From contig OZ017749.1 of assembly GCA_963969365.1 (NCBI GenBank), positions 3,658,001 through 3,722,000 on the forward strand: DNA of 64,000 nucleotides, given 5' to 3'. Origin of the DNA: Asterochloris sp. CNOR1 (taxonomy: Eukaryota > Chlorophyta > Trebouxiophyceae > Trebouxiales > Trebouxiaceae). A program made the translations under genes and the position numbers. The notes under the pieces were generated by a model, which saw only the letters and a program-made list of their open reading frames with translations, was not told where the DNA came from and did no database searches. Of this stretch, positions 1 through 64,000 are shown in pieces. How positions within the stretch are numbered: position 1 is the first letter of the stretch; every line of letters begins with the position of its first letter.

Positions 1-2485
1 GCACTGAGGAGGCACCAATCCACTTGTTGGTGGCGCACGCGAGGCACCAGCACCATCAGCATACAGCAAATGAATGCGCTGAGAGCATGGTGGCAGGGAA
101 GAGCAGCCGGGCAGCCCATGGGATTCAAAAGCACAGTAACACTGACAGTTTGCTGAGCAGCAGGTGTACACAGGTCATGCAACTCAAATGCCCACCCCAG
201 ACTTGACTTGTCATCAGGTCCAAGTCCTGCATTTTGTGACCCTCAGATCATCTAGAGACGGGCATCACAGTGAACCGCTGCCAGTTGTGACCTCAGCATG
301 AAGCAGGCACACATAGGCGCTGGCAGTGCTGCAAACTCAGAGTACCCAGAGACAGCCAAAGCAAACGCCGAACTGGCCAGCAGGCTGGGGGCTGAGGCTG
401 GGGGCGTCGGCAGCAACCAGCCTAACACAGCCAATGTAAGTGGTCTGCTGGAGTCCAGCTTGCCAGCACCACCGACATGTGTCAGCACCTGAGCGCATGC
501 ATGCATATTGGCCATGGCAAGAGGGGCAAACACATACATGCACTGCTGCAGCAAGAGTACCAGGCCAACACACATGGTCAGCAGGGAAGCAACCGGTCCA
601 ATAAGGAGGCACCCACCAAGCCAGGTGCACACCTCTATGTCTGCCTGTGTGGTGCAGCGGCCTCTTGCCCCTGCCTGCATGCTGCTGCAGGCTGTCCTGA
701 TCTCTCGACCTCTGCAGCAGTTATTGAGGTTCTCTTCTCCCTGCTATCTGCAGGTGTGTACAAGAAGGATGGCAACAAGTAAGCGAGGCATCAGTCCAGG
801 GCTGCAATACTGCAAAGCTGCTGAGCATGTTATCAATCATATCTGCAAAATGCCTCTTTCGGCACCATTGCTGGCTCTGTCAGCAGCCAGGCGCCAGTTG
901 AATGTACTCCCCAATGAAGAGAAGCCATTTGAGTCTGCAAATAAGGTGTGATTGGTGCACCTGCTGCCGGTGCTGATTGAGCCTGTGCTGCTGACATGTA
1001 TCACATTGCTTCCAGCTAAATCATGCCATGGGCTGCCTCTAACTGGCTCTTCAGGGCTAGCTCTCAGGCCCATCACACATATCATGAACGTAGAAGTGAT
1101 GCAGCACCTAGGGCATGCATGGAGGCCAAGTCAAAGTTGAAATGGCTGGTGGCAGCCATGCAGCAGCATCCCCACCACGGTGCTAGATTGATGCAGTGGG
1201 CAACGATCCCAGGCATGGCTGGTATTGATTGTCCACACCAGTCGGTGTGCAGAATGGCAGAATGCAGGCTGGGCAGTATCTGGGTTGCAGTCTGATGGAG
1301 CCGTGCACAGCTAAACTTTAGGTTGAAGCTTTTCGTTTATATGGTAGACGTTGCAGTATTGTCTTCATGATTTGTATCTCCATGATCTGTATGCAAATCA
1401 TGAATGCTGGGTGCTGCATTTAGCCTTTGATGGGGGTGCCTGCCAAGCAGAGCAGTGCTGTCAGGTCTGCATGCTCTATCTATACCGCAAGGCAGGCAGG
1501 GCGTGAGAGGCCGTTGAGGTTGATCTGCATGTCAGGGCACAAGATCAACATCTGCACAAGCTGGAATGCAAGGAGGCAGCGTAGCAGGAGCCAGGCCAGT
1601 GGTGCTGGACATAGCAGAGGAGGACCCTGAGCATCTGGTCGCCTTGGACCTAAATGCCCTGGAGGCTATGCCTGGCTGCTAGTCCATATGGCTGCCTACG
1701 AGTGCAATCTAGGGCTGCCCTGGTGAGGCATTTAGCAGTGGTTTTGGGCTGTCTTCTAAAGTGCTTAAGTAGCCCTGCCAAAAAATACCAGCAGAGAAAG
1801 GAGCTGCGGCAGCTCCCGGCCATGTGTGGCTGCTCTTAATAGTGATAAAAGTGCAGATCTGAAGCTGATGCGTCACACTCAGCAGGGCATCCCACCGCTA
1901 TCTGGCAAGGTGCCCATGTACCCCTGAAAAACACAACCTCTCACCAGCTCCACATGCTTGAGCTGGCATGAAATCAGTCAATGATCCCATGGAGCACTTG
2001 GCCAAGTTCTAAAAGATGAGAAGCTAGGCGTTAGACATTGCCTTGCCAGGAAGCATCAGCTGTTTTATGGCATAGACACAGCTCTGCACTGGAGGCCCTC
2101 TCACCTTCCACAGAGGCACAGTTTCACCAATGCTCGTGTCCTGGAGCTATCCTGTTCATAAAGTTGGCGACGCTGCTTGATACCATTGTACACAATGTTG
2201 GTGGCAATCTGATCCAACCATAACTACACCGCCTTCACACATCTAGACAATGAGAAATATAATGGGCATCCTTACAACTTTGCTGTCACTAGTTACATGC
2301 TAGCAGTCCCATGCAGGGTTCCAGCAAGAAGTACCTCATAAGATGATAGGATAGATAGGGCCCTCACCATGAATAATACGGCCTGCTGCAGGCAGATGAT
2401 CTGCTGCAGGTCTTCAAGCTTTGGCTTTTGGTGGCTTGCAGGTCGTCACATAGCCCAGTTTAGGTTTTATGGAACACATGCAAAC
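1..2485. other. Gene-poor left edge
   Basis: I find no exon chain that I can join here. There are scattered short open frames with no recognisable domain. The stretch 1320-1440 is AT-richer than its surroundings. The last part presumably holds the promoter and 5' leader of the plus-strand PPOX gene that starts at 2486; no TATA-like box stands out. One low-confidence membrane-protein exon candidate on the minus strand is listed separately. Confidence 0.4.
252..680 (-). CDS. Possible exon(s) of a membrane protein, unrecognised
   Basis: The minus strand is open for about 140 codons. Its first half holds a strongly hydrophobic run (around GCLLIGPVASLLTMCVGLVLL) that could be one or two membrane helices. 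A CAG acceptor-like site lies just before this run near 640, and a GT follows the run near 490. I do not recognise a family. The remaining half is alanine/serine-rich and could be intron read-through. It would be the 3' part of a gene running off the left edge, or simply chance: composition bias in this GC-rich DNA makes long spurious frames common. Treat it as a lead only. Confidence 0.15.
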   Translation of the reverse strand: MQAGARGRCTTQADIEVCTWLGGCLLIGPVASLLTMCVGLVLLLQQCMYVFAPLAMANMHACAQVLTHVGGAGKLDSSRPLTLAVLGWLLPTPPASAPSLLASSAFALAVSGYSEFAALPAPMCACFMLRSQLAAVHCDARL

Positions 2486-4103
2486 ATGAGTGAGGCCTTC
2501 CCAGACTGGCAGAGGCAGCTGCAGGCAGCATCATCCAAAAGCCCAGATGCCAAGCATGCATTTGTGGCCACTGTGAGCTTGCTGCATGGCAACTGGGACG
2601 CCACATCATCAACAATGGCACCTGCCTTGCATGCAGACAAGGCCAGATGGCACTCCAGCTGTGCGGGCCATGGGATTTCTGGGCTTTGCAAAAGGCTCAT
2701 CAGATGTGATCCTTCAAACTCATGCGCAGTGAGCAGCTATGACTGAGCCTTGATGCTGCGCCCCTGCTGTCACTTTCTGTTTCCTGTGTTCTGTACGCAA
2801 GCTCAGGCTGACGCAAGAGCCACGACGCTGCGAGGGCAATGATGCCCCAACAGTCTATCTGTAGCACCCATGCCTGCTGCAGGGGCCATTCTGCGACAAT
2901 GGCAACCTGCCTGTACAGCCTGTGTGCGGCCCTCCCACAAGCTCCTGCCTGCTTCTGAAGCCACAAGTGTTGTCTTTGCTGGTCTGTCTGTGGCACCCTT
3001 ACCAGCTCGTGCCTGCTGCAGAAGCCACAAGGCTGAGCACCTACAGCACAACCCCTGCGTCGAGATCTGCATCTATGCACACAAGACCTCTGAGCAGTTC
3101 AGGATACGGGGCAAGCTGACTGTCATTGGACCAGGCCAAAGTGATGAGGTAAGCACTTCATGCTGCATGAGGCACCCCGGCTTGTCAGTCAGCCTGGGCG
3201 AATGTGTTCTGCTGGCCAGTCCGGGCACGGCTGCTTCAAGCTGAGATGAGTATAACACATGTGCGTAGCTGCTCATCTTTATAAAGGGGGGAGCACAGCT
3301 GCACACCAGAACGCTGGCTGCCATGCTGCCTGCAGGCGTTGTGCAATGAGCGGCAGAGGCAGTGGGCTCTGCAGATGCCATCGTATGTCAGGTGTGAGGG
3401 CCTCAGAAGCAGGCAGACCACACCACTATTTGCTGCACTGTCCTGCCTCGACCAGTCCTCAAAGCCCACAATGTGACACTGCTTTTTCCTGTCGCAGCCA
3501 CTATCTGCAGCCCCTTCCAAGCCACTGTGCTGCTGCACGGGGCAGAAACCCCTTGTGTGATGGCTGTGTGCAGGAAGTGGTATGCTTCCAATCGCCCGCC
3601 TGGCCAGCCGCTGCAGGAGCCTGATGTTTTGCTGCAGAAGGACATTCCCTCCAAAAAAGTGATTGCCGCCAGCAAACTGCAGCAGGCATTGCCACCTCTG
3701 CTGCTGGCGCCCGCTGCATGAGTTTGTGCCTGGGGACATGTCCGCAGCTTTGATAGCACTCATCTGGCCCAACACTGCGAGTTCGTGCAAAGTGCAGGAC
3801 GGCCCGCCAGACAATTTCCTGGTCCTGCTCCTGCATCCCTCCGAGGTTGACTATGTTGAACTTTCCCATGACATCAGGTAAATCCTTTGTGCCTCATTCT
3901 GTCCCTGCTGGTATTGGCAAGAACGCCTGCGCTCAGCTGTCATTCAAGGACTGCACTGCAGAGCAAAGTACTTCCGCCTTGAGGACGACCAGCGCCAACA
4001 TGAGGACCCAAAACTGGCTGCTCAGGTGGCAGCTGCATTCAGGCAGAAGCCCAATGGGCAAGACAAAGCGCTGCTCTGGCGCAAGCAGGATGTGAACCCC
4101 TAA
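2486..4103 (+). CDS. PPOX-class (Alr4036-type) FMN-binding flavoprotein, pyridoxamine-phosphate-oxidase-like
   Basis: Proposed exons are 2486-2572, 2638-2728, 3047-3148, 3336-3391, a less certain one from about 3573, 3798-3877 and 3962-4103 (stop TAA). The protein starts MSEAFPDWQRQLQ, like the W-x-QLL start of Alr4036/plant PPOX proteins. Exon 2 gives the DGTPAVRAMGFLGF strand (family form DGRPSNRTVVFRGF). Exon 3 holds HNPCVEICIYAHKTSEQFR then IRGKLTVIG, matching the FMN-site strand 'EQFRI.G.L'. Exon 4 gives NERQRQWALQ, exon 6 FLVLLLHPSEVDYVEL, and the end is WRKQDVNP, like plant 'SEKVNP'. The family binds FMN in a split-barrel dimer; the substrate is uncertain and a classic PNPO role is not shown. 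The gene is convergent with the ATP17-like gene. Family confidence is high; the exon 5 boundaries are not resolved. Confidence 0.8.
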
Positions 4104-4276
4104 GTCCCTGGCAGGGCTGCCTGATGATACCACAGCTGTGCTGCCCAACCCCCAGCCGTCCTTCTGCCATGCAGCACAGTTCTTCATGTGTGACTGCTGT
4201 TCAGTGTTGCAGTGAATGCTATGTTGACACTTGGATTTCCATGTGGTTCATCACAGGCTCACTCTGCACTCATGTA

Positions 4277-4281
4277 TGTAA
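4277..4281 (+). terminator. TGTAA poly(A) signal of the PPOX gene
   Basis: A TGTAA pentamer, the usual chlorophyte polyadenylation signal, lies about 175 nt after the PPOX stop codon and before the convergent ATP17-like gene's stop at 4469. The placement fits a 3'UTR end, but the motif is short and could occur by chance. Confidence 0.4.
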
Positions 4282-4468
4282 GGCTGCTGCTGGGTCAGAC
4301 AAGAGGCTGGACACGTCACAGGGGTGGGCGAGCCTCTTGACAGTATCGGCATCGAGGCAGGCACGCAAGCGGTGCTGCCTCCGTCTGCACAGCTCAAGGC
4401 ATCTTGCCCACTGGTGACTGCAGCAATGACTAGACAGAAGCAGGGTGTTCTGAGGGCTGTGCCAGGCC

Positions 4469-5326
4469 TCAGACGCTATAGCCAGCGACAGAGAAGCCTC
4501 GCCCAACAATCTCGCCGACGCAGTACCAGGCATACACCTCGCCTACAAAAAGGGCGTAGGTGCCCACCTGCAGGCAACATAAGCCCCTGCTGTGCTGACA
4601 CACACCATGGGCATTAGGTAGGGCAGGTCACTGCTGCACTTTCCCAGACCATGCACAGCATGCATAAGCAGCCCAGGGTGGCTAGAACGTAGCCTGCGCA
4701 GCTCAGAGGCCGTGCCAGCAGTGCCTTTTAAATACACTGCATGTAGCATTTGTTGTGTAGCAATGTGCACATTGTGCGATTTTGACCATAAGTTGCACAT
4801 GCTGGCAGCAAAGGGATAGCCTGAGCGCACCAGCATGTGCAAGCAGCCTGTGCATCTCAGCGGTGACCCCCAGCTATCCACAAAGCCGCCCTCAAGCACA
4901 AATAGAAATAGCGCTGCAGTCCTCCGCTGTGCATGCGCACCTCTGTGAGGGGCAGTTCTGACCGCTTTGACCAGGTCTGCTTTACCTCGCCCCACTCCTT
5001 TTTGCTGTGGTTGATGACGTCTGGTATCCTGCAGAGTATGGGCGCACTTGTGAGCGATGAGATTCATATGGTGAGGTGGTTCATCTCGTAAGCTAGCACA
5101 TGGAATGCAGCCATCAGGTCCACCACCTAGCCATCTTGGTGAAGAACCACTGCTTGAAGAGCTTGTCAGCCTGCGCCTGGTCCTTCACCACGTATTGCTT
5201 GTTCTTTTCGAGGGTGGCATTAAAGTTCTCCACTGCATGCTTCTCTGCGAAGCTGTAGGCTGGCTTGAGGGTCTGAGAGGCCTTCTGCACAAGCCCGTTC
5301 ACCCTGCCAATCACGGCTTGTGCCAT
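4469..5326 (-). CDS. ATP17-like mitochondrial ATP synthase-associated subunit
   Basis: Three exons join in frame to 128 codons: 5326-5127 (ATG at 5326), 5028-4941 and 4567-4469 (stop TGA). The first exon reads KASQTLKPAYSFAEKHAVEN then ATLEKNKQYVVKDQ. Exon 2 reads IPDVINHSKKEWGEVKQTW. The last exon reads LFVGEVYAWYCVGEIVGRGF. These blocks match, in order, the plant mitochondrial protein At4g30010 (ATP17; LLEKNKQY, the IPGRY region, FAWYCAGEIAGRG). It is a small inner-membrane component of the F1Fo ATP synthase, with one C-terminal hydrophobic helix. An earlier GTAAAG donor at 4985 was set aside because continuing to 4941 restores a block that aligns with the plant protein. The start faces FAM98 across a short divergent promoter. 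Confidence 0.85.
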
Positions 5327-5606
5327 CGAAAAACGGCAACTGATCAATCGCAGCGATGCTGTTGGGTGTGGGCTAGAGGTGGCACTCGAGTCAACCCTAA
5401 TGTTGTTCAGCAGCGAACGCAACGGCAAGCAATCCTCGGGAGTGCAGTGGCGTTGACAAAGGTATCGACAACAGTCGTTCACTGTTCTTCGCAACACAGA
5501 TCAGGTGACATGCACAAGAGCAGATGCAGCCAGCAGGCTCCTTGTCTGCAGATCTCGTCTCCACCTAGCCTCGAGGAGGTCTCGTCTTCCATTCAGCAAC
5601 AACAAC
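5327..5606. promoter_or_regulatory. Divergent promoter between ATP17-like gene and FAM98
   Basis: Only 280 bp separate the ATG of the minus-strand ATP17-like gene (5326) from the ATG of FAM98 (5607), so both promoters and 5' leaders must lie here. I see no TATA box. The FAM98 side ends in a CAACAACAAC run right before the ATG, which looks like an unstructured 5'UTR. A shared nucleosome-free region is likely; co-regulation is inference. Confidence 0.5.
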
Positions 5607-8600
5607 ATGGATGTGGACATGGAAGGGCGCGCTGCAGACCTGCTGGATCGCCTCCTTGACTGCGGGTGGGTCTGGTGAAGTAGCACATGGTTCTGGCAGG
5701 GCTGCCTGCATTCAGGATAACTTATGTGCTGCAGTTTGCCTGTTTGCTACCTCGATAACGGCAGCCGGGGATTCAATGCACCAAGGGCCTCTTCACACCC
5801 TCATGGCAATGTGGGTCTGTGGGTTTTTGTGAGGCAGCTGCAGGGCTGTGCAGCGGCCCTGAGAACGCACTGTCTGGCAAGCTTGCCTGTGTGGAGTGGC
5901 CGCCGGTGTGTGCCTCATCAGGGGTACCCAGGCCTGGCTGTTCAAGTGCTTCCGTGGGTGCTGCAATCGCTGACTGGCAGCGTATGCCCAACTGCCAGCC
6001 GTAACATGGAAGCCACATCAGAAGCCAGGCGCCTACATAGGTGGCCCCACCGGCGAGGCTAGGGTGGGCCATAATGGCGGGGTGCCACAGTCTGCTGCCC
6101 TGCAGCTACCTGATTTTGAATGAGAATTCAGACCACAAGCTTGTGCTGAGCAAAAGTGAAACGACGTTTTCCATGCCCCTGTGCGGAGCAAGTGCAAAAC
6201 AATTGCAAGGCCTGCATCCTATTGTGTGCTCTGCAGCCCCAAGGATGGGAGGAGTGACCTCACTGCTGCCTCTGGGACTGGCAGTGTCATCTGAGCTGTG
6301 ATGCCCAGACGTGTTCTGAGCTGCACAGAGCACAGGGGGGGCTGTGGTTCCACATGCAGCCTTGGCTTTGGAATGTGCTAGAAGAGCTTATACCATTCCA
6401 CGTGCAGCAGTGCCTGCTGCCTGTCTGGCCGACAAGCTTGACCATGGCATGACGCCCTGCATGGGTGCTAGCAGCGCATGCAGTTCAACTGGTGGGGAGT
6501 GTGGAACATGTGACATGCCTGGGATCAGGCCTGGATGGTCTTACTGCACTTTTGGGGGCCCCAACAGCTGTGATCTTCTCTGTTGCTTCGACCGACTGTG
6601 AGCTAGGGTATACGGGCTGGCGGGGTCCTGTGGGCAGCAGCGCCTGCCATCGTGTCTACATGCATGTGGGTGTCCAGGCATCGGGCCCAGCATTGGGTTT
6701 GGCTGCACTTGCAGCTGAACCATGGTGGCGAGCAAACTTTCAAGTGCCCTGGCATCTGCATTCGCCTTGGTGACGGTGTGGCGAAGGCCACCTCTTGAGG
6801 CTAGCAAGGGCTCTGAGCTACCACAGCAAAGCAGGGCGGTCCACCATGTGCGGGCAATGGTGCTGCTCCGTGCTGCAAGGCTGGCCATGGCTCCAGCCCT
6901 TGCACAGTGTGCGCCACACCTGATGGAGTTCAATCTTCTGCTGCTCTTGTTCCCGAGAGTCTGTACAGCCTCACAGGGTACTAAGCAACCTGTCTGCAGT
7001 CCTCCAAACCCTGTCAGCTGTGCTGTCATGCTCAGCATGACAGCCATCCTGCCACAGGTTCTGCAGGCAGCAGCGCCTGCCACCCTTGCTGTGCCCAGAC
7101 ATGATACTCAACACAGCATCTGGTGACTTTACATGGGAAGGATAGCCCAGCAACAAGGCGCCAGGCTTTGGCGGGAAGGCTTCAGTACCGCTGGCACCTT
7201 TGTGAGAAAGGATTGTAGCCATGATGAGGCTGATGGATTCCCCTTTGCAAGTCCTCCTGGGGCCGTGAGCATCACAATTCCATCACTGAGCTGTTATGTG
7301 TGGAGCTCAGTCTTGCCTTGTGTTAGTGTTGCATCTGCCGCTGTACACCATGCCTTTCGCGTGCAATCCCCTGGGGCTTAGGGCTGCTCCTCACGATAGG
7401 CTGAAGTGCTCCAGGCTCGTGGCCATGTGTCTCCGACTTGTTGTGTCTGGCATGACCCCAGGCCTGTTTCTGTTTTCTGAACTGTAGTGCCAGACCCTGC
7501 GGCCTGCAGTGATGCCACGCACTTGCCCGAAACTTGTGGAAGCTTGCAGCTGCGGCCCATGTGTCCTTGTGAGCAGGCATGCGGCCCTGTGCCGCATGTT
7601 GGGGCATCAGGATGCAGCCCTGCAAGCAGAATCTCCAGCACCTGCTGCTTGAGATGGTGCAAGGCTTGTGTGGGCTTGCAACTGTTGCCAGAAGCATGGC
7701 AGATTTCTGCTGTGCTTGGCCTCTGCCCATCATGCTTTGGCTCCAGAGTGAGGCCAGGCAGCTGTCTGCATGACACAACTGTTGTCCATTGAGTGCATGC
7801 TGCAGGTCCCTCCATGAGTCACAGCCTCCTCATCGCTTGCATGCCTCTTTGAGCTGACAAGGCAATCATAGCGGCCCGCCACTCAATTGCATCCTGAGTA
7901 GATAGATGCCAGTCCTGCCTGCTGACTTGAGCGCAAGTAGCAGGTGTGTCCTCAGCAAAGCAATCACAAGGCCCTGCAACTATTGCCTGCAGGCCGACCA
8001 ACAGTGTGGCTGTAATTGACCTCAGCAGCGACCTCAACACAAGACCATGCCAATGTTGCCTGCAGGCTGGCCACTGGAGTGGCTGAGGGAGACCTCAGCA
8101 GTGACACAGGCAGCCCGGCAGTCCGGTCCATGTCCAATGAGCTGGTCAGCGGACTGCAGACAATTGCCAAGGTGGCCGCACCAGCAGACCAGCAGCAGTT
8201 CCAGGTGCGTTAAGGGCAGGGGCACTGCATGGTTGACCACTGAAATGGTGTCCCGTCAGGCTGGCTCCTGGCAGGCGCTGTGCCCTGCAGTCCCAAGCGT
8301 GGCCTCTGGTCTGAGTTTGCCTACACTGCATATAGAGGCCTCTGCCCTGTCAAGCTGGGCACCTCTTGTTCAATACGACTCAGCAGGGCTACCATGATGC
8401 ATGGATGCTGTTCTGATGTACATCCGGATGCTCTGTGCCTCCTGCAGCGTGAACAGCACTGGACAGCACTACTGGCTGACAACCTCCCTGCCGTTGTCTC
8501 TCAGATGCCTGCCTGCTGCAAGTATTGCAGGGCATGGTGCACCAGCGCGTCACAGCTGCGCCCCTCCTAACCTGCAGCAACAGCCTGTACCGGGATGCCA

Positions 8601-11600
8601 TGCTTGCCCCAGCATTTGGTCCATGGTGCCCTCTTATCCTACAGGCAAAATTTTACAGCCTCTGTGGGTGATGCTGTGCATGTTGCTCCATCGTCATCTA
8701 GTTGAACCCCGCCTCTTCCACCCCTTGGCCACCATTAAGCGCTGAGCAGCCTCTGTCGGGGATCTCGTGCTTGTCCACTGTACCCTTCCAACTTGCCAGG
8801 CAGGGGTCGACCGATGTGCAGCACTCTGCAGCCTCTGCAGGGGAAGCTGTGCTTGCTCGAAAATCCGGTCCACTGTGCCCTTCCACTCTGCAGGCGGATC
8901 ACACTGCCGCGAGATACTCCACAGCTACTGCAGGGCTGCTGTGCTTGCGTCAGCATTTGGTCCACTACGCCCCTTCCACCTTGCAGGCAGGGTTGGCAGC
9001 CGTCAAGCGCTGCGCAGCCTCCGCGGGGGATGCTGAGAAGGGACGCCTGACGGCTGCACTGGCCAGGGTAGCCAAGGCAGTTGACCCGGACACCACTCAG
9101 CAGGACAGGTGGGGCCTGCCTGCATTTTGGGTCCAGGTTCGAAAGATACATATGCTCTTTGTAAATGAGAAAGCCAGAAATCTCCCCAAACCTCTGCAGA
9201 AGCAATTCAGTGCAAGCAACCTCAGCGGTGGTTGCCGCAGTGCTGCAGTCTTCACCGCACGCATCTCTACCAGCGTTCCCTGTGTTCCACAACCTAATCA
9301 AACACCCTTGTTGGGTAGCAGCTGACCTACCTGCTGAGCAGTCAAAACTTGGTTGTGATGGCACAGCATTGCTCCATCGCGCTGCACAACCGACTTCAAG
9401 CCTCTTGTCTGCCAGCATGCTGTGCCTTGTGGCGTGCAGCCTGCACCAGCCTCACTGCAACATCCTTGCCATGATGTGGAGGCTGCGCTGTCCTGCATCT
9501 TGCATCCCAGGTTCTAATAACTAATACCTAATTAAGCCCGGCCTCAATCGAGTGGCAATGCCCCACGGCCCCATCTCCCATACCAGTGCAGGGAGCGTTG
9601 CAGCAGGGAGCGTTGCAGCTGTGCCGGGCTATGTCTCCTGATCAGTTGCTGTGCATGCCAGGCTGGGTTCACTGGAGGTGCAGACGGGGCACCTACTGCA
9701 ACACTGTGCAAAATTGCCCCCAGCCCTACCTGACATGCTGCGTGCCCGCTTGCGTGCCAGGCTGGGCGTCCTGGAGGTGCTGACGGGGCACCTGCAGGCC
9801 GGGCGCCTCCTGCTGGCGGCTGAGCGGGGGCTCCCCGCAGAAGCGCCTGCCAGAGAGGCTGCAGAGGAGCCGATGGCTGTGGTGAGCCTGTTCACTGGAA
9901 AGCGCATATCAGCATGACTGCATGTGTGGACAGGGAACCATGGTGAAAGGCCCATGGCTGTGGTGCGCCTGTCTGAAGGCTTGCGCTGTCATGCATGGTT
10001 GCTAATCAGGATGTGTATGCAGTGGGGGAGCCCTTGGCTGTAGTGAGGGTGTCTCTTAGCTTGGGCACATGAGCCCTCTTGGCAGACATGCAGTAAAAGG
10101 GCCTTGCTGCTGTGGCCTGTCTGGCGGGCTGTGCCCTCTGCCGCTTCTCAGGCAGTGATGCGCTGGTGCAGCACACCCAGAGATCCAAGAGGGTCGGTCA
10201 ACCCTCTGCTCTCTGAGGAGCCCTCCAGCTGCCTGTGCCAGCTGGCTCCACACATGCACAGTTCTCAACTTTACAACAATGACCAGTGCCTACATGGTCC
10301 CCAGATATTGCAGGGTCAGGAGGCTGTCCTGCCAAGGCATGTCACCGGAGTGCTGTGACGTCAAGGTCTGCTGCTGCAGGACACCGGAGGGGAAGCAGGT
10401 GCACGGCATTTTCAGCAACACTGGAACGCATGCAGGCAATGCAGCTAAGATGCCTGCCCAGACTCAGGCCCTCTTTCCAAATCAATCTTGCTGCTGCAGA
10501 ATGCCGGCAGCGATGCAGCAGCCATGGAGGGCCTGTCGGGCGACGCAGCTGAGATGTCTGCCCAGATCCAGGCCCTGGCTTTGGCGCTGCACCTGGACAA
10601 CAGCATCAAGGGGGCGGCTGCCATGCTCAAGTCCATCAATGCCCAGCTGGACTCGCTCCTCCCCCAGCTGCCCCCCGGTTTCTTCCAGCCCATCCTGCCA
10701 GAGGGCAGCCTGTCTCAGCCGCAGGTGAGGCACGCTGGTCGTGTCCTGTTGCCAGGTGTACCACAGAATCAATTGCCTGCAGCTCTCAGGCATTGTTTCG
10801 GGCGCCTTGCAGCTCTCAGGCATTACTCTAGGCGCCCTACGGAAGGGCAGCCTATCTTGGCTCTGGGCGTTTGGCTGGCGGGTATTGTCTCAGGGTACTG
10901 ATGCTTGATGGTAACGCCCTAATGATGCTGCCGCCTACAGAACATGAACCAGCAAAGCATGCAGCTTGGCAGCCGCTGGGTATCCGTCATTCTGAAGGCC
11001 ACGACCATGGCAACAGGTGTATCAGGATCTGCTGCAGGCTTTGTCCTCGACCACCAGCACACACTGCTTCACGAGGGCGCTCCATCTTCCAGCAACTTGT
11101 GTGACTGCAGTTCCTGCCTGCGTAGACACATTACGCGAGTGGGCTGCTCCATCTGGAGGAGCCTGTCTGTATGGGTGTGACATCGCTGCCTGCACAATAT
11201 TGTCTCCTGCTATCCTGGCCACAGGCTAACACCCTTCTGGAGCAGCCTGCCTGATTGAGGGGTCTCCTTGCTGCCTGCGCAACTCAGTCCCCTGCTCTTC
11301 TCAGCTACAGACTGCTACAAATGTCGGCCTGTGTGCAGGTAAGTTGCCCTGAGCGAGATCAATCAGGCACTTCTCCTGCTCTTCTCAGCCTCAGAGTGCC
11401 ACAAACTTCCGCCTGCGTGCAGGTAGATTCCCTGGGAGAGATTAATGAGGCGCTGCGGGCAGAGTACAGCCTGCGCCGGCGCATGCTCATTGAGCGCGCA
11501 AAGGTCACCTTGCAGGTCAGCCGCCAGGGGCACTCTTACTGCTCTAAGAAAAGCATGTCGTTTGTCAACATCAAGCTTCTGCAGGGTTTCCATGTGGTGC

Positions 11601-13385
11601 AGGGCTGCACATGTCCTGCACACGTCCACACTGCTGCATGGACAAGCACCTGTCAGTCACGCAGTACCCTTCCGTGCTGCAGTCCTTCATGTGGGCAGAG
11701 CGCCTGAAGGAGCGGGGCACTGGCAACTCCGCCAAGCAGGCAGCTGCCGCTGGGGAGGCAAAGATGGCACTGGAGCCTGAGGTGGATGTGGCCGCCGTGT
11801 TCCTGGCCAGGCAGAGTGAGGCTTGCCAGCAGCACCTGCTGTTGTATGTGTTGTGGGCAGCAGCAGAGCCCCCTGGCAGCAATTAAATGTGATGCTAAGG
11901 CATCTTCTGGGTGTTCAAGCAGGGCTGTGCAGCAGGCAGATGGGGCAGCAGCGGCGATGTCTGCCTGCTGTCAGATACTGTGCTGATCATGCAGCAGACT
12001 GATGCGCAGCAGCAGGTCCTGTTACATGCTATCAGAGCTCGCTGCATGCTATCAGACCACAGAGGTGCTACCTACACCCTGCCGGGAGCTGTGCAAGCTG
12101 GCTGTGGCGAGCATGGCCACGCGGCAGGCTGGTGCAGCAGCATTGCTCATGGGGCTGGCATGTCTTCCAGCAGCTGCTTGCCAAGGCTGCGTCCTCCCCT
12201 GCTGCAACCCCTCCTGGTGCACTGTCCAGTGGCAAAGCCTACATGCCAGGAGCTGCTTTGTTGAACCGTCACTGCATTGTTCCTCGTCTGGTGATAGACA
12301 GCAGTGCCTTGGTGGCCAGAAGTACTGGCACGGGCCATGATCTGCTATGCCAGCGCCCTGGTCCCTGCCATGGTTGTTTCAATGCATTCAACATGATGGA
12401 GGACAGCAGCGTTGATGACATAACCCCTGTTCTTCAGGCGACCTGGTGCCCATCACAAGCAAGGCTACCAGTGGGGACAAGGGGCAGTTTGAGGCCTCAG
12501 TGAAGAGCGTCATCATGGGGGCTGTGCCTGACCGGGGCGGGCGCACCACCGAGGGACGTGCTGCCAAGGGTGGCGACATGCCCGATTGGAAGCCGCGCAC
12601 TGTGGGCCAAGGTGGGTGACTGCTCTGGAGCCCATGGGTCCATGCCTGACTGGGGCGGGCGCACCATTGAGTGCCAGGCTGCCACAATGAGCCATGGAGC
12701 TGCCACACAGAGCAGTGGAGCTGTCACACAGAGCAGTGGAGGTGCTGCAATGTGGGCCAAGGTGGGGTCTGCGGGAAGGTGTGGCGGCAACGGTAGCAAG
12801 GTGTGCAGCATGTTTTTGAGGTGGGCAGGTAAGCTTCTGCAAAGCTGATGGCTGACTTACTGTACGCTTGTGCAGGCGAAGGCTCCACCGTCCTCTGCGG
12901 GGCATAATGGGCAACTGCTCTTTACAGGGGAACTGCAACAGCTGTGTGCTGCGGAGCATCATGTCTCAGGCAGGGCGCGTTTGGCTGGTAAAGGGCGGCT
13001 GCACAGCAAAGAAACCTGACACTGGGAGCAGCCCACCATTGTCACATCTGGGCATGGCTTGCTTGTCCAGTGGCCTGCGCATGTGCAATGACAATATCTT
13101 TGATTGCATTCATGCAGCGCAGCACTCAGTCGTCAGGCCTGGCGCTTGCTGCAATGGCAAGGGCGCTCAATTAAGTTGCGTTGTGCAGGAGCCTGTTGAC
13201 CTGTAGGCAGGAACAGTCGCGACTGCTGATGGCTTCCTGATGGGCATGTGATTTCCTGTTGCTGGAGCTGCATTCAGAATCTGCAATGTATCAAGGAAGC
13301 ACATATATCTGCAGGAGGTGGCGGAGGCAGAGGCAGGGGTGGCCGAGGTGGTGGCAGAGGCAGGGGCCGAGGCAGAAGCCGATGA
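5607..13385 (+). CDS. FAM98: FAM98 family protein (tRNA-ligase-complex type) with C-terminal RGG tail
   Basis: The C-terminal two thirds is clear. Exons are 9761-9881 (LGVLEVLTGHLQAGRLL), 10500-10724 (75 codons, ends near LLPQLPPGFFQPIL), 11423-11515 (EINEALRAEYSLRRRMLIER), 11683-11815 (SFMWAERLKER), 12438-12611 (VIMGAVPDRGGRTTEGR) and 13315-13385 (glycine/arginine tail, stop TGA). These follow human FAM98A/B block by block, including CRRRMLIKR, QSFGWSDR and MGRVPDRGGR. The N-terminus is probably MDVDMEGRAADLLDRLLDCG at 5607-5665. Exons ending at 8204 and at 8987-9108 are plausible but unproven members. In animals FAM98 joins the RTCB-DDX1 tRNA ligase complex and binds RNA through its RGG box; the same role here is inference. 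Introns contain many decayed exon copies, listed separately. Confidence 0.88.
7978..8115 (+). repeat. Two-copy tandem repeat in FAM98 intron
   Basis: A unit of about 70-75 bp occurs twice. Each copy has a 'TTGCCTGCAGGC' acceptor-like start followed by a related stretch ending in 'GACCTCAGCAG.GAC'. The second copy leads directly into the candidate exon that ends at 8204. The first looks like a decayed echo of that exon's 5' edge. Confidence 0.5.
8620..9108 (+). repeat. Five-unit tandem array of an exon edge in FAM98
   Basis: Related units begin at about 8645, 8726, 8800, 8894 and 8987 (spacing 74-94 bp). Each has a pyrimidine-rich 'CCACTNNGCCCTTCCA' lead, an acceptor-like AG, then a stretch resembling 'GCAGCCTCNGCNGGGGATGCTG'. 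Only the last unit (8987-9108) continues as a long open exon with a clean GT donor. The first four look like successive decayed copies of its acceptor side. Confidence 0.7.
9652..9713 (+). repeat. Decayed copy of FAM98 exon 9761-9881
   Basis: The stretch reads GCCAGGCTGGG and continues in one frame as ARLGSLEVQTGHL. The real exon about 103 bp downstream reads ARLGVLEVLTGHL after the same GCCAG acceptor. The copy then diverges and has no matching donor. It is a tandem exon echo on the acceptor side. Confidence 0.7.
9870..10064 (+). repeat. Donor-side echoes of FAM98 exon 9761-9881
   Basis: The exon's 3' edge and donor, 'ATGGCTGTG|GTGAGCCTG', recurs in weaker form near 9952 ('ATGGCTGTGGTGCGCCTG') and near 10032 ('TTGGCTGTAGTGAGGGTG'). 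Spacing is about 78-80 bp. Each copy keeps a GT at the donor position, so cryptic 5' splice sites are available downstream of the real one. Confidence 0.6.
10376..10604 (+). repeat. Echo upstream of FAM98 exon 10500-10724
   Basis: A 'CTGCTGCAG' acceptor at about 10375 is followed by sequence ending in 'GCAGCTAAGATGCCTGCCCAGACTCAGGCC'-like text (positions 10440-10470). This mirrors the start of the real exon at 10500, which has 'GCAGCTGAGATGTCTGCCC' near 10544. Spacing is about 124 bp. The upstream copy is decayed and does not keep the long frame. Confidence 0.65.
11283..11515 (+). repeat. Echo upstream of FAM98 exon 11423-11515
   Basis: An 84 bp unit is duplicated. 'CCTGCTCTTCTCAGC' starts at 11291 and again at 11375. 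The acceptor GTGCAG precedes 11339 in the copy and GTGCAG precedes 11423 in the real exon. After the acceptor the copy reads like the real exon (GAGCGAGATCAATCAGGC versus GGAGAGATTAATGAGGC) but is out of frame. Confidence 0.75.
12520..12770 (+). repeat. Downstream echo of FAM98 exon 12438-12611
   Basis: The exon segment encoding PDRGGRTTEG recurs 120 bp downstream, near 12645, as PDWGGRTIEC. The donor edge 'GTGGGCCAAG|GTGGG' recurs about 150 bp downstream near 12749. The copy therefore carries both exon text and a donor-like GT. An internal short repeat 'ACAGAGCAGTGGAG' fills the space between. Confidence 0.7.
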
Positions 13386-14002
13386 TGTATGTTACCCTGC
13401 TTCACATGACATGCATGACTATATCCACCACACCCCTGCCTATATTGCTCTACACTCTAGTCTTTGAAGGATTCAGGCCAAAAGAATTTGGTATTAATCA
13501 GCTGGATCTCTAAGAGCAAGAACCTCCCCTACAGACCTGTTAAAATTTGCCATGATCTCCTCGCTTCTCCCTTTGGCTTATGATGTTCAGCAAGAGAGAT
13601 GATGCTGATCTAGGGACGGCAAGTTCCAAACCCGAATCAGAATTAGGCAGAATTTCCTCCTAAAAGCTGTTCAGCATTCGTGTGACACAGGAGTGATGCA
13701 GAAAAATGATAATTGTTTGTACAGAAATAGTCTGAGAAACTGATCTGAAGACTAAGTGTGAGGAGACTTCAGCTCCAGACAGCATCTAGGCTGCCACAGT
13801 TGCATCTCCTTGTTGCAATGCGCACACATGGCAGTGTCATCCAACAGTTGCAGTGCAGCAGGCTCGACTAATGTCATGGCCTGCTTGCCCCAACTGTCAG
13901 CTTCAGCATGATGCTGGCATATGTGTGCCACAAATGGGTGCCATTTTGAACAGTGCCAGGCCTACCCTTCCAGGCTTTAGATCATGATGGGCACGCTGCA
14001 AG
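13386..14002. other. Convergent intergenic gap FAM98 / DUF547 gene
   Basis: The 617 bp lie between the FAM98 stop (+) and the stop of the DUF547 gene (-), so the gap should hold two 3'UTRs. It is AT-richer than the genes. I see no TGTAA on either strand close to a stop, no ORF of note and no repeat. Confidence 0.5.
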
Positions 14003-17000
14003 CTAGTCAGCAGAGTTCAGACTCCAGTCATAGTCCCTATATCTGAGCATGATATTTGCTGGCCCGGCAGTGCTCAACAAATGCTGAAGGCTGGCGGCTG
14101 TGTCTTTGGTGAGATACTGCAGCAGCCATGGAAGGAGCTGGTCTGGAGGACCAAAGTCGCCGGCATACCACTTAAAAATCTGCGAACACAATGAGCCAGT
14201 GAGCAGCCAGGTGGAGGCCACTAGCATGCGCAGGGAACAAGTGCACGAACAGGAGTAAAGTGCACCTCAGTTCTAGACTCAAAATGACAACACAAAGTTG
14301 CGTGCGGGCCAGACTCAAGCAGCTGTACCTTTGACAGGGTGACCAGGGTATTCAACTTGTCCACCTCCACCTCCCCTGCAGCAGCATAGAGGCTCCATCA
14401 GACGCTGCTATCCCGCGGTGGCAATAATATCGCTGCAGGCATGGCATGACCAGTGCGGAGCCTGTACAAGAGGCCCCCGCCCACAGAAGCCCCTGGGTCG
14501 TCACTGTAATAGGTGCCAGCAGTCGGCAGCAAGGACATTGCAGCCTCCATGGCCCGCCTCCAGTGCCTCTGCAGTGCGAGCCATAGCTGCAGCAGCAGCT
14601 GGTCATCGCAACCAGTCTAATAGGAACCGCACTGCCTTTGGCAGAAGAGAGGCGTACCCTTGCATCAGCAGCAGCAAATGCAGCTCAACTTTGCAAAGGC
14701 TAATGCTGCAGCCTCCAGGCCCCTCCAGTGCCTCTGCAGTGCTGGCCATAGCCTGCTGCAACACCAGCTGGTGGGAGCAACCAGCCTGACAGGAGCAGAA
14801 GCCAGACCTCCTCCAGCAGAGCAGTGACGTATCCAGGCATCAGCAGCAGCAGGTGCAGCTCACCCTCGCAGAAGGCTGATGCTGCAGCCTCCAGCCCCTC
14901 TTCCAGGGCCCCTGAGGTGTACACCTTGATGGGCGGGCAGCTCTTGGCCCCACACACCAGGGCAAAGTGTATCCTGGGGTCCAAGGGATCCTTCACGATC
15001 TGCAGGTGTCCCAAGAACAGTGTGAGAAATGCCACTTGATTTGCGCAAAGCAAGGTCAGGTCCAGAGAGATACAGGCAGCTGCAGACCATAGCCCTGCAG
15101 TAGTTGCTAATTTGGTGACCTGCTCGTGCTGGACGCCAGCCTCTCTGCACGACCCAGCAGCGCTGTCGAACTCCATGCCAGGCCAGTCCTGGCTGTTGTC
15201 TCTGATGACACTGGCTGCAAGGCGTGGCCCTCTGCAAAAACGTGCGTGGTTCTGGAGATTGCAGGCGGCGATTGCAGGGGGGCGCACCTGCTTGATGCTC
15301 GACAGCCTCAGGAGCAGGACAGCCCCAGGTGCCGGCAACTCGTGCAGGGAGGGTGCACCTGCTTGACGCAGGACAGCCCAGATGCAGATGGCCCATGCAG
15401 GGAGGGCGCACCCGCTTCATCCTCACAGCCCCAGACGAACCAAACAATATCTGCCCGTGCAGGGAGGGCACCACCTGCTTGATGCATGACAGCCCCAAGT
15501 CGGAACAGCATCAGCACAAGCGAATGGCGCACCTGCTGCATGCGAGGGTCGTTCTGCTTGAAGTAGCCCCCAGCCCACTGCGGGCGACCAATGAGGACCG
15601 CCGGGGAGGCAGGGCTGGGCCTGTTGCCCCTCAGGATGCCGTGCTCGATGTCGTTCGCCGAGTACTCTGTCCCTCCTATGCAGTACTTGATGCTGCTGAA
15701 GAAGGTGAGCCTGTGCAGAAAGCCAGTGCTCAGGAGGGTGCCAAGTCATATGGCTGCAGATGCATAATGCAATTGCAATGCAGGTTGAACAGCATGACGG
15801 TATGCTGTACACCTTGTACTGCTGCCCTGAAGGGAAGCAAAGCTCTCTGTGCACCAAGGTCAGATTTGCTGTGCATTGACAGGTGCCCGAATGGAGAATG
15901 AGTGCCTACAAGTAACCTTGCAGGAGGCAGCACTGGCACCTCACCGCTGCAGGAAATTGGAGGCAGGACCAAAGGTTGCCAGGGCGTGCACCACCAGAGC
16001 ATTGTAGGTGTTCAGAAAGAAGGCGATGCGCTCCTCTCGACTCAGATTGGTAACATCCACCTGCGGGTGAAACAGTAGCCCATTCTCAGCTTTCAGCCCT
16101 CCCAGCAACACTTCTCCGTCTTGCAGGGAGGCATGGGCCGGAAGGCGTGTCTGTGCAGTAGCGTTCAGGAGGCAGTGTGTGCCAAATACTAAGGGAGGGG
16201 TTTTTGCAGCTCAGGCAGTCCAGGGCATCCAAGCTGCTGTGTACCAATGACAGGCCTCAGCCCTTGATGCCACCCTGCATGGAGCAGACAACACATCAGC
16301 CCCGCATGCATCATCCAGCCAGCGACAGCAGTCAGCCTGGACGGTCACATCACAAGCCAAGATTGGCGTAATTGACACGAGAGCGCCAATACATCAGCCG
16401 GCAGCTTTACAGAGGCTGCACTTGCTGCACAGTGGACGCTCACACGCAAACATTTCTCACGTCGTTGCCACAAGGACACTACAATGCCCCGCCCTCTGCC
16501 ATTGCACCCAGAGGCCTACCCTGAGGACAAAGCAGTGTTGACTTCCTGCCACTGCAATGTCCCCTGAAGGCGCCTCACCTTCTGCAGCTCGGCAGTCGCG
16601 TTCACGTAGTCCTGAAAGGCAGGGTCCTTGGCCAGGCGCTTGTAGTTCACAGCCTTGCCGTCAGGGGCCAGGTAGGCGTCATAGAGGTGCAGGATGACCT
16701 GACGCAGCGCCTCAATGACCTGTGAGGCCCCACGAGCTTCGCCGTGCCTGCCAACAGCAGGACTGGTTGGGCAAGTGAGGTTGACTGGGGGCAAGACCAG
16801 CGAGACAAGATCAAGCCCTTGCAGGCAGCACTGTGCCTGCCACCAGAATCTGCTTGTCAATTTCTTGCACCAAATGAGCTGTGGGCTGTGCTGTACCTGC
16901 AGCAGAGCAGCTGCTTGGTTCTGGTGAGCGGTAAAGGCCTTTCAAGTATGTGCTATGCCTGTGGCTCACAGGCATCTGTGTGAGCTCTTCTCGAAAGACC

Positions 17001-19611
17001 TTGCTCAGGGGTGAGAGGACATCCATTCTATGAAACAGTTGCAACCCTTGTTGGGCCTGCAGCCTGCACATTGGTTTCTCTTACTGTCAACTGGGAGGCC
17101 ACATGAGCTGGGCTTTGCCTGCAGGCAGCCATCACCTGCTGCCTTGATCACACAATTGCCGAGCCACCAGCTGAGATATTGCCACCGAATGACGAGCGGT
17201 GACATGCAGCAATGTTGCCCGCATGCAGAGCCCCTCATCCTCCTCTAGCCAAAACGGACACCTAGGGGCTGCTCCAGTTGCGGTCTGGATGTTGGTCACC
17301 AAGGCCCTTTTGTGTTTGCTTCCCTGAGAGGATGCCAAAGTCTACCAGCAAGCAAAGGATCTCCTGAAAGACCCCCTCACCATCTGAAGTGCACGTTCAG
17401 GGGCTGCCCCAGCTGCGGCTTGGGCGCGTCAGCCACAAGCTGCAGCCTCATCTCCTGCTTCTGCTGCTCAGACAGGACGCCCAGGTCGGCCTCCTCCCCT
17501 CGCACAATGCTGATGAGGCGGGCCTGCTGCAGACGCGCCAGGTCCTTGCTGGGGCTCCGGCGCCGTGCGTGCTGCTGCAGCCAGGTCAGGGCTGTGCCGG
17601 GGGTGAAGGTGCGGGGGTGTGTCATCCCCCTGTAGGGGACATGAAGGGATTGTCACATCTTCAGCAATACGTCATGCTGCCTACCAATGCTAGGCAAGCA
17701 ACTGACACGCTCATTCTGTGGACATGCTCATGCTGCTGTCTGCTCATGTACATGCTTACACACTCACAGCAGCTGGGGCCACAGTGAACTCCGCAAGCTG
17801 ACATGCTACGCAGAAGGACAAGGACAGAGCACAAGGCTCATAAGGCGAAGCCAAGTTGGAGGTGTGCAAAAGAAGTCTCAGCAGTAAAAAGCTCACGATA
17901 TGGAGCAGGCCTCGCAGGTCAGTGTCCTGGCGTCTGCGCTCCTCATCTGGGCTGCCATGTCACGCAGCTGCTGCCACTCCTCCTGCGACATGCCTGGGGG
18001 CAGCAGAGCATCGCGCACCTGCTCCTGCACAATGAGCAAGCCAGGTCTGCAACACAAATCAGCCAGGTCTGTGAACACATGTGTGTGGCCTCCTTAAAGC
18101 ACGGACACCGTGCCTGCTTCTGCAGACAGAACGGTCTATGTGTGCAGGGAGTGAGGATGTGCTTTGCATGCAAGGCTGTGACAGCAATCTAGGGTGTGAA
18201 TGCCCTGCTTGACCCTGCAGACTGGGAGGGGTGCGTACAAGGCTGGGTGACCCAGTGCTTAGCCGTCATGCAGGTGCTTCAGCAGGGTGCAGTGGCTGAC
18301 TTTACAGATGACAGACGACTTCTTGCGCAGGAGGCTGTATCACAGACTGAGCCCAAAGCCTCACAGTCAACAGGCAAAATATGCTGCAGCGTCGAGGGAC
18401 CCTCACAGCAGGTAGCACGCATGTTGTCCAAGCAGCTGACCGTGGCTCTTACGCAAGCGCCCTGGCGCTGCATGTACAGGCAGCATTGGCGTCCTGCAAG
18501 TCTGCCCTGCTGTGACCCCTGGTCCCCTCCCTGCAAGGGGTTTAGAGCAGTCAGCTCAGCAGTTGGACCAGGTCATGTCTGCACCTTGAAGGACGTGACT
18601 GAAGAGTCCACCGCGTCTCGGAGCGCCTTAGGCAGGGCTGGCTGCCCCGCAGCATGCTCCAGCAGCTTTGAAAGGGTGCCCTCATTGATGGTGGCCAGCA
18701 GCTCATCTGCTCCTCCAATCAGCTGGCCGCCGATGAACACCTGCACTCCAAGGAGGGCTCAGTGGGTGGTTTGATCTCCGTCAAGCGTCATCAGTCCTGG
18801 TGAAGTGGCTGCTCATCAGCAAAGTAACTGCAACATGTTTCACCGTGGGCAGCAGCTCATGCAATTCCAGCTGGCCAGCAATGGCCACCTGCAGTCCAAG
18901 CAGGGGTGGCTGTGCAATGCTGCTGCTTCCAAGCTGTGTCAGGTGCCAACGACATGACTGTAGCAATAGCACATGGGCAGCAGCTCATGCAGGGCCCCAG
19001 CAGCTGGCCACCAATGAGTACCTACAGTGAGAGCATGAGCAGCAATCTGTGCGCAGCAGTGAAGCTAACAGGTGTTCTGCCCGCATGTTTGTGGAGTGGT
19101 GGGCAGCAGCTGATCTGCCCCCTCCAGCAGCTGGCCTCCAACCACCGCATCCATCAGGAGCCAGGGCTCAGGTGGTCGCAAAGCTGTACTCTTGCCTTGA
19201 CCTGGCCCATAGCTGTCTTTCGATAGGGCTCAGATCCTCTAGCTCAAAATCACCAGGACCTCCTCTCACGTGCACATGTGGGGAAGCAACACCAGCCAAT
19301 GCCAGCTGGTAAGCAGCCGGTGCATGTGCTCACCTTGTACACACATCACCAAGGCGTAACTACCACGCCAGCGATCCCCATGGCAGCTCAGCAGCAGGTG
19401 TAAATGTGTGTGGCAGCGCCAGGATGCCTCTTACTGTGAGCACCCACAAGCCTCCCAGCCTTGCCCCTTTTGCAGACCTGCGGTACTGTCCGCTTGCCAG
19501 TGGTCTGCTTGATTTTGTTGAGCAGCTCCAGCTGGCTGCCTGCCTCCACCTCCTCAAACTCAATGCTCTGCTCCTTGAGGGCGCGCTTGGCCTTCATGCA
19601 GAATGGGCAGC
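14003..19611 (-). CDS. Glutaredoxin-DEP-DUF547 fusion protein (copy A, complete)
   Basis: Exons in transcript order: 19611-19478 (CPFC active site, then EFEEVEAGSQLELLNKIKQT and VPQ), 18740-18585 (VFIGGQLIGGADELLATI), about 18035-17893, about 17635-17380 (DEP-like: RTFTPGTALTWLQ), then DUF547 exons 16719-16579, 16060-15945, 15692-15533, 14999-14864, 14375-14329 and 14179-14003 (stop TAG). DUF547 landmarks are all present: FFLNTYNALVVHAL, YCIGGTEYSANDIEHGIL, DPRIHFALVCGAKSCPP and IFKWYAGDFG ... YDWSLN. This architecture is known in plants and algae (At4g08550 type), probably as a cytosolic or membrane-associated redox protein of unknown substrate. The exon(s) before CPFC and the DEP-DUF547 join (16720-17380) are unresolved. 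Confidence 0.85.
14535..14905 (-). repeat. Donor-side echoes of DUF547 exon 14999-14864
   Basis: The exon's 3' edge (EGLEAAASAFCEG plus donor) has related copies about 175 bp and 345 bp further along the transcript, around 14660-14735 and 14525-14570. On the plus strand all share 'TGCAGCCTCCAG.CCC' and 'CCTCCAGTGCCTCTGCAGTG'. The copies sit inside the following intron and carry stops. Confidence 0.6.
15275..15540 (-). repeat. Ladder of four donor-edge copies after DUF547 exon 15692-15533
   Basis: On the plus strand the real donor reads GGCGCACCTGCTGCATGCG at 15526. Related text occurs at 15466, 15404, 15353 and 15280 ('GGCGCACCTGCTTGATGC'-like), spaced 60, 62, 51 and 73 bp. On the transcript each unit keeps the string CAAGCAGGTGCGCCC, that is, an exon end plus GTGCGC donor. 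The intron has grown as a short minisatellite of its own 5' splice site. Confidence 0.75.
17262..17470 (-). repeat. Echo of DEP exon 3' part, copy A
   Basis: On the plus strand 'AGGGGCTGCTCCAGTTGCGG' at 17267 repeats 'AGGGGCTGCCCCAGCTGCGG' at 17399. 'CTGAGAGGATGCC' and 'CAGACAGGACGCC' follow in the two copies at the same distance. Spacing is about 132-136 bp. The same echo is present in segmental copy B (22745 versus 22881), so it predates the duplication. Confidence 0.7.
18585..19145 (-). repeat. Four-unit array of the glutaredoxin GGQLIGG exon, copy A
   Basis: The real exon starts at 18740 and reads VFIGGQLIGGADELL. Upstream in the same intron, decayed copies start at about 18888 (VAIAGQLELHELLP), 19021 (VLIGGQLLG) and 19145 (VVGGQLLEGADQLLP). 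Spacings are 148, 133 and 124 bp. The 18888 and 19021 units are preceded by CTGCAG/CTGTAG acceptors. All three stop resembling the exon after about 45-50 nt. They could be failed or alternative 5' exon halves. Confidence 0.8.
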
Positions 19612-20369
19612 CTGCAGCATACAGCTCCCATCAATGCAGGCACATCATGTCAAGCCTGCCAACAGCATATGCTTGACAGACCTGTTGTGGTGATAACAGT
19701 CACTGCGGCCTTCTGGGGAGTCTGCGGTGCCATTGCCCACACTCCAAGCTTTCTTATGTTGCTGCCTCTCGGTGCCAACCCCTGGCACCCTCTTCTGATA
19801 CGATTGAGAGCTCCCCACCGTTTGATCTGACAAGGAGGGATCCTTACCTCTGCATGCAGCCCACCGTTCCACATGCAGCAGGCAGAAATGTAGTCGATCG
19901 AGTCAACGTGAGTGAGACAGGATTCGGCCAATCCGTGTTCTTGTACCATGCAGGCGTGCAGCCAGTACTGAACTGGCATGGCTGGCCAAGTCATGCCCAA
20001 ATACATGCCTTGACCACATGCTGTGACAGCTGCTTTGCAATGGCCAAATTGCTGCACAAAGTTGCTGCAGGCCAAAATCTGAGGCAGACACCAGTGCTGG
20101 AGCTGTTCAATCCAGAAAGATTGCAATTGCCTCTGACAGGATCAAGATGTCGATGGGCATCCTCCCTGCCAGAGAGGCAGCATACACAGGCAGGGCTCTT
20201 GTCTGCAGCAGCACACATCATTGGCAGCTGGCTCTATTAGGTACACTGCAACATGCAGTTGCATCGGGTCCAGCCTGTGGGCTTATGGGCAATCACGATT
20301 CGGCCGCAGGTACTCCAGCCTGCTGCCTGGAAAGCTAAGCCTGGAGTCATGACATTTGAGGTAATTGAG

Positions 20370-20640
20370 GCTTGCAACACAGCATCTCTCAAGGGCTGTT
20401 GTGACAAACACACGACTGCTTCTGCCAGTTGGGGAAGCCAGGTGTTAGGATCTGTCAAGCTTGACACCCTGAAGGGCCCGCGTTAGCTTGATAGTCTTCA
20501 ATGCCTCCTGTTTTCTGTGTAACCTGCTTACAGGCCTGTTTGTGGGCTTGCTGCTTCTTGCCTGCGATGGACTGCTTGTTACACATGTGTTTGCGAGAAG
20601 GTATGCTTGACTGAGCGGTGACATGTACATGACATTCAAC
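20370..20640 (-). repeat. Dispersed repeat, also at 22390-22630
   Basis: On the minus strand both places encode a related peptide: WLPQLAEAVVCLSQQPL here and WLSKLAEAVVCLAQELL at about 22480. Shared flanking text includes a 'CACACGACTGCTTC' block and a 'GGCTTGC.GCTTC.TGCCTGC' block. The copies are about 2 kb apart, which does not fit the 5.5 kb segmental duplication, so this is an older or independent duplication. Its role is unknown. Confidence 0.5.
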
Positions 20641-21090
20641 ACAATTGCAGGGCAAACATCCGTGCCTGTACTTCAGGGTCAAGAAGAGGTAGGGAACACC
20701 GGCTCCACGTGATGCTGTGCAGAGCTCTTGTGATACATGGCCTGTGGTACTCTAGCCTGGGGGTACGGTCTAGGGAAGTTCAGGAGCAGACCAGAACTGG
20801 TGAACAGCAGGCGCATGTACTCCCTGAGCTGGCCTGCATGGTGTTCTGTGAGAGTCTGGACGTTCTTCATCTCAACCACCACTTTGCCGTTGATGAACAG
20901 GTGACAGTACAAGACACGGAATGTTACGCCGATCTTCTCGATCACAGGTCTCTCAAACTCCACCTGCGAAAGTGGCCAGTAAGTGGATGCTGTTCAGCAC
21001 ATCGGCCATGCGTGTACACATGCGAGCATACATCTGCAGAACAGTGGACACAAGCATGAGGGGTGGGCACAGCATCTGCATATTGGCCAC

Positions 21091-21118
21091 AAAGTCACGA
21101 CAATATTGTCGTCACTTT
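21091..21118. repeat. Palindrome 1 in GxxExxY copy A
   Basis: ACGACAATATTGTCGT (21097-21112) is a perfect 16 bp palindrome. With one mismatched pair it extends to 28 bp (21091-21118). There is no counterpart at the matching place in copy B. Confidence 0.8.
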
Positions 21119-21198
21119 TAATGATGCCCTTGACAATCATACATACCACGTAGCCAGAGTGAGTCAGGCGATCGGCCAATCTGCATTGGACTGCAGTC

Positions 21199-21239
21199 TG
21201 GGCGGTCAGCTGACCGCCCATCCACTACATTGTAGTGGA
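21199..21239. repeat. Adjacent palindromes 2 and 3 in GxxExxY copy A
   Basis: A perfect 22 bp palindrome with core GGTCAGCTGACC spans 21199-21220. It abuts a second inverted repeat at 21221-21239, with 9 bp arms around a single central base (core CTACATTGTAG). Together with palindrome 1 they replace a region that is ordinary coding sequence in copy B. Confidence 0.85.
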
Positions 21240-21473
21240 AGTCCTGGCTGTACACAATGTGATCCTGATCAACAATTGCCCTGATGATGGACTGCACCGA
21301 AGCATGTGCCTGCACAGCAGGACACCCTAACTCACACTGGCAGCTTGTTGGGGCATGTCTGCAGCGTGCTGGACATGCTGGGAGGCTGTGTAAGCCACCT
21401 CTCTGTCCTGCACAGACAGCCTGGCTCTGCTCCTGGGCTTGAGCATGACATAACAGCCTACACCCATAACACA

Positions 21474-22729
21474 TAGTGGCTGACCATTATGATGTGCAGG
21501 CCAGATCGCTCCATAGCCGCACCCTGAAGCTTTCTGAATGGAGCTGTCTTGGCTCCCTAGGGTCTGCAGACCACTTGTGGCCATGCTGATGGGCCCATGT
21601 TAACCAGAGCCTTGGTACCTATCATTTCCATTTATGGGCTTTGCTGAACCTGATGTCTTCTGCAAACAGGTACCCACAATGGCTGCTGACAATACATTGA
21701 TGCCTATGTCTTGCCACCCTTAAAGCTGTGCTCTGCATTCGTTTTGCGATGCAGTGGATGGACGCCCAAACATGAAGCGGGGTCTGGACAGCTTTGCCTA
21801 TGGCAAGCTAAACAAGAAGGGCTGGGTCAGCATCTGGCTAGTGATTGGCATTGCCACAACTGTCTGAGCATTAGCAAGCTGCCCTATAAATACTGTCGTG
21901 CTCGGCAGCACAAACCCTTGATGAGACGGGCTGCAACTTGATGTTAGGATGTATGCCCTCACCAGGTGCCACGGACGTGATGCACACAGGTGCACTCAGT
22001 TGCGCAAAATTCTTACCTCTACGACCTGCAATGGGCTCTGCTTGCCGCTGTTAAGACCAGCAAGACCTCAGGCACATATGCAGGGGAAGGAGGCGCTGAA
22101 AAGCCGCCAGTGCTGGTGCTGAAATTGTTGACCAGGCCCATCAGTGCCAGCACAGAAGCTTATTGGCCCTTTGCTGGTGCACACTTGCTACAACAAGGAT
22201 GGCAGCCTGAGGCTGTGGAGTCAAACAGCTAGGGGAATGAGACCAAGCCAAAAGGATGACATAATTTTCGCATCAACAGAGGAGCGGTACTCTCCAGACA
22301 GGGTGCATCAGGGTCACCAGATTCGGCTGACTCTCGATGAAGATACGCGTGTTAGCTTTTGCAGCGCAACATGCGCAAATGCGTCCCACACTCTGCTTCG
22401 GCAATCCGCATTCTTGCAGCTGACAGCTTTTGCCAGCAGCTCTTGTGCCAAACACACGACTGCTTCAGCCAACTTGGACAACCAGGTAACTGTGATCTCA
22501 CGATGGCATGTTGATTGCCACTCCTCCATCCTCTGCCACCGGCCCACAAGCCTGATGGGCGGGCTTGCCGCTTCATGCCTGCAAAGGCCTGCTTGCTACA
22601 GATGACATGCTATCCTGCCAAAATGGCTGCATAGCATGTCATGTGTAGCAAGCAGTTGCTCAGGCAGGGTGCTGAAGTTTGCCAGCAAGCTGTGGCTCCC
22701 CTGGCAGAGCCCCTCAGCCCACTCTCCAC
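21474..22729. other. Spacer between the two segmental copies, with an unassigned plus-strand ORF
   Basis: The region holds the dispersed repeat at 22390-22630. On the plus strand are two stretches that look coding. One lies around 21753-21830 (RPNMKRGLDSFAYGKLNKKG) after a GATGCAG acceptor. The other is an open frame at 21990-22232 containing QNSYLYDLQWALLAAVKTSK and PPVLVLKLLTRPISAS. I do not recognise either. They might be two exons of a small plus-strand gene or relics of an unknown element. Confidence 0.25.
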
Positions 22730-22871
22730 CTATATATCAGGGACACCCAGGGGCTGCTCCAGCCGTGATTGGGGGTCGGCCACCAGCCTCATCTTGCTTT
22801 TGCTTCTCAGAGAGGATGCCAAAGTCTGCCAGCAAGCAAAGGATCCCCTGAAAGAGCCCCTCACCATCTGA

Positions 22872-25113
22872 AGTGGACGTTCAGGGGCTGCCCCAGCTGC
22901 AGCTTGGGCGCGTCAGCCACCAGCTGCAGCCGCATCTCCTGCTTCTGCTGCTCAGACAGGGCGCCCAGGTTGGGCTCCTCCCCGCGCACAATGCTTACGA
23001 GGCGAGCCTGCTGCAGACGCGCCAGGTCCTTGCCGGGGCTCCGGCGCTGCGCGTGCTGCTGCAGCCAGGTCAGGGCTGTGCCAGGGGTAAAGGTGCGGGG
23101 GTGAGTCATCCCTCTGTACATGAAGGGATTGTCACATCTTCAGCAAGGCGTCATGTTGCCTACCAATGCGGAGCAAGCAGCTGACACGTAGATTCTGCTG
23201 TATGCTCACATATAACCTTACAGATCTACAGCAGCTTGCGACACAGTGCACTCATCAGGCTGACATGCTACGCAGCAGGCGACACAGGGACAGAGCACAA
23301 GGCTCACAGCATAAAAAGTGCCGAAGAGGGCTCAGAAATTTGAGGGGCTCACGATATGGTGCAGGCCTCGCAGGTCAGTGTCCTGGCGTCTGCACTCCTC
23401 ATCTGGGCTGCCATGTCCCGCAGCTGCTGCCACTCCTCCTGTGCCATGCCTGGGGGCAGCAGAGCATCGCGCACCTGCTCGTGCAGGAAGGGCAAGCCAG
23501 GTCTGCACCACAAGCCAGGTCGATGAACACGCCTGGATGGCCTTGAGATCGAAGCAGGAACCTAGACTGGGTACACTATGCCTGCTCCTGCAGACAGAAA
23601 GCATCAACTGTGCAAGGATTCTATGTGAGCTTTGCATGCAAGCTTGCACCAAAACCCTAGAATGTGTATGCCATGCCTGTGCCTGCAGACCGAGAGGGCT
23701 GTGTGCAGGATTTGGACGTATGCTCTGCAGACGAGGGTGGAGTGGACGTGTGTTCTGCCGCAAGGCTGCAGGGTGATGTGTTCTGCCCATCACGGTGCAG
23801 GCCGCAGGCAGGCAGCAGGCACAGCATGCTCGAGCGGTGAGGGACCCTGTTGCAGCAGGCAGCACAACATGCTGTCCAAGCAGCCATTGTGGGTCCTAGA
23901 CAAGCGCCTCAGAGCTGACTGTACAAGCAGCATGCGCAGTCTGCCATTTTGCACCTGCTATGACCTCTGGTGACCGCCGGCAGGGTTCTGCAAAGTCAGG
24001 TCAGGAGTCGAACCAGCTCATGCCCCCCTGCAGAGATTTGCACAGTCAGCACAGGAGTCGAACCAGCTCATGTCTGCACCTTGAAGGATGTGACTGAGGA
24101 GTCTACTACATCTCGGAGCTCCTTGGGCAGGGCTGGCTGCCCCGCAGCATGCTCCAGGAGTTTTGAGAGGGTGCCCTCATTGATGGTGGCCAGCAGCTCA
24201 TCTGCTCCCCCAATCAGCTGGCCGCCGATGAACACCTGCACTCCATGCAGGGCTCAGTGGGGTGGACTAAGTTGTGTCAAGTCTCATCAATCTGTCCAAC
24301 TTGACCATCAAAAAGAGATGTAGCTTGAATCTATTACTATGGCTGGCAGCATCTCATGCCTCCCTGCTGGCCACCAGTGACCCCCTGCATGCAGGGGCAG
24401 CTGTGCGCAGCAGGTGGTTCAAGGTCTGTCAGGTGCCAGCAACATGACTGCAGCAGACACACATGGGCAGCAGCTCATGCGCCAACTCCAGCTGCTGTCC
24501 AACAATGTGGACCTGCGGTCAGAGCGGAGGCAGTACTGTGTGCACAGCAGTGAATTCACAGGGCTTTGCTCGCAAGTTGTGGAGTGAGCAGCAGCTGATC
24601 TGCCCCTTCCAGCAGCTGGCCTCCAACGAGCGCATTCATTAGGAGCCAGGGCTCAGGTGGGCACAGCGTTGTCTTCATGCCTTGACCCAGCCCATAGCTC
24701 TTCATCAAACGGAGAAAACCCTCTGGCTCAGAACCACCATGAGATGCACATTGGGAAGCAAAGCCGACCTGTGCTCAGATGGCACATGCTGTTCCTTTGC
24801 CGGCTGGTAGATAGCTCGTTCATGTGCTCGCCTGGTGCACACATACATCAAAGTGTGACTACAACACCAGCAACCCCCATGCCAGCTCATCAGCAGGTTC
24901 GAAAGTGTAAGCAACCAGCAGCACCAATTTGCCTCTTCACTGCAGCACCTACAAGTCCAGCATTGCCCCTGTTGCAGACCTGCGGCACTGTCCGCTTGCC
25001 AGTGGTCTGCTTGATTTTGTTCAGCAGCTCCAGCTGGCTGCCTGCCTCCACCTCCTCAAACTCAATGCTCTGCTCCTTGATGGCGCGCTTGGCCTTCATG
25101 CAGAATGGGCAGC
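22872..25113 (-). CDS. Glutaredoxin-DEP paralogue without DUF547 (copy B)
   Basis: Exons 25113-24980 (CPFC motif, VEAGSQLELLNKIKQTTGKR), 24235-24080 (VFIGGQLIGGADELL, 156 nt), about 23480-23350 (EEWQQLRDMAAQMRSADART) and about 23112-22872 (DEP-like, ALTWLQQHAQRRS) match copy A exon for exon and keep the same splice sites and lengths. No DUF547 exon follows; downstream lie more DEP-edge echoes (22670-22790) and then unrelated sequence. The open frames and conserved CPFC suggest either a recent duplication or a protein still under constraint. Alternatively, transcripts may splice onward into copy A. The promoter and first exon are unknown, and a short exon around 25400-25350 is possible. Confidence 0.65.
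24345..24660 (-). repeat. Three-echo array of the glutaredoxin exon, copy B
   Basis: Decayed copies of the GGQLIGGADELL exon start at about 24382, 24512 (VHIVGQQLELAHELLP) and 24630 (LVGGQLLEGADQLLL); the real exon starts at 24235. Spacings are about 147, 130 and 118 bp, nearly the same as in copy A (148, 133, 124). Order, spacing and unit-specific changes are shared with copy A, so the array existed before the segmental duplication. Confidence 0.8.
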
Positions 25114-25872
25114 CTGCAGCATACAGCTCTCATCCATGCAGGCACATCATGTCAAGCCTGCCAACAGCATGCTTGGCGGACCTGTTGTGGTGATGACAGT
25201 CACTGCAGCCTTCTGGGAGGTCTGCGGTGCCATTGCCCACACTTCAAGCTTTCTTTTGCTGATGCCTCTCAGTGCCAACCCCTGGCACCCTCTTCTGATC
25301 GAGTTAAGAGCTCCGCACCGTTTGATCTGACACGGAGGGATCCTTACCTCTTCATGCAGCCCACCGTTCCACATGCAGCAGGCAGTCGATCGAGTCAACG
25401 TAAGTGTGACAGGATTCTACAGCAATTACTGCGCAATCTGCAAAGAAACAACAGGACTGGCATGGCTGGCTGGATCCTGCGTTGAGTAAATGTCATGGAG
25501 ATGTTGCAATCAACAAGCAATCATGTTTGATCTGGGATCCCCACAAAGGAATAACTTTGTCAACCTCCCAAGGGATCTTTTTTCTTCGACCAGACTGCAT
25601 GCCATGGGTCTCAGGAGTAAAGATTCCTCACATGATGTGCATCGCATCTCAGAAAGTCAGTAATACTGGCACTGACCAGCCCTCAGGGTAGCTGTTCCTG
25701 GTGCTGTGGCTCCATCATACTGGATGCAAGGCTGTGACACCAGTGTCACATGCAATGTGGTCGATCCTATTTAGGTCGGGTGTTGTGTCCTGAAGCTACT
25801 GAGGTCTATGCTGAGAGCGCAATTGACACGCACTGAATGTGTTCCAGTCAGAACAACCTGGGTGGAGCTCAC

Positions 25873-25962
25873 CAGCAGGAAGTGGTTTTGCAGTTGAATG
25901 TTTTCAAGGTTGTTAGTCTTTTCGGCTACAGATCCCACCATCTGCTTGAGCTGAGCGCTTGC
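25873..25962 (-). other. Orphan 90 nt exon candidate
   Basis: Between a CACAG acceptor and a GTGAGC donor lies an uninterrupted 30-codon frame, ASAQLKQMVGSVAEKTNNLE plus ten more residues, helical in character. It falls between GxxExxY-B and glutaredoxin-B. It could be a 3' exon of the former, in which case the stop at 26242 would be intronic, or a 5' exon of the latter. I cannot decide from sequence alone. Confidence 0.3.
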
Positions 25963-26241
25963 CTGTGTCAAAGATCACAGCAAAGTTTAAGCAAGCAATG
26001 TGTCCGAGGTGCAAGCAGTTCTGCTACACGGTGCACTTTGAGGTTCAACCAGCAGGCAAATGAAGCAAGTTTGCTACTGAGCACACCCAGGGATCAGCAC
26101 ATGCTGTTGACAATAAGAAAGCATGCCCAGGTGACCAGGTCTTATTTAAGTCTATTTGCAAGGTGCTAAGTGTGGCTGAGCATCAGCATGTGTGGCAATC
26201 TGTACATATGCGGCGTGACGTCCATGCTTGTGAAGTCAGGG

Positions 26242-26826
26242 TCAAGCGGAGGGCTTGAGCTCCCTGATAATCCAAGTTACCACTTCTGGTGATGCCTTCC
26301 ACTTCTGGTGATGCTCAGCCTGAGGTGCTTGAGCTTGGTTGGGCTTAGGGAAGTTCAAGAGCACACCATGAGATATAGTCAGCCCATGCATGTAACTCCT
26401 GAGCTGGTCTTTGTTCGGCGGACTGAGCCCCTGGATGTTCTTTACCTTGACAACCACCTTGCCGTTGATGAAGAGGTCGCATTTCTTTGCGCCCACAGGG
26501 TGCTCACACTCTACCTGCAAACAATCAGGTGGTGAATGTATGAGTTCCAGCGGACTGGCCTTGCATGTACAGATGTGAGCATGGCTCTACACGACAAGTG
26601 ATGGACAAGAGCATCAAGGCGAGTGCAACATATGCATATCAGCCAGAATGTCAGTGCAAAAGTCCAAACGCACGTCATAGCCACACAATGTCAGGCGTTT
26701 GTACAGCTTCTTGACAGCCTCCTTCTCTGTCCCTGACATGATGCCACCAAAGTCCTCTTTACGTACCAAGTCAGCCTCATCGACAACTGCCTGCACAATG
26801 GACAGCTCCGGTGTGTGCCCCTGCAC
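26242..26826 (-). CDS. GxxExxY/PD-(D/E)XK-like protein (copy B, better preserved)
   Basis: Two blocks are clear. Upstream, about 26820-26640 reads SIVQAVVDEADLVRKEDFGG and EAVKKLYKRLTLCGYDV, equivalent to the helical 'KIIGAAIEVHKELGPGLLE.AYE..L..EL' start of GxxExxY proteins. The exon 26514-26242 reads KCDLFINGKVVVKVKN ... DQLRSYMHG ... GVLLNFPKP, the PD-(D/E)XK-like core (D-ING-K-V-V-K), then stop TGA. The family is widespread in bacteria and archaea and patchy in eukaryotes; a nuclease-like fold is predicted but activity is not established. The GxxExxY signature itself is altered here. The splice join between the two blocks is not resolved. Confidence 0.6.
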
Positions 26827-27335
26827 AGCAGGACAGCATGGTTGCGCTGACAGCTTTGTGCAACATGTCTGCAGTGTGCTGGACCTGCTGGGGCCTGTGT
26901 GAGACGCCCCTCTGCCCTGCGCTGACAGCTTGGCCCTGCTCCTGGGCCTAAGCTTGGCACCACAGGTTGCACTGACAGTACATTGTGTGGCACAGTTGCA
27001 TTACGCTTGCCCTGCTGCAGGGCTGAGTGCGCCGTCTGTAGCGTGATCCAGGCTGCCTGGCCCTGCACAGCATGGCGCCACAGCGTATGCAGATGCAATG
27101 TGTGTGGCACGTTTACACTACACTGGCCATGTTGCGGGGTTGCAGGCGGCCTGTGATCATCAACTGACTGGCCTAACTCCTGGGCCTCAGCCTGAACTTG
27201 CAAGACATGGGCTCCAACCAACTTGCTCTTGCGTCCGGATGGTAGGGAGACAAGACAGCTCTTTTTAGTAAGCATGAGGGTGGAGCTCTGGAGCGACCTA
27301 GCACTTACATCATAATGAATGGTCAGCCAACCAGC

Positions 27336-29235
27336 CTAGCTAGCCCACACAACATTGCAAGTGCCATGAGTGCTTGCCTGGACTCCCTGCAGAGACTCCA
27401 AGCGCACCTGCAGATCCTTGACCTTTTTCTCAGCTGCATCTCTCTCGCCCTTCACAACATTGAACCGGCCCTCCAGCTCCGTGTACTGCTCCTGTGCTAC
27501 CTGCTGGCGCTCCTGCAGGCATTGGGCCTCAGTGGCTGACATCAATACAAGGCAAGCAGCAACAGCTGTCTCAGCTGAGGCCCTGAGGGACTAGGTATAC
27601 TATGTAGTGACCAGTCTTGTAAGCATGCGCAGGCTCCTTGCTACAAGGTGGAGCCAGGCACGCGCACCAGCCTGGGCTTGGCTGCCCACAGCCACTTTTG
27701 CAAGCAGGTTGGGCCCCTCAGTAAAGAGTGGGCCAAAAAGGTGGCAGCAGCCTCAGCTGAGTGCTTGGCTGGCCCTAATTGCTCTTCCATCAATATTGTA
27801 GGGTAGAGGCAGGCAGCAGCAGCTATAGGCCTGGTGTACATGCCTTGCTTGGAATGTTGTGGTGGCGCTCCAAACTGAGCTATGTCTTGCATCCAGCCAG
27901 TGCTACGCACAGCATCTTGCAAAAGTGCCCGGGGTGCAGCTTCCACCTGCGCCTGTGGCAAGTCTTGCAGTCGGCCACACAATTGTCTTGCACATATGAA
28001 GCTTATCTGACCAGACATGGCAGGCGAGGCCGGTCAGTGTTGCCAGCCTTCACCTCTGCCTGGGCATGCTTCCGCTGCGAGCTATGCTTTGCCTGTTGTC
28101 AACATGGAGCCGCCAGGGACCAATCAGCTGAGGTGCAATGCACAGCCCTGCAAGCTTTCCCTGTTCTTGCGCCAGATCATGCTGCAGCCCATGCAGTGCC
28201 TGTTGCGAAGCCTGGCAATATCAGTATGGGTGCATTGCACAGCCCTGCAGCTGCAGACTTCACCTTTGCCTGCGCCAGCTCCTTGTTCAGGTCACGCGCT
28301 GCCCGCTTCGAGGCCTTTTGCTGCTGAGCCTCCTCCTCAGCTGCCTTGGCAGCCTGGATAGCCTCCCTGACAGCCTGCAATAGTGAATTGGGACAAGATC
28401 TGACACGTTATGCTGGCACCAGCCCAACTGTACGAAACGCAGGGCTGCAGCTTGAGTTAACACCACGGACCTCACACACACACGGCCACCTGCGCGCTGT
28501 GCAGCCTTAGAGGCTGGCTTGGTGTCAGACCACTGGCCCAACAGGCCAGTTGCAACAGATGCTCTACAGGGATCATGGTGCCCTTCAAGTAGAATTGCCT
28601 TACCGTCACCCGCCATGCCGTGATCAGATGCATCCGCAGAGCAGGCGTACTCATATCCTTGAAGTCCTTCTTGATCTGCTTGGTCTCTGCTTTTACGTCA
28701 ACTTCGCTGCCCATGGAAAAAAGCTTGTGCTTGGCCAACATATCTATCAGGCCCGCTGGCTCGAAAAGTTTGAGGGCCGGGCATAGGGAGTCTCTTTCCC
28801 GGCAATTATGTTTGACAAAAAATGGGTGACACCTTCTTTCAGCTCATCATCCCAAGGCATGTCCTTCTGCAACACAGAATGCCATGCTCTGCAGCCTCAA
28901 TCAAAGTGAGTGTGGTCTGCACAGCAATCTCAGGGGGGACCAAGCCTATAGGTAATACACGCACACCCACTTACCAGCAGCTTGTTAGCTTCGGCTGCCT
29001 GAGCTGACTGGTGCCCATGGTCGGTGTCAGCCTGCACATCACACAGGCAAAGGACATGAGCCCTTGCAAATTCACAGATGCAAACAGAGGCATTCCTTCC
29101 AGAACGAACCTACCAGCTGCTCATCAATATGGTTTGGATCTGGATGCTCTGCCACCTCACCTCTGCCACCAACACCTTGCTCAGCTGCCTGCAGCACAAC
29201 ATCCAGTGCAACCAACAGGTCTATCAATCGTCAAA
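27336..29235 (-). CDS. Unrecognised coiled-coil protein, several exons
   Basis: Candidate exon pieces in transcript order: about 29225-29110 (DLLVALDVVLQAAEQGVGG), 28860-28800 (PWDDELKEGVTHFLSNI), 28760-28600 (EPAGLIDMLAKHKLF, then VKAETKQIKKDFKDMSTPAL and RMHLITAWRVT), 28380-28250 (EAIQAAKAAEEEAQQQKASK) and 27545-27390 (EQYTELEGRFNVVKGERDAA). The later pieces have clear heptad-like coiled-coil character. I do not recognise a family. It lies directly upstream of GxxExxY-B on the same strand and could be its N-terminal part. The exon joins are guesses, and the 28860/28760 pieces lie in different frames. Confidence 0.35.
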
Positions 29236-29959
29236 ACTTGCAATGTTGCAGTGCAGATACTCAGGGCACCTGCCGGCATTTAAAATTTGGACAGCTGTGG
29301 TCAAAGCAAATTGGTTGGCTCCTTACTTGATTCATGTCCCTGTCAGCCACCTCAACCTCCGCGAACTCTACAACTGCCATGTCCTACCTGATCACAACTG
29401 TGCTTCCAGCAATGTGCAAGGCTGCACTTCCTGACTCTTTATGTCGTGAACAATGGTGGGCTTCCAAGACAGCTGGTGATTCAGCCATGTCATAGATGGG
29501 CGGCAGCTGCCAGACTGTGCTGATGCTGTTACTTCACAGCTGATGAACATGCATGGACATATATGCTAGCTTGCCAAAAGCTGGCTGCCCAGCAGAGCTT
29601 GAATAAGCAGCTCACCGTCTGTATCAACTGGAACTCTCAAAGGCTTCTGGATGACTCTTACCGTCCAATGTAGAGCAGAGGGACACCTACAAGCATTGCA
29701 AAACATCGTGACTGGCTCAGCAGCGACCTTGTGTCACGACAGACCAACTGCAGGATGTGTAGACAGAGAGGGACGACAGCAGAAGCATGCTGTGCCACCT
29801 AGTTTGACTTACTGCGACGCAGGGAGGTGGGGATTTCACACGGTTGGAAGCTCACACGTTGGAAGCTTACGCAGGCATGACCTAAATTCAGCCGATTCAC
29901 ACCCTGCAGCACATCGTGATACTTGTATGCCTGAGCTGCAGCAGGACAGTCCTGCTCTG
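29236..29959. other. Intergenic stretch before the retrotransposon pieces
   Basis: No exon or domain could be supported. It probably includes the promoter of the minus-strand coiled-coil gene. A near-perfect short direct repeat, CACACGTTGGAAGC / CACACGGTTGGAAGC, occurs around 29837-29870. Confidence 0.4.
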
Positions 29960-30140
29960 TCCGATAAGTAAGCTCGATCCATGCCCAGCAGGTTCCGTAG
30001 AGACTGCATGGTGGATGTACTCATGTTAAGACCATGCTTGCTGGCCTGATGATGCCAGAACAACACCTTACAGCCATAGCTGAGAACAGGCAGCACCATT
30101 GAACAGATGTACATGCGACGCGGAAACCTCAAACAAGTGG
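29960..30140 (-). mobile_element. Fragment of a non-LTR retrotransposon (post-RT region)
   Basis: On the minus strand the peptide RRMYICSMVLPVLSYGC followed by KVLFWHHQAS ... LRNLLGM matches the post-catalytic part of the intact ORF next door (QRMCNLFNALVLPILSYGC, EVWFWHHDAS ... LCGLLGV). DNA similarity by eye is high over about 60 bp and weaker elsewhere. Only this short part of the element is present. It points away from the neighbouring LINE, head to head. Confidence 0.8.
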
Positions 30141-30177
30141 CCATTGTGGCCCGAAATCTTGAGAGCCAAACCATGTA

Positions 30178-32358
30178 ATGCACACCAGGATCCTGACAAT
30201 TTGGGATTGCCAAGACACACACTCCCAAGACACTGTTCCCTGTCGTCCACTGGTCAAAGTCAATCAAGCAGTTGACATCTATCGCAGGGCGCTGCACAGT
30301 CAGCATGCACACTGGCAAAGCAAGCTGGGTGGCCGCCCAGAGCCACGAGGGATCCCTGAGCTGTTGACAGAGGACTGTCCCGGTGGGCCTGTTCCATCTG
30401 CTGCTGCCTTGAATGCACCTATCACCACCCGTGAGGTTTATGACAGCTTGCAGAAACTGAAGGGGGGCAAAGCAGCAGGGCTTGATGGCATGCCTGCAGA
30501 ACTGCTCAAGAGTGGCCCCTTCAGCATGATGGAGTGCCTCGCGAGTCTCTTCACTGCAATCCTGCATGGAAGATATCCAGAGCAGCTGAGCACTGGCCTG
30601 ATTACTGCAGTTCACAAAAAGGGAGACAAGGCAGACCTCAATAACTACCGCCCCATCACAGTCATCCCGGTTCTGGCCAAGCTATTCGCCTCTGTGCTCA
30701 CGCGCAGACTGGCAGACTGGACTGAGAGGAACAATCTCAGGGCGCCCATGCAAGCGGGCTTCCGGGCCAATCGCGGCACATCAGATCAACTAAGTATCTT
30801 GAATTACATAGTCAAGAAATGCCTGTCACAGGGGAAGAAATTGTACTGCTGCTTTGTGGATTTTGAGAAAGCGTTTGACACAGTGGACAGGGAAGTGCTT
30901 TGGGCTGTCCTGGCCAACATTGGAGTGCGGGGGCAGTTCCTGAAGTGTCTGCAGAGCCAATATGGTGTTGACTCTGCTGCAGTGAGAACTGCACAGGGCA
31001 CCTCTGGGGCTTTCAGGTGCTTTCAGGGGGTACAGCAGGGGATTCCCCTCAGCCCCCTGCTGTTCGGGCTGCTGCTTGACTGCTTGCACAAGGTCCTGAA
31101 AGCTGTGCCAGGCAATGGCGCCCCAAGCCTTGCCGATTACTGGTTCACAGCTGCGGGCCGCGAGTGGAAGATGCAAAAGCCTGTGCCGCTGCTGCTCTAC
31201 GCAGACGACCTTGCCATACTAAGCACCAGAGCAGAGGGGCTACAGAACATGCTTGATGCATTGCAGGTCTTTAGCAAGAAGAGGCGCCTCACAGTGAACC
31301 TGGAAAAGACTGAGGTGCTGGTCTTTGAGCTGCGGCACACCCCCTGCCGGGATTTCACATACGGCGGGAGAGTGCTCACCCGCAAGGACAGCTTCAAATA
31401 TCTGGGCCTGTGGTTCCATGCCACGCAACGGGACTTCCGCCTTGCTCTGGGGAGTCTTGCAGCTTCTGCATGCAAAGCCATGCATGCCATGCGCCGCAGA
31501 TGCTTCCAGCTTGGCTATGTGCACCCCCAGCGCATGTGCAACTTGTTCAATGCATTGGTGCTGCCCATCCTCAGCTATGGCTGTGAGGTGTGGTTCTGGC
31601 ACCATGATGCCAGCAGCACAGTCACCAAAGTGCTGGAAGGCGTCCACCTCCAGTTCTTATGTGGCCTGCTGGGAGTGAAACGCACCACGCACCACTTGAT
31701 TGCCCTGGCTGAGTTTGGCAGATACCCGCTTGCTGTGCATTGGCAAAAACAAGTTGACAAGTTCAGGCTGCGCATCTGCAATGTCACTCGCACTGCATCT
31801 GACAACCCACTGTTCTGGGCGATGTTTGACGGCACACCCAATGTGGAAAACCTTAGGCTCCTGCGTACCCCTGCTGGATTTGCTGCCTTGCAGGCCCGCG
31901 GGAGGCCTGCCAGCGCCCCCAGCACAGAGCGCCATGAGCGGCTCTTTGCGGAGAACTCAGACAGCACCGTGGCAACGTACAAGCAGATGCGCGGCTTCAG
32001 CGCAGCGTACACCACGCAACCTTACATTCAGCAGATCAGAGGCTACAGAATGCGCAAATCAATGGCCCATATCCGCTGCAGCAGCCACAGGCTGAGAGTT
32101 GAGACAGGCCGCTACACATCAGAAGCCAGACACGAGAGGACCTGCCGCCTCTGCACATCAGCAACCGCCATAGAAGACGAGCAACACATCTTGCTGCACT
32201 GTCCCCAGCTCGATGACCTGCGCAACGCCCACAGCCACCTATTCAAGACGCCAGGACAGACTTTGACAGACCTCTTTGATGACCATCCCCCAATTTTGCT
32301 TGCTAAGTATGTGCGTGCAGCGCTGCTTATGCATCAATCAGTGCTGCTTTTGCCATGA
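30178..32358 (+). CDS. LINE reverse transcriptase ORF (726 codons, open)
   Basis: A continuous frame encodes a non-LTR reverse transcriptase. GLDGMPAELLK and DLNNYRPITVIPVLAK (RT motifs 0-1) come first. FVDFEKAFDTVD contains catalytic D228, QQGIPLSPLLFGLLLD is motif B, and YADDLAIL (residues 341-348) contains the catalytic DD. LEKTEVLVF follows. The C-terminus has a zf-RVT-like C-x2-C (656, 659) with HILLHC downstream. No apurinic-type endonuclease lies upstream and no RNase H follows, so the element is 5'-truncated. The first 15-20 codons probably belong to flanking DNA. An uninterrupted frame of this length suggests a relatively recent insertion. No poly(A) tail is visible at the 3' side. 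Confidence 0.92.
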   Translation: MHTRILTIWDCQDTHSQDTVPCRPLVKVNQAVDIYRRALHSQHAHWQSKLGGRPEPRGIPELLTEDCPGGPVPSAAALNAPITTREVYDSLQKLKGGKAAGLDGMPAELLKSGPFSMMECLASLFTAILHGRYPEQLSTGLITAVHKKGDKADLNNYRPITVIPVLAKLFASVLTRRLADWTERNNLRAPMQAGFRANRGTSDQLSILNYIVKKCLSQGKKLYCCFVDFEKAFDTVDREVLWAVLANIGVRGQFLKCLQSQYGVDSAAVRTAQGTSGAFRCFQGVQQGIPLSPLLFGLLLDCLHKVLKAVPGNGAPSLADYWFTAAGREWKMQKPVPLLLYADDLAILSTRAEGLQNMLDALQVFSKKRRLTVNLEKTEVLVFELRHTPCRDFTYGGRVLTRKDSFKYLGLWFHATQRDFRLALGSLAASACKAMHAMRRRCFQLGYVHPQRMCNLFNALVLPILSYGCEVWFWHHDASSTVTKVLEGVHLQFLCGLLGVKRTTHHLIALAEFGRYPLAVHWQKQVDKFRLRICNVTRTASDNPLFWAMFDGTPNVENLRLLRTPAGFAALQARGRPASAPSTERHERLFAENSDSTVATYKQMRGFSAAYTTQPYIQQIRGYRMRKSMAHIRCSSHRLRVETGRYTSEARHERTCRLCTSATAIEDEQHILLHCPQLDDLRNAHSHLFKTPGQTLTDLFDDHPPILLAKYVRAALLMHQSVLLLP

Positions 32359-32410
32359 TTACATGAATTGTCAGTCCCATGCCCGTTCATTGTGGCCCCC
32401 GGACTTTAAA
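30235..32410 (+). mobile_element. 5'-truncated non-LTR retrotransposon (LINE)
   Basis: Element-like sequence begins about 30235 (PLVKVNQAVDIYRRAL) and its 3' limit is between the stop at 32358 and about 32410, just before the putative first exon of the CEP162 homologue. No target-site duplication could be read with confidence. Clade assignment from memory is limited: a zf-RVT-type finger without RNase H is seen in several LINE clades. Confidence 0.75.
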
Positions 32411-32437
32411 TCCATTTCTCTATCGCAGACACGTTTG

Positions 32438-35400
32438 ATGGACAACGATGCTGGGCCTCAGGAGGACGAGGGGTCTGAGACGTACACCCAGCATTTTGAG
32501 ACATACACTCAAAGCTACAGCGAGGCAGGTGCTGATCGATCATGCTACTTCTTCAACGCCTTGTGATTGGTGTCTTATGGCATGCAGTCTCCCCAGATCT
32601 CCAGGCATGCAACAAAAGCAGAAACTGGCTCCACACAGCACAGCATGGTCTTTGGCTATGGCGGACCAGTGGCAGCCAAGCTGCAAGGTACGCCTCTGAT
32701 TTGGATCTGCAAACGAAGCAGGAAAACAAGACGAGCCACATCCTGCTGCCCATGCACATGCAGACAACAGCCACCTCCTGAGCTTTGGGCACCTGTCCGA
32801 AATCAAGGTGAGCCGGCAAAGCACCTGTCTTGAAGCACCTCTCCCAGCAGAGCCCTGCATGCAGTGCTGTTGTCACTCAATCATGCCCATTGGCAGGAGT
32901 ATTGGGCTTTCACACAGTCACTGAAGTCTTGCACTGGGTGCTGCACTGAGCTTGCCAGCATTTGCCACCGCCTCCTGTGGTCCTCCTCGCCATCTCCGTC
33001 TCCAGTTGGCTGACAAGACCCTGCTGCCCAATGCAGGCATCCATGGACCTGGGCACTGAGCTAGGCTCTGCTGGCAGCATGCCCCGCAACCTGTTTGATA
33101 AGCTGGAGGCAGAGTGGAGGCAGTCCTGCGACTCCGGGGAGATGCTGGACTACGCTCTGCTGCACTTGCTGCCGCCTGCTGCAGAGGGCAGCAATGGTCA
33201 ACAAACAGCCAATGCGGATCCAGAGGCCTCTGCTGCTGGCCAGTCGGGCAATGCCGCAGCAGAGGAAGGTGTATTAATTGACAACGGAGCCGCTGCAGCA
33301 GGCAGTGTGGCGGCGCCTGCAGAGTTGGCCCCTGCTGCTGAGATAGCCCATGCTGCAGAGCTGCACCAGCTGGCGAATGTCAGGCAGAGCCTGACAGACT
33401 GCCACAAAGCTGGGCCTGCTGGAGATGCAGGGGCAGCGAGGTCTGCCGGCAAAGACAGCACTCCTGCTACTGTGCAGGGCAGGAGCAGCCCTGAGGCTGC
33501 ACCCAGCCATGCTCCTGCTGCTGGTCCCGAGTCTGGGAGCGCTTCTGCTCAGCCCCGTGCTGGGGAGAAGCCTAGCTGCAGCCCAGCGTTGCTGCAGGGG
33601 CAAAGCCAGGACACAGGCTTGCACGGTGGCCTCAGCCCAGCGGCAGAGAGCAGTGGAGCTCTATCAGCTGCTCTGCTGCCGCAGGCAGCGCAGGAAGCGC
33701 AGCCGGCTGCACCGCAGAGCCCTGCTGGCGCCGGGGAGCACGGAAACGTGCACACTGAGCATCAGGTTCAGTCTGGGCCACCAGCAGCTGATGCTGTTGC
33801 TGCTGAGGCACAGCCCAATGCGCCTGCTGGGCGTGCATCCACAGAGAAAGCAGTGCAATCCTCTGAGCACACTGAGGGCCCAGACAGCAAGTCATTATCT
33901 GCATTTAACTCCAGCTTGGAGCAGGCTGCCTGCGCAGATGCCAAGCAGCTAGTCAGGCCCCAGGAGCCCCGCAACAATGGCAGGTCGCCAGCGCTGGGCA
34001 ACGGGAGGCGGGCAAAATCGCCTGCTAACAAGACGCCGCCACGAGCAGGCGGGCCGGGGTCTGTAGCGGGCGGGCGGCAGAGCCTCAACGCTCGGAGGCG
34101 GGCTGGTGAGCCTTTAGGCACATAGGCATTTCATGCTGCGTCTGGTGTTTGTGGCAGCCAACTTATGTTTGATTTCTGGATGCTGGTGTCGCTGAAATCC
34201 TCTGGATGAGTGCAGCTGTCCGTGTAGATGCGCTCTGAATGGGTCCATCTCTCCCAGTCGAGATTGCTAGCCAGGCCCACACCAATGCAGCCAGGTCCGC
34301 ACCCATGCAGTCCTGAAAGTCATGCTCCACATGTGCAGATATGGAAACAGCGCCAGCGCAAATGCCTGCTGTCGTGCAGCTCTGCAAGGCCCTCTTGACG
34401 TGCAGGTGTGGACCCGATGCATGAGAGCTTTGAGCTGGGCGCAAGGGACGCCTCGCATGGTCAGGAAACGCCTGCTGGCACCCCTCCGAGCCAGGCTTTA
34501 AGCAGGGGTCTGCAGTATGAGCACCATGTGCGTGCTGGCAGGTCGAGGGTGTTTCGGAGTTACGAGCTGCTCTGCATGGCAGTGTTGTAAAGTATCAGGT
34601 GGTCTGCAAAGCCATGCCCCTGGGGCTGAGAGTGTCATGCTTTTGGCAGCGTTTGCAGCAGGGATCTCAGCATTTTCAGCGGCTCCAGAATGGGCAGAGA
34701 TGCCCAATGCTCCTGCAGGCTAGCCTTCTAGCAGGTCCAACAGCAATCACTGACTACTTAAATGATGTTTTGCAGCTATGCATGCCCTTGCAGTGAGGAT
34801 GGCCAGGCTGATATAGAGCCTTGATGACAAGTACGTGCTGCTTATCTGCCTGCAGGAGACCCGAGGTGCTCTGTCCCCCGGCCTTGCAGCCAAGCCAAGC
34901 CCAGCAAGGCAGGCAGACCTGACAAAGAGGCTGCAGGGCGTGCAGAAAAGGCTGCAGGTGAGAGCCAGTTCCCAGCCCCTGCAGCATCTTGCTTGTCAGA
35001 GACAGCATCCTGTTTCGTATGAATCCAGGGCTACATGTGTGGTTGTAGCAGCTGGACTTATTTCAAGCTCAGGTGGACGTGCAGCACTTGTGCGCACACA
35101 GGAACAGGAATGCCTCAGCTGGGCAGGTGCCTGTGTTTTAGCCAAGCCAAGCAGGGTCCCAGCTGTCCCTTCTTCAAAGCACGCTTGAAGCCTGGCGGGC
35201 AGGCCTGACCTGGATCATCAGCAGATCCCCAGCCAAATAAGTGGCAAATGCAATACACGCTGCCCTGCTGACTCATAGCAAGGCCTAGCAAGCCGTCATG
35301 CATACCACACTGAGCGCTTTAGAGACGCAGCATGCCACAGCCAGCTGCGCTGTAGATCAGAGGACGCCCTCCAGCTGCTGAAAACTGCTGTGGGATCGCA

Positions 35401-38400
35401 CCGCCGACAAATTCCAGATGCATTGCAGCAACCATGGCGCCTGCTGAGCTGCAGGCTGAGAGTGAGGCTCGGCAGGCTGCAACAGCCCAGCTGGCTGAGC
35501 AGTGCAAGGATGCCGCAGCGGCCGAGCGCCAGCTGCGTGCGTACTATGAGGGGCGCCTGCGTGAGCGCAACAGGGAGCTGGCTGCCGCCAGGATGCATGT
35601 GCAGGTACTTTTGTTGTTAGGACTTCACGTTGTGGAGGCGCTGGTCTGGTGGGGCACATCTGTGGGTGCTGGCTGCTTCCAGAATGCACCTGCAGAAGCT
35701 TGTGTTGAGGGAGCTTGGCGATGCGGAGGCGTCAAGTGGGTGGTGTTAGTATGTGGGTGATGGCCACCGCAGGATGCGTTTGCAGGTGGTAGTCAATGGC
35801 GCTTGGCGCTGCAGAGTCATCGAGAGGGTGCTTGCAGTGTCAGGAATTAGCTGCTGCAATGTTGCGTCTGCAGGTGTGAAAGTCTCCATAGGATGGATAT
35901 GACCACTCTGGGTGTTTGTGTAGCTATGTTACTGCTCAGCTGCCGTGCGGGACGTTGCATGCACCAACAGCCTGCTGACAGTCAGCAGCATCTGTTGATG
36001 CATCTGATGTGCTGCCGGGATACGCATGCACGTGCCTTGTCAGGCGGGCGCTGGGATAGGGTCTGCCCGTGGTGTCTTGCGGGCCTGAGGGCCAAGGCAA
36101 CTGCCCATCCATCAAACGTGTGCTAAGGGATGCAGCAAAGTGCACACATGAGCTGAGCAAACCTCTGGCTGCAATGCAAAGCTGCTGGCAATCTGGCTCA
36201 GCTCAGGCACAGGGTGGAGCCCAGCACACCGGACACGTCGCCTTCTGACCCGTGCAGGAGCTGCAAGGCTCATCTGCTCGCACCAAGCTCATGGGAGCGA
36301 CCACCAGCAGCCAGGTGACATTCAATCTGTGGCTAGTGCTGCCCTGTGTACGAAGGACTGGCTGCATGCCTGTCTGTCCTCATGCCTGAATCTGCCATGC
36401 GCTTACTGGGCTGCTTTGGAACAGATCTGGCAAAACCAGGCAGAGATAAGCCTGGTGTCACACCCCTTCAGGTGGCCGAGGTTCTCTACTCAGTGCAGGT
36501 GGCATTCTCAGAGGCTGAGCTGGCAGAGCTGCGACGGGAGCTGCAGGAGCAGGAGCAGCTCATCAGAGGCTACCAGGTTGAGAGGTCATCTGTTATGGCA
36601 GACACTTCATTGCCTGCAGCAAATTTTGCCAGTTTTTCACCTCTGTGTGGGTTGTGGAAGCAAGATGCAGACTTCTCTGCCTGCTGCTTGACTGTTTCAC
36701 TGCTCATTGTCCCTCTTGGGAAGATGTGGCTCAGCATCCATGCCTGGGGGTCTCACTCTCTGGCCCTCTCTTTGCAGCCAGAGCTGCACCAGACGGCTGC
36801 TCCAAACAGCTGCAGGCTGCACCACAATGCATGTCGGGCAGATTCACCAAACCCAGTACTGCTTGCTCAGGTGTGCAGCTGCGGGACGTTGTGCGACAAG
36901 GTGGCCCGTCTAATTGCCACTGCAGAGGGCAACCATGCAGTATGCGCTTGAAGTGATGCAGCCTGGCCCCTTTGTCCCTGCAGACTGAGAATGAGGCAGC
37001 CAGCGAGGCCCTGAAGCGGCAGCGTGCTGAGGCAGCGCACAGGGAGGGGGTGCTGGCAGAGGAGAACGCGCGCCTGGAGAGGCTGCTGGCCCAGGTTCAG
37101 GTAGGGCAACATGCACCAAGGCAGGTGCTCTCAATGGCTCCGCAATCTCCTTGGGAGTCTACCCAAGCCTCGTCATCCTCCTGTTCTCGACGCCTCTCCC
37201 CTTCTGTGCAGCAGCAGGGTCAGCACACCTACAGTGCTTTTGCTTCCCACATAAGTTTCCTGCGCACATGAAGCTTGTTGTCACTCAAGGCACCATCGTC
37301 TGTCTCCTGTGATGCAGGAGCAGAGTCGACAGACCACCACAGAGGGCGCCTCCAAGCTGGCAGCTGTGTTGCGGCTGGAGGCTGAGCTGCAGGCCGAGCG
37401 CGAGGAGGCGTCGGTGCGTGAGGGGGAGCTGCGGGTGGAGCTGGAGCGCCTGAGACGGGAGAAGCGGGAGGCTGAAGCGCGCTTGGGGGGTCAGGACTTG
37501 GCTGCCATGGAGGTGGGGGTGCCGGTGACGTAGCACACAAGCATTGGGCATCGGGTTCTGGTCTGCAGCACATTGACTAGTGGGAATGTGAGACTGCCTC
37601 AAGGCTGCCATAGGTGTTGCATGTGGGCAGTGGGCTCTGGTAGGACAGTGCAGTTTGTGCAAGCAGATGGCAGGCTGCTGGCCTGCCTGAAGCTGCCTGA
37701 GACAAGAAGTGCAATGCCAGACATGAGCAGAAGGCAATGGGCTCTGACCTGGCAGTGCAGTTGGGTAGCAGGCAGATGGCAGGCTGCTGGGCAAGCCTCA
37801 AGACTGCCTGGGACGGTGACTGTGAGCCGACGGCAGTGGGCTTCAGGCTCGCCATGCAAATTGGTGGCAGGCACATGGCAGGCTGCTGGGCTGCCTGAAG
37901 GCTACCTGAGACATTGAATGTGAGCAGGAGGCGGCGGGCTGACCCTTCATCTCCCAGTGTTGTGGTCTGTGAGAGCATCCTCCATGTCTTCTTTCAGCAC
38001 AGACACATGCTTACAGCACAGACACATGGTTGCTGAACAGGCATTGGTTGCCCTGCAGGCTGAGGATCAGGTGGTGGCCCAGGTGCAGGCTGAGAAGGAC
38101 GCCCTCGTGGCGCAGGCAAGCCACCAGTGTGCTGTGCCTGCCACCAGTGTGCTGTGCCTGCCTCCTTGAGCCTGCGGCTGGTCTGCAGGGCACACTGCAA
38201 TGGCAGGCAGTGCACCTGCACCTAGTACAGCATGATCTCTTTGTGGGTGACAGAGTGCTGGCAGAGCAACAGCCGCCACACACCAGCCTATGGTCAGGGC
38301 ATCTTGGCTCTGTTGCTGCGTTTTAGGAGCAGTCAGAGGCACCTTGTACCATAGGCAGTCGGCCCTGCCCCCATCCACTGCTGTGCCGTCAGAGGCGGCT

Positions 38401-41400
38401 GTGCTTCAGGCATCACAGCTCAGTACCTGCCACTGGCGATCAGCCAAGTGCACTCTGTGCCAGAGGCAGTTGCCCCATCCTGGCAAGTCCTGGTGCAGCC
38501 AGCTGCCTGAGCTGGGTGTCTTGTGATGCAGGTGCATGCACAAATGGACACCATGCGGCGCCGGCATGAGCAGATGACAACCGAGCTGCAGGGCAAGCTG
38601 GCCTGGTGAGGCATCCAGTGTAGCCTCAGTCCTGTGCCTGCACGGCATCTGGTCTGCTTCATCAGTGCTGGCTGCGGCAAAGTACTGTAAGGAGCTCCAT
38701 GCACCAATCCATGGCCTGCTCCTCTTTGACAGGCTGGCTTGGTGAGGCGCACAGTGAGCCCTGCATCTGCACCTCTTTGATCAGCTTGAGGACTTCATCT
38801 GGCTTGGTGAGGGGACCTTTGATCCGTGCGCGACCTGTGTATGCGCCTGCACAGCAATTGGTCTGGATAATCTGAAGAGATTGAGAGGCTATATCGCAGA
38901 GGCGGCTAATCTCAGCTACCTGCAGTCAGCTTGTGGCCTGAAAGGCTTGCTGCTTTACAGGCACTCAGCTGAGCCCAAGCTGAGGCACGAAATAGTGCTG
39001 CTTCTCTGCAGGTATGCTGAGAATCAGGACCTGGTCAACAAGAATGCTGCTCTGGTGCAGCAGCAGGCAGAGACCATTGCAGAGCTGCGGAACAAGGTGG
39101 AGCAGCCGGGGGCTGGTGCAGGGGCCTCCAGCAAGGCCCTGCAGGCCGCCAACAAGCGAGCCAAGAAGCTCGAGGCTGAGCTAGAAGAGGTCAAGGTGAA
39201 AGGCAGCCTGGCAATAATGCTGCAGTGCAGGCACCCTTTGTGGAGAGGGTGCATCAGCTTTGTGCAGACCGTCTGTTGTGAACAACCTGACCTGGATGTA
39301 GTCAAGGTGAGAGGCAGCCTGGGCACCAGTGTTGCAGACCAAACCCCTGGGTATAGTGGATGCACCAGCTTTCTGCGGGACCTGATCAGCTTCTTCTTCC
39401 TCCCCATGTGCCACTTTGATGGTGGCGCTGGCTAAGATGAGCTGTTGATGCAACAAGGTGCCCAAGCGTCTCCTGCCCATCCTTGTGAGTAACGCTGTGA
39501 GCAGCTAGCCCAGATATGACAAGAAAGTCCTTGCCATTTGCTGTCTGCAGAGGGCACTAGCTGCACGGAACCCCAACAGCATGGCAGCCCTGGTGGCAGC
39601 TTCCAAGCCGACTGCAGCCGAGACGGCAGTGGTGCAGGAGCTGCAGAGCAAGCTCCAGAAACTGCAGGTATAACAGGCTGTCCGTCTGTCTTTTGATTGC
39701 ATCCTGCTGGCTGTGGCAGGGGCTTATTTAGCGCCAGTTGCGGCGTCTGACACAAATTTGCAGAGAAGACAGGGCAAGGCAGTCCCTGCAAGTCCTCTGC
39801 GGGTGAGTGAGAGGCAAGCTCCAGAAGCTGCAGGTACAGACATCTGCTGTGCTTTTCTGTCTGTTTCTCGACTGTATCCTGCTGGCTATGGCAGCGGTTC
39901 AATTGGGACCAGTTGCAGCGTCTGACATAAGATTGCAGGGAAGGTCTGACCAAGACGGGGCGGGGCGGTGAATGCGAGTCCTTTGTGGGTGAGTGAGAGG
40001 CAGCAGCCCACCACACACAAGATGCGTGAAGCACCTCAGTACCCGAGGCGAGGCACACGCATTGTATGGGCAACTTGACCATGCCGAACATCACGTGTGC
40101 CTCGCTGTTGGGATGGCTCTTGTTCCTGCGTACTAGGCAAGCACAGGTTGTGCTTCTTAAGCGCTTGTCCTTCCAAGTCATGCAAGCGGCGATCTTCTTG
40201 CGCCCTTTGCAAGTATGGGATGTGCTCTTGCCATAGGCACAGCACATAAGGTATATTACATGAAAAGACAACACCCAAAGTGGGTGCCAACTGTCCTTAA
40301 CAAGTGCCTATTGTGAGGCTGGCTCCTCTGTGGTCATCTTCACATCAGAACGGTATGAGGGAGCGCAGTCCTGTGTTTGCCTGCCAAGAAGCAGCTGCAC
40401 ACACATCTGTGCTACTTGCATCAGATGCTGGACTGGAGGCAATGCTGCCTGGTGCAGGCAGCGCTGATGCAGAAGGATGAGCAGATGCAGCTGGAGCTGA
40501 GGGCATTGCGCCAGCAGCATGAGCAGCTGAAGTTGCAATTTCAGAAGCGGCCGCAGGCCCAGTGAGCTTGATGCTGAGTGCTGCCTGCCATGCATGCATG
40601 CACGAGGGCAACGTCAGGCAGAACAAAAAGCGTCTTTGGAGCAGAGAGCTGGCATAAATGCATGTGTGCATACACTGGGCCCCATTCAAGCAGTAGCAGG
40701 GCAGCATGGCTGCCTGCCTGATGACTTGCCGTGGCTGCAGTGTAGCCCATGCCCTCTGGGTTGCCCGATTTACAGCCTCAACCTCCTGCACACAACTGCT
40801 GAAACGCAGTGGCAGGGTGTGTGAAGGGCCAGCTAGACTTAAACTGCAGCCACTACCGTGAACAGGCCTGCGCCCTTGAGCTGCGGGGGAGTGTTAGGCA
40901 GGAGTGTTAGGCAAGCCCACATTTCAAGCTTGACCTTGTCAATGCTGTGTGTGTGTCTGCAGGCGGGCAACGACCCGTTCTGGGGCCGGGGCAGGTGCTG
41001 ACATGTGCTGTTCCGACTTCGGTGCTGCATGCCTGCAGGCAGGGCGGGCAGGCTCGTTCCTTGCGGGTGAGGGAGCTGGAGGGGCAGCTGGAGGCAGTGC
41101 GCAGCCACTACCATGGGAAGGTCCGCGCCCTGGAGGTCAAGCTGCAGGTCAGAGGGCCCTGCAAGGTTGGAGTGTCAGGGGCTTGCGCGGCGCAGCACAA
41201 CTCAGGTTGAGCCGCTGGCAGTCTGAGGTAGACAGCTCAGAGGTTAGGTGTGTACAGATGTGGTGTCCTAGTAACTTTAGGCCAACAGCAGCCTTCAGTC
41301 AAAGGCGCTGAACTGCGGGTCCCCTGGGCTGGCTGCTGTGTCCTGGCATAAGTTTAACCTTCTGATTTACAATACCTCAAAAGGCCTTGCAGGTGATGCT

Positions 41401-44400
41401 AATGCCGTAGCCTGTGCGCACCTGCAGCCTGGGCTCAGAGCACTGTCCTCAGGGTCTGATTTCAGATCCTGGTGGGCGGCTGCATGGCTATGAGCCACTG
41501 AAGTCAGGGGCAGCCACTGCAGTCTAGGCAGACATCATGTTGCCCTTGGTATTAGTGGCAATCCACCCGATCTCCCGCATCAAAAGATCATTAGATGCAG
41601 CAGCTAGGAACTTGCCATCACAAGACAGTGACAGTCTCGCGATGCAGGAGGCTCAGCGCAAGGCAGGGGAGGGCATAGCCGTGGCTTTGCCGCCTGCTGT
41701 GCCCCAGGCGGAGCACCAGCTGCGCTCCCGCACCGAGCAGGTGCGGCGCCTGGAGGGGGAGCTGGAGGGCCGGGGAGTGCTGATGAAGGACCTGCAGCGC
41801 CGCCTGCACCGGGTGGAGGCGGAGGCGCGAGAGGCACAGCGCAAGGTGACCAACGACAGGAACTTCGTTGGGGTTCTGAACTTTCTGTCTGCAACAGGTG
41901 CTGTGCATTCCAGAGACCTTGCACTCAGCAGATGCAGAGGACCGGCTTGTCTAGCGCAGAGTGTGTCACAAACCTCCACCCTGCCCCAGATCTCGCCCGT
42001 GGGTGTTTGTGAGTGCACTGGCAGGGCTTGCTGACTACAGAGAGCTCACAGTTCTGTGAAGCCTACACCAGCAGAAGCAGAGGCTTACTGTTGCTCTGTG
42101 TTCGTCTTCCACTGCCCCAAGGATTGAACGAGTTGTAATGCTGTAGTGCAAGCATGCATGCAAGCAAGGCCATCTTTATCATCCAGCAATGATGTTGACC
42201 AGACCCAGTTTGCCGTCAGCACAGGTGCGCAATTCAAGCCCTGACATCTTGTCCTGAAGCAGCAGTTGCCGCAGGCAAGCTTCACCCTAAACCCTCAACC
42301 CTAAAACCCTAAAGCAAGCTTCTTCTCGCCCACAAGTGGGCACTGGGCCATGCAGGCAGCTCAGCAGGAGAGCAGTGCAACCCGTGTCGAGGCTTTGGAG
42401 CAGCAGGTGCAGCGCCTGCAGCAGGAGAAAGCGGCGCTGCAGAAGCAGGTGACTTTTTTTTACAAAGCGCCGAGGGTTAGCGGACCTCTTCCGGAAACTG
42501 CCTCTGGCTCCTGCAATGGGCTTTCGAGCTGGACTAGGTTGTGTTGAAGGAGCTTGTGCCTTGTCAGAGCTTGCAGCGGCTGTCACCATCAAGTTGCCTA
42601 CTGCGGTCGGGCACCGTTCTGTGTCAGCAGGAACGACAGCCTCCCTGCCATCACCTGCTCATGTTTGTGTCCCACTGCAGCCATTCCCATGAGTCCAGAG
42701 CCTTTCAAAGACAAACTCCTGCAGCACCAGCAAACACGCCTCCTGAGGCAGTGCTCCTGTGCCTGCAGGTGGAGGGCAGGCCTGCAGCAGCCGCAGCGGC
42801 TGCCCCTGAGGCAGGGACCGATGTCGAACAGCTGCGCTGCCAGGTGGGGGCTTTAAAGCTGGCCCTGGAGGGCGCCCAGGCTGCCCATGGGCAGGCACTG
42901 GAGAGGATGGCAACCATGAAGGTAGGTCAAGCTTACATGTGCTAGCCATTGGTTGAATTTGGGACATGTTGATAGGACCCTGTCAGTTAATGCAATCAGA
43001 ATTGCAATGGTCGTGCGCAGAGTCCTATGGGGCACACTCTGAGCCTGACAGGTCGGGCATGCACAGCAGTTGGGCTATAGCAGCGGAAACCTTCAACATC
43101 TGGAATGCATGCTGCTAACAGTACTTTGGGGGCTGACCACATATGTATAGTATCATGATGCCGCCAGCATTTGATTGAGGGTACCCCCACACAAACAGCA
43201 TATAGACAAATATGAAGCGACCGCTGTACAGGCACGAGCCCTGCTCAGCATGAGGCTGCCAGAAACTCATGACAATCCACTCCCTGCTCATCTCTTCCAC
43301 ATAACCTCTCCCCACCTCCTGCATCAGCTGCTGCTGCTCGCAGTGTGAGGCAAGAGTTCACTGCTTGACAGGTAAAGCAAGGCTACTGCATTTTCAAGCA
43401 TCAGCAGACACGCTGCAAGCATGAACCCTTGATGTTTCAAGGCCCTTCATCTAATGCTGCCCTGCAACAGCAACGCTCCTGTGCAGGCTGCCCACAGGCG
43501 GACCTGCAGCATCAGCTACTGCAGGGAAAGGAGGCATTTTGTGCTTCATTTACCGGGTGCAAAGTGGCTGCTGCCCAGTCCACAGATCGCAGGCAGCCTG
43601 CAAGCAGCAGACCTATGTGTGTGATTGCCCTTCATCCCCCTGGCCTGGAACAGCAATGCTCGTGTGTATGCTGTCCGCAGGCAGAGCTGCACCACCAGCT
43701 GCTGTCAGCAGAGGAGGCCTGGGTGCCCCGCGTGGCCGCTGCGCAGCGCGAGGCCTGTGCAGCAGAGGCTTGCCTCTGGCAGGGGCGCCTGGCAGCGGCC
43801 CAGCAGGCGCTGGAGGCGGCTGCCAGCAGGGCAGAGCGGCTGCAGGCAGAGCTGCAGTCTGCGCGTGCGGGAGTCCCCTGGACGCCCCGAGCGCAGGAGG
43901 TCAGTGGCACAGGCCCGCCTCCGGTGCCTTTGAATGGAAACCCCCCTGCAGCAGGCCCCCTGGTACCTCATCTGGGCAAATGACGCCAGGCGGCTCTCCT
44001 TGAAGCGTTGTGCCTCGATGACTGAATCAATGCTAGCTGCTCAGGGTGGTGGATGGCAGGCGGCTTACTGCAGCACAGCAATGCCTAAAGACATACTTTC
44101 AGCTTGACATTGTGGCTGTGGGTTTTCTTTTCGCACTATCTGGGTGTTGCTGTTACCAGTGAACGGCAGTGAGAACCGGGCACATCTGGTACGCTTGCCA
44201 GCGCTGTGGCTGTCCTATGTTGCAGTTTGCCGCGCTTGAACTCAAACTGAGGCAGCTGGAGGCAGCTGAGCAGCAGCGTCAGACAGAGGCAGCGCTGCTG
44301 CTCCAGCAGGCGGCTCCATCCTTTTCAGGTCGGTTGGCATGAAGCTGCCCACCTGCAAATCGCCTGTCAGTGCGGCCACCTCCTGTGCAGCTCCTGTCCA

Positions 44401-44618
44401 TTTGTATTAAGCCAGTCTCACCAGTGGTGAGAGCACTGCTCACTGCCAGCATCATTGTGTACCTGCAACAGCTTATCTGCTTTGGTCCTACAGGAATGGA
44501 TGTCCAGCAGGCAAATCTTATGAGAGACGCCCAGATTGCCGCTTTCCGCATAGAGGTGGATAACATCTTGGCGATGGCCAAGCAGCTTCAAATACAGCAA
44601 GAATCAGCCGCAATCTGA
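32438..44618 (+). CDS. CEP162: CEP162 homologue, centriole/transition-zone coiled-coil protein
   Basis: Likely exons: 33037-34105 (long, alanine-rich, disordered), 34856-34957, 35429-35604, 36257-36315, 36499-36576, 36984-37100, 37318-37512, 38532-38605, 39012-39195, 39551-39667, 40458-40561, 41039-41147, 41708-41845, 42356-42448, 42769-42921, 43681-43899, 44226-44328 and 44494-44618 (stop TGA). Blocks align in order with human CEP162: LRRELQEQEQLIRGYQ (human IQKEIQEQETLLQGYH), W-YAENQDLV (WYAENQELL), RNPNSMAALVAAS (RRYPNSLPALILAAS), RVRELEGQLEAVRSHYHGKV, FAALELKLRQLE (FVGLEKKIKQME), and a final FRIEVDNIL (FRTELDSIL). CEP162 binds axonemal microtubules at the distal centriole and promotes transition-zone assembly. 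N-terminal exons around 32438-32528, 32639-32687 and 32768-32803 are tentative. Confidence 0.88.
37595..37930 (+). repeat. Intronic tandem repeat in CEP162, three to four units
   Basis: A 98-107 bp unit recurs with GGCAGTGGGCT-like text at 37626, 37733 and 37832, and 'TGGCAGGCTGCTGG.C.GCCT' in each unit. A partial unit precedes them. I see no coding echo in it; it looks like a minisatellite grown inside the intron. Confidence 0.75.
39186..39330 (+). repeat. Donor echo after CEP162 exon 39012-39195
   Basis: The exon end and donor GTCAAG|GTGAAAGGCAGCCTGG (GT at 39196) recurs 111 bp downstream as GTCAAG|GTGAGAGGCAGCCTGG (GT at 39307). The downstream copy has the better donor consensus (GTGAG). 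Use of the downstream site would add 37 codons' worth of sequence, in frame in length if no stop intervenes. Confidence 0.8.
39650..40000 (+). repeat. Donor echo after CEP162 exon 39551-39667
   Basis: GCAAGCTCCAGAAACTGCAG|GT at 39668 recurs as GCAAGCTCCAGAAGCTGCAG|GT at 39834, 166 bp on. The flanking intron text ('CATCCTGCTGGCT.TGGCAG', 'CAGTTGC.GCGTCTGACA') is also duplicated, with a third partial unit near 39980. Confidence 0.8.
42275..42322. repeat. Interstitial telomere-like repeat between 9 bp direct repeats
   Basis: 42285-42313 reads as four telomeric units (CCCTAAA, CCCTCAA, CCCTAAAA, CCCTAAA), the algal/plant TTTAGGG type. It is flanked exactly by GCAAGCTTC at 42275-42283 and 42314-42322. 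It lies in a CEP162 intron 33 bp before the acceptor of exon 42356-42448. Confidence 0.9.
43455..43760 (+). repeat. Echo upstream of CEP162 exon 43681-43899
   Basis: The upstream copy reads CPQADLQHQLLQGKEA ... VAAAQ; the real exon reads CPQAELHHQLLSAEEA ... VAAAQ. Both follow a CCGCAG/CCACAG acceptor, and the spacing is close to 190 bp. The upstream copy stays open for this stretch, so it could be spliced in as an alternative exon. Confidence 0.8.
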
Positions 44619-44759
44619 ACCACATACTTTGGCAGATAACTTAAGCACTTCAAGTTTGAGATTAACACACAAGCAGAATAACATACTTCAGATAAACTTC
44701 TGGCAGGCGGTTCACGCGCTTCAAAGTGTGACATACATCTTCCGGCCAACCTGTACAGT

Positions 44760-44764
44760 TTACA
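44760..44764 (-). terminator. TGTAA poly(A) signal of the K+ channel gene
   Basis: On the minus strand TGTAA lies about 145 nt past the channel's stop codon, just after the perfect hairpin. Position and motif fit chlorophyte 3'-end formation. Confidence 0.5.
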
Positions 44765-44772
44765 AACCCTCT

Positions 44773-44808
44773 GGCCTGCCGCATTGTATGCCCACAATGC
44801 GGCAGGCC
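44773..44808. repeat. Perfect hairpin between convergent CEP162 and K+ channel genes
   Basis: Two 15 bp arms (44773-44787 and 44794-44808; arm GGCCTGCCGCATTGT) are exact inverted repeats around a 6 nt loop. The hairpin sits in the 288 bp gap between two convergent stop codons. It could act as a 3'-end structure for both transcripts or be a tiny inverted-repeat element. Confidence 0.9.
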
Positions 44809-44906
44809 CACAAAACCTTCTCATCACAGTGATCAGAGCAGGGGGGATTGATGTGGACTTTGTGGCTTGGACCCAGAACTGAGGCCATATGCCTCTGAGG
44901 CATGTG

Positions 44907-47900
44907 TCATGTGCGTGGTTGCTCTGCGTCGTCGTTCAGCTCTTCTGCATCAGCAGCTGTCTGAGCATCACCATTTTCTCTGTCATTAGCAAGCAGCTTC
45001 CCGATGGGGCGAGCTGCAGCCCTGAACTTGGCATCTGCGGTGTCCAGGTCTTCTGTGTTGTCTTGGGATGCGCCATCGTCTCCAGGATGTTGTTGACGGA
45101 CCTCTGATTGTGTCCGCCTGAGGTCACCCACTTGGTCCAGCATCTTCAACCTGCATGAGGCAGGGACTGATAGGCGAGCATAAGCACTCCAGGTACAACT
45201 TTGCATGTGAAGCCATTTTCCTGTCAGACTTATTGCTACCAACAGGTTGAGAGGTACAAAGACTCTCAAGTAACCACGCCTGGTCAACCCCACAGTGAGA
45301 TACCTAGCTTGCTCACGTCTGACTCTGCGTTGGCCATGGCTCTGTCAAGGCTCAAACCTGATGTTCGTGTAAAATACACCCACCCTGGAGTTCGCAGTGT
45401 TTGACATGACTGCTTGGTCACGTAAGGATCAGGTGGGAGCCCATGAGCGCCACACTGACCAGGCCCAATTGGCACAGGATAGGATCTGCAGTCCACTGGG
45501 TTGGGTGCAGAGACAGAGCACAGTGACAAGTGTGATCTACATTCCCATTTACTGGGGGGCCTGGAGAGTTGCGGAGGCATGACAAAGCAGCTTGATGATG
45601 CCAACACACAGCAGGAGGCCCATCAACTCACCAGAGAGGGTGGGGGTCTCTCTTGGCAATACGCTCCAGGTGGTCGTGCATCCCCTCCACCAGGCGAGTT
45701 CGCACTTCGGGGTAGATGCCGCATATGTGGTGCAGGTCTGCCAGGCACAGGCGCCAGACAGTGCAGGGGGCAATCGCACGATAGGTGCACGGCCTGCAGC
45801 ACGGCAGGGGCTCTTCCTAGGCACTCATTGGTATGATCTTCCACCTGACCCCACCACCAACTACACTGGGCACTAGGTAGGTTTGTGAGTTTGGAGCAGA
45901 CGCTGCAAGTGTGGTGCAAGTCTGCCAGGAACAGGCAGCAAAGTGTGCACGGGGCAATTGCACAGCCTGCGGGGTGGGCAGGGGCTGTTCATCTGCTGGA
46001 TCTGAAATCCCACTACTAACTGCACTGGGCACCAGGTGGGTCTGCACTTTGGGGTCAATGCTGCAGATGAGGTGCAGCTCTGCGAGCGACAGGTGTCAAA
46101 TTCGGCAGGAGCCAATCGCGCGGTAGGTGCATGGCCTCAAGGGTGGCACCTGGATCCATCCATCTGCATTGAGTGATCAGCTTCCAGCAAAATTAGCCTT
46201 GCCCCAGATGCAGCGCGCTGGGGAGTTTATGCAGCAGGTGCGTAGTCTGCACTCGTGGGTCTCGCCTGCGCTTGGCCTCGTCCAGGGCGTCAGCGACCAC
46301 CACCAGCTCCCCCAGGATGCCAGGAGCAATGATCAACTCCACGTCACGATTATGCCGAAGTGCTAGCACCTCACCTGCAGCAAATGCAGCAAAGAGACAG
46401 GCTTCAATGTTTGGCAGATATCTGCAGTTGCCAAGCTGGAAGTCTTTGAGTGCCACTTTTGCCATGCTGCACACTGCAGCAGCTAACACCACACAACCAT
46501 AGGTGAGCAGCCAGGACTGCCCTGTAGGCCTGGGGGGGAGGGGTGTGTGCTCAGCCTGCGCCATGACAGACAGCTAGATGCGAGGCCTGCAGCCCAGCTG
46601 CTGATGAGGGCCTGCATGGGGACAGTTAAGGTACTGGACACCATACTACAGGTCCTTGCATCTTAACATGCTGAGGATGAATTTCCTGCAGTTGCCAAGA
46701 AGTAGGAGGCAGCATTTGGAGTTCGGTCAGTAGGCTTCTGCTGACAGAGACTGTGCAGTCAGTGATTGCAAGTGGGTCCTGGCGGCAGGGGGCAGCTCTG
46801 GGTTATATGCACAAGTTACTTCCGTCTCCTTAAGAAACTGCAGCTCCCAGCTGACGCTTGCTGCCACAGAGAGAGTGGGCATCCCTCAGACACAGGTGGG
46901 CTGCAGTGACTAGTTGACCCCTGGCTGGAAGAGTCCTGTTGCTCACCTTCCTGCAGAAGCCACAGGCAGTCTGCATCATCCCCCTCCTTGCAGATGTCAT
47001 GCCCCGCAGGGATGGACTCAGGCGTCAGGCGTCCCACAAAAACCTTGAGGGCTCTCTCATTCTGCAGGACATGCAGGCATCAGCTCGGGCAGGCTCAGCA
47101 ACCACCCTGCAGCGCTTGCAGCAGGTCATTCAGCCTTCACAGCCACCTGCAGCGCTTGAGCAGCTCAGGCAGGACAAAGACCATGTGGGAGCTCTCACGG
47201 TGCAGGGCATGCAAGCATGAGCTCATCCAGGCTTGCGCAACCACCTGCAGGCCTTGGGATCTGCAGGATAGGCATGCATTCATTGGGCCAGACAGGGCTG
47301 GAACATTTCAGGCTTGCCCTGCAGGAGGTTAGAAGATGTGGAAACGAAAAGCAGGGCAGTGGCACAGTAAGCGGCAACTTGATAATTGGGCCACAGTGCA
47401 GTACACCGTCACACACACACAGATACCCGCACAACAGACCTGGGCTTGCATGCTGCCAGAGCAGACACCCACAGGAGAGTCAGGGGCGAAGCCATGTGGA
47501 TGGAGCTGACACTGCCAGGTGCAGGGCATGTGCCCAGCGTGTCATCCACAGCCTTGTTCCCTGAAGGCACCAGCTTGGCAAACCCTTCAGACCACAGCGT
47601 TGGCAAACCCCTCAGACCACAGCAAAAGCAGCGAGCTGCCATCCAAACGCTCACCAGGACATTCAGGATGTCTGACTTGGCCAGGGCATCCTTGGTCAGC
47701 TCCTGAGCAATCTCTGCTTGCAGCAGGGCTGGCAGCTCCAGGAACATGCCATCCTCCCCCGCCTCTGCAGTAGGGATCAACCTGTCAGCCTTTGCACAGC
47801 TTCTCTGCCTGCAATGGGTCAAGAGCCATGTCACGCTGGCAGCTCATGGCTGCAGCAGGACCGAGGTAGTAGATCAGTTCTCTATACTGAGTAGTCAAGT

Positions 47901-50900
47901 TGTTTTCATGTCACCTTCTCACCTTTCAATAGGTAAATGATCTTGCTGCCTGCCATTGAGACAGTGTACGCACCAGCATGGGGGGCAGCAGCGGGAGCAG
48001 ATGCAACGACACACACCAAGCAGCACCCCACCTGCGTGGTCCAGCCATATGTGTGCGTAGAAGGCCCTCAGCTTGCTGTAGAGGTGCTCCGGCACTTGGC
48101 GGTGACGTGACCTGCACCACGAGGTGCAGTTGCATCAGGCACCTGCTCAGCAGCCCAACCCTGGCAGAGATGAGCAGCGCTTGGAGAATGGGGCTGAGGG
48201 CATCAAACAGCAGCCTGCCAAAGCAAAGGTAACTCGAACATCCCGTACTGCAAAGGAAGTCAAGGAAGGGTACAACTGCTTTGCATGTACTATTAGGAGT
48301 TGGTGTTTTGCATAGAGGCAACTCATCCAGATTACATCATCTTCAACCCCAGAGGTTCGTAGTGATGGGCTGACCGCTCACCATGCCTCCACTGCCTGCA
48401 TCTTCCTCCGCAGCATGTCAATCTTTTCGGCATCCCTGCAGGTCAATGAGGAGTTTGAGGGGACTATCCCAGATGAGGAGAATTCCTCCCCGAAGGGCTG
48501 GCAAACGCCGCATTGCTCTGCTTTGGGTTTGCTGTGGCTTTTGAAACTGCTGTGCATGACACAGCTGTGCAGGCAATCAGCTGCTGTTGCCTGACAGGCA
48601 GCAAGCCAGCGGAGCTTACTTGATCACATGTTTGAGCAGCTCCCTGCAGCAGTACAGTAGGACAAGTCAGCCACCTGACCAAGCACCAGGCAAGATGCAC
48701 AAGCACCAGGCAGGCATCAGAGGCGGGTGTCACAGCAGCAGCGCGAGCAGCAGGTCTCATGAGCAGCAGCCTGGACAGCAGGCATGACGCCAGGCTTTCA
48801 GCAAACATATAGGGCATCAATTGAGGAGCAGAAGGTGGCGCTTTGCCCCCGACACGTGCCATGCAGCCAGGCATCTGACTCACTGTGAGGAGCTGATGGC
48901 AAACCCAAAGAGCACAACGCCTGTGATCATAGTGAAGCAGCTGAAGACCTCCTCGACAGGCGTGTTGGGCACAATATCACCATTGCCAACCGTGGTGACC
49001 TGCACTGTGCAACATTTCGTCAGCTCGAATGTTGGCTTCGAATTCAGCACCTGGCTGCGCTGTTTGGCATCACTTGCAACCACAACAGCAGATGCTGGCA
49101 AATGCTTGGCCTGGGTCTGATGGAACAAGCTCTGCAAAGCTGTGCTGTAGCTTCTCTCCGGCTCAGGGTGCAGTGGTAGCAGCAGTAACAACGGTCTGAC
49201 ATCAATTGACAGGGTGCCCTGATGCAGCTGCAGCTGCTTGCAGTGGCAGTGCACAGGTCTGATGCCGCTGCTACTGACCTGCATGGTCACATAATATAAG
49301 GTGCCAACCCACTGCCTGAGGGGGTCCTTGTCGGAGAGGTCTGTACCGTTGCCTGCACGAGAGAGCAGGCTGCAATGTGAGTGAACTTGATGGCACCTGT
49401 CAAGCCAAACCCAGGCCACCTTCAGCACAGGGGATTTTCAGGTTGATGGAGCTTGTGCACAAAGTTCTGCATGACAGATGGTTTGCTCAGGACAACAAGG
49501 GTGCTTTGAACGCATGCTGCTTTGGCTTTACCTGCACTGACGAGGTAGGAATTGTCCTTGCCCTCCACAGTTGCCAGCCAGATCCAGGCACAGGTCAGCA
49601 GGTTGAGGAGCCAGACTGCAGGCACGAAGCAGAGTTGGGGCATGCCTCAGGGCAGAGGCAATGCAACGCTGGCTGTGCAATGTGAGCCAACGCTGGCCAG
49701 CACTGCAAAGGCTGTGCTGGCAGTGTTCAAGTGAGCCAGAGCTGAGGCATCACCTCATTCATGAAGTGATTGCTCAGCGACAGCACAGACCGGAGTGTAC
49801 AGACTGCCAAGATCAGACTGCGTTTTTGCTCAACCTTACCTGTAAGATAAACCACTCGTAGCAGCATGACATGGCCCACACTGAGATGCTGCACAGCCAC
49901 ACAAAATGGGATCATATAGCTCCAGCACAGGTACACGCAGCAGAAAGGATTGCAGGGCAGAAGCACTTGTTGAGACATGCAAAGAGCCACAACTTTAGCG
50001 ACAATGCACACCAGCAGGCAGACAAAGACATCGACAGGCAGGCAAGGGCATCATCAGGTCTGGCAGTGTGCACAGAGCCCAGCTGCAGGGAAGGGCAGAC
50101 AGCAAAGAACCCTGGCAGCCTGAGCAGCCTCACCGTCATGAGAAAGCTGCTGCGGCCATCAGTCAGAAATTGTGTGAACTGATCCTGCAGGCAGCAATCT
50201 GGGGAGTTGGCTGCAGGCAGTGATCTGGGGAGGTGGCTGCCAGACAGGCCAGGCAGTGCACCAGCGTCTGGGGGTACAGTGGATGTGCAGAGTGTGCATG
50301 CGCACAGGAAGGCTATCTAATGCTGGGGCAGTGATGCAGGGCATCCTAGCAGGCAGTAAGCTTTCAGAAGCTCATGCCTGCAAGCTTGAATGCTCTGCTG
50401 CAGAGCAAGCCCTCCTGGTGTAATCAGCCGCCCAGCTGGCAGCACAACGGCCTGATGGACTGCACTTCTCAACTTCCGCCCTCAACCTCCCTGCTGCATG
50501 GGGTCAGTCAGCTGCAGTCGGCGCGCACCCTGAAAAACATGTATGTGCAGATGCAGTCCCTGCAGCTGCCTGCTGCAGCGAAGTCAGCCAGCTGCTAAGT
50601 GGGGCCCAACCTATCAAATCTAATAGGCGCCACTGCAGCCCCAAAGGCACCCTGCTATATAGAGTCAGCCATCTGCTATGTCTGCAGCCCCTTTCTGGCA
50701 GCCTGATTTCCACACAGGCAGGCCCCACAGCACCTCACTGCATGGAGCCAGCCAGCTGCTGTGTAGCCCCCTCTCTGGCAAACTGAGCCCCTTGACTGCA
50801 GCCCATGAAAGCACCTTGCCAAGCGAAGTCAGCCAGCACCTTGATGTATGAGGTCAATCAGCCTGCAGCCCTTAGCCTGCAGCCCTTGATTACTCTGGAC

Positions 50901-53900
50901 GCAGCAGTCAGATGCAGCATCAGGCGTACCCTGACAAACTGGGTGACCCGCATCATCCGCGCCAAACGCAGAAGCAGGATGATGTGGAGGGGCAAGTAAT
51001 TTTGAAAGCCGGGTATGGCCAGCCATACGATCTGCAGCACAGACAGGTCATACTTCAAGTGGAACGCTTTTTTTATTTCAGCTCTAGGCACGGGATGAGT
51101 CCGGCCAGGATGGAAGTCAGGTTGCAACTGCTAGCAAGGGATAAAGGAGAAGTGCTAGCCACAGCAGGGTCAGAACCCCGCTGGTGGCTTCACTCATGTT
51201 GCAACATTGCTGCTTCCGCCCTACCTGAGGAATGATGGGGAGTGCTGCAGCAAAGTCCCACATGAAGCCAGCATGCCTGATGTAGGAGTCTGCAGTACAC
51301 AGGCAGCAGCTTGAATGCCAGCATTGACGTTCCAGCAGGTGGTCCCATCACGGTGGTGGGAAACAGCGCCACCTTCCTTTCAGCCATGCAGCTTCAATGG
51401 GCCTGTGTCAACACATGGGCATCAGCGGATTGAAATGAGCCACAGACACCATGCCCCAGAGACGCACCGGCAATGAACGGGGCTTCCATGACAAGCTTGC
51501 GCTTGAGGTTGAAGGTCACACAGAACCCAGTCCTGAACCTCATGAAGATGTCCATCCAGTAAAAGAAGCCTGCAGACAGCAAGCACAGCTCAGGACGGGC
51601 ATGCCCTGCTCAAGCAGATGGCCCTGGCCACTGCGCTCAACCTCAGCAGGCCAGCATCATGCAGGCATGCATTGGCAGCGTCGAGGCCCCAGTCAGGTGG
51701 GGTGGTGGCCTTTTCCAAAGCATACATGCAATTTTCAGCGATGCGAAGACAGGGGGAATGGATGCGTTTCGGGCACAGCACTGCCACAAGGTGGAAGGTA
51801 GCAGGCATCAATCAATGCAAAGCCAATGTAACCAGCTGCACCTTGCGCTTGCAGGCCAGTGTGGCGCAGACATGCCAGAAACCTTCACAAGGCCATGGCG
51901 ACACAGCTCACCGCCAAACACGATGTCGATCACAGAGGTCCACTTGAAAGCTGTGGGGTTGGCTATGAAGGCCACCAGCATGGGCATCAGGAGAGCAGTG
52001 TAGGTGACATCCACCATACTGCAGGAGACCAGTGTGACGTCAGAGGCTGAGGGAACGCAATGCCAGACTAGTCTGGCGCCAGCCCAGGACGGGAGGATGA
52101 TCACTTGGTGGGATTGTCTGTAGCAATGGAATTCGCTCAGCAAGCGCCTGGCCCCCTTCAGCAGAGGAGTAAGTGGGGCAACGGGTGTGGCAGAGGACTG
52201 CAAGGCCAACTCATCTTCTCTCCATCATCTTACTAGAGAGTAGAGGCTGCCCAGGAGTCAGGCCAGAAATATGACAGGCCTGCTTGTGCCTGACAACTGC
52301 TGGTGCAGGATGTACGGCAGCCAGGCAGGCTCACCTCATGACTGCAGTCCACGTCTTGGCCTCCTTTGATGCTGGGTGGATGACAGGGAAGCAGAGGAAC
52401 ATGTGGCGCCCCCTGCAGAGCATGGGTCGGTTGAGTGCAGTACTGAAGCAAGGCTCCCCCCCCACGGACCCGCAGGCAGATGCCTCCCAGGGTATTGCAG
52501 ACGCTCGCAAGGCCCTGTACTGGTTGCTTTGCTGTGTGACGCACAGTGTGGCGGCCAGCTGCATGCCAGGGCACCCCCAGAGGCTCGACCAATGCAGGAA
52601 ATGCCAGACAGCAGCCCTGGCTACCCAGTGTGCAGCAAGCCACTGGGCAAGGCTCACCTGCGTGGTTTTGAGCCCTTGTAGTGTGTCTTTGGCAGCCCCT
52701 TCTCTGGATCAGGCTTCTTCCGTCTCAAACTGGCACTAATGTTGGCCACAGGGCGATGCCGCAGCAGCCTGGGAGGCTTCTTGGTGTGCCTGCACCATCA
52801 GGAGGGGCACTCTGAGGACATGCCTGCACCGCCTGGGAGGCTCATCTGCACCTATCCTGTCGCTGCGCATGCTGCTCTTGTCTGTCCGTGCCAGACAGAG
52901 GCAGCATCTGTGCGAGAGAGCTGCAGCTGCTGTACGCTGGGCATACTGCTCTCGTCTGTCCCGCCAACACAGAGGCAGCCTCTGACGATCAGCAGCGTGT
53001 GCACTCGGCATCTGGTCACCAGCCGCCTCCACCCAGCCCATCACAGGTGCAACACAGCATGTGTCTTGAGACATGAAACAAAGTGGCTGCAATGAGCTCA
53101 ATGCCTGGCGAGACGTTGAGTTAGTGTTCTGCTGCTGGCAGCCAGGGGCAAGGATGGGGTGTCCTAGATGGGTTTTGGTGCATAAAATTTCAAAGTATCA
53201 ATATTGGGCGCAGCATGGCCCACCTGACATAGGCCTCCCACTCAGCTCGGTCCACAGGCTGCTCCCGCGCCATCAAGGTGCTGGGGATGGCCCCTACAGA
53301 ATGCAGTCAGGCCTGAGCTACCATGCTGCCTCTGCTGGGTAAGCAGAGGATTCTCTCAACACCTAAGAAGCTTCTGTGGCAGAGGGGCCCGGCAGGGGGG
53401 CAGCTGCTAGCTGCAGCAGCTGGCAGCTTCAGAAAGAGTGACAGGGGCTTTGGATGCAGCACAGGGAGCACAACACAACGAGGCCACAATAAGCTGCAAA
53501 GAGGTGTGCAGCAGACTTCGGATTTTGAATAAGCATTGCAGCAGCTGAGGGGCCTTGAAGCTTGAGGCTGGCAGGAGACAGTGCTGCTGTTGTGGCAGCA
53601 GCTGGCAAGCCCACTGGAATGGCAGCGCACCCTCATCGTACAAAATGTTGGTGCTGCCTGCAGTCAGCAGCGCGGCAATGTCAGCGTGCCACAGGCCTCG
53701 CAGTGGCAAGCATGTCAGGTGCGGCCTGGCTCACCCTCCACCTCCGAATCTGACGATGCCGGGTCCTCGTACAGGCCTGCATTGTGAATGCACAGCCTTG
53801 GGGCCACGCCAGCAACATCTTGGAGGGTTCAAGTTGCACTGTCGACGGTCTTGTACAGCCAGCTGCACACAGGCAATATAAAGCGCAGCAGAGTTGCCAG

Positions 53901-54180
53901 TTTCAGTGCACACGTCTGTGGGAGGCAGCTGCTCTCCCTTGCACTTCAAAGACAACTCCGCGCACCATGCTGTTTGACATGGTTGGGATCGCGGTCGCTG
54001 CATTGTGTCAGCTTGCGTTTCATCTCAGCCTCAGGGCTAGTTGCCTCCTAGCAGGTCATTACATCGTCGAGTCAACACTAAGTAGGCAGCCGGAAGCAGA
54101 CAGCTGAGCCATGAGCCAGTGCACATACCTTCTGCCTAGGCTCTTCTCCATCTGCAGTTTCCATTTGCATCTGCTTCATG
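44907..54180 (-). CDS. Six-TM voltage-gated-type K+ channel with cyclic-nucleotide-binding domain
   Basis: Exons that join in one frame: 54180-54129 (ATG), 53776-53735, 53657-?, 53280-53224, 52727-52658, 52412-52335, 52018-51912 (S1), 51569-51468 (S2, WMDIFMRFRTGF), 51289-51225 (S3, GFMWDFAAALPIIPQ), 51031-50930 (S4, LLLRLARMMRVTQFVR), 50184-50134, 49888-49840, 49615-49532 (S5), 49352-49279 (pore helix, QWVGTLYYVTMQ), 48999-48884 (filter TTVGNGDIVPNT plus S6), 48643-48620, 48435-48382, 48111-48032 (C-linker, RQVPEHLYSKLRAFYAHIW), 47764-47655, 47061-46947 (CNBD, GHDICKEGDDADCLWLLQ), 46374-46253, 45793-45632 and 45150-44907 (stop TGA). It resembles plant/algal KAT-AKT, EAG and HCN relatives. 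The filter has Asn where Tyr/Phe is usual. The exon joins around 45.8-46.3 kb and 52.7-53.7 kb are unsure. Confidence 0.88.
45632..46130 (-). repeat. Three-unit array of the last CNBD exon of the K+ channel
   Basis: The intact unit (45793-45632) reads RAIAPCTVWRLCLADLHHIC. About 170-190 bp upstream in the transcript, 45970-45860 reads CAIAPCTLCCLFLADLHHTC and stays open. Further up, 46120-46020 reads RAIGSCRI, has a stop, then LSLAELHLICSIDPKVQTHL. All share the GCC.TGCACCTA lead or a related one. These are exon-length tandem copies of decreasing integrity. Confidence 0.85.
52760..52995 (-). repeat. Short tandem repeats in K+ channel 5' intron
   Basis: On the plus strand two units of about 74 bp share 'CTGCTCT.GTCTGTCC' and 'ACAGAGGCAGC.TCTG' (52872 and 52946). 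Another pair shares 'CCTGGGAGGCT' (52767 and 52832). No exon match was found. Confidence 0.55.
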
Positions 54181-55343
54181 ATCCTTGCAGTTGAGGGCCC
54201 CTGATCCTGCTGCTCTGTGACTGCAATTGTGCGTTCAGGTGCCTGGGGATCTTACAGAGCGTGACACACTAAGTGGACGTTGAAAAGTTTTTCTCTGGAC
54301 ACTGTCTACGAGTTCCGCCTCTTGACAGGCCAGCCTTTGCTACTCTAGTAACGACGACCGTGATGAGTGTTGCAGATCCACCAAACAGAACGCCTGGGGG
54401 GCAGCTGGCTCCAGGCAACCCTAATCAGTTGGTCACTCATGAAAACACATATCTTGATGTAAAGCTGTTTTGTCATCTGTCTGACATTGCAGATGCGAGA
54501 TCAGCGCCACCTGCAAATAGGCATGCTGGCCATCACAAGCTGAGCTGTGCCAGCGTGTGTCAGTATGCTACCCGTCAGCCCTGTAGTCTTGCAGTAGCTT
54601 GCTGGCCGTCGTCAGCGTGCCAGAAACCTTTACTGCATGCAGCCTTACATCCGGGCTCTGCAGCGCTTGAGACCATGCTATGCCCATGCATGGACGTCAG
54701 CATTGCAGGCTTACCGCTGTTGCTTAGAGGTTGCCCAGTCTGGAGCACACAAAACAGACCAGCAGGCAAGACGCCTCAGGGCTGAGCACTGCGGCCTTGA
54801 CCTTCTGGCTGTTTGCACTGCTGGCCAACGCTGTGGCGAGCAGGGCAGCTATCTGGTGCAATGGTCAACGTGGGGCACCTGTCTTGCAGCCACATGGTCT
54901 GGTTGTTTGCAGCCTCTGAGACAGCAGCACAGTCACCTACTCATTCAACAACCACCAACACCTACATGTGTGGCCCCAGCCACTGTGCCGTTGACTGGCT
55001 TATGCAGAAAGATCACTGCAGGACGCGTCCTTGTCACATCGCAGATGGTCCTGGCCTTGAATTTGCTTGCCGGCCATTGTTCTCCTGTCGGCCAATTCAG
55101 GCTCATCACCAAGACACATGTGCATGACCCTCAAGGAATTACCCCGCTCTGAAGAGCACATTCTCACGCAGAAGTGTTACCTTGCCTTCATATGTTTGGT
55201 TGAAGACTACTGTGTTCATTGCTCTCACGTCGAGGGCACACCTGAGAAGTGCAAAATTGACAGATGACCGGTGAAATCAATTGGAAAGGTTGGGTGGTTG
55301 GCAGAGCATCAACGGGGGGCTGAAATGTTCTGTGGGGCAGGGT
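54181..55343. other. Intergenic region between K+ channel start and Ca2+-ATPase stop
   Basis: Both flanking genes run on the minus strand, so this 1.16 kb should hold the Ca2+-ATPase 3'UTR on the right and the channel promoter on the left. Open frames here are not convincing. A minus-strand TGTAA occurs near 54252-54256 but is too far from the ATPase stop to be its main signal. No TATA-like box is obvious upstream of 54180. Confidence 0.5.
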
Positions 55344-58300
55344 CTAGGACTCGTTTCGGTTGGCAGTTGGCAAAGAGCGCAGCCCAAATCGGACCAGCAG
55401 GCTCAGGGCACCGATGCCTGTGCAGGCAGCCCACTCCTGCCCTGACAAGGCATGCGTCTGGAACCAGGGCCCGCCAAACTGCACAATGACCACCTGCAGG
55501 CACCAGCACAAGGAAGTGCTGCATTGCTTTACAGACTCAAGAGCCTTCCGACACACAAATCAGCCCCAGAGCTGCAGGCTGCGCACAGCAGCTCCAAGCC
55601 CAGGCTTGCACCAGCAGGTCTTTCACAACAGCAATGCAGCATGTTGCACCTGCAGAGCCAGCTCTGCTGCCAGGATGGTTGTGAAGATCTTGTTGTCAAA
55701 GGCGCCCTCCAGGACATTGGCCTCGTCATATATTTTGCGGGTGTTCACCTGCAGGCAAGCCAGGGCACTGCAGTCAGCCTGTTAGCGCTGTTGCAGCGCA
55801 ACATTCTGCATGCTCATTCAGGGTGTATTGGAGTTGCCTGCTGTTTGCACAGCCAGGGGCAGCCGCCCCAAGCAAGGGAGAGACACCCTGTGAGGATTGA
55901 TGACAGAGCACCCTTATGTGACATGGCCAGCCCGCCCTGCGCTCAGTGCACAATATCCGCCGTCAAACTTCAAGACCAATGCATCCACTCCTTTGCTGGC
56001 CGCACCTCAATACTCCCGGCGTCCAGCATGAACAGCCAGCATAAGGAAGGCAGCAATCCCCAGCCACCCACCTGGTTGAACAATTGCATCATCACAAAGG
56101 CATTGAACACGATGGTGTAGTGTTCGGAGGGGCCCTGCACGCTGGCAGCGGCGGGCACCCCAAAAATGGCATCTCCCTTGAAGACCAGGGTGGCCATCAC
56201 AGCCAGCTGGAAGGTGCTCTGGGAAACAATGTTCTTGACGACCTGCAGGCGTGCACAAGCAAGCTATGTGTTGCTGACTGACAATGGGCATCAACAACAT
56301 CTGCTGGGCATGGTGGGGTGCACTTCCTGAAAGGACCGTCGCATGGCCATGCATGACCGAGACTTTGGACCACATGTGGGCATCACCAGGCTCTGCCAAT
56401 CACACAGGCAGCGCACCTGCCACAATGCTCATGGAAGGCCATGCATGACCCAAAGAGTCGACTCACGATGGGGTCCAGCGAGCTCTACGGAGTGGATCAG
56501 ATGGCAGAGCCTGTGAGGCCCCACCCACAGTGTGCATGACAAGCGCGGACTCACAGTGGGCGTGAGCAGGCTCTGCTGGGCCGAGTAGGGCGGCAGATCC
56601 AGCATGCCCTCCGTGGGGGAGTCCGTGGCCAGCGCCAGAGAGGCCAGGGAGTCCATGATCAGGTTGACCCAGAGCATCTGCACCGCCGTCAGGGGTGACT
56701 CCTGGACGGTCAGGGCGCCCACGCAGGCGGTCGCGACCGCAACAATGTTGACGGTCAGCTGCAGGCAAAAGCAGAAAGGCAGGGTGAGGTGCTGCCTGAA
56801 AGAGGATCAGTCAGAGCAGACTCCTGCGGACAGCAGCCACTGCAGTGTCCAGTGAACTTTTGTGGTGAGTATGCCAGCCAGTTGCAGGCACAGGCAGGAC
56901 GTAAGCTGAGGATGGCTGACTTGAAGGCAGAGAGAGAGGGGCCTCTGCAGGCGTGCGCCATGGCCAGAGTGAAGGGAGTGGCACTGCAATCACGCAGCCT
57001 TGCTGATGGGGTCTTCAAGCCCCCCCGACTACTGCTGCACAGTCCTGCCCAGACTACAGCTCCCCTTGTCTGTATGCTGTCTCATATAATAGAGCTTGAT
57101 GATCCCTGCAGGATGCTCTATCAACAAGAGCAGACAGGACATGGGCAACTGTCCCACCTGGAACTGCAGAAATTTGGTGATCCCTGCGTACACGTTGCGC
57201 CCCCACTTGACGGCATTCACGATGGAGTTGAAGTTGTCGTCAATGAGGAGGATGTCGGAGGCTTCCTTTGCAATGCTGGTGCCAGACATCATGGCAAAGC
57301 CGACGTCGGCGTTCCGCAAGGCGGGAGCGTCGTTGGTGCCGTCACCGGTCATGGCCACCACCTCCGTGGGGGAGTTCTTCAGGGCTGCAGCAGGCACGCA
57401 CAGTGGGGCATCAGCATTCTTGGAGGCAGGCCTTGCACAGAGCAACAAATTCAACCTGCTATGGCCAAATGCTGTGGGGGCTACCTGCAATACCTTGCAG
57501 GCAGCATCATCAGAAGAGTTGTCCCAGCCAGAAGCCTTCTGTTGCCTAAGCAGGCTGTGACATGCTGCACCTGGGCACTTTCTGGAGCAAAGATCGACCT
57601 TTGAAGATGATTCAAACCATTGCGTTTCAGGTGCTCAGAAATCAGCAGAGGTACCCATGTGTCTGGAGGGCCACAGCAGGATGCATTGCCCTGTCGGGGC
57701 CACCTCTGTCGAGGAGTCGTTCATGGCTGCAGGTGGCAATCTAGTACCACAGGGTTGACAGCATGGCACATGGTGACCACAGCTGTGTGGCACACTCTGA
57801 AGCTCGTTCATCAGGCCTCAAGAAGGGGGAGATGAAGGGTCACCATGGCCTGGCCCCAGAACTAATGCAGTGCCTGCTCAGCTGGGCGCTCGTAAGGTGA
57901 CTCAGGGGAAATCTGCATGCATGCTGCAGCTTGTGCTGCCTTCACTGCATGGTACTTTAGCTGCGGGCAGACAAAGGTGGGCAAGGTGACAGAAAGCGGT
58001 CACCCTCATTCTTGCTGCTGCAGGGGTGGAAGCCATGTTTTGCTGAGCTCTGACACCAGGGCCCACTAGGCATGGCAGACCTCCACAATGCTTTCCTGTA
58101 AGGGCACCACCCCTGACCCCAGGCCTCACCTCGTACAATGGTGTACTTGTCCTTGGGAGAGCACCGCGCCAACACCCGCAAGTTGGGCCAGATCGCATTG
58201 AAAGCGGCGTAGTCCACGGTGCCATCTCGGGTCAGCACTGCGTCCCTGAACTGGGGCCCCTCCATCACCAGGGCGGCGTCGCTGGGCAGCGCGGCGTCAT

Positions 58301-61300
58301 TCTGCCGGTCTGATCCTGCAGCCCGGGCGCAGAGACATGTGGAGGAACCACCCCAAGTGGTGGACGCAACGACAGCACTGGCTGCCCAGCAGCGTTGCCC
58401 ACAGCCAACTGTCTGACGCTGGCACACTCACTGGACAGTGCGCCCTGCTGGCCTGGCAACCTCTATATGCTGTGCGTTCATTTGAGGAATGGCGTTGCCT
58501 CTGCGCAGACGCAATTCAGGGCAGCACAACCTGCATGAGTCAGTCTGCATGTTCTGCTCTCATCTGAGGGTGTGCGTGGTGCCCCCTTGTTCTGCATGCA
58601 CTAGATGACACGCAAGGCACTCCACCAGGTCTCAGTTCATTCAAGTGGCACAGCGAGCACCACAGCAATGCTGTCGCCGTCCAGCGGTATCTGGGCACGC
58701 AGTGACTGAGGGAGCCTGGCAGGACACGAAAGGCTCAGGCAGCTCTCTGCCAGCGCACCTGATACCGATGCTGGCCCAGCGTCTGCCACCTGCCCCTCCC
58801 TCCGGCTGGGCTCCCCGCCGGCTGAGGCCCCGTTGCTGCTGGCAGTGGCGACTGCCCCAGCACCGTTGGTGAAGCGTGCAACCATGGCTTCTGGAAGCCC
58901 CACAATGGGGCGGCTGTCTGCTGCCAGGATGCCAGCCTGGCGGGCGATGGACGACCCAGTGGTGGCATTGTCCCCTGCAGGAGTCAGGAGGGGCCGTGGG
59001 TCAGCGCTGGGCAATGCCATCGTGGCACTCTCTGATGCAGTGATCTGGTGATATGGTCACACGCTAGGGTATCAGTGATGACAGTTTGCAGGCAGCCCAT
59101 GGCTTGACTGGTCCAATGTCATCACACAGGCAGTGCGCTGCAGCATCTGATAGGAGGATCGCAACTGATGGGAGAACACATCTGTGAACCTGTACGTTCA
59201 CAGATGCAGGAGGCAATATGATGTGCACATGCCCCTGACAGTGTGTCTCAAATATGAGGGGCTATTGCTAAGCACAACACGGCCAGGTGCCTGGATAAGA
59301 CCCCAACTGCGCTGAGGGAGCTGTAACCGCACCAAACCCCACGCTTGCGCCCCATCGCCAACTGTCAGACTGCAAACTGCCTTGGCTGCCAGCCGTCCTT
59401 GCCTCAGACACCTCAGCAGTCAAATGCTGATAGAGTTTGCTGGATTCATGCAGCCAGGCAATTTTGCTGTGCCTGGCTCTGCCAGCTGCCTCAGCACAAC
59501 CCAGCTAGAACTGCTCTGCTGCAGCTCCACAGAGGTGTTGCAACCCCAACCCACCTGTCATCATGTGAACAGGAACGCCCCTCTGACGCTGGATGCATTC
59601 TGCTGCACTTCATTGTGTATCACAGGGAAATGCTGCTGCTGTTGTTTTCCTCAGGGCGCATGACTCCCAGCTGTCGCAGCAGAGTGGACGGCCCCCTCCC
59701 ACCTGTCAGCATGCGGACAGTGATGCCTGCCCGCTGGCACTGCCGGATGGCCTCTGGTACTTGGGGCCTGATGGGGTCTGCGATGCCCACCAGCGCCACG
59801 AAAGTCATGGCCTGCTCAATGTCGTCTGCCTCCAGCTCCTCAGAGCGGGCACCCTCCTTCTCGGGGAGCCGCACGTCGCGATACGCCAGGGCAAGCATCC
59901 TGCAGAATGGCATTGCAGTCCTCAGCGGGAGTTCTCATTGTGATAAGGGCAGAGTGGCCTGCAGCGCAAGACTGCAGTCCTGGGAGAGACTGCCCCTCTG
60001 CACAGGGGCCAGGCCATTGCTGACGTGAGCACTACATCCCTGCCAAGAAGACAAGCACTCTGTGGTTGAATCTGCCCTGCGCACACACATGGAGACAGCG
60101 CACCAGACTCTCCATTCCAGGTCATACACAGCCTGAAGAGCTCCTGATTGCAGCACACCAACAGCTTCGGACTTCCTGGCAGCGACAGCGCCCCGCCTGT
60201 GTGTGCAGCCATCAGTGCAGCCCGCACAGCATTGCACAAGCGCCCCCAGCAGCAAACAAGTGGTCAAGGTCACAGCCTGAAGCACAGCGTTGCCCACCGA
60301 AGCGAGCTGTTGCCTTCCTCGGCCAGCGCCTCCAGTATGCTGTGCGGCTGCAAGTCTCTCCTTGCCAATCCCTGCCCCACAAGCGACCCATTGTGACATG
60401 TGCAGCCACACAAGTTTAGAGAACAGACCTGTTGCCGTCCTGGCCAAAGGTCTCCAGCATGTCGTGCTTCTGCTGGACGGTGAGCTCAGCCACGCTGCCA
60501 TCCTTCTGCAGCTGCGAGGTGCAGCGCTGCAGCACAATCTCTGCTGCCCCCTTGACGTGCAGGCGGGCATTGATGACTCCATCCATGCTGCAGGGCAAGG
60601 TGTTGAGATTCAGGAAGCACTGCAGAGCAGGGTGGGCGCAGCAGCACACAGCAGGAGGCAGAGCAGCACATGCTGTGCCCAGCAGGGGGGGCACAGCAGT
60701 GAGCAGCTGATGTTACTTGCTGCAGGACATGTCAGCTGATACATGTTGCTTAGGGCTTTTGGTTGCCAGCATGGAGGCCAACCTCCATCCAGTGAGCATC
60801 CCTGCAGGTGCAGCACATCGACACTGCTTGGTGTGCTGCTGTGCAGGCATGGCATCACTTTGCCCTCACCTGGAGCCAGACTGGGAGGTGATGCTGCTCA
60901 TGCGCTTGCGATCCGAAGAGAAGGGGAAGACCTGAAGCATTTTGGTTGCAATGAGGGCTCCCAGCAGCAATGATGCAGAACACAGAATTCCAACAGCCAG
61001 TGAGTGACTTGGATGACAGACTCAGACGAGCGGGGCGCAGCTCCAGTTTGCAAGCTCATGACAAGTATGGGTTTGAGCCTCCAGAGGGGTCTGAGCATCG
61101 ATGATATAGCAGGGTGCAGTTCTCAATGAGCTCAAACGGAAGCAAAACGTGAGATGTACAGTAGCCATGAGGGGGTGAGCACCTGCACAGTGTGGTTGGC
61201 ATCCCGCAGCATTTGATAGTCTGCTCCAAGCTTGCGTGCCAGCTCCAGCAGGGCACACTCTGTACGGTTGCCAATCTTCAGCATCTCCCCTGCAATGCAC

Positions 61301-64000
61301 AAAGTCATATTGATGAGATTGGCAAAGGTTGCAGGAATGCTAGATCTTTAGGAGTTGACGGTGCAGCAAATGTTGGCAACTATGCTCACAAACTTCATTT
61401 GTGAAGCAGCAATACTTCAGTGAAAAGGACACATCTGCATTGCCAGCACTGAGCAGAATGCCCACCTGAGGGTGAGGAGTCCAGCCGCAGGTTGGCGTTG
61501 CTGTTGACAGCAATGCCTGTCACCAGAAGGCTCAGCACATCTGGGTGCAGGGCGAGGGGCGCATCTGGTTTTATCATGCTGCCAACGTCCAGGCTGCTGC
61601 CCGTGCCAGGGTTCCCTGTGACCTCGGTGCTGTTCCTGAACTTGGGCACTCCTAGGACGGGGAGTTGAGCAATGTTCTTGTGGTCTGTGCCAGCAGTCCA
61701 CAGGCGCACGACTTTCATGTCATTCTGTGTGAGGGTGCCTGCAGGCGGAAGTTTGAGCAGGTGGCTGCTACGCAGAGACTTGTCAGGCTGTGCAATGCTG
61801 ATGTCCCTGCCGGGAGGGAGCAACGTGCTGAGACGTTGCTGTGCCATTGTGTGCCCCATGGGCAGGCAGCGGCATGCGTCAGACAGTTCAGGCAGCAGGA
61901 CGTGCACGGCTGGTGACCAACGATCTGGCGGCCTTCTGGAGCCTCTGCTCCTCCCGAAGCAATTGGACACTGCTGCACGCTACATTTGCAGGCTCAAGGT
62001 TGACTGCCATGCAGCTGCACACAGCTCATCATGCCCAGCAGCCACTGGCATTGCTTTTAGCCAGGAGACCAGAACTGATGCCCAGGACAAAGGGCAGCGC
62101 ACCTGTTTTGTCAGTGCAGATGGTGGTGGCAGTACCCATTGTCTCAGCAGCGCCCAGGTGGCGCACCAGGTTGTTGTCTGCCAGCATGCGCTTGACGCTG
62201 TAGGCCAACGCGATGGTCACCGCCAGGGGAAGCCCCTCTGGGACAGCCACCACCTGCAGGCACAGACCATGGGGCCTGATGCAGGTGGGCACAGTTAATG
62301 GTGCCTGATGCAGGGAAACAGCAGTTGCAGCCCAAAGGGGCGGGTCCTTAGGCACCGCCACCACCTGCAGCTACAGGGCGTGCTGCAGCAGCATGGTAGG
62401 CATTTGCTCTGGCTGAGGGTAGGTGCACACCAGGGAACAGGCACCCCATGCCCTGACAGAGAGACCCGTGAAGACCCCAATATGTTGCAAATGCAAGATC
62501 TCAGGGCCAACAGTCATCTGCACAAAGGGACAGGTGCTGTACGAGACACGCACAGTGACAGCCACAGGCAGCTGCTCTGCGACCGCCACAGTCTTAAACA
62601 ACTAAGCACTGCTTTGCGTGAGCAGGCGGCCAGCCATGGCAATCAGAGCCACTGGCAGACGAGCACCATCTGCATAGGGGATGTCATACCGCGTCATATT
62701 GCGTCAGGACTTCTCTGCCGCAGCTGCCAGTTGTGAACATGCCCAGAATGCGGGTAGGTGGATGGCACTGGCTGCCAAAACTGCCCCTAACAAGATGCAT
62801 AGCAAATAGTGTCACTCAAGACCAGCAAAGCATTAGACGGGTACCACTGCACGACCCTGAGACTCACCAGGATTGTGATGGCAATGATCACGAAGTGCAG
62901 GTAGTCAGAGGCAAAGCTCCAGTCCCAGCTCAGCCCGTCCACCACAAACTTCTGCCAGCTGTAGGTCCCTGCCATGGCAGCCAGGCTGAAGGCGGCCGCC
63001 CCCAGGCCAAACTTGCCAATGAGGCCAGCCAGATCCTCCAGCTTGGCCTGCAGCACGGTGCTTTCCCTGCAGGGCAAATGAGACAATGAGTCTCTTGGCA
63101 TCCCGGAAGCCATCAGCAGGGGAGCCATCATGGTCCAGATGTTCTTGGCTTGCCTCCTTGACCTACCCTCTCCCTGCACCTGTCCAGCCATCATGCCCTG
63201 CCACCTCTTTGCTCCCCATGGCGGTCAAGACAGGCCTCGCCAGCAGGCGCCATGAGGGCAGGTAACCTTGTGAGACCCAGTGCTGGCTTGCCTCATGGCA
63301 CCTTTCCACAGTTTGCACCACCCCAGCCAGCATGCACTGCTGGCTGTTGCGCCCAGCAACCGTCGGAACAGGAGGGCAAGCAACCCTTTAGGTCCCACAC
63401 ACCTTGTCCCCTGGCTTGCATCATGGGACATGAGTCTCCTCCAAAGACACTGTACCAGGCCGATGAACAAACCCTGGTGGCTACGGCGCCCCAAGCCAGT
63501 CAAGACAGGCCTCGCGAGCAGGCGCCGTGAGGGCAAGCAACCCCATTGTCGAGTCCCAGGAAATTGTTTCATGTCATTCTGGTTTTTGCGCTGCAGCTCG
63601 TGCCCTGCTACCCTAAACACGTAAGACTGACAACAAACCTCCCCAGCAGGCACCAGTAAGGCAAGCAACATGTGCTCATGTATCTATGGTGAACCCCTGA
63701 AAGGAAGCCACAATCCTGGCTTGCCTCATTGCATCATCCTCCCCCCCTCCCTGCACAAGCCCGGCAATCACGCCCTGCTGACTGTTGCTGCCCACGGCCG
63801 TCACCAGGATGCGCCCATCCCCCTCCAGCATTTTGCTGCCTGAGAACATCATGGGGTCCAGGTGGGGCTGCTTGGCGACTTCATCGGACTCCCCTGTGAG
63901 GTGACTCTCGTCCAGCCTGCAGCACAGCAGTCACTGGTTTGTCTGTCAGAAGGCCAGGCAACAACAACATCTGACTCCCCTGCGAGGTGGCTCTCGTCCA
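55344..64000 (-). CDS. P-IIB Ca2+-ATPase (PMCA/ACA type), 5' end outside window
   Basis: Exons in transcript order: 63916 to about 63735 ([13 protein letters not shown], actuator TGES), 63066-62878 (TM3), 62253-62103 (TM4 [11 protein letters not shown], then CTDKTG), 61738-61466 ([11 protein letters not shown]), 61289-61183 ([13 protein letters not shown]), 60931-60870 ([12 protein letters not shown]), 60587-60429 ([10 protein letters not shown]), 59899-59703, 58974 to about 58770 ([11 protein letters not shown] plus a Ser/Gly/Ala-rich insertion), 58315-58130, 57384-57158 (hinge [11 protein letters not shown]), 56759-56555 (TM6 [18 protein letters not shown]), 56242-56072 ([17 protein letters not shown]), 55748-55650 and 55493-55344 ([11 protein letters not shown], stop TAG). 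It pumps Ca2+ out of the cytosol. The chain ends 15-20 residues after TM10, so there is no long C-terminal calmodulin tail as in animals; any autoinhibitory domain would be N-terminal, as in plant ACAs. Confidence 0.95.
62200..62605 (-). repeat. Two decayed copies of the PEGLP (TM4) exon
   Basis: The real exon begins at 62253 with [19 protein letters not shown]. Upstream in the same intron, a copy beginning at 62364 reads [18 protein letters not shown], and another beginning near 62593 reads [19 protein letters not shown]. Spacings are 111 and about 229 bp. The 62364 copy is preceded by CTGCAG. Both are decayed at the catalytic proline/glutamate region. Confidence 0.85.
63220..63665 (-). repeat. 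Tandem repeat in Ca2+-ATPase intron
   Basis: On the plus strand GTCAAGACAGGCCTCGC at 63223 recurs at 63499 with CAGGCGCC.TGAGGGCA following both. A weaker third unit lies near 63632 (CAGCAGGCACCAGTAAGGCA). Spacings are about 276 and 133 bp. I found no coding match. Confidence 0.75.
63880..64000 (-). repeat. Copy of the TGES exon start at the window edge
   Basis: The real exon reads [13 protein letters not shown] from 63916. At 63970-64000 the minus strand reads [12 protein letters not shown], 86 bp upstream in the transcript. The T of TGES is changed to A. The echo continues beyond the window. Confidence 0.8.

Follow-up and report, generated by a model that had tools for sequence, protein, structure and literature searches.

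Why do introns in this part of the Asterochloris sp. CNOR1 genome appear to carry copies of the exon edges beside them? We addressed this in the window, i.e. the whole stretch of 64,000 nt that was analysed (contig OZ017749.1, positions 3,658,001–3,722,000), and, for counts, in 314 kb in five blocks, corresponding to 0.56% of the 56.4 Mb assembly. Exons are ab initio predictions from our own gene finder, made without RNA; at T ≥18 it called 253 exons as compared to 43 on the reversed sequence. Exons with T <18 were left out of the edge counts, edge coverage was additionally counted at T ≥25, and array placement used exons at T ≥16. For the own-intron match test, the exonic side comprised 45 bases only, and edges with short flanks or exons <45 bp were dropped. 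A copy, here termed echo, was called at a match score ≥14 within 400 bp of the edge. Second and further echoes were admitted from a score of 11.5, a range in which some matches are due to chance (with exon-edge windows, score 12 is attained by 1.6% of random introns).

Copies of exon edges in adjoining introns

Comparison of exon edges with introns, the check proposed along with the original prediction, revealed matches at score ≥14 between 61 of 569 predicted edges and the intron directly beside them (314 kb, exonic bases only). With random introns the rate is 0.19%, and with the intron across the exon it is 1.1%. The echoes are real and far above chance: roughly every ninth predicted exon edge in the sampled stretches is accompanied by a degraded copy in the intron next to it. 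When counted by coverage, echoes cover 63 of 576 edges as compared to 0 of 576 at control offsets of 1000–1370, and 5 of 82 edges in 50 kb kept out of training. The original prediction called the pattern genome-wide; the excess is present in the all-block sample, and its basis is these 314 kb in five blocks only. A dispersed, introner-like sequence family is rejected by the low match rates of exon-edge windows in random introns and at the distant offsets.

The echoes lie on the predicted sides. Acceptor edges pair with the upstream intron in 33 HSPs as compared to 9.3 for shifted exon maps (0 of 300 shifts reach 33), and donor edges with the downstream intron in 28 as compared to 9.6 (0 of 300 reach 28); these are counts of HSPs, to which some edges contribute several. 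Only 0 and 3 HSPs lie at the opposite side of the exon, and the 9 and 4 that link edges to confidently predicted exons were not above the shifted-map level. Coverage peaks from -10 to +30 around the edge and declines within the exon from 0.10–0.13 at the edge to ~0.05–0.06 by +50. It is 2.1- to 2.6-fold higher at edges than in far intron (all blocks), and 2.9- and 5.2-fold in held-out blocks, which contain few edges. Alignments of echoes to the 45-bp exon windows have a mean of 33 columns, and in a search over 400 bp, spacings ranged from 31 to 408 bp.

Exon-edge copies had been predicted at six gene places, and examples are found at all of them. In the following list of features in the window, the FAM98-like gene is a DUF2465 gene, which we take to be FAM98-like, and CEP162 is the label of the original prediction, as is Ca2+ for the cation ATPase.

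2920–3031, plus strand: Pyridox_oxase_2 gene, copy 2920–2967 of 2984–3031, reaching into exon 3022–3148 (spacing 64; HSP of 48 bp, identity 0.79)
7961–8105, plus strand: FAM98-like gene, array of period 73, 2.0 copies, across the acceptor of exon 8066–8204
8773–9035, plus strand: FAM98-like gene, array of period 93, 2.8 copies, across the acceptor of predicted exon 8894–9108
9672–9972, plus strand: FAM98-like gene, predicted exon 9761–9881 with acceptor echo 9672–9694 and donor echo 9950–9972
12597–12766, plus strand: FAM98-like gene, donor echo 12747–12766 of exon 12438–12611
14539–14919, minus strand: DUF547 exon 14808–14999, array of period 175, 2.2 copies, across the donor
18612–19145, minus strand: glutaredoxin copy 1, exon 18612–18740 with three upstream echoes at spacings 148, 281 and 408, whose positions align to their paralog counterparts
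23971–24072, minus strand: glutaredoxin copy 2, ~50 bp tandem duplication downstream of exon 24080–24235, single in copy 1
24080–24661, minus strand: glutaredoxin copy 2, exon 24080–24235 with the matching decayed array, of which only the farthest echo, 24589–24624 (spacing 398), scores ≥14
35573–35830, plus strand: coiled-coil gene (CEP162), array of period 91, 2.9 copies, across the donor of exon 35455–35604
39176–39322, plus strand: coiled-coil gene, donor echo 39287–39322 of exon 39012–39195
43457–43718, plus strand: coiled-coil gene, acceptor echo 43457–43535 of exon 43681–43899 (spacing 183; weaker second echo at 368)
45632–46137, minus strand: ion-channel gene, exon 45632–45793 with acceptor echoes 45890–45963 and 46105–46137 (spacings 184 and 342)
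56273–56581, minus strand: cation ATPase, donor echo 56273–56309 of exon 56555–56758
57358–57738, minus strand: cation ATPase, acceptor echo 57700–57738 of exon 57158–57384 (spacing 342)
59544–59720, minus strand: cation ATPase, donor echo 59544–59572 of exon 59703–59899
60304–60473, minus strand: cation ATPase, donor echo 60304–60351 of exon 60429–60587
62240–62376, minus strand: cation ATPase, acceptor echo 62351–62376 of exon 62103–62253
63882–64000, minus strand: cation ATPase, array of period 86, 1.9 copies, across the acceptor of exon 63695–63916 (56 bp at 0.91 identity; extends 48 bp beyond the window end)

The Pyridox_oxase_2 gene was assigned by Pfam (PF12766, E 1.4e-9); its exon 3022–3148 has T 12, below the threshold of 18, and is not in the edge counts. 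The DEP label of the glutaredoxin/DUF547 gene is that of the original prediction only.

Local tandem duplication and the excess at edges

The echoes occur in sequence rich in local direct repeats. Recurrence of exact 12-mers is ~7–40 times as frequent at distances of 50–300 bp as it is at most offsets above 1 kb, and inverted 12-mer matches are near background beyond ~50 bp. In the window, 66 HSPs score ≥14 at offsets of 40–300, as compared to 1, 2 and 1 in equal ranges starting from 1, 2 and 15 kb. Full-unit arrays with a period ≥40 number 52 in 314 kb, as compared to 2–7 in five shuffled controls, and the most alike of them is not above 87%. Close direct copies and regular head-to-tail arrays are hallmarks of local tandem (minisatellite-like) duplication. 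Two or more echoes were present at 27 of the 61 edges, and at 14 of these 27 the second lies at 1.8–2.2 times the first spacing (controls 5.4, 4.9 and 7.8, with 1, 0 and 32 of 5000 reaching 14); about half of the multi-echo edges are without regular spacing. The pattern had been judged too consistent for ordinary minisatellites, but such spacing is how tandem arrays behave. The range of 50–190 bp originally given for spacings holds for 64 of 102.

Placement of the arrays is near random with respect to exons: 17 span an exon edge, where 13.0 are expected under random placement, and 248 of 2000 shifts reach 17. Repeated short tandem duplication across exon-intron borders, the mechanism originally put forward, stands in outline, given the arrays, the regular spacing and a duplication in one glutaredoxin paralog, and the specificity for borders is unneeded. 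Within predicted exons there are 5 arrays as compared to 4.2 expected, i.e. no depletion, which speaks against a neutral reading insofar as selection should remove them.

The glutaredoxin paralogs illustrate the process. Their two introns have an old array in common and differ by one 50-bp duplication, at 23971–24072 in copy 2. Its copies are alike at 43 of 52 positions, and each matches the same segment of copy 1 (40/52 and 35/48), which has no local repeat at the counterpart. To judge from this alignment, the duplication is best read as having arisen in one paralog after the gene duplication.

We consider it probable that the echoes are what neutral local tandem duplication has left behind, and that they can be seen at exon edges owing to selection on the exons. 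Introns would have been lengthened repeatedly by short head-to-tail duplications, with units mostly of 40–180 bp in 2–5 copies, at sites not chosen relative to exons. We infer that a duplication straddling exon and intron would be tolerated if splicing continues at the copy with which the exon stays whole; its counterpart would become intron and then decay. Copies internal to the intron would lose similarity from both sides, and a copy paired with an exon mainly from one. Among old duplications, those paired with exons should therefore outlast the rest and resemble edge echoes.

This scheme was simulated as random tandem duplication beside a conserved exon, with no targeting of exons; parameters were set by hand, not fitted, and absolute coverage was not used to set the duplication rate. 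Two runs had no duplications younger than 0.15–0.2 replacement events per site, a third-position rate of 0.5 and indels of 0.06/0.12. They gave edge/far-intron coverage ratios of 1.90 and 2.26 (observed 2.1–2.6, all blocks), own-intron/intron-window ratios of 1.75 and 4.05 (observed 2.0), and ratios of exon-intron to intron-intron HSPs of 0.61 and 0.83 (observed 0.69, from 55 and 80 HSPs ≥25 bp, respectively). The approximately two-fold excess of partial matches at edges would thus follow from unequal decay when duplications are old. With a third-position rate of 0.8, the edge/far ratio was 1.0–1.4 for cut-offs of 0.08–0.15. Steady-state random duplication, at 0.6–0.9, is rejected, as edge matches come out too rare and high-identity pairs too frequent. 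The held-out ratios of 2.9 and 5.2, from few edges, lie above those of the simulations. Identities are also more widely spread in the data than in the simulation, and the fall of coverage inside exons corresponds to the steep end of the simulated runs.

We also infer that duplication has recently been rare. Tentatively, this lineage may have passed through a phase of intense local tandem duplication and now be almost free of it, or arrays may now be quickly removed while still young and identical. If so, much intron sequence would consist of decayed copies of its neighbours, exon edges would be a fixed reference dating each duplication, and the cause could be a changed replication or repair activity.

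Alternatively, duplication could be aimed at exon edges, with breaks or template switching at splice sites (e.g. at a CTGCAG acceptor motif) copying the edge into the intron. The edge/far ratio, above that of steady-state random duplication (even more so in the small held-out set), and the coverage peak at the edge fit this idea. So does the finding that in 43 of 54 echoes the similarity does not continue into the intronic flanks; this holds for 6 of 6 echoes with exonic identity ≥0.9. However, whole-unit arrays show no significant excess at edges, duplications between intron segments are common as well, and merely dropping young duplications from the random simulation gives most of the excess. 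Moreover, flanks do match in 11 of 54 echoes (score ≥12, as compared to 0.5% at random), and together with the whole-unit arrays this rejects exon-limited copying as a general rule. Aimed duplication is therefore unlikely.

Splice sites and coding capacity of the echoes

Each copy had been thought usually to carry its AG or GT still. The exact dinucleotide is kept in only 22 of 61 echoes (13 of 29 acceptors and 9 of 32 donors), and in 18 of the 42 whose alignment comes as close as 3 bp to the junction. The retention predicted by neutral simulation is 0.42–0.47 and 0.55–0.58, so that the observed level does not exceed that of neutral decay and splice-site conservation is rejected. Likewise, copies do not fade with distance from the exon, as had been supposed: among the multi-echo edges, the nearest echo scores higher at 14 and the farthest at 13.

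These data bear on the quite improbable proposal that echoes are functional, that is, alternative or poison exons or decoy splice sites under selection. In the sole intron comparable between paralogs, that of glutaredoxin, three echoes are 0.86, 0.77 and 0.82 identical as compared to 0.59–0.75 for the pieces between them, and echoes contain 4 in-frame stops as compared to 10.8 if all mismatches were random changes in the echo, a simple upper bound. Both points, like the unmatched flanks, also count against our main reading. However, donors aligned to the junction keep the dinucleotide in 8 of 23 cases as compared to 0.57 simulated, alignments extend on average over just part of the 45-bp window, and differing codons are non-synonymous in 209 and synonymous in 92 cases. 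Mismatches at codon positions 1, 2 and 3 amount to 0.161, 0.149 and 0.246; the higher third-position value is what one would expect if the echo is free to change and the exon next to it is constrained. Tandem or mutually exclusive exons, which keep splice sites and coding constraint, thus do not describe the echoes, in which all codon positions change, and the idea that the copies seed alternative exons is weakened.

In the usual model of intron gain by tandem genomic duplication, a duplicated exon segment gives the new intron both splice sites, and the copy of the exon start lies once, at the far intron end, at a spacing equal to the intron length. Such events should leave direct repeats that link exon edge and intron. 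In the potato case, the duplication crosses an intron-exon boundary (PMC4974935). However, the frequent occurrence of two or more echoes beside their own edge makes intron-gain fossils very unlikely. Finally, the ab initio models and the strong acceptor motif might suggest that the pattern is an artefact, produced by composition, by splice motifs held in common or by the gene finder. This can practically be dismissed in view of the exonic-bases-only test with its random-intron control, the empty distant offsets and several examples on Pfam-supported exons.

Related duplications and meaning for intron evolution

Short paired local duplications, 'doublets', were reportedly described by Thomas et al. 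in 2004. The repair-mediated local duplications of Pace et al. (2009; PMC2671141) are likewise short and local; in that study, pairs within 50 bp were removed to exclude tandem duplications. Unlike these and the doublets, the echoes belong to head-to-tail arrays of partly regular spacing, none more than 87% alike. Internal tandem repeats at exon-intron boundaries (PMC2812944) are also minisatellite-like and alter gene structure; they are recent, often polymorphic and in duplicated human genes, whereas the echoes are decayed and in an algal genome. Tandem repeats are also commoner near intron-exon junctions in a further study, most markedly in its two green algae (PMC3887541); the abundant intronic motif given there is the dinucleotide GT/AC, whereas units here are of 40–180 bp and match the exon itself. 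The intron-gain case (PMC4974935) shares tandem duplication at the exon-intron border or of an exonic segment, but here nothing points to duplications creating introns, and often several copies lie beside their own edge.

Taken together, our data suggest that intron echoes can arise from random duplication and selection on exons alone, which cautions against taking exon copies in introns for cryptic exons. If young duplications prove to be scarce across the whole genome, exon-anchored copies would allow a mutation process that changed in this lineage to be timed, and the echoes would represent one way in which the introns of a compact genome gain length.

Exon-edge copies in adjoining introns

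The sample comprised 314 kb of the 56.4-Mb genome (21 contigs), that is 0.56% of one assembly, in five blocks: block A (C4:3608001-3772000), which includes the window as part of contig C4; blocks B and C (50 kb each, both C2); and blocks D (30 kb, C5) and E (20 kb, C9), both held out of HMM training. Judging by its GC content and its densely spaced short introns, the genome would be that of a green alga. Exons were predicted with a self-trained HMM at a total score (T) of at least 18. Training converged on a donor consensus near AG/GTGAGC and an acceptor consensus of CTGCAG/G, and blocks A-C yielded 253 exons as compared to 43 on reversed sequence. The cation ATPase, ion channel, DUF547, glutaredoxin (Grx) and Pyridox_oxase_2 genes of the window are Pfam-supported; its DUF2465 (FAM98-like) match scores under the cut-off. 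Two further features were noted in the window:

4469-5326 (-): small three-exon gene, which by eye we take to resemble mitochondrial ATP synthase subunit g
30163-32358 (+): long open reading frame (731 codons between stops), by eye presumably a LINE-like reverse transcriptase

At offsets of 50-300 bp, repeats of exact 12-mers are about 7-40 times as frequent as at most offsets above 1 kb; recurrence at 5-10 kb is elevated because of a gene duplication, and inverted matches lie near background past ~50 bp. HSPs scoring at least 14 at offsets of 40-300 numbered 66 in the window, as compared to 1, 2 and 1 in equal-sized distant offset ranges. Blocks B and C revealed a similar local excess, which had faded by 400-600 bp.

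The original prediction held that introns contain copies of the adjoining exon edge (echoes), upstream of acceptors and downstream of donors, and these copies proved real. Using exonic bases alone and gapped alignment, 61/569 edges matched their own intron at a score of at least 14, as compared to 0.19% for random introns and 1.1% for the intron on the other side; intron windows matched their own intron in 5.4% of cases. HSPs from acceptor edges into the upstream intron numbered 33 (9.3 under shifted exon maps) and those from donor edges into the downstream intron 28 (9.6 when shifted), values reached by 0/300 shifts in either case. Neither HSPs across the exon to its other side (0 for acceptors, 3 for donors) nor those reaching confidently predicted exons (9 and 4) exceeded exon-map shifts. 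Local matches covered 63/576 edges in all blocks at T of at least 18 and 43/313 at T of at least 25, versus 0/576 and 0 at control offsets, and 5/82 edges in held-out blocks D and E. Coverage around the edge is highest from -10 to +30, drops between -20 and -50, and shows a second rise at -70 to -150.

Tandem arrays and their placement

Alignment revealed clear copies of exon edges, some with matching intron too; intronic flanks match in 11/54 echoes. With permissive TRF settings, the five blocks contain 52 tandem arrays with a period of at least 40 (copies 60-87% alike), as compared to 2-7 in shuffled controls. Among the 27 edges with at least two echoes, 14 carry the second at 1.8-2.2 times the first spacing; three controls gave 5.4, 4.9 and 7.8, and reached 14 in 1, 0 and 32 of 5000 draws. 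Examples are:

Block A, exon upstream of the window: spacings 97-188-279-352
Block B, 43902: spacings 102-205-307

Array counts and regular spacing therefore show that a good part of the echoes are low-copy tandem arrays, some ending within the exon, in line with the proposed origin by short tandem duplication.

The implied specificity for exon borders is unneeded. Whole arrays span edges 17 times versus 13.0 by random placement (248/2000 shifts reach 17), and arrays inside exons (5 versus 4.2 expected) reveal no visible depletion there. The excess of partial matches needs an explanation of its own. In our forward simulations, tandem duplications arose at random while the exon was under constraint; the model was tuned by hand and its duplication rate is unmatched to absolute coverage, making this a sufficiency argument only. 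The observed ratio of edge to far-intron coverage is 2.1-2.6 for all blocks taken together (2.9-5.2 in the small held-out set). At steady state the simulated ratio was lower, 0.6-0.9, and about half of the intron-intron pairs exceeded 0.9 identity. Once duplications with an age below 0.15-0.2 replacement events per site were left out, the ratio rose to 1.4-2.3 in the four sets tried. With a third-position rate of 0.5, indels of 0.06/0.12 and no young duplications, the ratio of exon-intron to intron-intron HSPs was 0.61-0.83 (observed 55/80 = 0.69), with few pairs above 0.9 identity; the observed numbers are 12/80 intron-intron and 4/55 exon-intron. The match is inexact, as the observed intron-intron identity spectrum is broader than the simulated one, and simulated exon-intron pairs above 0.9 are more frequent, at 0.22 with cut-off 0.15 versus 0.07 observed. 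As modelled, exon targeting would not be needed for the edge excess.

Splice dinucleotides, decay and the glutaredoxin paralogs

Echoes had been proposed usually to keep AG or GT and to decay away from the exon, and neither proposal is supported. The exact dinucleotide is kept in 22/61 echoes, and in 18/42 aligned within 3 bp of the junction, as compared to 0.42-0.47 and 0.55-0.58 under neutral simulation; scores show no fall with distance, the nearest echo scoring higher at 14 edges and the farthest at 13. Donors aligned near the junction keep it in 8/23 cases versus ~0.57 simulated, a weak sign that cryptic sites may be selected against. For short Drosophila introns, stray 3' splice signals are reported to be under such selection (PMC10946897). 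Mismatch by codon position is 0.161, 0.149 and 0.246, and in-frame stops occur in 4 of 631 codons versus 10.8 if all mismatches were random echo changes, an upper bound because some changes sit in the exon.

A partial glutaredoxin copy 5.5 kb away presents introns twice:

17207-19925 and 22683-25417 (both minus strand): glutaredoxin gene, partly duplicated in tandem; the two stretches share 77% identity over a 2.8 kb alignment

Exons are 0.93-0.97 identical between the copies and three introns 0.68-0.77. Upstream of the first exon, 19592-19925 is conserved to 0.93, on a par with the exons, so that conversion between the copies is possible; this conservation suggests either conversion or an unannotated feature. 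Between the copies lies a PD-(D/E)XK nuclease-like (PDDEXK_3) match at 20763-20912 (-), E 7e-9, to which predicted exon 26446-26514 in the partner region is similar by eye.

Exon 18612-18740 has three echoes upstream, each of which can be aligned with a counterpart in copy 2; this array therefore probably predates the gene duplication. Only the farthest echo in copy 2 still matches its own exon at a score of at least 14. Identity between copies is 0.86, 0.77 and 0.82 for the echoes and 0.59-0.75 for the pieces separating them, and this preservation, in one intron, argues against complete neutrality of that intron. On this sample of 0.56% of one assembly, some echoes may be preserved by selection. 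A 50-bp tandem duplication at 23971-24072 is present in copy 2, and copy 1 lacks the repeat. Its halves are alike at 43/52 positions, and match the single copy 1 segment at 40/52 and 35/48. The difference is best read as one duplication that would postdate the gene duplication; alternatively, copy 1 would have lost the repeat.

Old local duplications in the genome

Among the titles and abstract starts listed in searches of open-licence papers, none describes exon-edge echoes. On that basis, the closest accounts include local repair-mediated duplications (PMC2671141), tandem repeats at exon-intron boundaries of human genes (PMC2812944) and, for green algae, close to intron-exon junctions (PMC3887541), and intron gain via tandem duplication (PMC3443670; PMC4974935). 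For Chlamydomonas, long introns are described, and the consulted part of that paper mentions no such copies (PMC8226300).

Young local duplications are few: the best array with a period of at least 40 in the 314 kb is 87% alike, and HSPs of at least 25 bp at 0.95 identity or above account for 3/80 intron-intron and 0/55 exon-intron pairs. As sampled in these 314 kb, the genome is full of old local duplications, with few young ones.
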